Below are positions 1-39,724 of a stretch of 39,724 nucleotides of DNA, piece after piece. Under the pieces are notes generated by a model that did not search any database, was not told where the DNA came from, and worked only from the letters and a program-made list of their open reading frames with translations. The stretch comes from Butyrivibrio sp. (GTDB lineage: Bacteria > Bacillota > Clostridia > Lachnospirales > Lachnospiraceae): the NCBI GenBank assembly GCA_023664865.1, contig JAMPEU010000025.1, positions 1 to 39,724 of the forward strand, read 5' to 3'. How positions within the stretch are numbered: position 1 is the stretch's first letter; every line of letters begins with the position of its first letter. The translations under genes and the position numbers were made by a program.

Positions 1-1048
1 TGGTGGCGGTCAGGGTTTCGATATCGACGATGCCGCGCTCGCTTTCTTTGGCAGTAGCAATGGTTGCAGTCTTAAGGTTTTCGGCGTTTTTCTTAAGCAG
101 TTCGTTAGTCATATCCGTTACTTCCTTTTGCGCTTTTGCCGCCTCGCTTGAATGGTTCAGCCCTATTGCAATTACCATCTGGCTTTTCCATAACGGTATG
201 GTGTTGACGAGGGTGGACTGTATTTTCTCGGACATTGCCGTGTCGTTGCTCTGTATGAGGCGGATTTGCGGCGCCATCTGCATTGAGATAGTGCGTGTAA
301 GCTCCAAATCATAGATTTTCTTTTCAAAGCGCTCGCACATGGCGGCATAATCATTTGCCGCCTGAGTATCTTCGGGAAGTCCGCTTTTCTCAGCCTTTGC
401 AAGAAGTTCGGGAAGTTCGACGGCTCTTGCCTGTTTAAGTTTCTGCTTGCCAGCGACGATATACATGGACAGTTCCTTAAAGTAGTTCAGGTTTAAATCA
501 TACATTTTATCCAGCATCGCCGCGTCTTTAAGCAGCGTTACCTGATGGTTTTCCATTACCTTGCATATTTTATTGATGTTGACTTCCGCTTTATCGTATT
601 TAGCCTTGAGATTGGACAACTGATTGCCGCTCTTTTTGAATATGCCGAAAATGCCTTTCTTTTCCTCTTCGTCAAAATCCTTAAGTTCTGCAACTACGCC
701 TGTAAGCATCTGTCCGATTTCGCCCATATCTTTGGTGCGAACGTTGTTCAACGCGTTTTCAGAGAAGTCGGCGATTTTCTTCTGGCTGCTCACCCCATAC
801 TGCATTACCATCTGTGTATTGGTAATGTCAATCTTAGCGGCAAAATCGTCCACCATTTTCTGTTCTTCCGGCGTCAATACCATTTCCGGTACGTCCTCAG
901 ATACTTCTTTTAATGCAGTAGAAACATTTTCCGCTACCTGAACCTCATTATTGCTGACAACTATGTCAGTTTCTGCGGCTTGCTCTGTAAAAGGCTCAAG
1001 AGTTAAAGAAGGCGCTTCTTTCAACATCTCATCTAAGTTAGTGCTCAT
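1..1048 (-). CDS. TelA/KlaA-like toxic anion resistance family protein (3' end cut off)
   Basis: The gene reads leftward from ATG at 1048-1046, with AGGAGG-type sequence just upstream, and stays open to the left edge: 349 codons are present. Family members are usually about 360-400 residues, so only a short C-terminal piece is missing. The protein is soluble and strongly helical. The region reading MAPQIRLIQSNDTAMSEKIQ, followed by a Trp-containing helix and ERGIVDIETL, is typical of TelA/KlaA. The family was named for tellurite resistance, but in Firmicutes it is usually paired with XpaC and its biochemical role is unsettled; envelope-stress functions are suggested. It lies downstream of xpaC on the same strand and is probably co-transcribed, although palindromic element A fills the gap between them. 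Family assignment is firm; cellular function is not. Confidence 0.88.
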   Translation of the reverse strand, partial: MSTNLDEMLKEAPSLTLEPFTEQAAETDIVVSNNEVQVAENVSTALKEVSEDVPEMVLTPEEQKMVDDFAAKIDITNTQMVMQYGVSSQKKIADFSENALNNVRTKDMGEIGQMLTGVVAELKDFDEEEKKGIFGIFKKSGNQLSNLKAKYDKAEVNINKICKVMENHQVTLLKDAAMLDKMYDLNLNYFKELSMYIVAGKQKLKQARAVELPELLAKAEKSGLPEDTQAANDYAAMCERFEKKIYDLELTRTISMQMAPQIRLIQSNDTAMSEKIQSTLVNTIPLWKSQMVIAIGLNHSSEAAKAQKEVTDMTNELLKKNAENLKTATIATAKESERGIVDIETLTAT

Positions 1049-1099
1049 TTTTTTCCTCCATTCAATTGTAATTATGTGTTACTATTCATAGTTACCTAG

Positions 1100-1247
1100 T
1101 AGCATGAACTCATATACTTCCATTTGAGGTCCTTGTAAAACGCCGGTACTTAGTGAAAAAGCTGTTTTGAGCTTTTGAACTTAGTACCGCTGCGATTTTA
1201 CACGGAGCGAGAGCGTACCTCAAGTGGAAGTATATGAGTTCATGCTA
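1100..1247 (-). repeat. Palindromic element, copy A (148 bases)
   Basis: A near-perfect inverted repeat: arm 1100-1130 pairs with 1217-1247 over 31 positions with one G:T pair. Inside lies a second stem (CGGTAC ... GTACCG) and a short non-symmetrical segment, ACGCTCTCGCT on the minus strand. Read on the minus strand it aligns over its length with copies at 20628-20778 and 33100-33248 and shares the core with 22070-22234. It fills the xpaC-telA gap, and the xpaC stop codon TAG (1247-1245) lies in the outermost base pairs. Its sense relative to transcription matches copy B. No open reading frame or target duplication is evident. It could be a structured RNA segment, a processing or termination site, or a small non-autonomous mobile element. 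Confidence 0.85.
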
Positions 1248-2615
1248 TTCTCGCTTAACCGTAACAAATTCCATATCATTCATCAACCCTTCTCTGGCAA
1301 GCATGGTTTTAAGCACCTGTGCGTCAGTGGTGGCATCAAATACCGTATCTTGAAAAAGGTTGTTCAAAAGCTCCGTGAATGCGTGGTTAATCGTATCCAG
1401 AGTGTTTTCTATCTCAGCTTTTGCCGCTATTATTTCGTCTCCCGGAGCGCTTACGCGGTCGAACTCTTCATATGCCTCCACCAGTTTAAGCGTGGTGGGA
1501 AGATAATAGTCCATCAGCTTGTGCATGCGGTGCATTTGTTCGGGATGTTCCCTGATGCTGCTGAATATTTCTTTTAAAAGGCTTTCTAAGCGGAATAGTT
1601 TAGTGGAAATAACTTCGCCGGGGATTTTATCATTCAGTTCCCTTAATTTGCGGATACATTCCATGCCCTCCGCCACCATTGTATTTAATTCCGTGTTCTG
1701 GTCTGCCGATATTTCGGGGGAAGGATTGCTTTCAGTTTCCTTCGTATCCTCTACAGCTTTGGAAGCAATTCGATTTTCTTCTTCCAGCCGCCTACGGTTC
1801 TCTTCCACGTCGAGATACTGCCAGTAAATGGCGTCGCTTAGCATGAAGCAGGTTTTCTGTTCGTCCAGATGTCCTTCGGGGAAAAATCCCAGATTTATCA
1901 TTTTCTGCAAATCTTTGACAATGTAGCTTTCTTTTTTGCCGCACGCCATTGCTAAGTCTTTAATATTTTTATACATCTTATGGTCGCATAACTTCACATA
2001 ACGCTCCGCACGTTTTAGACGCTTGCGCTGACTGACGCCTACGCTTATCATGCCGTATGCGAGTACAAGCAATATCAGATTTATTGCCCACCAGCCTGCG
2101 CTTAAGTGCGCTCCTGCGGCAAACATGATAAGCCTCACTAAAGTCCAAATTCCCGCAGCGCCGAGGGCGATTCCGCCGAATACCTGATACAATACGTTGG
2201 ATACGTTTCCGACCTTTTTGATTTTGAGTTTATTCTTTATTTTATCCTGTCTGGCAATCCGCGTCTGTTCCTGTATGTTGTGAGAGTCCTGCCGTAACTG
2301 CTGCCTGCGCTGTTCTTCCTGAGCCCTGCGCTGTTCGTAATTGGCGCGCTCTTCCTGCGCCCTGCGCTGTGCATAATCGGTTCGTCCTTCACCGGGCTGG
2401 CGGCTTTGATGTTCATTGGCGCGCCTTTGGTGTTCTTCTTTATCTCGTTCAGAATTAAAGTCAAGTGTGATATTTGCCCTGAAATCATCGATTGCACTAT
2501 TGACAGTCTGCGACACCAAATCATTCAATTTACTGAAATCGCCGCCCTGCAATGCTTCTGCCAGCGCGTCTTTTATCTGTTCTCCCATATTGTTTCGATT
2601 CTGATAGCCGCTCAT
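1245..2615 (-). CDS. XpaC-family membrane protein
   Basis: This 456-residue protein belongs to the XpaC family (named from 5-bromo-4-chloroindolyl phosphate hydrolysis in Bacillus; true activity unknown). An N-terminal segment is followed by a charged Gln/Arg/Glu-rich coiled coil at about 55-130 containing the repeat YAQRRAQEERA / YEQRRAQEEQR. Two membrane helices follow at about 140-168 and 171-193, then a winged-helix-like stretch (about 210-275, MYKNIKDLAMACGKKESYIV) and a helical C terminus. The start at 2615 was chosen because it is the first ATG, although no strong ribosome binding site is visible. It is the first gene of an xpaC-telA operon, a pairing common in Firmicutes. Residues 55-130 are more repetitive than the rest and may vary between strains. 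Confidence 0.82.
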   Translation of the reverse strand: MSGYQNRNNMGEQIKDALAEALQGGDFSKLNDLVSQTVNSAIDDFRANITLDFNSERDKEEHQRRANEHQSRQPGEGRTDYAQRRAQEERANYEQRRAQEEQRRQQLRQDSHNIQEQTRIARQDKIKNKLKIKKVGNVSNVLYQVFGGIALGAAGIWTLVRLIMFAAGAHLSAGWWAINLILLVLAYGMISVGVSQRKRLKRAERYVKLCDHKMYKNIKDLAMACGKKESYIVKDLQKMINLGFFPEGHLDEQKTCFMLSDAIYWQYLDVEENRRRLEEENRIASKAVEDTKETESNPSPEISADQNTELNTMVAEGMECIRKLRELNDKIPGEVISTKLFRLESLLKEIFSSIREHPEQMHRMHKLMDYYLPTTLKLVEAYEEFDRVSAPGDEIIAAKAEIENTLDTINHAFTELLNNLFQDTVFDATTDAQVLKTMLAREGLMNDMEFVTVKRE

Positions 2616-2677
2616 ACCGTCAAACCTCTTATCTTCATTGTCTGTGAAGCTTACTTAAGATTATTTTCCTGCTTAAT

Positions 2678-2706
2678 ATTATCACATATTGGATTTAGAT
2701 TAGCAA
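2678..2706 (-). promoter_or_regulatory. Candidate promoter for xpaC-telA
   Basis: On the minus strand TTGCTA (2706-2701) is followed after 17 bases by GATAAT (2683-2678), about 60 bases before the xpaC start. It is a reasonable sigma-A match with no experimental support. Confidence 0.4.
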
Positions 2707-2867
2707 TAGTTTCTTTGGCAAGCGGGCGAGAAAGTAATGGTAAAAATATGGATATGTTTATTGACAAAAAATGGAAAATTACTAATATACATAAAAAATA
2801 CATGAGATAAGTATGGATTAGAATTTTCAGATGGAGTAAGGGTAGAAAAATTTGTTAGTGGTTTTAA

Positions 2868-2896
2868 TTGAGGAAATCAGTGGAATTTGATATAAT
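2868..2896 (+). promoter_or_regulatory. Promoter for the cytosine methyltransferase gene
   Basis: TTGAGG at 2868-2873 and a perfect TATAAT at 2891-2896, separated by 17 bases. This gives a leader of about 130 bases before the ATG at 3033. The leader contains an inverted repeat near 2927-2950 that could be an operator or RNA hairpin. Confidence 0.6.
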
Positions 2897-3032
2897 AAAA
2901 ATAATGGTAAATAAAGTTTGCCTGGGAAGATAAGCCGGAATTATCTTGAATCGAAAAGAAGGAAAAATATTTCAAAAGTCCAAATAATCGGACATATGGT
3001 GTGATAGCATTATTAAAAAAAGAGGTAATCTT

Positions 3033-4079
3033 ATGTTTTATACGATTGAATTATTTGCTGGTGCAGGTGGACTTGCGTTAGGGATTGAGAAAGCAGGGTT
3101 TGAAACGCTTGGATTGATTGAGTTTGATAAAGATGCCGCTGATACGCTTAAAAGGAACAGACCTAACTGGAATGTTATTAATGATGATATTGCCAATATT
3201 TCCTGTTTGGATTTGGAGCAATATTTTAATTTAAAGAAAGGAGAACTGGATTTATTGTCAGGAGGAGCGCCCTGTCAGGCATTTTCATATGCCGGTAAAA
3301 GACTTGGATTGGAAGATGCCAGAGGAACGCTTTTTTATCATTATGCGCTATTTTTACAGAAACTGCAGCCGAAGATGTTCCTGTTTGAAAATGTAAGAGG
3401 CTTACTCACGCATGCCAATGGGAATACATATAAAACAATGTTAAATATTTTTACAAAGGCAGGATATACGATTGATAAAAAAGTATTAAATGCGTGGGAT
3501 TACGGAGTTCCACAAAAAAGGGAACGCTTGATTACAGTCGGGATTAGAAATGATTTGGTAAATAAAATTGAATATGTTTTTCCCAGACCACATGATTATA
3601 AACCGGTATTAAGGGATGTTTTATTAGATTGTCCGGATAGTCCGTATATTCCTTACGGAGATAAAAAGAAAAAGATATTTGAACTGGTTCCGGCAGGCGG
3701 ATATTGGCGAGATATAGACCCCAAAATAGCAAAAGATTATATGAAAAGCTGCTGGGATATGGAAGGTGGACGTACTGGAATTTTGCGAAGAATGAGTTTA
3801 GACGAACCATCATTGGCGGTATTGACATCACCATCCCAGAAACAAACGGAACGCTGTCATCCTTTGGAAACCAGACCATTCACCATAAGGGAAAATGCGA
3901 GATGCCAGACATTTCCGGACGAATGGGAATTTTGTGGAAATATTTCATCACAGTATAAGCAAGTAGGAAATGCAGTTCCGGTTAATTTAGCAAAGGATAT
4001 TGCAGCAGAAATATATCGTTCGCTTGAAATGCTGGAAGACAGGGGAAAAATCAGTAGACGGAAGACGTGTGTCGCATAA
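3033..4079 (+). CDS. DNA (cytosine-5-)-methyltransferase, type II, probably now an orphan
   Basis: A 348-residue C5-cytosine methyltransferase that transfers methyl from S-adenosylmethionine to cytosine in a specific DNA site. All hallmark motifs are visible: FAGAGG near residue 8 (motif I), the catalytic GGAPCQAFS with Cys81 (motif IV), ENV at 119-121 (VI), QKRER at 161-165 (VIII), RPFTIRENARCQTFPD at 281-296 (IX) and QVGNAVPVNLA at 310-320 (X). The target-recognition region (about 215-275) has the GGRTGILRRMS ... PSQKQTERCHP arrangement seen in enzymes modifying GGNCC or GGWCC sites. That specificity is inference, supported by the adjacent Eco47II-like fragment. The start has GAGGT upstream. 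The gene overlaps the endonuclease remnant and looks intact itself. Confidence 0.93.
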   Translation: MFYTIELFAGAGGLALGIEKAGFETLGLIEFDKDAADTLKRNRPNWNVINDDIANISCLDLEQYFNLKKGELDLLSGGAPCQAFSYAGKRLGLEDARGTLFYHYALFLQKLQPKMFLFENVRGLLTHANGNTYKTMLNIFTKAGYTIDKKVLNAWDYGVPQKRERLITVGIRNDLVNKIEYVFPRPHDYKPVLRDVLLDCPDSPYIPYGDKKKKIFELVPAGGYWRDIDPKIAKDYMKSCWDMEGGRTGILRRMSLDEPSLAVLTSPSQKQTERCHPLETRPFTIRENARCQTFPDEWEFCGNISSQYKQVGNAVPVNLAKDIAAEIYRSLEMLEDRGKISRRKTCVA

Positions 4080-4425
4080 AAGAATAAGGCGGGTGAGTAT
4101 TGATCAATTTTATGCAATTACAACCGGAAAAGAAGATGCCTTTTATAATATGTGTATGGTTCTTCCAAGTGTAATTGAAAGAGTGGTCAAGCAGGATGGA
4201 ACAGTCCAGATACCGCATGATACAGTATTGCACGAGTTGAAAAATATTGCAGCTATGTCTGGCGAGGAATCTGAAGATATATCAATGGCTATTGCAGTAT
4301 ATATGCTTGGGTTTAATTCATATTTAGGATTTTCCGACCTAGTAAAAACTGACAATAACAACATGGCAGATGAGAACTATTTGAAACGAATTTATATCTA
4401 TGCAAAAGGCATAGAGAAAGAATGA
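4000..4425 (+). pseudogene. C-terminal remnant of an Eco47II-like type II restriction endonuclease
   Basis: In a different frame from the methyltransferase end, the reading frame gives VDGRRVSHKRIRRVSIDQFY, then ITTGKEDAFYNMCMVLPSVIE and a helical tail to the stop at 4423-4425. From memory of the family, this resembles the C-terminal part of Eco47II-type endonucleases (about 230-240 residues). The N-terminal catalytic PD-(D/E)XK part has no counterpart upstream: the sequence there is the conserved motif X region of the methyltransferase. The simplest reading is a deletion that removed the intergenic DNA and the first half of the endonuclease, with a junction near 4030-4050. The frame is formally open from ATG 4000, giving 141 residues, but cleavage activity is not expected. 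rarA starts 7 bases after its stop. Confidence 0.75.
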
Positions 4426-4432
4426 CTACACT

Positions 4433-5755
4433 ATGGATTTATTTGAATACATGAGAAATACGAATATGGATAAGGAAGCGCCGCTTGCCGCGAGGTTAAG
4501 ACCGACTACGCTTGATGAGGTAGTGGGGCAGCAGCATATAATAGGAAAAGACAAGCTGCTTTACCGCGCTATTAAGGCGGATAAATTAAGCTCCATTATT
4601 TTCTATGGACCGCCGGGAACCGGCAAGACGACGCTCGCCAAGGTTATCGCGAATACCACCAGCGCGGAATTTACGCAGATTAACGCGACCGTAGCGGGCA
4701 AGAAGGATATGGAAGCCGTGGTGGAGCAGGCGAAAAACGTAAGCGGAATGTATGGGAAGAAAACCATACTTTTTATTGATGAAATTCACCGTTTCAATAA
4801 GGGGCAGCAGGACTATCTGCTGCCGTTTGTCGAAGACGGTACGATTATACTTATAGGCGCGACCACGGAAAACCCCTACTTTGAGGTCAACGGAGCATTG
4901 ATATCGCGTTCTATAGTTTTTGAGTTGAAACCGCTCTCAAGAGAGGACATTAAGGAATTAATCAAACGCGCCGTATATGATAAAGATAAAGGCATGGGCG
5001 CATATGACGCGGTAATTGATGATGATGCGCTGGAATTTCTGGCTGATTTATCCGGCGGTGATGCCAGACACGCACTGAATGCAGTGGAACTCGGCGTCAT
5101 GACGACTAACAGGAGCGAGGACGGCAGGATACATATTACGCTTGAAGTGGCGCAGGAGTGTATTCAGAAAAGAGTCATAAATTATGATAAGACAGGCGAT
5201 AACCACTATGATACGATTTCAGCTTTTATCAAAAGCATGCGTGGCTCTGACCCCGATGCTGCGGTATATTATCTGGGAAGAATGCTTTATGCGGGAGAAA
5301 GCGTGGCTTTTATCGCCAGAAGGATTATGATATGCGCCGCTGAAGACGTGGGAAATGCAGATCCGAATGCCCTGACGGTCGCGGTCAGCGCATCTCTTGC
5401 AGTCGAGAGAATAGGAATGCCCGAGGCGCAGATTATTCTGGCTCAGGCGGCAGCTTATGTGGCGTGTGCGCCGAAGAGCAATTCTTCCAGCAGCGCAATT
5501 TTTAAGGTTATGGAAACAGTGGAGCAGACGGGAAATCTGCCGATACCTACGCATCTTCAGGACGCGCATTATAAGGGGGCGGCAAAGCTTGGACACGGCA
5601 CGGGCTATAAGTATGCGCACGACTATCCCAACCATTATGTAGAGCAGCAATATCTGCCCTACGAACTTAACGGCAAAGAATTTTATACGCCTTCCGGCAA
5701 CGGATATGAATTAAAAATAAAGGAACATATGAAGCGTATAAAGGGATTAGAATAA
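4433..5755 (+). CDS. rarA: Replication-associated recombination protein A (RarA/MgsA), AAA+ ATPase
   Basis: This 440-residue clamp-loader-like AAA+ ATPase acts at stalled replication forks and is related to eukaryotic WRNIP1. Visible motifs are the opening RLRPTTLDEVVGQQHI, Walker A GPPGTGKT (59-66), Walker B FIDEIHRFNK (about 114-123), sensor 1 GATTENP (142-148) and the arginine-finger SRS (158-160). The C-terminal tetramerisation part contains MRGSDPDAAVYYLGRML and the late AHYKGAAKLGHGTGYKYAHD. Length is normal for the family. It begins 7 bases after the endonuclease remnant, so it may be read through from that promoter. Its stop lies within a duplicated piece of the neighbouring DUF4364 gene, so the last three codons (GLE) are partly supplied by that duplication. 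Confidence 0.96.
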   Translation: MDLFEYMRNTNMDKEAPLAARLRPTTLDEVVGQQHIIGKDKLLYRAIKADKLSSIIFYGPPGTGKTTLAKVIANTTSAEFTQINATVAGKKDMEAVVEQAKNVSGMYGKKTILFIDEIHRFNKGQQDYLLPFVEDGTIILIGATTENPYFEVNGALISRSIVFELKPLSREDIKELIKRAVYDKDKGMGAYDAVIDDDALEFLADLSGGDARHALNAVELGVMTTNRSEDGRIHITLEVAQECIQKRVINYDKTGDNHYDTISAFIKSMRGSDPDAAVYYLGRMLYAGESVAFIARRIMICAAEDVGNADPNALTVAVSASLAVERIGMPEAQIILAQAAAYVACAPKSNSSSSAIFKVMETVEQTGNLPIPTHLQDAHYKGAAKLGHGTGYKYAHDYPNHYVEQQYLPYELNGKEFYTPSGNGYELKIKEHMKRIKGLE

Positions 5756-5840
5756 TTGCTCTATTAAGCTCTGATAGACGCTGTAGCAGCGATAAACCCC
5801 GATGCGATTAGAATAATTGTTCTATTAAGCTTTGATAGAC
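5745..5840. repeat. Direct repeat: duplicated 3' end of the DUF4364 gene (2 x 35 bases)
   Basis: Positions 5745-5779 and 5806-5840 match at 33 of 35 bases, 61 bases apart. The second copy is the coding end of the minus-strand DUF4364 gene. Read in the same sense, the first copy still encodes VYQSLIEQLF and a stop, and both differences are silent. The first copy also supplies the rarA stop codon. It looks like an old local duplication of the gene tail. Confidence 0.85.
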
Positions 5841-6326
5841 CGTCTGATTCTTCTTCTGCCAGTTGTCGCATATGGCGGCGGCAGTTTCTTTGTCGGGAAC
5901 TGATAAAGTTATGTCAACCAGACGTATATTTTTCTCTATTGCCTGCAAATGCGCCTCGTATTCCCCGGAAGTGGATTTATAATAATCGGAGATAATAGAA
6001 ACCTCGTTGCGCATTTCCATTTCGTTTTCTTTATAAAAACCGTCGATTTTTTTCTTAGTGAGGGCATTGAGCCTGTTGCCAAATAGCGACAGCGTCTCTT
6101 TGCCCTCTGTGGTAATCACAAGATGCGTGCGGTTGCGCACCGTGTTGGCGGTAATCATTCCAGAGTCCGCCAATTCGGAAAATACCTGCTGCAGAGTCAG
6201 AAAGTCCATATATTCGTTTTCAAGAATAAAATCGGCGACCTGCGCTTTCGTAATGGGAAATGCGGCGCGGTCCAGCATATACAGTATGATAAGTTTGTAT
6301 AATATTAAGGTATCTTCCTTAGTCAT
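5808..6326 (-). CDS. DUF4364 family protein
   Basis: A 172-residue soluble protein recognised as DUF4364, common in Clostridia and uncharacterised. The N-terminal part (about 1-75) has the look of a winged helix (LYKLIILYMLDRAAFPITKAQVADFILE ... FSELADSGMI) with a beta-wing (RTHLVITTEGKETL), suggesting DNA binding or a regulatory role. The C-terminal part is mixed alpha/beta. It follows malic enzyme on the same strand after a 79-base gap and is probably co-transcribed with it. Its last codons are duplicated downstream at 5745-5779. Function is unknown; the winged-helix suggestion comes from sequence pattern only. Confidence 0.75.
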   Translation of the reverse strand: MTKEDTLILYKLIILYMLDRAAFPITKAQVADFILENEYMDFLTLQQVFSELADSGMITANTVRNRTHLVITTEGKETLSLFGNRLNALTKKKIDGFYKENEMEMRNEVSIISDYYKSTSGEYEAHLQAIEKNIRLVDITLSVPDKETAAAICDNWQKKNQTVYQSLIEQLF

Positions 6327-6405
6327 TTACAATTCTCCGATATATTTGCTTTCATTAATAATACTGCTTTTTAGCCTGTAAATTGGAATTTATCGCACTA
6401 TTGCA

Positions 6406-7560
6406 TCATTTACGGATATGCGATTTTACCGCCTCGGCTACTACTTCTGCAACTTTGGGGTTAAATGCCTCCGGCATAATGTTGTCTTCATTCAGTTCTT
6501 CGTCGGGAACCAGCCCTGCTATGGCATAGGCAGCGGCTAACTTCATTTCTTCCGTAATCTGCGGTGCGCGTCCTTCAAGGGCTCCTTTGAAAATGCCGGG
6601 GAAGGCCACCACGTTATTAATCTGATTAGGGAAATCAGAGCGTCCCGTGCCTACTATACGCGCTCCGGCTGCTTTTGCCGCATCGGGCATGATTTCAGGA
6701 ACCGGGTTGGACATTGCAAATATAATGGCGTCTTTATTCATCGAAGCTACCATCTCAGGAGTTACGACATTGGGCGCGGATACTCCAATGAAGATATCGG
6801 AATTTTTCATGGCATCAGCAAGCGTTCCGCTCTCGTTATCGGGATTGGTGCATTCCGCCATCTGCTGTTTCACTTTGTTCAGATTGCTTCTTGATTTGCA
6901 GACTATACCGGTGCTGTCGCACAGGATGATGTTGGAGAAACCGTAGCTTTGCAAAAGCTTGGTAATGGCGATTCCGGCGCTGCCCGCGCCGTTTACGACT
7001 ACCTTGCAGTCTTCCTTCTTTTTGCCTATTACTTTCAGGGCGTTGATGGTGCCTGCAAGCACGACTATTGCCGTACCGTGCTGGTCGTCGTGGAATACGG
7101 GTATATCCAGTGTCGCTTTTAACCTTGCTTCTATTTCAAAGCAGCGCGGCGCGCTGATATCTTCCAGATTGATGCCGCCAAAGCCCGGAGCAAGATAAGT
7201 TACCGCCTTGATGATTTCTTCCGTGTCCTGTGTATCGAGACAGATAGGAACTGCGTTGACGCCGCCGAACTCTTTGAACAAGACTGCCTTTCCTTCCATA
7301 ACCGGCATAGCGGCGTGCGGACCGATATTTCCAAGTCCAAGAACCGCGCTTCCGTCGGAAACTACGGCTATCGTATTGGATTTCCATGTATATGTGTATG
7401 CGGCATCCTTGTCTTTGGCGATTGCCTTGCAAGGCTCTGCAACGCCCGGCGTATAGGCGATTGCCAAGTCCTCTCTTGTCTTAACCGCTGTTTTGGAAAC
7501 CGTTTCGAGTTTTCCCTTCCATTCTTCGTGCATTTGAAGCGCTTTTTCTCCTGTTGTCAT
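6406..7560 (-). CDS. Malic enzyme (oxaloacetate-decarboxylating malate dehydrogenase), short bacterial form
   Basis: This 384-residue enzyme oxidatively decarboxylates L-malate to pyruvate and CO2 with NAD or NADP. Visible signatures are the N-terminal AIAYTPGVAEPC with the catalytic Tyr, the metal-binding NLEDISAPRCFEIE and HDDQHGTA, the Rossmann nucleotide loop NGAGSAGIA and the later IFAMSNPVPEI. Length fits the compact bacterial type that lacks a phosphotransacetylase domain. ATG at 7560 is preceded by GGAGG. A weak promoter, TTGTAA-N18-TAGAAT, lies at 7607-7578. Cofactor preference cannot be read safely from the sequence. DUF4364 follows on the same strand. Confidence 0.95.
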   Translation of the reverse strand: MTTGEKALQMHEEWKGKLETVSKTAVKTREDLAIAYTPGVAEPCKAIAKDKDAAYTYTWKSNTIAVVSDGSAVLGLGNIGPHAAMPVMEGKAVLFKEFGGVNAVPICLDTQDTEEIIKAVTYLAPGFGGINLEDISAPRCFEIEARLKATLDIPVFHDDQHGTAIVVLAGTINALKVIGKKKEDCKVVVNGAGSAGIAITKLLQSYGFSNIILCDSTGIVCKSRSNLNKVKQQMAECTNPDNESGTLADAMKNSDIFIGVSAPNVVTPEMVASMNKDAIIFAMSNPVPEIMPDAAKAAGARIVGTGRSDFPNQINNVVAFPGIFKGALEGRAPQITEEMKLAAAYAIAGLVPDEELNEDNIMPEAFNPKVAEVVAEAVKSHIRK

Positions 7561-7901
7561 AATAATCCTCCATTCATATTCTATCCGCTAATTTATTTAA
7601 TTTACAACAAATCTTTCTTAATGATATAGTATTTATGTTTTTTCTGCAATATACTCTTTAACACTTTTTGCTGATTTTCTTGCAAAAATTTCAAAATTTC
7701 CTCTTCCTATTTTGTCCAACATGGTGTATAATGATTTTCATAAATGACTTGTTATTGCATTTCAGTATACATATCAGGAATGAAGTCCCTTGACCAAAGA
7801 GTGAATTAAAATATAAATGTATAGCTTGTAAGTTATTTAAAATAGTATTTAAAATTGGTATTTTACTAAGATATATGTGTTAAAAGCACAGGAGGAAATT
7901 T
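7561..7901. other. 341-base divergent gap between malic enzyme and rho
   Basis: AT-rich divergent intergenic DNA. It carries a weak minus-strand promoter candidate at 7578-7607 (TTGTAA-N18-TAGAAT) for malic enzyme and a plus-strand promoter at 7704-7732 for rho. The remaining roughly 165 bases are the rho leader. I see no clear terminator hairpin or known riboswitch. Long leaders are common for rho genes, which are often self-regulated by early termination, but nothing here proves it. Confidence 0.5.
7704..7732 (+). promoter_or_regulatory. Candidate rho promoter
   Basis: TTCCTA (7704-7709) and a perfect TATAAT (7727-7732) with 17 bases between. It would give a leader of about 160 bases before the rho start. 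The -35 match is weak. Confidence 0.45.
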
Positions 7902-9368
7902 ATGAGAGAAAAGTATGAATCATTAGCCCTTGCGAATTTGAAAGAGCTTGCAAAGGTGCGGGGCATTAAGAAGGCGTCTACTATGAAAAAATCCGAGTTA
8001 GTAGAGGCTATGCTTAAGGAGGACGAGAAAGACAGGGCTGCGGGGAAAGAAGTCGTTGTCAAATCCTTAGTGCCGAAGAAACCGGAAAAGATGGAAAGGC
8101 CGGAGCGTGCAGAAAGAGCGGAACGCACAGAGAGGCCGGAGCGTGCCGAGAGAGCGGAACGCACGGAAAGAACGGACCGCGCGGAGAGGACTGAGACGTC
8201 ATCTTCCGGCAGTGAAGAGGAAAAATTCCCGGCGGAGCTTGACAGCGGAATTTTAGCGCATGGAATTCTGGAGGTCATGAGCGACGGTTTCGGGTTTATC
8301 AGATGCGAGAATTTCCTTCCCGGTGAAAACGATGTTTATGTAGCTCCGAGCCAGATTAGAAGATTCGGGCTAAAGACAGGCGATATGCTGGCGGGAAATA
8401 CCAGGATTAAGACTCAGGGTGAGAAATTCAGCGCGCTTCTTTATGTCAAGTCCATTAACGGCTATGCGCCGGATGTGGCTATGCGCAGGGTTAATTTTGA
8501 AGATTTAACGCCTATTTTTCCCAATGAAAGACTGAAACTTGAAGTGCCGGGTTCTTCCGTGGCGATGAGGATAATGGATTTAATGAGTCCTGTCGGCAAG
8601 GGGCAGAGGGGAATGATTGTATCCCCGCCGAAAGCAGGTAAGACTACCTTATTAAAAGAAGTAGCGAAATCAATTCAAAATAATACTCCTGACGCACATT
8701 TGATTATACTTTTGATTGATGAGCGTCCTGAGGAAGTAACGGATATTAAGGAAGCTATTGAAGGACCTAACGTGGAAGTTATCTATTCTACGTTTGACGA
8801 ACTTCCGGAGCATCATAAGAGGGTGTCCGAGATGGTTATCGAGCGTGGCAAGAGGCTTGTGGAACATAAAAAGGACGTGGTAATACTGTTAGACAGCATC
8901 ACCAGATTGACAAGAGCCTATAACCTTACCGTTCCCCCGAGCGGGCGTACATTGTCAGGCGGTCTCGATCCGGCGGCGCTCCATATGCCGAAGCGTTTCT
9001 TTGGCGCAGCGAGGAATATGAGGGAAGGCGGCAGCCTGACGATACTTGCGACCGCGCTTGTCGAGACGGGCAGCAAGATGGACGATGTAGTATATGAGGA
9101 ATTTAAGGGTACGGGCAATATGGAAATGGTGCTTGACCGTAAGCTTTCCGAAAGAAGGGTATTCCCGGCGATTGATATTCCCAAATCAGGAACAAGAAGG
9201 GACGACCTGCTGCTTTCGCCTGACGAACTCGAAGCAATAAATGTTATAAGAAAGGCGCTTAACGGATTGAAGCCGGAAGAAGCCGTGGATAAGGTGTTGG
9301 ATATGTTTGCAAGGACGAGGAATAACTTTGAGTTTGTCAATATGGTCAAAAAGACCAGATTCCTTTAA
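7902..9368 (+). CDS. rho: Transcription termination factor Rho
   Basis: This 488-residue hexameric RNA helicase ends transcription of untranslated RNA. Residues 8-40 form the SAP-like Rho_N helices ([20 protein letters not shown]). Residues about 115-190 form the cold-shock RNA-binding domain ([14 protein letters not shown]). The ATPase core has Walker [10 protein letters not shown] (Lys247), [11 protein letters not shown] with Asp331, and the downstream [20 protein letters not shown] secondary-channel loops. Between Rho_N and the RNA-binding domain is a low-complexity charged insert (65-98) built from two exact 12-residue units, [12 protein letters not shown], plus a partial one. ATG 7902 has AGGAGG upstream. 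It heads a conserved run with rpmE, DUF1385, prmC and prfA. Confidence 0.98.
8094..8195 (+). repeat. 36-base tandem repeat inside rho (Glu/Arg-rich insert)
   Basis: Units at 8094-8129 and 8130-8165 encode the same 12 residues, [12 protein letters not shown], with synonymous differences; a shorter third unit ([10 protein letters not shown]) runs to about 8195. Synonymous drift between units argues that the charged peptide is maintained at protein level. Confidence 0.8.
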
Positions 9369-9376
9369 AAAAACAC

Positions 9377-9405
9377 TTGCATACGTTAAACAGCTATGCT
9401 ATAAT
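9377..9405 (+). promoter_or_regulatory. rpmE promoter
   Basis: TTGCAT at 9377-9382, 17-base spacer, perfect TATAAT at 9400-9405, starting 9 bases after the rho stop. It gives rpmE its own transcript with a leader of about 125 bases. Confidence 0.75.
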
Positions 9406-9410
9406 ACATA

Positions 9411-9537
9411 AGCTGTCGTTTACGTTGACAGGACTGAAAACTAAAAATACAGCAGCGGTTTAAACAGCTGTTTACTTTGAGGAAGAGCCATGTAATCGGT
9501 TCTTTGTACAAACTAGAAGAAGGAGCGTAGATATAAA
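9411..9537 (+). promoter_or_regulatory. rpmE leader, possible L31 autoregulatory RNA
   Basis: The transcribed leader has a CTGTC / GACAG hairpin (about 9413-9431) and a self-complementary AAACAGCTGTTT at 9461-9472. Leaders that bind L31 and repress its own gene are known in several phyla, including Firmicutes. I cannot confirm a match to those consensus structures by eye, so the regulatory role is inference. Confidence 0.3.
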
Positions 9538-9744
9538 ATGAAAGAAGGAATTCATCCTGAGTATTATCAGGCAACGGTAACATGTAACTGTGGAAACACA
9601 TTTGTAACAGGTTCTACTAAACCGGAAATTCACGTGGAGGTTTGTTCTAAATGCCATTCGTTCTATACGGGCCAGCAGAAAACGGCGCAGGCAAGGGGAC
9701 GTATTGATAAGTTCAATAAGAAATACGGTATGGACAACAAATAG
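9538..9744 (+). CDS. rpmE: 50S ribosomal protein L31, zinc-binding type
   Basis: The 68-residue protein of the large ribosomal subunit near the central protuberance starts [20 protein letters not shown]. It keeps all four zinc ligands: Cys16 and Cys18 (TCNC), and the later pair in [11 protein letters not shown]. It is therefore the zinc-containing form, not the zinc-independent paralogue made under zinc limitation. The start has AGAAGGAG upstream. It lies between rho and the DUF1385 gene and is followed by a terminator-like hairpin. Confidence 0.98.
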
Positions 9745-9753
9745 TTTACTTGG

Positions 9754-9795
9754 GAAAGGTTGGGGTGAATATCTCAACCTTTCAGTTTCTTTCAA
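9754..9795 (+). terminator. Terminator-like hairpin after rpmE
   Basis: Stem 9754-9764 with 9773-9783 (GAAAGGTTGGG / CTCAACCTTTC, one G:T pair), loop GTGAATAT, then a broken T-rich run (CAGTTTCTTTC). The T-run is imperfect, so partial read-through into the DUF1385 gene is likely. Confidence 0.5.
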
Positions 9796-9856
9796 CAACA
9801 AAGAGGCTGAATAAGGAACTGTATGGGTTATTGTAAAAATTACGGAGGCAGGTAAA

Positions 9857-11311
9857 TTGAGAAAGAAGAAACGCAGGCAGTCTTCGGGAATCGGCGGTCA
9901 GGCTGTTTTAGAAGGCATTATGATGAAAAATAAGGATAAGTACGCTGTGGCTGTCCGTAAACCTGACGGGCAGATTGAGGTAGAAGTGGATGCTTACCAG
10001 AGCATTATAAACGACAGTATACTTCTTAAAATTCCTTTTATAAGGGGGGTTTTTAATTTTATTGATTCTATGATTCTGGGCATGAAAAGCCTGAACTTTT
10101 CCGCGGAATTCTACGAAGATGAAGGCGCAACGGATAAAGCGGCTGATAAGGCGCTGAATAAGGTATCCGGCGGCAATTCCGAAAAAATCCTTACCGGGAT
10201 AGTGACAATCTTTTCCATAGCGCTTGCCGTCGCTATTTTTATGGTGCTGCCGTGGTATCTGACATCGCTGTTTGAGGGATATATCAGAAATGACTCTTTG
10301 ATGGCGATTATTGAAGGCGTTATCCGTATTGTCATTTTCATTGCGTATGTGCTGAGCATATCGCTTATGAAAGATATCAGAAGGCTTTACAGATATCATG
10401 GGGCGGAGCATAAGTGCATTAACTGCATTGAAAAAGGGCGGCCGCTTACAGTCCATAATGTAATGAGAAGCTCCAAAAGGCATAAAAGATGCGGAACCAG
10501 CTTCATGCTTCTGGTTATGCTGATTAGTATCGTGCTGTTTTTCTTTATAAGGGTTGAAAATCCGGTGCAAAAGGTGCTGCTTCGTATAGCGCTCATTCCG
10601 GTTATAGCGGGTATTTCATATGAAGTTATCAGGCTGGCGGGAAGAAACGACAATATTCTTGTCAGGATTATTTCCGCGCCCGGCATGATGCTGCAGGGAT
10701 TGACGACAAGGGAGCCCGATGAAAGCATGGTGGAAGTGGCGATTGCTGCAGTAGAGGCTGTATTCGACTGGAAAGCGTATTTATATGAGGTCTTCGGTTA
10801 CGAAGTGGACGACTCATGGCTGACGGATGAAGAGCCGTCTGACGATGATGAATGGAAAGCTCCGAAGGCGGAGACTGACGAAGAGCCGGAGTATGAATAT
10901 GTGGCTGAGACTAAAAGTGAAGAAGTTGAGGCAGAAGACGAAACAGAGGCTGAGGCGGAAAGTGACGAAATAGAGGTAGAAGATGAAGTAGAAGTTGGGG
11001 CTGAACCTGAGATTGAGATTGAAACAGAAGTTGCGGGAGCTTCTGAAATAGGGGTTGAGATTGAAACAGAAGCTGAGGCAGAGCCGGAAATTAAGGCAGA
11101 AAATGAACTTCTTGAGGCAGCTTCTGAATTGGCGATAGATGCGAAAGTTCAGACTGAGGCGAAAGCTAAGACGGAGTCTGCGCCAGCGGTAAAATCAGCG
11201 GCAAAAAGCAGTTCTGCACAGAAAAAGCAGTCTAAGACTGAAACTAAAAATAAATCCGCACAGAGTTCTAACAGTAATCGAAAGAAGAAAAGAAATAATA
11301 AGAAAAAATGA
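9857..11311 (+). CDS. DUF1385 family membrane protein with a long acidic tail
   Basis: The start is TTG at 9857, supported by GGAGG 8 bases upstream and by the conserved N terminus RRQSSGIGGQAVLEGIMMKN directly after it. Residues 1 to about 315 are the DUF1385 core, with several membrane helices at about 110-245 and the conserved YHGAEHKCINCIE and KRHKRCGTSFML motifs. Function is unknown, although the family travels with rpmE, prmC and prfA in Clostridia. Family members are usually about 300 residues. Here a further 165 residues follow: an extremely Glu/Ala-rich stretch (about 320-440) and then a Lys/Ser/Gln-rich end (about 445-484), giving a negative block followed by a positive one. That extension looks disordered and may be lineage specific. 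Confidence 0.9.
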   Translation: MRKKKRRQSSGIGGQAVLEGIMMKNKDKYAVAVRKPDGQIEVEVDAYQSIINDSILLKIPFIRGVFNFIDSMILGMKSLNFSAEFYEDEGATDKAADKALNKVSGGNSEKILTGIVTIFSIALAVAIFMVLPWYLTSLFEGYIRNDSLMAIIEGVIRIVIFIAYVLSISLMKDIRRLYRYHGAEHKCINCIEKGRPLTVHNVMRSSKRHKRCGTSFMLLVMLISIVLFFFIRVENPVQKVLLRIALIPVIAGISYEVIRLAGRNDNILVRIISAPGMMLQGLTTREPDESMVEVAIAAVEAVFDWKAYLYEVFGYEVDDSWLTDEEPSDDDEWKAPKAETDEEPEYEYVAETKSEEVEAEDETEAEAESDEIEVEDEVEVGAEPEIEIETEVAGASEIGVEIETEAEAEPEIKAENELLEAASELAIDAKVQTEAKAKTESAPAVKSAAKSSSAQKKQSKTETKNKSAQSSNSNRKKKRNNKKK

Positions 11312-11378
11312 GAATGGTTAAGAGAAAATAGAATGACAAATATATGGTGCAGCAGTGACGGTCTGGCAGGTGTAATCT

Positions 11379-12248
11379 ATGGATTTAAATTATGGAAAAA
11401 TATATACATGGGGAGAGGGACAGCTTGCAGAGGCGGGAATCGAGGAAGCCGGGCTGGACGCAAGGCTGTTGCTTGAGCATGCATGCGGAACCGACAGAAA
11501 TACACTGCTTGTACACTCTGAGAAAGAAGTATCGGAAAAAGAATATGAATGTTATGTAAACTATATTTCAGCGAGAAAAAAGCATGTTCCGCTGCAGTAT
11601 ATCACAGGCGTTCAGGAATTTATGGGATTGGAATTTTTAGTAGATAAGAATGTTCTGATACCAAGGCAGGATACGGAGATACTGGTGGAAGAGGTAATGC
11701 GGCATCTGCATGACGGTATGCGTATTCTGGATATGTGTACCGGTTCAGGCTGCATATTGCTTAGTTTGCTATATTATTCCAACGACTGCAGCGGAATCGG
11801 AATTGATATATCTAATGAGGCGCTTAGCGCAGCAAGCAAGAACGCCGAAAAGCTGAAACTGCAAAAGCCTGAATTAAGGGTAGACTTTATACAGGGCGAT
11901 TTGTTTGAGCAGCTTGAAAAAAAGCATTTAGGACAGTTTGAAATAATCGTATCCAATCCGCCGTATATAAAAAGCGGCGTTATTGAAACACTAATGGAAG
12001 AAGTAAGGGAATATGAGCCGCGTTTAGCATTAGACGGAAAAGAGGACGGACTGTTCTTTTACCGCAAAATAATAGAGCAGGCGGGAGATTATCTGAGCGG
12101 AGGCGGCGGACTCTTTTTTGAAATAGGGTGCGAGCAGGCGGCGGATGTAAGGCTTATGATGGAAGCTGCCGGATATACTGATGTGCAGGTGGTTAAAGAT
12201 TTTGCGGGGCTTGACCGAGTAGTGCATGGAATACTGAATAAATCCTAA
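11379..12248 (+). CDS. prmC: Peptide chain release factor N5-glutamine methyltransferase
   Basis: This 289-residue S-adenosylmethionine enzyme methylates the glutamine of the GGQ motif in release factors, including the product of the next gene. An N-terminal helical substrate-binding domain (1-85, with HVPLQYITG) precedes the Rossmann methyltransferase domain: [15 protein letters not shown] (118-125), and the catalytic SNPPYI with NPPY at 193-196 that holds the glutamine side chain. Length is normal. The ribosome binding site is weak (GGCAGGTG). It lies 16 bases before prfA, the usual pairing of enzyme and substrate. Confidence 0.97.
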
Positions 12249-12264
12249 CAGAGAGGGTAGAGAG

Positions 12265-13341
12265 ATGTTTGATAAATTAGACGACCTTTTAAGAAAATTT
12301 GAAGAGATAATGAATGAATTGAGCGAGCCTTCCATAGCTAATAATCAGGAGAGGTTCCGCGCTTTGATGAAGGAACAGAGCGAGCTGACGCCGATTGTGA
12401 ATGCGTATAAGGAGTATCGGAAGTGTAATCAGGATATTGAGGACAGCATCGCCATGCTGGAGAGTGAGTCTGACGAAGAGATGAGGGAGATGTTAAAAGA
12501 CGAGCTTTCCTCGTCAAGAAAAAGAGTAGATGAGCTTGAAAACGAGCTTAAGATACTGCTTTTACCTAAAGATCCCAATGATGAAAAGAATGTCATCGTA
12601 GAGATACGCGCGGGCGCGGGCGGCGACGAGGCAGCGCTTTTTGCGGCGGAAATATACCGCATGTATGTCCACTATGCAGAGGGAAGACGCTGGAAAGTGG
12701 AGACGGTAGAAGCAGAGGAAATCGGAATCGGCGGCATGAAAAGCGTTACTTTTATGGTAACGGGGCAGGGGGCTTATTCCGTATTAAAATATGAGAGCGG
12801 AGTACACCGCGTACAGCGTGTGCCGGAAACGGAATCGGGCGGACGCATCCATACCTCGACTATCAGCGTGGCGGTTATGCCGGAAGTTGACGACGATATC
12901 GACATCGTAATTGAAGATAAAGATGTGCGCATAGACGTAATGAGAGCATCAGGAAACGGCGGACAGTGCGTCAATACCACCGATTCGGCTGTGCGTCTGA
13001 CGCACTATCCGACGGGCATAGTGGTATACAGCCAGACAGAGAAATCACAGATTCAGAATAAGGCGAAGGCGTTTGCGCTGCTTAAAGCGAAGCTTTATGA
13101 TATCGAGCAGCAGCAGCGGCATGATGCGGAGGCGGAACTGCGCCGCAGCCAGATAGGTACGGGAGACCGTTCTGAGAAGATACGGACATACAATTTCCCC
13201 CAAGGACGTGTGACCGACCATCGTATCAATCTGACAATATATAAACTGGATAAAGTCATGGACGGCGATATTCAGGAAATCTTGGACGCCTGTATTGCAG
13301 CCGACCAAGCGGCGAAACTGGCGAAGATGAATGAGAATTGA
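12265..13341 (+). CDS. prfA: Peptide chain release factor 1
   Basis: The 358-residue factor reads UAA and UAG stop codons and releases the finished peptide. The stop-codon recognition tripeptide of RF1 type (P-x-T) appears as PET at 187-189 in [15 protein letters not shown]. The catalytic GGQ is at 232-234 in [17 protein letters not shown]. Cys follows the glutamine where His is more common. Length is typical and there is no sign of a programmed frameshift, which belongs to RF2. ATG 12265 has GAGAGGG upstream. It is the last gene of the rho-prfA run and is methylated by PrmC. Confidence 0.98.
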
Positions 13342-13408
13342 GGGGGATTAAATTATAATCAATCCCTCCGGCTCAACTTTCAGTAGAGCCGACTTTCCCA
13401 CACGGTCA

Positions 13409-13470
13409 TTGTAAGACAGCATAAATCTGTTATCCTATAGTAAACGACATTAAAAATTGCCGTTTACTAT
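13409..13470 (+). promoter_or_regulatory. Promoter and 10-base inverted repeat upstream of the XRE/TPR gene
   Basis: TTGTAA (13409-13414) and TATCCT (13431-13436) are separated by 16 bases. Immediately downstream is a perfect inverted repeat, ATAGTAAACG at 13437-13446 and CGTTTACTAT at 13461-13470, with a 14-base spacer. Its place at the start of transcription suits an operator for the helix-turn-helix protein encoded downstream; it could also be an RNA hairpin. Confidence 0.5.
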
Positions 13471-13525
13471 TGTTGTATACAGCCGTTCATATATCGAGTT
13501 GCGGACTGTGAAAGGAGACATATTT

Positions 13526-14563
13526 ATGAATTTTGGTAAAAAAATGAAAGAACTGCGGCTGCAAAGAGCCGTAACGCAGGAACAGCTTGCTGCGCATTTA
13601 AACATTTCGCCGCAGGCGGTTTCCAAATGGGAGAATAATGTTACGTTGCCGGACATTCAGCTTTTGCCTGAAATATCCGTATATTTCGGGGTTACGATTG
13701 ACGAGCTGTTTGAAATGACAGACCAGAAGCATCTGCAGCGCATTGAAAACATGGTGGATACAAAGCGCGTTATAGACAAGGCGGATTTTGAATATGCGCA
13801 GAACTTTCTGCAGAACAAGCTGACGCAAAAAGAAAGTATGCCGCAATGCCTGACGCTAATCAGCGCCCTATATAATTCAAAAGCGGCGGAATACCATTCT
13901 TTAGCGGAGTATTACGCCAAGGAAGCATTGCTGGTTGAACCTGAAAACAAGGATAATCATGTAAATCTGTGTGAAGCGCAGCGTGGAACATATGCCGACT
14001 GGTATATGGCAAGCCATACGGAGCGCATCATGTTTTATCAGGATTTTGTCAGTAAAAATCCCCAATATGCCAGAGGCTATCTGTGGCTGCTGGATGAGTT
14101 GATTGCTGACAACAGGTGCGACGAAGCGCAGGAAGTCTTAGACAAACTTTCAACTATGGATTCATCATGCCGTATCCCACTCTATCAGGGTCAGATTGCA
14201 TGGGCGAGGGGCGAGCATGAGCGCGCATTGGAAATATGGAAGAAAATGTCAGAACAATTTGCCGACGACTGGCTTGCACAGCTTAACATGGCGGACAGCC
14301 TGGCACATATGTGCCGTTATGATGAGGCGGTTATTTATTATAAGAAGGGGTTTGAGCTGCAGCCTAAGCCGCGCTATACAGACTCATGGCTTTCCATGGC
14401 GCAGATATATGAGATTCAGGGAAAATACGAAGAAGCGATTCAGGCATGGGAGAATGTTGCATTAATATGCCGTGAAGAATGGAATATAAAGGAGGGCGAG
14501 GAGATTGACCGTCCCGCACGGGAAATAAGCAGGTTAAAAGAACTTATCGACAAGGGTAAATAG
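13526..14563 (+). CDS. XRE-type helix-turn-helix regulator with TPR-like C terminus
   Basis: ATG 13526 was chosen over an upstream in-frame ATG at 13457 because AAAGGAG lies just ahead of it and homology begins there. The result is 345 residues. The N terminus is an XRE/Cro DNA-binding domain (MNFGKKMKELRLQRAVTQEQ ... NISPQAVSKWENNVTLPDIQ). After about residue 75 the protein is helical with tetratricopeptide-like repeats (for example ARGEHERALEIWKKMSEQFA, and GKYEEAIQAWENVALICREE near the end). Such proteins often sense a peptide or partner through the TPR part. An inverted repeat between its promoter and start may be its own operator. No target gene is identifiable here. Confidence 0.85.
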   Translation: MNFGKKMKELRLQRAVTQEQLAAHLNISPQAVSKWENNVTLPDIQLLPEISVYFGVTIDELFEMTDQKHLQRIENMVDTKRVIDKADFEYAQNFLQNKLTQKESMPQCLTLISALYNSKAAEYHSLAEYYAKEALLVEPENKDNHVNLCEAQRGTYADWYMASHTERIMFYQDFVSKNPQYARGYLWLLDELIADNRCDEAQEVLDKLSTMDSSCRIPLYQGQIAWARGEHERALEIWKKMSEQFADDWLAQLNMADSLAHMCRYDEAVIYYKKGFELQPKPRYTDSWLSMAQIYEIQGKYEEAIQAWENVALICREEWNIKEGEEIDRPAREISRLKELIDKGK

Positions 14564-14627
14564 AGCCGTATATTACATGACGCAAGAATTTGTCCTAAAG
14601 TCGATGCAAAATTTTCTTTTTTCGATA

Positions 14628-14656
14628 TTGACAAGGGATAAAAAAGCTGATATCTT
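14628..14656 (+). promoter_or_regulatory. Promoter for the 216-residue lipoprotein gene
   Basis: Consensus TTGACA at 14628-14633, a 17-base spacer, and TATCTT at 14651-14656, followed by about 60 bases to the start at 14720. Confidence 0.7.
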
Positions 14657-14719
14657 ATTTATTGTTATTTATATAAGAGCAGTTTTGGTACTGCCAATAT
14701 CTAGGGAGGAAATGGACAG

Positions 14720-15370
14720 ATGAAAAAGAAACTTTCAATTATTCTTGCATGTATTATGGTGATGAGTGTGCTTGGCGGTTGTGGGGCTTCGTTTGATGCA
14801 GCGTCATACATAAAGGCTTTATTGGATAACACTTATAAGAATGATTCAAGCGAGATGGTATCAATGAAGATTGCAACTGCGGAAGAAGCAGCAAAGCTCT
14901 ATGAAGAGGGGCTTGACGCAGAAATAGCTGCAATGGTTTCAGGAATGGAAGGATATGTTTCGGCAGAGCAGGAAGAGGCTTACAGGCAGGTGTTTGCAGA
15001 TGCTTATGCAGCAGTTAAATATACTGTTGAGGGAGCTGAGAAACAGGATGATGGTTCTTACATCGTAACAGTAACATACGAGCAGATGAATGTGTTTGAG
15101 CCGGCTATGGAAGAGTATATGAATCAGATTATTAATAATAGCGCGGATATGTATGATGCAACTGAAGCAGAGATGATGGAGTGGCTTCTTACACTGCTTA
15201 AGGACTGCATCGCAGAATCTCTTAAGACGGCAACCTATGATGATCCACAGACGCTTACAGTCAAAGTTTCACTTGTAGACAATGTTTGGACGCCAAGTGA
15301 GAGTGACCTTGAGGATTTTGCGAAAGTAATTTTTGACCTTGATGATGCAAACAGCGTATTAGGTTATTAA
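14720..15370 (+). CDS. Putative lipoprotein of unknown function
   Basis: A 216-residue secreted protein with a clear lipoprotein signal: positive MKKK, a hydrophobic segment and the lipobox VLGGC, so cleavage before Cys21 and lipid anchoring outside the membrane are expected. The mature part is acidic, mixed alpha/beta, with no family I can name securely; small lipoproteins of this build are frequent in Lachnospiraceae. AGGAGG precedes the ATG. It has its own promoter and a strong terminator, so it is probably transcribed alone. Confidence 0.75.
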   Translation: MKKKLSIILACIMVMSVLGGCGASFDAASYIKALLDNTYKNDSSEMVSMKIATAEEAAKLYEEGLDAEIAAMVSGMEGYVSAEQEEAYRQVFADAYAAVKYTVEGAEKQDDGSYIVTVTYEQMNVFEPAMEEYMNQIINNSADMYDATEAEMMEWLLTLLKDCIAESLKTATYDDPQTLTVKVSLVDNVWTPSESDLEDFAKVIFDLDDANSVLGY

Positions 15371-15405
15371 ACTGATACTTAGTAAAACAGAAAAATGATT
15401 TACAT

Positions 15406-15438
15406 ATCCCCATCGGAAGTTCCGGTGGGGATTTTTGA
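15406..15438 (+). terminator. Rho-independent terminator after the lipoprotein gene
   Basis: A 12-base-pair stem, ATCCCCATCGGA with TCCGGTGGGGAT (one G:T pair), a 3-base loop, then TTTTTG. It sits 35 bases after the stop codon. Confidence 0.88.
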
Positions 15439-15459
15439 AATATGGCATTTAGGAATGGC

Positions 15460-15488
15460 TTGATAATATATAAATGATATGGTAATTA
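15460..15488 (+). promoter_or_regulatory. Weak candidate promoter for the 991-residue protein gene
   Basis: TTGATA at 15460-15465 and TAATTA at 15483-15488 with 17 bases between. The -10 match is modest. Confidence 0.3.
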
Positions 15489-15518
15489 AAGAAGATTTGT
15501 GCTGGGAAAGGGACACGG

Positions 15519-18494
15519 TTGGTTATTAAAATGATTAAATCAAAGATAAGAATGACCAGAATAAAAATAGCCGGAGCCATATTGATAGCATTGGCGCTAA
15601 TATTAGTTTGTATTCAAGCTAAGGCGAGTGTAGGAGCGCCTATATTTGACGGATTTTCTAAGATGGATTACTGTTTGTTTCTGGAGACAGAGGTAGGGTA
15701 TGGAGTTACGTCAGACTATTATAAGTATGGAATTTACGGCGACTTTGTTAAGACGGCGAAAGAAGGGGAAGAAATATATTTTCTGCTGAATGACAAAATG
15801 ATAAGAAGTAAATTGAACCTGAATACCCATGAGGAGTGGGAGTCTAATGTAGCACCGCACATACAAAACGTGTCGCCGGACTTGGAATGGGTGATATCAA
15901 GGCAGTATACAGCGGCGATACATACGGATTATGTAGACCGATTATATTATCAGAATAAAGAAATAGCACAAAGGGAAGAGTACATTTACGATGATTCTAT
16001 GACTTTTATATTGAAAAAAACGGAAAATAATGAGTCGTATGAAGTGATGGACAGGGAGAAGTGGTACATAGCTAAAGATTTGATTGCTGACATATGGGGA
16101 CATTATATTGTAGAGGAAAGAACAGCGGTAAGCTGCATTGATGAATATGGAAAACTGCTTGCAATATCTGAAAAGAGTAATGATTCCATAAAGATATACG
16201 ATATGGATAACTGGGACTTGCTGCATGATATAAAAATAAAGGATATTGATAGTGACTGGCCTATTGAGATATCGCAAATAGTAGGAAATGTGGAAGAAGG
16301 CTGGCTGGTATTTTCAAATGGCGACGTTACTTATAAAATGACTTATCCTGATGGAATCATGGAGAAAATAGGGGAATTTATGTATGGCACAACCTATTCT
16401 CCCGATGGAAAATATCGTGCGTATTGCACGGGAAATATAGTTCTGAATGATATATGGATGGAGCTTCCCGATGAAAAACTGGATAAATTCAATTCGCTTT
16501 ATGACAGGTGGGAAAAAATTGCTCCCGGCTGGTATGTGGAGGAGCTAGAAACAGGTAAAGTGGCGTACATTCCCGTAGAAACATGGGAGCAAGACGGCAG
16601 GCCGCTTTATAGCGGCAGATGTGTATGGATTAAGCGCGATGAGCTGTTAGATGTGCTTGAAGAAGTGCGTTTCTTGGGGCGGGAAGGTAATGGTTTAGGA
16701 TTTTACCCGCTGGTAGAGAAAGCGGTTACAGAATCTCTGGCGGCATGGCGGGAGACGCCTGTGCCTGAAACGGTTTGGGAAGAAATAATTACATATGGAG
16801 AGCATGCTTATCTTGCCGCCTTTGAAAGAATTAGTTCGGTTAATGTGACTCCGTCGGATTTATATAGCGGATATGCAGATTATCGGCTGGCTGTAAAAGA
16901 TGAGGAAGGAAATATCGTATCAAGCCAGACTTTTACTGACTATCCGATTTGTATGGAGGAAGTATATTGGGTTAAAGATATTTCCAGTGATGATTTTCCT
17001 GATATAATATTGTGTCCTTATTATGTGGAAGGGCATGCTGAACGCTCTACGGAGTTAATCTTTTTAATTTGGGATAATGAAAAAATAACATATGAAGCAA
17101 AGCCGTTGCCGTGGGATACAGCCCTTGATTCTCCCATATGGAATGAGGAGTTGTCCTCCCTGATATTTTTTTACGGCGATGATGAAGTCAGGGAGAAAAT
17201 GTTTACATATAGGGACGGGGAATGGAAGCTTAGCGGAGAGCTTGCGGCAGAAAATGAAACAGAAAAGGAAAATGGCGATATAGAAATTGTCTGTGGTGAG
17301 TATTTTTATACAGATAATCAGACCATAAAGAATGAAATCAAGGTTACTTTGCCGGAACAGGAGCTGCCTTGGCATGATGAAAACAGTATCTGGGCTGCAT
17401 ATAATGCCCGGAATGAATGCCTGTTCCCAGGCCGTGGGTGGAATACGGTAAATAAGAAATTGAAAGGCGGACAGATTGTATGGAAATATATATGTAATAC
17501 CGATGTGCCTTTTCTGGAATTGGACGAAGCAGATGAAGCGCAGTCAAATGAAAAAACTTTTTGCAGTATAAGCGATTTTGAGGATTTTCATTATTATCTG
17601 CTTTGTAAGACATATATAGGGACAACAGCGCCGGTAAACCCGCTCCTAAACGCATTTATTGGAGATGGCGTAGAGACGATAGAGGCGGGAGTTGAAGTTT
17701 ATCAAAAATATATGAAACCATTTCGGGAGAGCGACCTTGTGGGAGATATGGAGCTAATGGATATATCTGTGGATTGTAAATTAGCTGTAACATATGAAGG
17801 TGTGACAGAAAGTGTCACTACATGGAGAATTTTCGAGGGGGAGAAAGAGCGGCAGGCAGCAGATTCAAGATATGAAAATCCCTTTCGTGTTATTAAAACT
17901 GATGATGCCTATGCAGTGGTGAATAAATTTGATGAGAAAGCATTATATGACAAAACAGGTTATAATGGTGATTGGATTTACAATGAATATGGAGATTTGG
18001 CGGTAGGAGTAAAACATTATAATTATAGTGATGATACACGTGAAATAGGAATATATGATTTAGAGAACGAAGAGATTCTTTGGAATTTTCAAGTGGAAGG
18101 GCTTTTGCGGCTGCTGCAGGTTCAAGGGGATAAAGAGAGCGGTAAAGTAATATTCCGCTTAGACGATCGTTCCTTTTATGAACTTTCTTATCCTTCGGGA
18201 GATGCAAAATATCTTGGAAAAGATATGTATTGCCTGAGTTATAGCCCCGATGGAAAATATGCGGCTTATTCATCGCCCTGCAATGAGGATTTTTTTGATT
18301 TGGACGAGGAGGACTATGAAGAGCTGGACAGAATACCTTCGGGAATATATATCTTGGAAGTAGAAACAGGAAAGACCGCATATATAGAGATGGATATCTT
18401 TGATATAGTAGATTGGGCTGATATGTTGGATAGCCGCGCTTTTAGGTGGGTGGAAAAGGAGAGTTTTGAAAAAGTTATGGAAGAGAGGGAATAA
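15519..18494 (+). CDS. Large membrane-anchored extracytoplasmic protein with duplicated propeller-like halves
   Basis: A 991-residue protein with one N-terminal membrane helix (about 15-36) and a long exported part. I chose TTG at 15519, with GGGAAAGGG upstream, but ATG at 15531 is possible. Two regions are similar: one at about 180-390 and one at about 800-991. Each contains a stretch ending in YSPDGKY (MYGTTYSPDGKYRAYC and MYCLSYSPDGKYAAYS), then LEETGK-like text followed by AYI and a closing R-x-V/W segment. YSPDGKY-type motifs are typical of WD40/TolB-like beta-propeller blades. The middle part, about 400-780, is different. No catalytic motif is visible. Function is unknown; surface sensing or binding is a guess. 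Confidence 0.7.
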   Translation: MVIKMIKSKIRMTRIKIAGAILIALALILVCIQAKASVGAPIFDGFSKMDYCLFLETEVGYGVTSDYYKYGIYGDFVKTAKEGEEIYFLLNDKMIRSKLNLNTHEEWESNVAPHIQNVSPDLEWVISRQYTAAIHTDYVDRLYYQNKEIAQREEYIYDDSMTFILKKTENNESYEVMDREKWYIAKDLIADIWGHYIVEERTAVSCIDEYGKLLAISEKSNDSIKIYDMDNWDLLHDIKIKDIDSDWPIEISQIVGNVEEGWLVFSNGDVTYKMTYPDGIMEKIGEFMYGTTYSPDGKYRAYCTGNIVLNDIWMELPDEKLDKFNSLYDRWEKIAPGWYVEELETGKVAYIPVETWEQDGRPLYSGRCVWIKRDELLDVLEEVRFLGREGNGLGFYPLVEKAVTESLAAWRETPVPETVWEEIITYGEHAYLAAFERISSVNVTPSDLYSGYADYRLAVKDEEGNIVSSQTFTDYPICMEEVYWVKDISSDDFPDIILCPYYVEGHAERSTELIFLIWDNEKITYEAKPLPWDTALDSPIWNEELSSLIFFYGDDEVREKMFTYRDGEWKLSGELAAENETEKENGDIEIVCGEYFYTDNQTIKNEIKVTLPEQELPWHDENSIWAAYNARNECLFPGRGWNTVNKKLKGGQIVWKYICNTDVPFLELDEADEAQSNEKTFCSISDFEDFHYYLLCKTYIGTTAPVNPLLNAFIGDGVETIEAGVEVYQKYMKPFRESDLVGDMELMDISVDCKLAVTYEGVTESVTTWRIFEGEKERQAADSRYENPFRVIKTDDAYAVVNKFDEKALYDKTGYNGDWIYNEYGDLAVGVKHYNYSDDTREIGIYDLENEEILWNFQVEGLLRLLQVQGDKESGKVIFRLDDRSFYELSYPSGDAKYLGKDMYCLSYSPDGKYAAYSSPCNEDFFDLDEEDYEELDRIPSGIYILEVETGKTAYIEMDIFDIVDWADMLDSRAFRWVEKESFEKVMEERE

Positions 18495-18535
18495 AGAGAT
18501 AGAAGTTACATAAGTTATATTGAAAATCCTGCCTG

Positions 18536-18564
18536 TTGCCTATTGAAATTGTTTGTGGTATAAT
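18536..18564 (+). promoter_or_regulatory. Promoter for the DUF4143-type ATPase gene
   Basis: TTGCCT at 18536-18541, 17-base spacer, perfect TATAAT at 18559-18564, about 40 bases before the GTG start. Confidence 0.6.
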
Positions 18565-18605
18565 GAGAAAAACGTCGCGTATGCAATATAGGAGAGTGAT
18601 TAATA

Positions 18606-19895
18606 GTGTTGGAAAGAAAAATATCAAACTACTTGAAGGAGTGGAAACAGAAAAAAAAGAAAAAGGCTCTGCTCGTGACCGGAGCCAGACATACAGGCAA
18701 GACGTACAGTATACGGCGTTTCGGGAAGGAACAATATACGAATCTTGTGGAAATTAATTTTTTGGAGGATAAAAAGGCAAGGGAGATTTTTGCGGAAGTG
18801 TCGGATATCCGCGAACTCATAACCAAGCTGACCGCCTATATAGGAAACAGTCTGAAGGCGGAAAAGACTTTAATCTTTTTTGATGAGGTTCAGGCGTGTC
18901 CGGAAGTCAGAAACGCGGTAAAGATGTTTGTGGACGATGGACGCTTTGATTGTATTGAGGCGGGATTTCCCGAATCTTCTTTTTATTATGAAGAAGTGTA
19001 CGAGATGTATCCGCTTGATTTGGAAGAGTTTTTATGGGCGAATGGTATTAGGGAAGCGGCAATCGAATACGTCAGGGAGTGTTATGAACTCAATATGAAA
19101 GCGAGCGGAAGCGTTCATGAGATGCTCAAGCGGCTTTTTAAGGCGTATGTTGTCGTAGGCGGAATGCCGGAAGCGGTTCAGGCGTTTGCCGATACTCATG
19201 ATATGGCGCAGGTGCTTGAAATACAGAAAGGCATTTTGGAGATTTTTATGACAGATATTAAGACTGCGCCGAATATCGGGACGAATATCGACAGGAATAA
19301 AATGAAGAAAATTATGGAATTTATTCCTTCCCAGCTTAATAAGGAAAATAAGCGGTTTATGCTTGCAGATATCCGCAAGAGCGCGAGAATGGAGCGGTAT
19401 GAGCAGTGCTTTGACAGTCTGGTGGACAGGGGCATGACGCTGCCTTGTTATAACGTGGGCGAACCGAAAAATCCGCTCAAAAACACGCAGAAGGACAATC
19501 TTTTCAAGCTTTATCTTGCGGATTCGGGGCTTTTATGCGCCATGCTTTCTGAGAATGTGCAGTTTGAAGTGCTGCAGGATAACCTTGATATAAACAGGGG
19601 AAGTGTTCTGGAGAATGCGATGGCGCAGATTCTTGCAGCGCATGGATTTGTGCTGAGGTACTTTAACGAGAAGAATAAAGGTGAGCTGGATTTCCTGATT
19701 CAGAAGGGTACGACGGTTATTCCCGTGGAAGTCAGGGCGGGAGATGATTACATGAATCATAGCGCGCTTGATTATGTGCTTGGCAATAAGGATTGGAATC
19801 TGAAAGAAGGAATCGTGTTCTGTGACAGGAATGTTGAGAAAAACGGCGCGATTCGTTATCTTCCGTGGTACATGAGCATGTTTTTGCGTGCATAG
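18606..19895 (+). CDS. AAA ATPase of the DUF4143 type (ATPase plus nuclease-like C terminus)
   Basis: This 429-residue protein starts with GTG at 18606 (GGAG 11 bases upstream; TTG at 18609 is an alternative). It has Walker A GARHTGKT with Lys32, Walker B TLIFFDEVQACPE (about 88-100) and YEMYPLDLEEFL typical of the AAA_14/DUF4143 family. The C-terminal half ends in a PD-(D/E)XK-like pattern: Glu in VLENAMAQIL, GELDFLI, then VIPVEVRAG. The usual catalytic lysine of E-x-K is Arg here, so nuclease activity is doubtful. The segment between IEAGF and YEEVYEMYP is short compared with family members as I recall them, as if about 20 residues were lost. Roles of the family are largely unknown. It ends 14 bases before the response regulator. 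Confidence 0.88.
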   Translation: MLERKISNYLKEWKQKKKKKALLVTGARHTGKTYSIRRFGKEQYTNLVEINFLEDKKAREIFAEVSDIRELITKLTAYIGNSLKAEKTLIFFDEVQACPEVRNAVKMFVDDGRFDCIEAGFPESSFYYEEVYEMYPLDLEEFLWANGIREAAIEYVRECYELNMKASGSVHEMLKRLFKAYVVVGGMPEAVQAFADTHDMAQVLEIQKGILEIFMTDIKTAPNIGTNIDRNKMKKIMEFIPSQLNKENKRFMLADIRKSARMERYEQCFDSLVDRGMTLPCYNVGEPKNPLKNTQKDNLFKLYLADSGLLCAMLSENVQFEVLQDNLDINRGSVLENAMAQILAAHGFVLRYFNEKNKGELDFLIQKGTTVIPVEVRAGDDYMNHSALDYVLGNKDWNLKEGIVFCDRNVEKNGAIRYLPWYMSMFLRA

Positions 19896-19909
19896 GCAGG
19901 GAGTTCCAT

Positions 19910-20599
19910 ATGAAAAGGAAGATACTCATAATCGAAGACGACGGTGACTTAGCCGCTATTACGTGCGATATGCTGGAAAGTTACGGATATGAAGTGGATT
20001 TTGCGGCTGGCAGCGGGCAGGCGTTTGAGATATTGGAGGGCAGGCAGTTTGATTTATTGCTTATAGACATCAATCTGCCTGATGGCAGCGGGTTTGAAGT
20101 GTGTAAGGAACTTAGGCGGGTATCGAAAGTGCCTGTCATTTTTGCGAGCGCAAGAACGAGCGAGGACGATAAGATTAGAGGGCTTGACATGGGCGGCGAC
20201 GATTATCTGGCGAAGCCCTATTCTTTAAGGGAGCTGCTTGCCAGAGTCAACGCCCTGATTCGCAGGACATACGGCGATGAAGACGAAGGGAAGGTTTATT
20301 GTTTCGGCGGGATTAAAGTGGATACGGGGATAAGGCGTGTTGAGCGTGACGGGGAAGAGGTAAAACTGGCGCTTAGGGAGTTCGACCTTTTAGCATACCT
20401 GTGCGCTAACCCGAACCGCAGTATCACTAAAGAAGAACTTCTGCACGAGGTCTGGGGGGCTTTCTCGGAAGCGGAGACGGCGACTGTGGCTGTACATATT
20501 AGATGGCTTAGGGAGAAGCTTGAGAAGAAGCCGGCTGAGCCGGAGTTTATTAGGACGGTGTGGGGGATTGGGTATTGTATGGAGATTAAGGGGGAGTAA
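19910..20599 (+). CDS. OmpR/PhoB-family response regulator
   Basis: ATG 19910 begins the conserved receiver domain (MKRKILIIEDDGDLA) and has GGGAG upstream; an upstream ATG at 19865 lies inside the preceding gene and is not needed. The product is 229 residues. Receiver residues are acidic Glu9-Asp11, the phosphoacceptor Asp53, Ser80 and Lys102 in LAKPY. The C-terminal winged helix (about 130-227) has REFDLLAYLCANPNRSITKE and ends with the usual IRTVWGIGYCM. It should be phosphorylated by the histidine kinase encoded 235 bases downstream, an unusually large gap for such a pair because palindromic element B lies between. Likely targets are the ABC transporter genes that follow. Confidence 0.95.
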   Translation: MKRKILIIEDDGDLAAITCDMLESYGYEVDFAAGSGQAFEILEGRQFDLLLIDINLPDGSGFEVCKELRRVSKVPVIFASARTSEDDKIRGLDMGGDDYLAKPYSLRELLARVNALIRRTYGDEDEGKVYCFGGIKVDTGIRRVERDGEEVKLALREFDLLAYLCANPNRSITKEELLHEVWGAFSEAETATVAVHIRWLREKLEKKPAEPEFIRTVWGIGYCMEIKGE

Positions 20600-20627
20600 G
20601 TAGCTGGATGCGACTAATGCGGATAAT

Positions 20628-20778
20628 GCGGCATGGACTCATATGTTTCCACTTGAGGCACGCTCTCGCTCCGTGGAAAATCGCAGCGGTACTAAGTTCA
20701 AAAGCCGCTTTGCGCCTTTTTCACTAACTACCGGCGTTTTCCAAGGACCTCAAGAGGAAGCATATGAGTCCATGCCGC
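20628..20778 (+). repeat. Palindromic element, copy B (151 bases)
   Basis: Outer arms start GCGGCATGGACTCATATG (20628-20645) and end with its exact complement (20761-20778). The stem continues inward with one wobble and one mismatch. The core ACGCTCTCGCTCCGTGG and inner CGGTACTAAGTTCAAAAGC match copy D almost exactly and copy A on its minus strand. It separates the response regulator and kinase genes, reading in the same sense as their transcript. Confidence 0.87.
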
Positions 20779-20834
20779 CCAATGACTGTGGGTAGTAATA
20801 AACTTGCAGGATAAGGGAGAATGGAGAATTAGGC

Positions 20835-21995
20835 ATGAAAAAACAGTTTATAAGAATGACGATTATATTTATTGGCATACTTGCAGTTGCGACGTTTTGT
20901 TTAGAGCGCGCTCTGGAAAGGCGTATGTTAAAAACCAATATGCTAAAAACTGATGCGGAGAATGAGCTGCTGGTGCTGAACGAGATAGAGCAGTTGACGA
21001 TGGATGAAGAAGGATTCAGTCCGGTGGAGAGGCAGATAGAAGTTTTGCGGGGGCATATGCAGAATGATACTGCGCGGCAGCAGCAAAATAATATGCGTAA
21101 AATTGTGGCTATTAATATAGGTTTAGCTTCTTTTTGCCTGATTGCGGGCTTTTTTTATGTATTTTATAGAATATTGCGACCTTTTTCTAAATTGGAAGAA
21201 TATGCGGGGGAAGTGGCAAAGGGTAATTTGGATTTTCCGCTGGAATATGAAAGGGAGAACTTTTTTGGCGCGTTTACATGGGCGTTCGACCATATGCGGA
21301 AGGAGATAGTGGGAGCGCGGGAAAATGAGGCGCGTGCCATAAAAGAGAATAAAACCATTATTGCGACGCTTTCGCACGACATTAAAACGCCGATTGCATC
21401 TATACGGACGTACGCGGAGGGGCTGGAGGCTAATCTTGATTCAGACTATGAGCAGCGTGAGCGTTATCTGCGGGTGATTATGCGAAAATGCGACGAAGTC
21501 TCCGCACTAGTGAATGATTTGGTTTTGCATTCGCTTTCTGAGCTTGAGCGGTTGGAGATAAAAAAGCAGAATGTCAGTATGCAGAAGCTGCTGCAGGAAA
21601 CCTTGGCGGATTTTGAATATCCGCATATATCGCTGGAACAACCCATTCCGGATAAAGAGATTGCCATAGATAGCAGGCGTATGTCACAGGCATTGTTAAA
21701 TATTCTGGAAAATGCCGTTAAATATGCGCCTGACACCGAAATCAAAGTATGGGCGGCAGTAAATGATAATCGTTATGAAATCCATATACGCGACCACGGC
21801 AGAGGCATACTGCCGGAAGATATGCCGTTCGTGCTGCAGAAATTTTACCGAGGCAAAAATGTAGGCGATAAACCGGGCTCCGGGCTTGGTCTGTATATTG
21901 TGGGCTATATAATGGAACGAATGGACGGCGGCATCGAACTTCATAACCACGACGACGGGCTTGAAGTGGTGCTTTATATTAATTTCTTTTCTTAA
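20835..21995 (+). CDS. Sensor histidine kinase
   Basis: A 386-residue membrane kinase. It has two membrane helices (about 6-22 and 90-112) with a short extracytoplasmic loop of about 65 residues, then a HAMP-like linker, and the dimerisation helix with the phosphorylated His181 in LSHDIKTPIASIRTYAEGL. The catalytic domain has the N box LLNILENAVKYA (Asn293), RDHGRGI and GSGLGLYIV (about 348-356). A small loop is typical of kinases that sense envelope damage or work with an ABC transporter as sensor. Gene order regulator - kinase - ATPase - permease supports a detoxification module for peptide antibiotics (inference). The start at 20835 is an ATG preceded by GGGAG-like sequence. Confidence 0.94.
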   Translation: MKKQFIRMTIIFIGILAVATFCLERALERRMLKTNMLKTDAENELLVLNEIEQLTMDEEGFSPVERQIEVLRGHMQNDTARQQQNNMRKIVAINIGLASFCLIAGFFYVFYRILRPFSKLEEYAGEVAKGNLDFPLEYERENFFGAFTWAFDHMRKEIVGARENEARAIKENKTIIATLSHDIKTPIASIRTYAEGLEANLDSDYEQRERYLRVIMRKCDEVSALVNDLVLHSLSELERLEIKKQNVSMQKLLQETLADFEYPHISLEQPIPDKEIAIDSRRMSQALLNILENAVKYAPDTEIKVWAAVNDNRYEIHIRDHGRGILPEDMPFVLQKFYRGKNVGDKPGSGLGLYIVGYIMERMDGGIELHNHDDGLEVVLYINFFS

Positions 21996-22301
21996 AGACT
22001 TCTTAATAATTATTCTGGTATCATGGTATCACAATAGGTGATTGCGAAATTCATTCTTTCATAGTGTGAGTTGTACAATATATACAAAACATAAGCAGGG
22101 TGCTCAACAGAAAATTTACTTCGTAAATTATCTGGCGCCGTCGGTACTTAACGAGGTTCTTTCGAGTTTAGTACCGTTACTGGCGACAACGCAGCGAGAG
22201 CGTGCCCTACGTTGTTTTGTATATATTGTACAACGGGACTTATTAAAAAAGTTGTTTTGTAAATACCTATTAACATCAAACAAGAAAGGAATAATTATTA
22301 T
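21996..22301. other. 306-base gap between kinase and ABC ATPase genes
   Basis: Holds two direct copies of GGTATCA (22017-22023 and 22025-22031, period 8), element C (22070-22234), and the ABC gene ribosome binding site (AGAAAGGA). The paired heptamers could be a binding site for the response regulator, but no convincing -35/-10 pair is placed beside them. Confidence 0.4.
22070..22234 (-). repeat. Palindromic element, divergent copy C (165 bases)
   Basis: A perfect 22-base outer stem (22070-22091 with 22213-22234) has a sequence unrelated to the outer stems of copies A, B and D. The interior keeps the family plan. The core ACGCTCTCGCT reads on the minus strand (22188-22204 region on plus: CAGCGAGAGCGT). 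The inner stem pairs CGGTACTTAA with TTTAGTACCG, and there is an added hairpin AATTTAC-TTC-GTAAATT. It lies between the kinase and the ABC ATPase, antisense to their direction. Confidence 0.75.
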
Positions 22302-23063
22302 ATGAAACCCATCATCATGAAATCCACCAACCTGTGCAAAAGCTTTGCAAACAACGGCGGGCAGAACCATGTACTCGATATGATTAATCTGGAAATATAC
22401 GACGGTGATTTTACCGTTATCATGGGCTCGTCGGGAGCAGGGAAATCCACGCTGCTCTACGCTTTAAGCGGCATGGACGCGCCGACTTCAGGGGAAGTGT
22501 ATTATAAAGAGCGTGCCATCAGCCGCTTGAAAGAGAAGGAGATGGCATCCCTTCGTGCGTCGGAATTTGGCTTTGTATTCCAGCAGGCGCATCTTGTCAG
22601 CAATCTGACGCTTTTAGAAAACGTGGCGGTCACAGGCTATCTTGATAAGTCAAAGAAAGAGAAAGAAGTAAGGGAAGCGGCTGTTTTACTTCTTCGCAAA
22701 ATGAACGTGGAAGAGGCAATGATGCGCCTTCCTTCACAGGTATCGGGCGGAGAAGCGCAGCGTGCCGCCATTGCAAGGGCGTTGATTAATGAACCCGGAA
22801 TTATTTTTGCAGACGAACCGACGGGAGCGCTTAATAAACGGAATACCGAGGAAGTATTAAGGGTTTTAACGCAGTTAAACGATAACGGACAAAGCATACT
22901 GATGGTAACGCACGACATTAAGGCGGCGATACGCGCGACCAGGCTTCTGTATCTGGAAGACGGCAGGGTTATAGGAGAAATGCCTATGCCAATATACCGT
23001 GAAGAAGACGCCCGCAGCAGAGAGAAACAGGTCGATGCGTGGTTGTCGTCGATGGAGTGGTAG
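22302..23063 (+). CDS. ABC transporter ATP-binding protein (MacB/LolD-like, antimicrobial peptide type)
   Basis: A 253-residue ATPase with Walker A GSSGAGKST (42-50), Q-loop FVFQQAHL (about 92), signature VSGGEAQR (147-154), Walker B IIFADEPTGAL (167-177) and the His switch VTHDIKAA. FVFQQ followed by a GALN sequence after Walker B is typical of the LolD/MacB/SalX subfamily that works with FtsX-type permeases. The first ATG (22302) has AGAAAGGA upstream. It pairs with the 799-residue permease 102 bases downstream and sits behind a two-component system, suggesting export of or resistance to peptide antibiotics. The substrate is unknown. Confidence 0.94.
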   Translation: MKPIIMKSTNLCKSFANNGGQNHVLDMINLEIYDGDFTVIMGSSGAGKSTLLYALSGMDAPTSGEVYYKERAISRLKEKEMASLRASEFGFVFQQAHLVSNLTLLENVAVTGYLDKSKKEKEVREAAVLLLRKMNVEEAMMRLPSQVSGGEAQRAAIARALINEPGIIFADEPTGALNKRNTEEVLRVLTQLNDNGQSILMVTHDIKAAIRATRLLYLEDGRVIGEMPMPIYREEDARSREKQVDAWLSSMEW

Positions 23064-23165
23064 GAGTCCCGGAGCAAGCGATGAACAAAGCAGATATGCG
23101 GTAATATTCAGCAGCTATCGCAGGCTATATGATTGGAAGAAGATTGAAAAGGACGGTAAATCGTT

Positions 23166-25565
23166 ATGAAATATTTTACATTGTTAAAGGCTAACATTAA
23201 AAGCCAGAAGGGAAGTTTCATCGGCATTTTTATGCTTATTTTTATTATAACCGTATCCTTGTGCGCGGTATTGTCCATATGGAGAAATTCGGGTATATAC
23301 GAGGCAGAGCAGATAGAAAGGGTTGGATTTGGCGACATTACCTTCTGGATTACGCAGCTTAATGAAAATTCTGAAGAGATGGAGGGGCTGCTTAACAGAA
23401 TCAGGGAAATTGATGATGTGGACACGATAAATACGCAGGAATTTATAGCATGCGACGTTTATCGCATAGTGACCGATGAAAAAACAACGACCATTCAGGG
23501 CAGTTTATGCGTACTTGCCTATGGCGAGCCGAAGTATGACTATAATATTTATAATGAAAGCCTTACGGGGATAGAGGAAAATGAAAAAGGCTTGAATGAG
23601 GGGGAGATATATGTGTCCCCTTCATTAAAGGGAATGTACGGCGCAGATATCGGCGATATTATGGAAATTGAGATAGATGATGAGCGAAACGTCGCAAAAT
23701 ATGTCATTAAAGGTTTTTTTGAAGATCCGGTTGACGGCAGCGCCCTGATGGGAATAAAAGACATACTTATGCTAAAGGAGGATATGCAGAAACTGGGCGA
23801 TAGATTTGAAGAAATACGGAATAAAGCAGATGAAAAAACAGGCGTATATATGTTAGGAATAGGGAGCATGATTCATATCTCCAAGACAAAGGACAGCAGT
23901 CTTAATATGGGGGAATTTCAGCGTCTTTTAAATGAGAAAACAGGCGTATACAGCGAATTGGGCTTTGCCTATACCAAGTCGTCAATAATGGGATTTATGC
24001 TTATTCTGCAAAATATTTTCTCCGCGTTTCTGCTGGTATTCGTGCTGGTTTTGCTGGTGATAGCGGTGATTATTATCGGACACAGCATAAACAGCAGCAT
24101 TGAGCAGGATTATGTAGATATGGGGATTATGAAAGCCGTAGGATATACCGGCATGAAGCTGCGTATGCTGCAGTTATTTCAGTATATGCTGATTGTTCTT
24201 ATCGCAATGGCGCTTGGCGTGCCGGCGTCGGTATTTGTTGTAAGAGTGATTGAAAGTATGCTGGTCACTACTACCGGGCTGATTGTACCGTCAACTATGC
24301 CTGTGGCGTTAAGTTTCATGGCGCTTGGCGCGGTAGGGCTTATTATTGCGGGATTTGTCATAATAAGAACGAAGAAGATAGAAAAAGTGCTGCCCATTCA
24401 GGCAATCAGGGGCGGTGCGTCAGACGTATATTTTAAAAGCCGCCTGACTGCGCAGATACATCAAAAGGCGCTTAATTTCTGGCTTGCCTACAGGCAGCTT
24501 ATATCAGGCAAAAAGCAGTATATCAGCGCATGTTTCATTTCAGTGCTTTTGGTTTTCTTTCTGGCGTTGGTCGTCAGATTGGACGCATGGCTGGGAGAAG
24601 ACGGAAAGGGGCTGATGGACTGCTTTAATGCTGCACAGTATGATTTTGGCGTCAGATACGAAAATGAAGCGATAAGAGAAGAAGCGGAAGAATGGATTGA
24701 CGCTGAAGCGGGCATCATAAACAAGTATGAATTTGTTATGACAAGGGGGACAATTAACCAAATAGAATATATGATGAACGTCGTATCCGAACCGGAATAT
24801 TTTAACATATTGGAGGGAAGGACCTGCCTGTACAAGAATGAGATTGTCATAACGGATTTGGTATCGAAAGAACTTGAAATAGGTATAGGCGATACGGTGT
24901 TAATCAGTTTTGGAGGAAAAGAGCTTGAATTTATTATAAGCGGCGTCTACCAGTGCGCTAACGATATGGGGACGAATTTCGGTATCAGTCGTAAAGGTGT
25001 TGGGCAGTTTATTGAAGATAATGAACTGGATTATTACAGATACTATCAGCTAAAAGAGCCGGAGCTTGCCGATAAGCTTGCGGACGATTTGCATGAACGC
25101 TATAAGGAAGATGTGGTTATCGACAATAATACATGGTCGGGCCTAGACGTTATAGTAGATGTAATGTCCGCCCTTGTCGCCATAATGTATGTGATAACCG
25201 TTGTTTTTATACTGATAACGGTGTATCTGACAGGGAGTAAGGTTTTATATAGAGAGCAGCACGATTTGAGCATTTATAAATCGCTGGGATTTGCATCAGG
25301 GAAACTTAGGTTTGCATTCGCGCTGCGCTTTGGAATCGCCGCGGCGATGGGTTCGGTAATTGGCATTGTGCTCAGCATATTTTTAACAGATCCTATGGTG
25401 TCTAAAATTATCGCGATGTGCGGAGTGAGCCATTTCAGCTCTGATTTAAATCCGCTGAGGATGGCAATGTTAGCCGTAGTTGTGAGCGGACTGTTTTTCA
25501 TCTTCGCTTATCTGTCGTCAGGTAGGATTAAGAAGACGGGCGCGGGGATTTTGATTGTGGAGTGA
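23166..25565 (+). CDS. FtsX-family ABC transporter permease
   Basis: A 799-residue permease with one helix near 15-37, an exported domain of about 240 residues, a cluster of three helices at about 280-395, another near 435-460, a second exported domain, and three final helices at about 670-785. Two FtsX-type helix clusters in one chain are typical of Firmicute peptide-antibiotic permeases of this size. Repeated KAVGYTGMKLRMLQLFQY and KSLGFASGKLRFAFALRF (the coupling segments) mark the two halves. It works with the ATPase upstream. GGACGG-like sequence precedes the ATG. No substrate can be read from the sequence. Confidence 0.92.
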   Translation: MKYFTLLKANIKSQKGSFIGIFMLIFIITVSLCAVLSIWRNSGIYEAEQIERVGFGDITFWITQLNENSEEMEGLLNRIREIDDVDTINTQEFIACDVYRIVTDEKTTTIQGSLCVLAYGEPKYDYNIYNESLTGIEENEKGLNEGEIYVSPSLKGMYGADIGDIMEIEIDDERNVAKYVIKGFFEDPVDGSALMGIKDILMLKEDMQKLGDRFEEIRNKADEKTGVYMLGIGSMIHISKTKDSSLNMGEFQRLLNEKTGVYSELGFAYTKSSIMGFMLILQNIFSAFLLVFVLVLLVIAVIIIGHSINSSIEQDYVDMGIMKAVGYTGMKLRMLQLFQYMLIVLIAMALGVPASVFVVRVIESMLVTTTGLIVPSTMPVALSFMALGAVGLIIAGFVIIRTKKIEKVLPIQAIRGGASDVYFKSRLTAQIHQKALNFWLAYRQLISGKKQYISACFISVLLVFFLALVVRLDAWLGEDGKGLMDCFNAAQYDFGVRYENEAIREEAEEWIDAEAGIINKYEFVMTRGTINQIEYMMNVVSEPEYFNILEGRTCLYKNEIVITDLVSKELEIGIGDTVLISFGGKELEFIISGVYQCANDMGTNFGISRKGVGQFIEDNELDYYRYYQLKEPELADKLADDLHERYKEDVVIDNNTWSGLDVIVDVMSALVAIMYVITVVFILITVYLTGSKVLYREQHDLSIYKSLGFASGKLRFAFALRFGIAAAMGSVIGIVLSIFLTDPMVSKIIAMCGVSHFSSDLNPLRMAMLAVVVSGLFFIFAYLSSGRIKKTGAGILIVE

Positions 25566-25699
25566 AGGGTAAGAATATATTGAGGTTTGCTTGTACGCAT
25601 GATTTGATTATTGATTTTGGTGAAATGAAGTAGTATCTTATACAGTAGATGGTATTTACACATATTTAATATGGAATAACAGAAAGGATACTAATATCA

Positions 25700-26971
25700 A
25701 TGAATCAGAAGAAAACTTTACAAAAATTATTTAATTTTATATACGAAAGCCCGACCAGCTATCACGCGGTTGAGAACCTTGAGAAAATGCTTGATAAAGA
25801 AGGCTTTACAAGATTAGAGGAGAGGGAGTCGTGGCAGATTGAAAAAACGGGGAAATATTATGTAAATCGAAACGGTTCTTCGCTTGTCGCCTTCACCATT
25901 CCGGATAAAAAGCCGCTGGGCTTCCATATGGTCGCGGCGCACAGCGATTCACCATGCTTTAAAATAAAAGAGTCGCCTGAGATAGCGGCGGAAAATGTGT
26001 ACCTAAAGCTGAATGTGGAGAAATACGGCGGAATGATTCTTTCCACGTGGCTTGACAGGCCGCTTTCCATAGCGGGAAGAATCGTGATTAGGGAAAACGA
26101 CGGTATTGGCTGCCGCCTGGTTAATCTGGATAAGGACGCGGCAATAATCCCCAACCTTGCAATCCATATGAACAAGGATATGAATAAAGGCGTTGAATAT
26201 AATCCGCAGACGGATATGCAGCCGATTATTGGGGCAGCGGATTTTAAGGGTGGTTTTTTAAAGCAAATTGCTAAAGAGGCAGGAGTGAAAGAAAAAGAAA
26301 TTCTTGATTGCGACCTTTTTCTATACAATAGGGATAAATGCCGCCTGATAGGAATGGACGACGCTTTCATAGCGGGACCACGGCTTGATGATTTGGAGTG
26401 CGCTTTTGCGGGGATTGCCGCGCTATGCGGTGAAAAATCGGAAAACTACGTTAATATCTGCGTGGTGTTTGATAATGAAGAGGTGGGGAGCGGCACAAAG
26501 CAGGGCGCTGCATCTACATTTTTAAAGGATGCGCTTGTCAGGATATGCGACAGGCTTGGCATAGGGGCGGAAGAATACCGCTGCATGATTGCCGACAGTT
26601 TCCTTATTTCTGCGGATAACGCTCACGCGGTTCACCCAAATAATCCGGGCAAGGCTGATGCGACTAACCGCCCTATGTTAAACGGGGGGATTGTAATTAA
26701 ATACCACGGAAGCCAGCGTTACGCTACAGATGCGTATTCGGCAGCGATAATGAAGGATATCTGCCTTAGGGCTGACGTGCCTTATCAGTCATACGCCAAC
26801 CGTTCGGATATTGCGGGAGGTTCGACGCTTGGCAATATAGCAATGGCGCAGGTATCCGTAAATACGGTTGACATCGGACTGCCGCAGCTTGCCATGCACT
26901 CGGCTTTCGAGACGGCGGGCGCAAAAGACCTCGGTTATATGATAGAAGCATTTAGGACCTTTTATAAATAA
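25700..26971 (+). CDS. M18 family metallo-aminopeptidase
   Basis: A 423-residue cytosolic dinuclear zinc peptidase removing N-terminal residues, preferring acidic ones in characterised relatives. Motifs: HMVAAHSDSP with a metal-binding His, the bridging Asp in PRLDDLEC, VFDNEEVGSGT with the catalytic Glu pair, and late MHSAFETAGAKD with the final His. Length fits the bacterial ApeB-like group. AGAAAGGA lies ahead of the ATG. Its last 20 bases overlap the convergent acyltransferase gene, and the shared end forms a hairpin. Confidence 0.94.
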   Translation: MNQKKTLQKLFNFIYESPTSYHAVENLEKMLDKEGFTRLEERESWQIEKTGKYYVNRNGSSLVAFTIPDKKPLGFHMVAAHSDSPCFKIKESPEIAAENVYLKLNVEKYGGMILSTWLDRPLSIAGRIVIRENDGIGCRLVNLDKDAAIIPNLAIHMNKDMNKGVEYNPQTDMQPIIGAADFKGGFLKQIAKEAGVKEKEILDCDLFLYNRDKCRLIGMDDAFIAGPRLDDLECAFAGIAALCGEKSENYVNICVVFDNEEVGSGTKQGAASTFLKDALVRICDRLGIGAEEYRCMIADSFLISADNAHAVHPNNPGKADATNRPMLNGGIVIKYHGSQRYATDAYSAAIMKDICLRADVPYQSYANRSDIAGGSTLGNIAMAQVSVNTVDIGLPQLAMHSAFETAGAKDLGYMIEAFRTFYK

Positions 26972-28001
26972 AAGGTCCTATGAGCATGGCATAAATTTTA
27001 TCCAATATGACTGCCAAAATATAAATATAAAATACGCTGCTCAGAAAGAGCAGCAGTGTATTGGAACTGTCCATCGTGGCGCCTGCAAAATTCAACATAT
27101 ACTTATATAGAAATACATGATGCAGTAAAAAATAGGCATAAGAATGTTTTCCAATCGTGATAATCAAGCCCTTTATACGTTCGGATTTTATCCATTCCGC
27201 GACTTCCATTACAATCATATAAAGTGATACCGACACGACAAATATTACATGGTAAGGGTAAGAATGGAACTGATAGAAGTTTCTTTCCACTATGTATATG
27301 GCGATAATCAGCACAGTTCCGATTGCAGCTCCAATTCTTCTGCCAATTCTGGCCGCGTGTTGATTTTTATTCTCACGCAGCATCTCAAGCATCATGCCAA
27401 GTGTGAAATACATACTGCACATGATGGGGTTTTTCTCGATAACAATGGGAAACGGATTATAATAGAGCAGCACAACGCTCGCAATGAAAAACACGGCGGG
27501 CAGAACATACTTGCACTTGCGCATTACCACCCGATAAAGTGGGAACAGCAGATAAAGCACTACAATCACGCCCAGAAACCATTCGCCGATAAGATAAAAG
27601 GTCGGAATCCAATCACTGAAATATCCGTCCATTGCAATTACTGACAGCAGAAAATTTATTTTAGGGGCTGTCGGCATGGATTTCGCACGATAAAAGAAAT
27701 CTAAAAACGCAAAGAGGTATGCGAGCCAAAACAGGGGATAGAGTCCAAAAAATCTTTTTTTATAAAATTCTTTCAGCGAAAACTCCTCCTGCCCATAGCG
27801 ATAGATGAGCGACGCGCCCGATACCATAAAAAAACACGATACGGCAATCGGTCCCCATACAATGCGGACGATTCCCTGATAAAGCTCCACGTCCGCATTG
27901 ATTGCATATGCTTTTGCGGTATCCGAAAAGTGGAACGCCGTTACCATCAAAAAGCAGATAATGCGAATTAAGTCAAGATATAGCACTCGTTCTTTTTTCA
28001 T
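26952..28001 (-). CDS. Acyltransferase 3 family membrane protein
   Basis: An approximately 349-residue protein with about ten membrane helices. The family acylates sugars or cell-surface polymers. The conserved opening KERVLYLDLIRIICFLMVTAFHFSD carries the characteristic Arg and the catalytic-type His in the first helix. I start it at ATG 28001; a TTG at 28013 would add four residues, but the AAAGGGG sequence is only one base away from it, so it is less likely. A promoter, TTGATT-N17-TATATT, lies at 28103-28075. The substrate is not deducible, since no polysaccharide cluster adjoins it. Confidence 0.88.
   Translation of the reverse strand: MKKERVLYLDLIRIICFLMVTAFHFSDTAKAYAINADVELYQGIVRIVWGPIAVSCFFMVSGASLIYRYGQEEFSLKEFYKKRFFGLYPLFWLAYLFAFLDFFYRAKSMPTAPKINFLLSVIAMDGYFSDWIPTFYLIGEWFLGVIVVLYLLFPLYRVVMRKCKYVLPAVFFIASVVLLYYNPFPIVIEKNPIMCSMYFTLGMMLEMLRENKNQHAARIGRRIGAAIGTVLIIAIYIVERNFYQFHSYPYHVIFVVSVSLYMIVMEVAEWIKSERIKGLIITIGKHSYAYFLLHHVFLYKYMLNFAGATMDSSNTLLLFLSSVFYIYILAVILDKIYAMLIGPFIYKRS
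26953..26980. terminator. Palindrome within the overlapping ends of two convergent genes
   Basis: A perfect 12-base-pair stem, 26953-26964 with 26969-26980, loop TAAA. It contains the last codons of both the M18 peptidase and the acyltransferase, encoding the mirrored ends RTFYK and IYKRS. It may act as a bidirectional terminator, although there is no clean T-run on either side. Confidence 0.5.
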
Positions 28002-28074
28002 TGTCGGATTCAAACCCCTTTCACAACATATGGACGGAGTTTCTCACAAAAAGCGGCTTTCTCCGATTGGAACA

Positions 28075-28103
28075 AATATAACATATTTTTATGCCATAAT
28101 CAA
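28075..28103 (-). promoter_or_regulatory. Candidate promoter for the acyltransferase gene
   Basis: Minus-strand TTGATT (28103-28098), 17-base spacer, TATATT (28080-28075). Confidence 0.5.
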
Positions 28104-28163
28104 CTATATGGCAATTATCAAACCTGTGGGGCGAAAGATTTAATGTATATCGCGACTTTTTTC

Positions 28164-30572
28164 TCAAACAAATGAATTATATATAATAGTTTCAACTTCG
28201 CCATTCTTATTCAATATCGCATAGCAGAAAAGCGGAGGAGCCATTTCGCCGTAAGCATATCCTTCATCACCGTTGTCTAATACATATGTAAGAGTTGTGA
28301 TATCCAGCCAGTCGTCTATTAGAATATGCTCTTCAAAACACTCCTTTGCCGTATAAACAGACTCCGATATTTCCATCAATGATGTAATGCGGGTATCTTT
28401 TGCTATCTTAATATTTCCAGTGTACAAATCATCGAGTAAAAACTCCATTGACTCTGTGATAAAATCATAATCCGGAATAGAGCAGCATATGGGATAATAT
28501 TCATCGCCTGAACTGCTTCCAAAATCGAAGGAAACTTTTGTCTGTATATAGTAGAGGTTTCCATCATTTAAGCAATAAATAGAATAGAGCCCTGCTGGAA
28601 ACTCTTCTTTGTCTAACTTTTCTCTCAAGACAAATTCCCTATCTGAAATTGTAAAATGGTCACCTATCTGCAGTTTATCAAAATCATTGCAAAAAACGGA
28701 ATATGCCAGCTGTAAACTCCCGTCTACTGCATAGTATTCGCCCATATCCTCAAATGGAGAATTTATCAATAACCATACAGGTTGTGCATATGCGCTGAAT
28801 TCAAGCGATAGCTGGGTATTGTCCGCTATAAAATTTTCTTGAGTTTCTTCTTTATATGTACATTCGTCAACAAACTGCATCTTTCCATTGGGAAGCAGTT
28901 CAAAATGAATTCCAAATTGTATGGGTGCATTTTCTGAGGTTAAAATCTCCCATTCTTTGGATAAGTCAAGTTTGCCAACTGCTGTGTCTGCATCTTCGTC
29001 ACAGCACACAGAAACGGTCAGCACAGGAAAGCCAGCGGATATGTCGGCACATTCCTGAAGATTGGGGTGCATAAGAGTTTGTGCGCTTGCGCTTATGCCT
29101 ATATCGGCTTCTACATCTATTGCGTCTAAGCAGCCAAAAAGTATAAGAGTCGGCTCAGTCCTAAGCATGGCGCTTGCGCTGCAGTTTACTTCCAGATTTG
29201 GTTTTTCGACAAAGATATGGTGTTCAAAATTCCTGACTCCACAATTCTCATCATACGATACAGATACTTCTACAGGAAGCTCTGCGGAAAATGAAATACT
29301 TCCGTCTACCGATAAAACAATGAAAATCTGTATATCTGCACTTACAACTCCGTTTCCAAGAGGGACAGGCGTTTTAAATAAACGGATTTTTTTCTCTTTT
29401 TCTGTCTTGATATTACCGCTGAATGTCGCGTGAGCGTCTACCGCAGCTTCGGCATATCTTAATCTGCCCCATGAAAAGTCAATCTGTCCGCCGATATACA
29501 TTTTATCAATATCTATCTCTGCGCTATATTCATCGTCCGGATTTATTTTCTCCTCGATAGGAAGCGGATAAAATTCTCCTGTATCGTTATCAGTAATACG
29601 TATTTCTAAGTATTTTTCACCGTTTTTCTTTTGCGTGGAAAGTGATAACTTATATCCTTTACTGTCCACTTCTCCTGAAAGTATGGCGGCGTTTATCATA
29701 TGCGCATCTTTCTGTCGGTACGTCGGATTATTGATGGCTTCTGTGCTTTTATTCGGTTCATAGTAATTTATGATATCATCAAAAGTCAGTTCCGTAATAT
29801 CCGATACGGTAAGGGAGTCCACGACCTTGCTTAGTTCGACTGTTTTTAATGATAATGTTCCGTCTGTGCCTATTGCGCTTATTTCCCTTGCTAGTTTCAA
29901 TTTGGTATTTTTTTGCTCAAAAACAATGACGTCGCCTATTTCGCAAGAATTAAGCACAGAGTCTGTAACTGCAATTTTAAAGCCGTCGGTATCGCATTGT
30001 AATATATCTGTGGAAGATAGTTCTGTCACGCCGTCTTGATATACCACATTGCTATAATCGTCTTGCCAGAATTCACTGAAATATAGACTATATAAAGTCT
30101 CTAAAACCAGCTCACACTTTTCTTGGGAAAATCCTTTCTTGAGGTCTTTCTTTTCAATGAGTCCATGTTCTATGCCTAACTCAATATAATTATCGTCTGT
30201 TATTGCATCGTTGGTATGCAGATAAATGCGCACTTTACCTTCACAGAGCGTTTTCATTGCCGTTACGATGATAAATTGTCCGGACGCATACTTGTCCCCC
30301 TCAAAGTCAGAGGAGACATTCAGTACGTTATGCTCTACAGCTGCCTGTATATAGGCAAAATGCGGATTTTCAGAATTAACGTCGCTAAAATATGGCGTTT
30401 CGCCAGTATATTCATTTATTCCAAAGCGTTCTCCCAGCATTTCGAGCCACTCATAGCGGGTTACGCCGTCGGGGACTTCCGTATTTCTCCCGGTAAAGAA
30501 TATAACGCCAATAATGATAAGAACCGCAGATAAAGCTGTGGCTATATAAATATATATTTTTTTGTTATTCAT
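28164..30572 (-). CDS. Membrane-anchored protein with SLH-like N-terminal region, function unknown
   Basis: An 802-residue protein. A membrane helix at about 5-27 is followed by a region resembling S-layer homology repeats (VTRYEWLEMLGERF ... PYFSDVNSENPHFAYIQAAV ... YASGQFIIVTAMKTL). Unlike typical SLH proteins it is anchored by a helix and lacks a cleavable signal. The rest (about 190-802) is beta-rich and exported, with repeated segments of the form DILQCDTDGFKIAV ... EIGDVIVFEQ near 190-225 that recur as DKLQIGDHFTIS near 635. It lies 13 bases downstream of the lipoprotein gene and is clearly co-transcribed with it. An envelope role is likely; no enzyme motif is seen. Confidence 0.7.
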   Translation of the reverse strand: MNNKKIYIYIATALSAVLIIIGVIFFTGRNTEVPDGVTRYEWLEMLGERFGINEYTGETPYFSDVNSENPHFAYIQAAVEHNVLNVSSDFEGDKYASGQFIIVTAMKTLCEGKVRIYLHTNDAITDDNYIELGIEHGLIEKKDLKKGFSQEKCELVLETLYSLYFSEFWQDDYSNVVYQDGVTELSSTDILQCDTDGFKIAVTDSVLNSCEIGDVIVFEQKNTKLKLAREISAIGTDGTLSLKTVELSKVVDSLTVSDITELTFDDIINYYEPNKSTEAINNPTYRQKDAHMINAAILSGEVDSKGYKLSLSTQKKNGEKYLEIRITDNDTGEFYPLPIEEKINPDDEYSAEIDIDKMYIGGQIDFSWGRLRYAEAAVDAHATFSGNIKTEKEKKIRLFKTPVPLGNGVVSADIQIFIVLSVDGSISFSAELPVEVSVSYDENCGVRNFEHHIFVEKPNLEVNCSASAMLRTEPTLILFGCLDAIDVEADIGISASAQTLMHPNLQECADISAGFPVLTVSVCCDEDADTAVGKLDLSKEWEILTSENAPIQFGIHFELLPNGKMQFVDECTYKEETQENFIADNTQLSLEFSAYAQPVWLLINSPFEDMGEYYAVDGSLQLAYSVFCNDFDKLQIGDHFTISDREFVLREKLDKEEFPAGLYSIYCLNDGNLYYIQTKVSFDFGSSSGDEYYPICCSIPDYDFITESMEFLLDDLYTGNIKIAKDTRITSLMEISESVYTAKECFEEHILIDDWLDITTLTYVLDNGDEGYAYGEMAPPLFCYAILNKNGEVETIIYNSFV

Positions 30573-30585
30573 TTGTGCTATTTTC

Positions 30586-31836
30586 CTATTCCATCAACGT
30601 AAAATATATAAATCCTTGTCTTGTGCTTGCTTCCAACCTGTCTTTTTCCAGCTTTAACTCACCTGTAATGCTGTCTTTATCATTGCTAATGCGGATTTTT
30701 GCGGGTTCTTCAATCCAGTCGCCTGCTTCCAACTGCAATTTAAGTTCTTCTCTGTTCCATGTGCCGGATAACTCATAACTACCTTCAGCAAATGCAAAAA
30801 CAGCCTTCACGCTGCCATCGTCATTTACTTCTGAAATCTGCAGTTCTGCCGTTTCTTCCCTAAATCCGTTTATATAGGTTCCGCTCCAATTTCCTATGAT
30901 ATCCGTTGAAACTATTTGAGAGGTTGTATTATTTTCCGAGCCTTGCCAGCCCTCGCCGTCTCGATAGTCATAAACAATTAGAGATTCCATTGCAATCGTA
31001 ACTTTGGATTTACTGACCTGATAACTGCATCGGTATAACTGCCTGCTTCCTTTTGATTCCGCCGTTTGTTCCTCTATTTTAAAATCCGAGATTTCCTGTT
31101 CATTTATGAGAATGGTCTGTTTTGTGTCACTTATCGGAAGTTCGGTTTCTGTCAACTTAGAAATTAAATCATTTTCTGTAACGTTTAAAGCATATTCTTC
31201 TTTCATGGATACAGTAAAATAATCTTGTGAAATAAAGGAATCGAATTTCCATTCCTGATTGAAAGTAAATAAGACTTTTATTTTGCCATCGGCTCTTTCC
31301 AATTTATCATCAAGAGTTAGAGAAATAACAATCTGGTCTGTTTTTTGCTCAAGATTGGTGTACTGTTCTTCTATTTTCGCATTTAATAAATTATCTTGAG
31401 CAATCTGCCATTCTTCATTATCTATATTTACTATTTGCCCCAAGAGTAAAGTCGATAGACTGCTTTCTTCAACGCCTTTTAATGGTGTCATAACCCATTC
31501 GTCTTTGGCGGAAACATCTATTCTGTCTAATATCCAGCCCGTTTTATCATATAAGCCATAGGTCAGAACGATATCCTTTTGACAGGAAGCTTCATCATTA
31601 CTTGTTACAACCGTACACCAGACAGTGTCAGTTTTCTGCTCTTTTTCTGTCTGACGTTTTTCGATTATGATTTCATCAATTTGCTCATCATTTTTCAAAA
31701 ATTGAAATTTAGTGTCAGATTCCAAGTCAAGCTTTATTTGTTCCTCATCTGCTGCTTTTTTCCCGCAGGCGGATAAACAGAGCATACTGATTATTAGTAC
31801 ACTCGCCAATACAGTGCATCTTATCATGTGTTTCAT
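30586..31836 (-). CDS. Multidomain lipoprotein of unknown function
   Basis: A 416-residue lipoprotein: MKHMIRCTVLASVLIISMLC is followed by the lipobox LSAC, giving a lipidated Cys24. The mature part appears to contain about three similar beta-rich modules. Each ends in a hydrophobic strand pair with Trp, such as LTYGLYDKTGWILDRIDV, VLFTFNQEWKFDSFIS and LIVYDYRDGEGWQGS. A C-terminal barrel-like domain starts at IIGNWSGTYI and runs to the end. A strong ribosome binding site (AAAGGAG) precedes the ATG. It is the first gene of a two-gene envelope operon and divergent from a small ribbon-helix-helix-like gene. I do not recognise a named family. Confidence 0.72.
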   Translation of the reverse strand: MKHMIRCTVLASVLIISMLCLSACGKKAADEEQIKLDLESDTKFQFLKNDEQIDEIIIEKRQTEKEQKTDTVWCTVVTSNDEASCQKDIVLTYGLYDKTGWILDRIDVSAKDEWVMTPLKGVEESSLSTLLLGQIVNIDNEEWQIAQDNLLNAKIEEQYTNLEQKTDQIVISLTLDDKLERADGKIKVLFTFNQEWKFDSFISQDYFTVSMKEEYALNVTENDLISKLTETELPISDTKQTILINEQEISDFKIEEQTAESKGSRQLYRCSYQVSKSKVTIAMESLIVYDYRDGEGWQGSENNTTSQIVSTDIIGNWSGTYINGFREETAELQISEVNDDGSVKAVFAFAEGSYELSGTWNREELKLQLEAGDWIEEPAKIRISNDKDSITGELKLEKDRLEASTRQGFIYFTLME

Positions 31837-31880
31837 TTTTATAAACTAACTCCTTTCATTTTTTGAATATGTCATTTTTT

Positions 31881-31935
31881 ATAACATATATTTATAACAT
31901 ATTTTAATGGTTATTTCAATATTAAAATATATGTT
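31881..31935. promoter_or_regulatory. AT-rich direct and inverted repeats between divergent genes
   Basis: ATAACATAT occurs at 31881-31889 and 31894-31902. The segment AACATATTTTAAT (31896-31908) is repeated inverted at 31921-31935 with a two-base insertion. The cluster lies in the 136-base gap between the lipoprotein gene and the small ribbon-helix-helix-like gene, where a repressor of either would bind. Confidence 0.4.
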
Positions 31936-31972
31936 AATCAGAAAATCAAAAATGAAAAGTTGAGGTGATTTT

Positions 31973-32170
31973 ATGTCTGATAACGATAAGTTGATAATCA
32001 GACCTAAAAAATACAAAGGAAATGACGGACACAAAACTTTTTCTATTAGAATAAAAGAAGAACTTGTTGAAAATATTGATGCTATTTCTGTCAAAACCGG
32101 ACACAGCCGCAATGAATTAATTGGCATGTTTCTTGATTATGCTGTTAAACATTGTAAAATTGAGGATTAA
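31973..32170 (+). CDS. Small ribbon-helix-helix-like (CopG/Arc type) protein
   Basis: A 65-residue protein. A short basic tail (LIIRPKKYKG) leads to the pattern KTFSIRIKEELVENIDAISV, then TGHSRNELIGMFLDYAVKHC: one beta strand followed by two helices with the N-S-R-N-type turn, as in CopG/Arc dimers. Such proteins bind DNA as dimers and often repress their own operon or act as antitoxins. No toxin gene adjoins it, so a plain regulator is more likely. GAGGTG is suitably placed before the ATG. Repeats at 31881-31935 may be its operator, and a terminator follows at once. Confidence 0.7.
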   Translation: MSDNDKLIIRPKKYKGNDGHKTFSIRIKEELVENIDAISVKTGHSRNELIGMFLDYAVKHCKIED

Positions 32171-32173
32171 AAA

Positions 32174-32207
32174 AGCAGGAGTCACATTTTTGGGCGTGAT
32201 TCCTGCT
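32174..32207. terminator. Bidirectional terminator
   Basis: A 12-base-pair stem, AGCAGGAGTCAC (32174-32185) with GTGATTCCTGCT (32196-32207), one G:T pair, 10-base loop. There is an A-run on the left and a TTTCTTATTTATTT run on the right. It can stop both the small plus-strand gene and the convergent AraC-type gene. Confidence 0.82.
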
Positions 32208-32214
32208 TTCTTAT

Positions 32215-33009
32215 TTATTTGCTGCTGTCAATCGCCTTATGCAGTCCGGAGAACATCTCGTCCATTCGGCTACATTCTTTAAGACTGACGGTAGTGACAT
32301 GGAGCGACAGCGGTATTTCCCTGTCCTCATATGTGAAAGTATTGTTATTCATATCAAGGATTTTCGTCGCAATCTGTTCTGCATAGGCGGCATCGCTGCT
32401 CGCTGTCAGCATACAGAATTCATCGCCTCCGATACGGAATACTATGTCGTCTTCGCCGGAGCATGCCGTCATACGCCGTATCTGCTCTAAAATGGCTAAA
32501 TCCCCTGCCTTTCTTGATATTTCATTAATTGATATCATGTGTTTGATATCACTGGTAACAAAAAAGCAATCCTTTCTTTCCTTAAATAAATCATATAACT
32601 CACTGATATCCACAGATTTTTTCTGCATAATATAATTATCTCCTTTCCAACAAGGTGCATGTAACCTTGGAAACATCTCCGTGAATTTCGTGTGGCGAAA
32701 TTCGGAGGGTTTACAGTTCCAGACTTGTTCAAATGCGCGCGCAAATGATTCGTGTGTGCTATAACCACATTCAAGCGCAATGTCCAAAATGGACGTTTTG
32801 GGAGACTGCGACAATTTTCTTGCCGCCAGCATCATTCTTCTGCGGACAATGTACTCATGCACGGAAATATTATGCACACTGCGAAATAGTTTTTCGATAG
32901 TGGATTTTGAGCAGAAACAGCTTGAGGCAACGTCCTCAGTCCTGATTTCATCGCATAGGTGCAGTTCTATATATTCAAGCGCCGCCATTAAAAGCTCTAT
33001 CTTGTGCAT
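32215..33009 (-). CDS. AraC-type regulator fused to a shortened GGDEF-like domain
   Basis: The start at 33009 (MHKIELLMAALEYIE) was chosen because GAAGGTGG precedes it; the open frame reaches further upstream, but that part has no ribosome binding site and runs into repeat element D. The product is 264 residues. Residues 1-105 are an AraC/XylS double helix-turn-helix (SSCFCSKSTIEKLFR, then ILDIALECGYSTHESFARAF and the CKPSEFR end). Residues about 135-264 resemble a diguanylate-cyclase fold: SDIKHMISINEISRKAGD with a metal-type Asp and FRIGGDEFCML with an intact GGDEF signature. The first part of a standard GGDEF domain is missing, so it may bind a nucleotide without making cyclic di-GMP. Confidence 0.83.
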   Translation of the reverse strand: MHKIELLMAALEYIELHLCDEIRTEDVASSCFCSKSTIEKLFRSVHNISVHEYIVRRRMMLAARKLSQSPKTSILDIALECGYSTHESFARAFEQVWNCKPSEFRHTKFTEMFPRLHAPCWKGDNYIMQKKSVDISELYDLFKERKDCFFVTSDIKHMISINEISRKAGDLAILEQIRRMTACSGEDDIVFRIGGDEFCMLTASSDAAYAEQIATKILDMNNNTFTYEDREIPLSLHVTTVSLKECSRMDEMFSGLHKAIDSSK

Positions 33010-33039
33010 AATCCACCTTCTTTTCGATATCGTAAAAAG

Positions 33040-33045
33040 ATTATA
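33040..33045 (-). promoter_or_regulatory. -10 element for the AraC-type gene
   Basis: A perfect minus-strand TATAAT (33045-33040) about 30 bases before the start. The -35 region at the right distance (AAACCT) is poor, which would fit an activator-dependent promoter. Confidence 0.4.
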
Positions 33046-33099
33046 ACATAGCTGCGGGGGTGAGGTTTGATATTTTGGGTAAAGATTGGTTATAAGATA

Positions 33100-33248
33100 C
33101 AACATGTACTCATATGTTTCCACTTGAGGTACGCTCTCGCTCCGTGGAAAATCGCAGCGGTACTAAGTTCAAAAGCTAAAAGGCAGCTTTTGAACTAACT
33201 ACCGGCGTTTTCCAAGGACCTCAAGAGGAAACATATGAGTCCATGTTG
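33100..33248 (+). repeat. Palindromic element, copy D (149 bases)
   Basis: The outer stem from CAACATG to CATGTTG pairs over about 30 positions with one mismatch near the end and one inside. The core GTACGCTCTCGCTCCG and inner hairpin TTCAAAAGCT ... AGCTTTTGAA are clear. It is closest to copy B; both keep CCGGCGTTTTCCAAGGACCTC. It lies between divergent genes, in the same sense as csoR. Confidence 0.87.
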
Positions 33249-33299
33249 CTCAAAGACCATGAATAGTATCATGAAGTTTGGAAAATTATATAAAAGTTG

Positions 33300-33360
33300 T
33301 TGACATATACCCTATGGGGGTATATATTATTGTAGTAGCATGAATACCCATATAGGGTAT
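33300..33360 (+). promoter_or_regulatory. Copper-responsive promoter with two CsoR-type operators
   Basis: TTGACA (33300-33305), 17-base spacer, TATATT (33323-33328). Operator 1 (33307-33323) occupies the spacer and operator 2 (33344-33360) lies just downstream. Both read ATACCC-N5-GGGTAT, with centres 37 bases apart. The G-tract palindrome is like those bound by CsoR repressors, and the CsoR-type gene is the first one transcribed, so autorepression released by copper is expected. Confidence 0.85.
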
Positions 33361-33428
33361 ATAAATAGAAATAGGCGTAAGATAAATTTTCATGAGACTG
33401 AATAAGATAAGAAGGAACGGTTATTTAT

Positions 33429-33779
33429 ATGGGGCAGAATATAAATAAAGAAGAGCGGCAGCAGACAGAAATGTGCAGCAAATGTGCGTGTGAATGTTCA
33501 GATAAGACAAAAGAGCGTTCGCCTAAAGAGTATAAGGATTTGATGAACCGCCTGAAACGGATTGAGGGACAGGTGCGCGGGATACAGGGAATGATTGAAA
33601 AGGACGCATACTGTACCGATGTATTGGTACAGGTTGCGGCAGTCAGCGCGGCGCTTAACAGTTTCAGCAAGGCTCTGCTTTCCAATCATATCCATTCCTG
33701 CGTGGCGGAAAATATCCGCGCGGGGAACGATGAAGTTATAGACGAACTGGTAATACTATTGGAAAAATTGATGCGGTAA
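33429..33779 (+). CDS. csoR: CsoR-family copper-sensing repressor
   Basis: This 116-residue all-helical repressor has the DUF156/CsoR core (about 34-116) with RLKRIEGQVRGIQGMIE and the Cu(I)-binding triad Cys62, His87 and Cys91 (in AYCTDVLVQ and SNHIHSCV). Metal binding is expected to release it from the two ATACCC-N5-GGGTAT operators upstream. Odd feature: the N-terminal extension carries four closely spaced cysteines (16, 19, 21 and 23; CSKCACEC) that are not part of the standard site and might bind extra metal. It is followed after 25 bases by copA. The start is ATG 33429, with GGAACGG-like sequence upstream. Confidence 0.93.
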   Translation: MGQNINKEERQQTEMCSKCACECSDKTKERSPKEYKDLMNRLKRIEGQVRGIQGMIEKDAYCTDVLVQVAAVSAALNSFSKALLSNHIHSCVAENIRAGNDEVIDELVILLEKLMR

Positions 33780-33804
33780 GTAGAAAGGAGCATGATTAAT
33801 AGAT

Positions 33805-36465
33805 ATGGAGCAATATGAAGTTAGCGGAATGAGCTGCGCGGCGTGCAGCGCCAGGGTGGAAAAAGCAGTTTCGAAGGTTTCGGGAGTGAGCGCATGTTCG
33901 GTCAGCCTGCTGACTAATTCAATGGGCGTGGAAGGAACTGCGTCTGCAGGAGCGGTAATTGCTGCAGTCGAGGCAGCCGGATATGGAGCAGCAAAGAAAA
34001 ATAAATCATCAGAAAACGTCGCAAATGGCGCAAGCAATACAAATCCATCATATGAAAGTATGCTGGAAGATAAAGAAACCCCGCTTTTGAAAAAGAGAAT
34101 GTTAGTGTCCGTCTGCCTTCTTATACCATTAATGTATTTTTCCATGGGGCATATGATGTGGGGCTGGCCGGTTCCCGCTTTTTTCCAAAATAACCATATC
34201 GCAATGGGGCTGCTGCAGCTCCTTTTGACGATTGCCATCATGATTATTAATCAGAAATTTTTTATAAGCGGCTTTAAAAGCGTCATGCACGGCGCGCCGA
34301 ACATGGATACCCTTGTGGCGATGGGTGCGGGAGCCTCGTTCATATATAGCGTATATGCGCTTTTTGCCATGACCGACGCGCAGATTAAGGGAAATGCGGA
34401 AATGGTTATGTCATATATGCACGAGTTTTATTTTGAATCCGCGGCGACGATACTGACGCTGATTACCGTGGGAAAAATGTTAGAGGCGCGTTCAAAGGGG
34501 AAGACCACAGACGCTTTAAAAGGGCTGATGAAACTTGCGCCTAAGAAGGCGGTAGTGGTAAAAGACGGTCAGGAGAGGGAAGTGGATATCGCGCAGGTCA
34601 GGATAGGCGATATATTCGTGGTAAAGCCGGGAGAGAATATTCCCGTGGACGGCATTGTAGTGGAAGGAAACAGCGCGGTCAATGAGTCGGCGCTTACCGG
34701 TGAAAGCATTCCCGTGGATAAACAGGCAGGAGATAGTGTTTCCGCGGCGACGCTTAACCAGTCGGGATTCTTACGCTGCGAGGCGACAAGGGTAGGGGAA
34801 GACACGACGCTTTCGCAGATTATTCAGATGGTCAGCGACGCGGCGGCAACTAAAGCGCCGATTGCCAAAATCGCCGACAAGGTGTCGGGCGTATTCGTAC
34901 CGACGGTAATAGGAATTGCAGTAGTTACAAGCATTATCTGGCTGCTTGTTGGTGAAAGTTTCGGTTTTGCCCTTGCAAGAGGCATTTCAGTGCTTGTAAT
35001 AAGCTGTCCTTGCGCGCTTGGACTGGCGACTCCCGTAGCAATCATGGTAGGGAACGGCATGGGCGCTAAGCACGGAATCATGTTTAAAACGGCGCAGTCG
35101 CTGGAGCTTGCCGGAAAAATAGAAATTGCCGCGCTGGATAAAACTGGCACAATTACAAGCGGTGAGCCGAAAGTGACGGATATCGTGCCAAATTCAGGCT
35201 GTAGCGAGGAAGAGCTGTTGCGACTGGCGTTTGCCTTGGAGCAAAAGAGCGAACACCCGCTAGCCAAGGCAATATTGGAACAGGCAAAGCAAAAAGGCGT
35301 AAACGCCGATGCGGTGGAAGATTTCCATGCCATGCCGGGCAACGGGCTTATAGGCAGATGGCAAAATGAAGAAACGGCAGGCGGCAATCTTGATTTTATT
35401 AGGACCAAAGCGGAAGTGCCGAATAGTGCGATGGAACAGGCACAAAACTTTGCCAATATGGGAAAAACGCCGTTGTTTTTCAGCAAAGGCGGTCAATTTC
35501 AAGGCATTATCGCGGTAGCCGACATAATGAAGGAAGACAGCGCGAAGGCGGTAAAAGAGCTGCAAAATATGGGTATAAAGGTAGTTATGCTGACCGGGGA
35601 CAACGAGAGGACGGCAAAGGCAATCGGCGTTCAGGCAGGCGTGGATGAAGTGATTGCAGGAGTATTGCCGGACGGCAAAGAAAGCGTAATCAGAAACCTT
35701 CAGGAAAGAGGAAAGGTGGCAATGGTCGGAGACGGAATCAACGACGCGCCCGCGCTTATCAGAGCGGATATAGGCATCGCCATCGGCGCAGGGACGGATA
35801 TCGCGATTGACGCAGCAGACGTTGTACTGATGAAGAGCAGACTTAGCGATGTGCCTGCCGCAATCAGGCTTAGCCGGGCGACGCTTAGGAATATCCATGA
35901 AAATCTGTTTTGGGCATTTTTCTACAATATAATAGGGATTCCGCTTGCCGCCGGAATATGGTATCCTATATTCGGACTTAAGCTTAACCCAATGTTTGGC
36001 GCGGCGGCGATGAGCCTTTCAAGCTTCTGCGTAGTCAGCAACGCGCTACGCCTGAATCTTTTCAAGATGTACGATGCGAAGCATGATAGGAAAATTAAGA
36101 GCAAAACGTCGCAAAAGGCTGAAAAGCATGGAATAAGCATAAATAGCGAGAGTAAAAATGGAAATGGAGATACTGTAGGCGGAATAAATGAGAAGGAAGC
36201 AGCATTTCAAAATGAAATGAAGCAAAATAAAATAAATCAAAAGGAGAGTAAAGAAATGGAAAAGACAATTGAAATCAAAGGAATGATGTGCGGACACTGC
36301 GAGGCAAACGTAAAGAAAGCGTTAGAGGAACTTGTGGGAGTAACGCAGGCGGTAGTCAGCCATGAAAAAGGCACGGCGGTTGTAAGCCTGAATGCTGAGG
36401 TTGCAGATGATGTTTTGAAAAAGGCGGTTGAAGATAAGGATTATGAAGTAGTGTCAATCAGCTGA
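33805..36465 (+). CDS. copA: Copper-exporting P1B-type ATPase with C-terminal CopZ-like domain
   Basis: An 886-residue Cu(I) pump in the membrane. The N-terminal metal-binding domain has GMSCAAC (Cys11, Cys14). Eight membrane helices carry CPC at 401-403 in the sixth. Cytoplasmic motifs are TGE (298-300), phosphorylated Asp in DKTGT (445-449), SEHP (482-485) and GDGIND (642-647). Bacterial pumps normally end soon after the last helix (about 755). Here an Asn/Lys/Glu-rich linker of about 60 residues leads to a second heavy-metal domain (818-886) with MMCGHC (Cys829, Cys832). The domain begins at a Met with its own ribosome binding site. AAAGGAG lies 14 bases before the main ATG, a rather long spacing. 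Co-transcribed with csoR. Confidence 0.96.
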   Translation: MEQYEVSGMSCAACSARVEKAVSKVSGVSACSVSLLTNSMGVEGTASAGAVIAAVEAAGYGAAKKNKSSENVANGASNTNPSYESMLEDKETPLLKKRMLVSVCLLIPLMYFSMGHMMWGWPVPAFFQNNHIAMGLLQLLLTIAIMIINQKFFISGFKSVMHGAPNMDTLVAMGAGASFIYSVYALFAMTDAQIKGNAEMVMSYMHEFYFESAATILTLITVGKMLEARSKGKTTDALKGLMKLAPKKAVVVKDGQEREVDIAQVRIGDIFVVKPGENIPVDGIVVEGNSAVNESALTGESIPVDKQAGDSVSAATLNQSGFLRCEATRVGEDTTLSQIIQMVSDAAATKAPIAKIADKVSGVFVPTVIGIAVVTSIIWLLVGESFGFALARGISVLVISCPCALGLATPVAIMVGNGMGAKHGIMFKTAQSLELAGKIEIAALDKTGTITSGEPKVTDIVPNSGCSEEELLRLAFALEQKSEHPLAKAILEQAKQKGVNADAVEDFHAMPGNGLIGRWQNEETAGGNLDFIRTKAEVPNSAMEQAQNFANMGKTPLFFSKGGQFQGIIAVADIMKEDSAKAVKELQNMGIKVVMLTGDNERTAKAIGVQAGVDEVIAGVLPDGKESVIRNLQERGKVAMVGDGINDAPALIRADIGIAIGAGTDIAIDAADVVLMKSRLSDVPAAIRLSRATLRNIHENLFWAFFYNIIGIPLAAGIWYPIFGLKLNPMFGAAAMSLSSFCVVSNALRLNLFKMYDAKHDRKIKSKTSQKAEKHGISINSESKNGNGDTVGGINEKEAAFQNEMKQNKINQKESKEMEKTIEIKGMMCGHCEANVKKALEELVGVTQAVVSHEKGTAVVSLNAEVADDVLKKAVEDKDYEVVSIS
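36256..36465 (+). CDS. CopZ-like copper chaperone by internal start within copA (candidate)
   Basis: Within the copA frame, AAGGAG at 36241-36246 is followed 9 bases later by ATG at 36256. Translation from there gives a complete 69-residue copper chaperone-like protein, MEKTIEIKGMMCGHCEANVK and onward, with Cys12 and Cys15, which is the normal CopZ length. The flanking linker looks like former intergenic DNA translated in frame. It may therefore be made both as the pump's C-terminal domain and as a free chaperone. Expression as a separate product is inference. Confidence 0.55.
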   Translation: MEKTIEIKGMMCGHCEANVKKALEELVGVTQAVVSHEKGTAVVSLNAEVADDVLKKAVEDKDYEVVSIS

Positions 36466-36578
36466 TTAATGATGCCGACAAATAGGCATTTGCCGGGGAA
36501 AAATGAACAATGGATAAATGGTTAGAGACAAGGCAGCTGCAAGTGCATTTTGTATCTGCTGCAGGATTGGTATTCATG

Positions 36579-37934
36579 TCATATCCGGCGTTCTTTCTTT
36601 TCCCTATGTAAAAGGATGAGAAAAAACACGGAACACAAAACAATCTGCACGACCGTGGAAGATGGCGTGGCAAGCCCGATGCGGAATAAAGTTACATTTG
36701 CGGCTTTGCTCATAAAATAAGAAACCGGGATACGGATGCCGAATGCCCCGATAATGCCCTGCAGCATGACGAAGGTGGTTTTTCCGCATCCGTTAAAATA
36801 GCCAATATAACAGAATAGGAAGGATACAATCAGCGTATCGATAGCATAAGCTTTTAGATAGTCTGCCGCCGCCAGAATGACGCCTTCTTCTTTGGCAAAG
36901 ATTCCCGCCAGGCTGCTGCCGTGGAAGAACGCCAAATATGCCATGATGATTCCGGCTGCCAGGGATGCACACATGCCGCAGAGCATGGATTTTCTTGCCC
37001 GGCTGTTTTTGCCGGCTCCTACATTGTGTGCTACGAAAGCGGAAAGGGATTGGGAAAAAGCAGATGGTACCAGCATGATAAAAGCGCATATTTTTTCCGC
37101 GACGCCGACGCCTGCAGAGGCAGTGACTCCCAGCGTGTTTACGATAGAGGCGATTGCGAGGAAGGATATGTTCACAAGACCGTCCTGTAAGGCAACAGGA
37201 AGTCCGATTTTCACAATCTTTCCGATAAATGTTTTATGAAAGCATATATTTTTCTTCCCGAAAGGAAAGGGCAGACCCTGCCTTTTGACCATCAGGACGC
37301 ATAAAACTACGCTGAAGGCTTGGGCGAGGACGGTCGCAAGCGCCGCGCCTTCAGCCTTTAGGTCAAATACGCCCACGAACAGCAGATCACCGGCGATGTT
37401 GAAGACACATGCGGCAGCTACTGTGAGCATGGGAGTTTTAGAATCGCCTAGTCCACGAAAGATGCTCCCTAGCACATTATAGGCAACGATGAAGATTGTT
37501 CCTGTGGAGCAGATTTTTACATAGCCCATCGTTTTTGAAAAAGCTTCCGCAGGTGCATTCATGATGGACGTAAAGGGGCGTGTTATAAAGAGCATGGCGG
37601 CTGTAAGCCCGATTGCCAGCACAAAAAAGAAACAGATACTGCCTCCAATAATGTCGCCGGCATCCTCATCATGTTTTCTGCCTATGGCTTGACCTAAGAG
37701 AATAGTGGTTCCCATGGAAAGTCCTGCAATAATGGATGTGACCATCTGCATCATCTGGCTTCCCGTTGCGACTGCGGATACATCCGCCGGTGTACCAAAC
37801 TGCCCTACTACCAGCAAATCGACAGCTCCGTACAGGGACTGCAGGCACAGCGCCAGAAGGATCGGAAGCGCAAATCTGATCAGTGGCGTTACAATTTTCC
37901 CTTCTGTAAATTCATTCAGTTTATTCATTTTCAT
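36579..37934 (-). CDS. MATE family multidrug efflux transporter
   Basis: A 451-residue membrane protein with about 12 helices in two MatE halves. It starts FTEGKIVTPLIRFALPILLA and contains DLLVVGQFGTPADVSAVATG, typical of the N-terminal half; the second half begins near IGLPVALQDGLVNISFL. MATE proteins export cationic drugs or metabolites using Na+ or H+ gradients; the substrate here is unknown. ATG 37934 was chosen because AAAAGGAG lies 7 bases upstream. An upstream ATG in frame (37988) would add 18 residues, but it falls inside a terminator-like hairpin and has no ribosome binding site. A leader with attenuator precedes the gene. Confidence 0.93.
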   Translation of the reverse strand: MKMNKLNEFTEGKIVTPLIRFALPILLALCLQSLYGAVDLLVVGQFGTPADVSAVATGSQMMQMVTSIIAGLSMGTTILLGQAIGRKHDEDAGDIIGGSICFFFVLAIGLTAAMLFITRPFTSIMNAPAEAFSKTMGYVKICSTGTIFIVAYNVLGSIFRGLGDSKTPMLTVAAACVFNIAGDLLFVGVFDLKAEGAALATVLAQAFSVVLCVLMVKRQGLPFPFGKKNICFHKTFIGKIVKIGLPVALQDGLVNISFLAIASIVNTLGVTASAGVGVAEKICAFIMLVPSAFSQSLSAFVAHNVGAGKNSRARKSMLCGMCASLAAGIIMAYLAFFHGSSLAGIFAKEEGVILAAADYLKAYAIDTLIVSFLFCYIGYFNGCGKTTFVMLQGIIGAFGIRIPVSYFMSKAANVTLFRIGLATPSSTVVQIVLCSVFFLILLHREKKERRI

Positions 37935-37958
37935 TGACACTCCTTTTATCACAGCTCC

Positions 37959-38009
37959 AAAAATAAAAACCGGATAAGTTCCGAACATTTCAGTCCGTGC
38001 CTTATCCGG
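37959..38009 (-). terminator. Terminator hairpin in the MATE gene leader (probable attenuator)
   Basis: On the minus strand a perfect 9-base-pair stem, CCGGATAAG (38009-38001) with CTTATCCGG (37978-37970), encloses a smaller stem (CGGAC / GTTCG). It is followed by GTTTTTATTTTT (37969-37959). It lies between the MATE promoter and the coding start, so it should end most transcripts early unless something prevents folding. Confidence 0.72.
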
Positions 38010-38055
38010 CTTCTTATTTCCTTCTGAATAATCCGCCCTCCGAGCAAGTGACTAT

Positions 38056-38084
38056 ATCTTACAAGAATTTTAAAATGATGTCAA
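38056..38084 (-). promoter_or_regulatory. MATE gene promoter
   Basis: Consensus TTGACA (38084-38079), 17-base spacer, TAAGAT (38061-38056) on the minus strand. The leader is about 115 bases and carries a GGAGGG sequence near 38033-38043 ahead of the terminator hairpin, which could serve a short leader peptide with a non-ATG start. Confidence 0.65.
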
Positions 38085-38128
38085 GAGTGATTTTGAGGTG
38101 TGCCGTGTTTCCTTGCTAAAGAAATCCA

Positions 38129-38156
38129 TTGATTAAATGCCCAAATATGTTATCAT
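38129..38156 (+). promoter_or_regulatory. Promoter for the 134-residue anchored protein gene
   Basis: TTGATT (38129-38134), 16-base spacer, TATCAT (38151-38156), about 35 bases ahead of the ATG at 38191. Confidence 0.5.
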
Positions 38157-38190
38157 ACTATTAGCTGTTCGTAGAAAGGAGTCGTCTATT

Positions 38191-38595
38191 ATGAAAAAAA
38201 GAATATGCATTATTTTGCTGGTATCTATGCTGCTAATGGTCGTTCTTGTAATTGGCTTTAGCGCTTTTTTCGGCAGGAGACCGTACAAGGATTTGAATGC
38301 GGCTCAAATAGCGTCTGTTACGGTTCACTTAATACCACCGAACGAAACCGTACAAATTACGGAAATTGAAGAATTTACAGCTTATCTTAAAGATATAGTC
38401 ATTTATAATAAAGATAATTCTTACACAGATTATAGCGGACAAGCTATTATTTTTACATTGACTATGACAGATGGTACACAAACAAATGTCAGGGCATATA
38501 ATCCGTTTTTCGTGATTGACGGCGTTGGTTATAAGACAAAATATGAGCCTTGTGAAGCACTGAGTAATTACGCGAATAGGTTGCTTGAGCAATGA
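38191..38595 (+). CDS. Small membrane-anchored or exported protein, function unknown
   Basis: ATG 38191 was chosen because AAAGGAG lies upstream and the product then opens with a signal-like MKKRICIILLVSMLLMVVLV helix; the in-frame upstream ATG at 38137 lacks a ribosome binding site and falls on the promoter. The 134-residue product has one N-terminal hydrophobic helix (about 5-28, no lipobox Cys) and a small exported domain with beta-strand character (IASVTVHLIPPNETVQITEI, then IIFTLTMTDGTQTNVRAY). I recognise no family. It lies 86 bases ahead of the glycoside hydrolase gene and may share its transcript. Confidence 0.7.
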   Translation: MKKRICIILLVSMLLMVVLVIGFSAFFGRRPYKDLNAAQIASVTVHLIPPNETVQITEIEEFTAYLKDIVIYNKDNSYTDYSGQAIIFTLTMTDGTQTNVRAYNPFFVIDGVGYKTKYEPCEALSNYANRLLEQ

Positions 38596-38681
38596 GCAAG
38601 TAACTTTTCGATTTACAAAACAACGAATAGGAATATTTTCCCGAAAAGCATGAAAATAAACATTGAAAGGAACATAGAATA

Positions 38682-39724
38682 ATGATGCAGCGGATAGATT
38701 TAAGCGGCGAATGGGAATTTTGCCTTGATGTAGAAAAGCAGGGCGTAGAAGAGAAATTCTTTAAACACGGCTTTAATGACATGATTAAACTGCCTACAAC
38801 AACGGCGCAGGCGCGCAAAGGCGTGAAAAACAATGAAAAATCCGTGATGTACTTAACCGAATACTATCATTTTGAAGGTTATTCGTGGTATAGGAAATGT
38901 ATTGAACTTGATGAGCTTAGTCAAGGGCAAAGGTGTTTCTTAAGAATGGAGAGGACGAGGATTTCAAGTGTGTGGTTGAATGATGTATTCGTAGGTACGC
39001 AGGAAAGCCTGATTTCAGCGCATTGGTATGATTTGACGGACGCTGTTTTGGCTTGTGAGGACGATAATGGGCAGGCAGACACTAAGAATTTCGTCGCAAA
39101 TGGTCGGAAAGAAAAGAAGAAATATTATCTCACTGTCATGGTGAGCAATGTAGATTATAAAGCTCCGGGCGGACATATGACGTCGCCCGATACACAGACT
39201 AACTGGAACGGCATTCTTGGGGATATATCGTTGTATCTGTATCAGACCGTGCGGATTGCAGACGCGCAGATTTATACAAGCGCCGAGGATAGAAGAATTG
39301 ATATGAAGTTAGTTATATCAAACTTTGGAGATACAGGCGAAGGGGAAATTACAGTTGAATGTAGTGCGTGTCATTGGGAGCAGAATGCAGCTGATATGCT
39401 GATGGGATACGCAGATAACGGAGAGGATAGCCTCTTGACAAGGGAAATCCGCAAGGTTCAGTTGCAAAAGTGCGATAATGAGATTGAATTGAGTTTTGAT
39501 ATTCCTAAAGAAAAAGAAATTACACTATGGAATGAGTTTACCCCGTCGCTTTACCAGGTAAATATTTGTGTAAATGCAGATGATTATATGTCAAAAGGAG
39601 ACGGGAATGCAGCAGAGAGCAGCGACAGCGTTACAGTGACGACAGGTTTTCGTGACCTTCATACTTCCCAAGACTGCTTTTATTTAAACGAACTGCCGAT
39701 TTTTCTCAGGGGAAAACAGGAAGG
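38682..39724 (+). CDS. Glycoside hydrolase family 2 protein, 5' part (beta-galactosidase/beta-glucuronidase type)
   Basis: The open frame from ATG 38682 (a second ATG follows directly; AAAGG about 12 bases upstream) runs off the right edge, giving 347 codons. The N-terminal jelly-roll sugar-binding domain begins RIDLSGEWEF and includes LPTTTAQARKG, GYSWYRKCIEL and a WLNDVFVGTQESLISAHWYDLT segment. GGHMTSPDTQTNWNGILGDI is the usual lead to the immunoglobulin-like domain (about 190-325). The last residues, TGFRDL ... FYLNELPIFLRGK, mark entry to the catalytic barrel, so both catalytic glutamates lie outside the window. No signal peptide is present, so it is probably cytoplasmic. Exact sugar specificity cannot be told. 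Confidence 0.92.
   Translation, partial: MMQRIDLSGEWEFCLDVEKQGVEEKFFKHGFNDMIKLPTTTAQARKGVKNNEKSVMYLTEYYHFEGYSWYRKCIELDELSQGQRCFLRMERTRISSVWLNDVFVGTQESLISAHWYDLTDAVLACEDDNGQADTKNFVANGRKEKKKYYLTVMVSNVDYKAPGGHMTSPDTQTNWNGILGDISLYLYQTVRIADAQIYTSAEDRRIDMKLVISNFGDTGEGEITVECSACHWEQNAADMLMGYADNGEDSLLTREIRKVQLQKCDNEIELSFDIPKEKEITLWNEFTPSLYQVNICVNADDYMSKGDGNAAESSDSVTVTTGFRDLHTSQDCFYLNELPIFLRGKQE

Follow-up and report, generated by a model that had tools for sequence, protein, structure and literature searches.

MITE-like palindromes that share a conserved asymmetric hairpin form an apparently undescribed repeat family in Lachnospiraceae

Introduction

In the Bacillus cereus group, bcr1 and its fellow bcr repeats are structured, dispersed sequences of about 155 bp that are presumed to be mobile and belong to one species group. 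ERIC, NEMIS/Correia, and YPAL are palindromic MITEs, imperfect palindromes that lie between genes in many copies, and the signature of each family is the sequence of its stem. The elements described here are like the bcr repeats in size, structure, dispersal, and presumed mobility, a likeness drawn by description only; by description, too, they are set apart from ERIC, NEMIS/Correia, and YPAL, because their signature is an unpaired core together with one stem (P3), the other stems being free to vary.

BOX, RUP, and SPRITE of Streptococcus pneumoniae are presented (PMC3049150) as small interspersed repeats that are predicted to form strong secondary structure and presumed to have proliferated in the past, and the present elements resemble them in this; BOX and RUP have terminal inverted repeats in that account, as do part of the copies here. 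The same source places the three repeats in the pneumococcus, less in S. mitis, and in other streptococci very rarely, whereas 122 of the 298 genera sampled here have the module described below, with stem sequences of its own. REP and REPIN sequences, with their GTAG or CGTC tags, are likewise high-copy palindromes, but REPs are given as 20–40 bp (PMC3733652, PMC3116915), well below the ~150–600 bp found here. They belong to a large family of small mobile DNA elements in gut and rumen bacteria that has apparently not been described before.

Results

The window is a stretch of 39,724 nucleotides from a Butyrivibrio sp. assembly (GCA_023664865.1, contig JAMPEU010000025.1), in which an earlier note, made from the sequence alone, had pointed out four related palindromes. 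All four lie where it placed them, and their arms, core, and paired differences were re-found in the sequence (Table 1). The inner stem that it ascribed to every copy is present in full, as CGGTACT/AGTACCG, in copies A and C, but B and D have CGGTA/TACCG followed by a C-C mismatch. The palindromes are ~148–165 bp long, and a terminal-repeat motif stands on one side only of copies A, B, and D. Folded as single-stranded DNA, these three have energies of -50.3, -49.7, and -49.3 kcal/mol (z-scores -14.2, -10.7, and -15.2, respectively), and copy C, taken with its whole outer arm, reaches -40.9 kcal/mol (z -8.6, or -4.3 with the arm cut).

Table 1. Palindromic copies in the window and parts of copy D.
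Feature	Positions	Strand	Details
Copy A	1078..1247	-	Outer stem 1101-1247; core 1206-1216; terminal-repeat motif GTTACTATTCATAG at 1078-1091; opposite end overlaps the end of the neighbouring gene
Copy B	20628..20798	+	Outer stem 20628-20778; core 20660-20670; terminal-repeat-like GACTGTGGGTAGTAA at 20784-20798, right side only
Copy C	22035..22269	-	Core 22193-22203; outer stem unlike the others; one arm with an extra hairpin; ends TAGGTGATTGCGAAA (22035-22049) and a decayed partner ending ACCTA (22269), taken as the second terminal-repeat group
Copy D	33097..33269	+	Outer stem 33100-33248; core 33131-33141; terminal-repeat-like GACCATGAATAGTAT at 33255-33269, right side only
Copy D core	33131..33141	+	Unpaired, one-sided 11 nt, ACGCTCTCGCT; family pattern CGCT-NN-CGCT
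Copy D inner module	33142..33225	+	2-bp helix, P2, 2-nt bulge AG, P3, A-A mismatch, P4, apical loop

Across the family the module consists, in order, of the outer stem P1, an 11-nt one-sided bulge (CGCT-NN-CGCT), a 2-bp helix, P2, a 2-nt bulge AR, P3 (CGGTACT/AGTRCCG), an A-A mismatch, P4, and an apical loop. In the 3.82-Mb genome to which the window belongs, we found the exact 11-mer core at 88 places and its reversed control at none. Our collection of 89 entries includes a contig-end duplicate (L037, of L036), a chance match in coding DNA (L299), and a fragment (L285). Of 299 Lachnospiraceae genomes sampled, 123 have matches to a covariance model that we built from 60 copies, and the model also matches some Selenomonadaceae; the survey scored 13 candidates per genome, so its copies per genome are lower bounds, and the most matches in one genome were 134, in Eisenbergiella tayi. 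Copies lie mostly between genes and in both orientations. Counting plain open frames rather than the output of a gene caller, 123 of 155 copies are flanked by a frame on each side, and their orientation to these frames is about even (44, 39, 22, and 18 in the four arrangements).

The earlier note knew of no named family, and our Rfam and literature searches found none. The window gave no Rfam match at the gathering threshold, and nine loci gave matches only far below gathering scores; the core string, and MITE combined with Lachnospiraceae, returned only papers unrelated by title. With copy D as blastn query, collections of phages and plasmids gave no match. Viral contigs gave nine pattern matches, none of which included the element's partner strand, and these were judged to be chance.

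The pattern first proposed from the four copies, in which paired changes surround a conserved one-sided core, proved real and very strong over 60–76 genomes, in which the sequences of P1, P2, and P4 differ with paired change. We counted 442 double-changed cells against 163 in shuffled data, and the covariation score was 0.527 against at most 0.164 when slid. This set derives from 104 of 126 elements that could be parsed, of which 76 were kept at one per genome, none from the genome of the window; the 60-copy set comprises 58 of these 76 (those with a short apical part) and two window copies. Seven genome-contig hits (L106, L109, L119, L120, L141, L156, and L168) judged to be chance matches in coding DNA were dropped before the count. 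P1, P2, P4, the 2-bp helix, and the 5' A of the mismatch were not selected for, and that A is present in 76 of 76 genomes; parsing required the P3 3' strand and the 3' A of the mismatch, whose conservation there is by choice. Stems that vary freely but stay paired around a one-sided core suggest a shared folded module.

On the core strand, G-T mispairs outnumber A-C in P2 (37 vs 13) and in P1 of E. tayi (44 vs 23). The counts are 12 vs 15 in P4; in P1 they are 60 vs 81 in other genera, 31 vs 66 in the own genome, and 17 vs 40 in the sister genome, and one-sided changes at orthologous sites give 14 vs 20. One P3 pair is T-G in 14 of 60 copies. Since these mispairs have no consistent strand preference, they do not favour a folded RNA over folded DNA.

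Most copies were collected by the exact core plus CGGTACT, which inflates core conservation in every count other than an end-selected control. In that control, which covers only copies that the covariance model can detect, loci fetched by their terminal repeats contained 34 distinct model matches: CGGTACT was intact in 32 and the A-A mismatch present in 32, mean core identity was 87%, and ACGCTNNCGCT was found in 23 and the exact 11-mer in 6. The exact core is thus far from invariant and has decayed in many copies. Part of P3 is replaced by another hairpin in 16 of 141 collected entries, so that the full P3 is not strictly required. A complementary core on the opposite arm was seen in 0 of 89, 0 of 52, and 1 of 125 collected entries (1 of 266 overall).

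Part of the copies are bounded by terminal inverted repeats, of the pair GTTACTRTTCACAG or the pair TAGGYAATTGCGAAAC; the two are unrelated, occur together in the genome of the window, and surround the one shared asymmetric hairpin. Exact 8-bp direct repeats were identified by eye in seven cases, namely three full copies (ATGCCGTG, ATTACTTG, and TTTTGGCT) and four internally deleted derivatives (ATCTCCTT, GATTATTG, AAGAAAAT, and TATCAAAT), and in other genera TAGGYAATTGCGAAAC elements have repeats of ~9–13 bp, some imperfect, at 8 of 14 bounded elements. Over all copies, target duplications were detected in a minority. A script that demanded both ends returned five copies, whose 8-bp flanks have 0, 4, 4, 7, and 8 mismatches (in L042, a single indel); L335, L340, and L345 have no clear duplication, and the mean longest direct repeat in 30-nt flanks, 3.81 against 3.23 (sd 0.23) in shuffled pairs, is a modest excess. 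Bounded elements outside the window measure 201–256 and 520–573 bp. The L384 element contains no frame of 50 aa or longer, and L385 has none that exceeds 64 aa. The elements are, like MITEs, small, non-autonomous, and gene-free, and part of them have the terminal inverted repeats and target duplication of MITEs. AT-richness is also named among MITE characteristics (PMC3049150); the 5' arms of E. tayi are 62% G+C, and we treat this trait as descriptive rather than strict.

No transposase-bearing transposon with either terminal repeat was seen in the own genome at 36 motif positions, with sequence viewed around 14 regions, and in six other genomes none combined either repeat with a transposase among the matches listed. 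Two intervals considered as transposons were set aside: one of 1.45 kb between repeats of the second type has an apparent LysR-type gene between elements, and one of 2.1 kb on C91 has membrane/ABC-like frames and no recognisable transposase. A common neighbouring protein, as cargo or transposase, was also rejected; the largest clusters (12 and 11 loci) resemble, by eye, sensor and ABC-transporter proteins. Copy C hinted that arms might arise from mirrored target flanks, but inverted flanks are in slight excess, and this fades with window size.

The empty-site comparison proposed in the earlier note yielded three empty sites in a sister genome, for copy C, one L042 copy, and one L346 copy. The sister also has one short remnant, one truncated copy (the ortholog of copy A), one internally inverted copy, and ~15 copies in common; the ortholog of copy B is a full copy with a different apical hairpin, and the site of copy D was not found there. 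At 15 orthologous sites, among which L253/L025, L206/L013, and L328/L018 may represent independent insertions or conversion between copies, we counted 44 paired double changes. P1 diverges at about the rate of the flanks yet stays paired. In 20 E. tayi copies, arms of ~50–145 bp have an internal mismatch of 5.7%, and the best-aligning arms differ by ~10–30% between copies.

Discussion

We hold, with moderate confidence, that these are MITE-like non-autonomous palindromes, putatively mobilised in trans, that carry a conserved hairpin needed for their spread. Copies would insert, at least partly with a short target duplication, through machinery acting in trans. The module, as DNA hairpin or as RNA, would be needed in cis, and mainly copies that retain it would multiply. 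Template switching during replication would preserve the pairing of the long arms as they drift in sequence and would occasionally flip the interior, and deletion would leave short scars. No transposon uniting either terminal repeat with a transposase was seen among the places listed, so that mobilisation in trans is an inference, as is the importance of the hairpin for transposition. More tentatively, the hairpin may be an undescribed nucleic-acid module that a dedicated factor recognises in the folded strand and that has been adopted by different terminal-repeat elements, so that mobility would depend on the internal fold and not on the ends alone.

The earlier note argued that neutral decay would not keep the arms paired and that the pattern therefore reflects selection on a fold. 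The first step does not follow, because template switching homogenises the arms of inverted repeats and inverts the spacer, as described in yeast (PMC8604942); both marks are present here, in the paired double changes and the one inverted interior. An outer stem that drifts at about the flank rate yet stays paired, with no consistent G-U bias, fits template switching as well as selection. Template switching accounts neither for the conservation of unpaired positions nor for the lasting asymmetry, and for both of these selection is the best reading. We find it improbable that the elements are plain MITEs with a passenger interior, their pairing purely a by-product of template switching and their core a matter of common descent. 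Terminal repeats, target duplications, empty sites, and scars agree with such a view, as do P1 drift, the inverted interior, and decay of the exact core; yet the P3 5' strand, the A-A mismatch, and CGCT-NN-CGCT are largely retained even in end-selected copies, the module persists across genomes that differ in P1, P2, and P4, and template switching would also have symmetrised the one-sided core. Plain terminal-inverted-repeat insertions of a known MITE with target duplications, and no covariation beyond shared descent, were what the earlier note named as counting against it. Terminal inverted repeats, duplications, and sister empty sites on part of the copies do indicate non-autonomous mobile palindromes of the MITE kind, but covariation is strong, and two unrelated terminal repeats enclosing one asymmetric hairpin show that they are not plain MITEs.

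Another view is that a structured non-coding RNA family has been spread by mobile ends, the transcribed module binding protein or RNA, or processing the transcript that contains it, with selection on the RNA fold. Covariation of RNA-family quality, conserved unpaired positions, the G-T excess in P2 and E. tayi P1, and the T-G pair in P3 speak for it; the other mispair counts lack a G-U excess, orientation to neighbouring frames is about even, and the Rfam searches gave no match, and we consider it unlikely. The even orientation also weighs against a terminator, mRNA-end, or chromosome-architecture element maintained by the host at each locus, as do sister copies that are missing, truncated, or reduced to remnants; the mostly intergenic position, high frequency, and persistence at many orthologous sites would suit such a role, to which we give little credence. 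An attC-like single-strand recombination substrate, its folded strand cut by a recombinase, would share the folded hairpin, conserved extrahelical nucleotides, and variable stem sequence, but ends with target duplications indicate ordinary insertion and no shared neighbouring protein stands out, which makes it very improbable.

A major gut and rumen family harbours an abundant repeat that is unnamed in Rfam and in the literature searched. It cautions that strong covariation is by itself no proof of RNA. Its hundreds of paired changes are a natural experiment that sets selection on folding against neutral homogenisation of arms, and the defined module offers a bait for the factor that moves or reads the element.

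Copy number and distribution of the family

All four palindromes of the window (A to D) are present as the earlier note described them, and the single strands of A, B and D, and of C when its whole arm is taken, fold far better than shuffled sequence. The inner stem is likewise present, with a C-C mismatch in B and D. The core is the one-sided unpaired 11-mer ACGCTCTCGCT; the window's own genome (3.82 Mb, 180 contigs) contains it 88 times (reversed control, 0), and blastn with copy D gave 84 matches there, both strands of the same palindromes being counted.

The core followed by CGGTACT was found in 36 of 397 Lachnospiraceae genomes (own genome counted) and 34 of 334 genera (reversed control, 0), and in 3 of 391 genomes of a class-wide sample, all Lachnospiraceae and the own genome among them. 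The search with a covariance model that the earlier note proposed, here built from 60 copies, matched 123 of 299 Lachnospiraceae genomes and 122 of 298 genera (E ≤ 0.001), and 4 of 299 genomes phylum-wide, all Lachnospiraceae (own genome counted). Among the matches listed for the core pattern are Roseburia inulinivorans, Eisenbergiella tayi, Oribacterium, and bins named Butyrivibrio and Robinsoniella, and, outside the family, Anaerovibrio lipolyticus and bins named Schwartzia, Selenomonadaceae, Veillonellaceae and Mogibacterium. These relatives make it likely that the window's genome itself belongs to Lachnospiraceae. Model matches in 12 chosen genomes numbered 134 in E. tayi, 127 in Oribacterium sinus, 100 and 62 in Selenomonadaceae bins, 85 in a Schwartzia bin, 85 in the related sister genome G776 (vs 52 exact cores), 76 in G060 of the same genus, 68 in a Veillonellaceae bin, 40 in R. 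inulinivorans, 31 in the L212 bin, 21 in Anaerovibrio and 9 in a Mogibacterium bin. Typical Lachnospiraceae-like elements also stand in Bacteroidales-named bins (L130, L164, L176, L203 in a Muribaculaceae bin, L212 in a Bacteroides bin), which are probably mislabelled or mixed. Three matches on a contig of genome G110 look as if the element had been repeated in tandem. Shortly past copy D lies a sequence resembling a copper-repressor operator.

Features of the elements and their surroundings (L-numbers, collected loci)
Feature	Location	Details
Module, core strand		P1 (outer stem), 11-nt bulge (core), 2-bp helix, P2, 2-nt bulge, P3 (CGGTACT/AGTRCCG), A-A mismatch, P4, apical part
P3 paired changes, own genome	L049, L276, L282, L291, L306, L308	TGG/CCA for CGG/CCG; GTAGT/ACTAC for GTACT/AGTAC
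Second-hairpin sub-family, own genome	L041, L054, L055, L059, L277, L281, L287, L288, L307	AAGACCACTTGCAGTGGTCT in place of P3 3' half
Hairpin-deleted scars	L332, L333, L336, L341, L387, L390, L396	~37-71 bp, two terminal repeats
Sequence past copy D	window, 33305-33335	ATACCCTATGGGGGTATAT
Open frames following this sequence	window, 33429 and 33805
Model matches, one strand	G110 contig C59, 125297-125730	three, regular 164-bp spacing

Structure and covariation of the module

Pairs were counted over 76 genomes with anchors independent of the fold. All 76 have a Watson-Crick first P2 pair (C-G 37, T-A 39), and P4 pairs 2 and 3 are of this kind in 70 and 65, with four pair types at each; P2 pairs 7 and 8 reach 38 each, and P4 pairs 4 and 5, in an internal loop, only 23 and 22. 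The 2-nt bulge is AG in 59 and AA in 17, and the apical part frequently ends in a loop resembling AAAATAC or AAAGGAC. When column pairs were scanned in the 60-sequence alignment, the same pairs came out on top, with some chance pairs further down. The covariation claimed earlier is borne out: on a sequence-based (MAFFT) alignment, from which the 31-pair structure was itself picked, 442 cells are double-changed vs 162.5 shuffled, 83.3% are paired vs 62.2%, and the covariation score is 0.527 vs 0.178 (slid, at most 0.164). Pairs changed on both sides number 24 vs 22.4, a value reached by 41 of 500 shuffles. Paired changes of P3 in the own genome indicate that even this conserved inner stem tolerates them. 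The second-hairpin sub-family accounts for 9 of the 89 entries from the own genome and 7 of the 52 from the sister; with many copies in both genomes, it has multiplied as such.

Since most copies were collected through the core itself, a control set was fetched by terminal repeats instead, giving 36 model matches, 34 of them distinct. CGGTACT is intact in 32 of the 34, as is the A-A mismatch; mean core identity is 87%, with ACGCTNNCGCT in 23 and the exact 11-mer in only 6. Variation is greatest at the two middle bases, and the core is therefore CGCT-NN-CGCT, conserved and not invariant.

Ends, insertion sites and mobility

Open frames flank 123 of 155 copies on both sides with none of at least 100 aa across the copy (four orientations: 44, 39, 22, 18); 6 of 155 overlap such a frame. 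Complete copies in the own and sister genomes end in GTTACTRTTCACAG and its inverse, several with 8-bp direct repeats at their borders, and short derivatives with internal deletions retain ends and duplications; others lack a clear target duplication. The ends seen in other genera are TAGGYAATTGCGAAAC, and there 8 of 14 bounded elements show longer duplications, as judged by eye. Both end types occur in the own genome, the second on copy C and on one L346 copy, where it is clear at one end. Several of the hairpin-deleted scars keep intact target duplications.

Comparison with the sister, MAG NALB_7961_5, which matches the flanks at 85-95% identity, revealed the empty sites sought: it lacks copy C, one L042 copy and one L346 copy, has only a remnant of another copy, and carries copy A truncated; elsewhere, at a single site, the same arms enclose an inverted interior. 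An exact-core copy stands in both genomes at 15 sites, and as all sites were reached through element copies, these are counts, not rates. No transposase was found at the terminal-repeat places examined in the own genome and six others. By mobility the family is MITE-like, with high confidence. Terminal repeats and target duplications, which the earlier note set against its own reading, are seen on part of the copies, but a plain MITE is not borne out: by its shared folded module the family is a new variant among MITE-like elements.

Why the stems stay paired

At the 15 shared sites 423 P1 pairs are unchanged, 44 show paired double changes, 53 are changed on one side (14 G-T, 20 A-C, 19 other), 15 show other double changes and 8 are gaps. 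Divergence is 0.175 and 0.154 in P1, 0.167 and 0.21 in the flanks and 0.135 in P2-P4; that the core shows 0 changes in 165 follows from the selection of exact cores. Among 20 E. tayi copies, pairing within a copy reaches 94.3% over arms of ~50-145 bp; between copies the best 14 of 171 arm comparisons show 71-90% identity, and 56 of the 171 score above every shuffled comparison. In these copies (L432-L451) the outer stem's 5' arm has only 11% A (T 27%, C 34%, G 28%), an unexplained strand skew.

The paired changes that the earlier note took as a sign of selection are real, but selection is not alone in yielding them. PMC8604942 describes template switching between inverted-repeat arms in yeast, by which arms are kept complementary and the spacer is inverted. 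Such switching would homogenise P1 and at times invert the interior, and it fits the drift at background rate, the kept complementarity and the spacer inversion. Selection on an RNA fold could produce the same paired changes; it should, however, favour G-U on one strand, and the counts disagree among stems and genomes.

Nothing in template switching would preserve the one-sided bulge, the conserved mismatch or the arrangement of the inner parts. The opposite arm carries a complementary core in 0 of 89, 0 of 52 and 1 of 125 entries, and the inner pattern of the 141 own and sister entries is forward in 109, neither in 32 and reversed in none. That these features are kept suggests that selection acts on the module, and because single copies decay, the simplest level for such selection is that of spread; we hold with moderate confidence that the module serves mobility.
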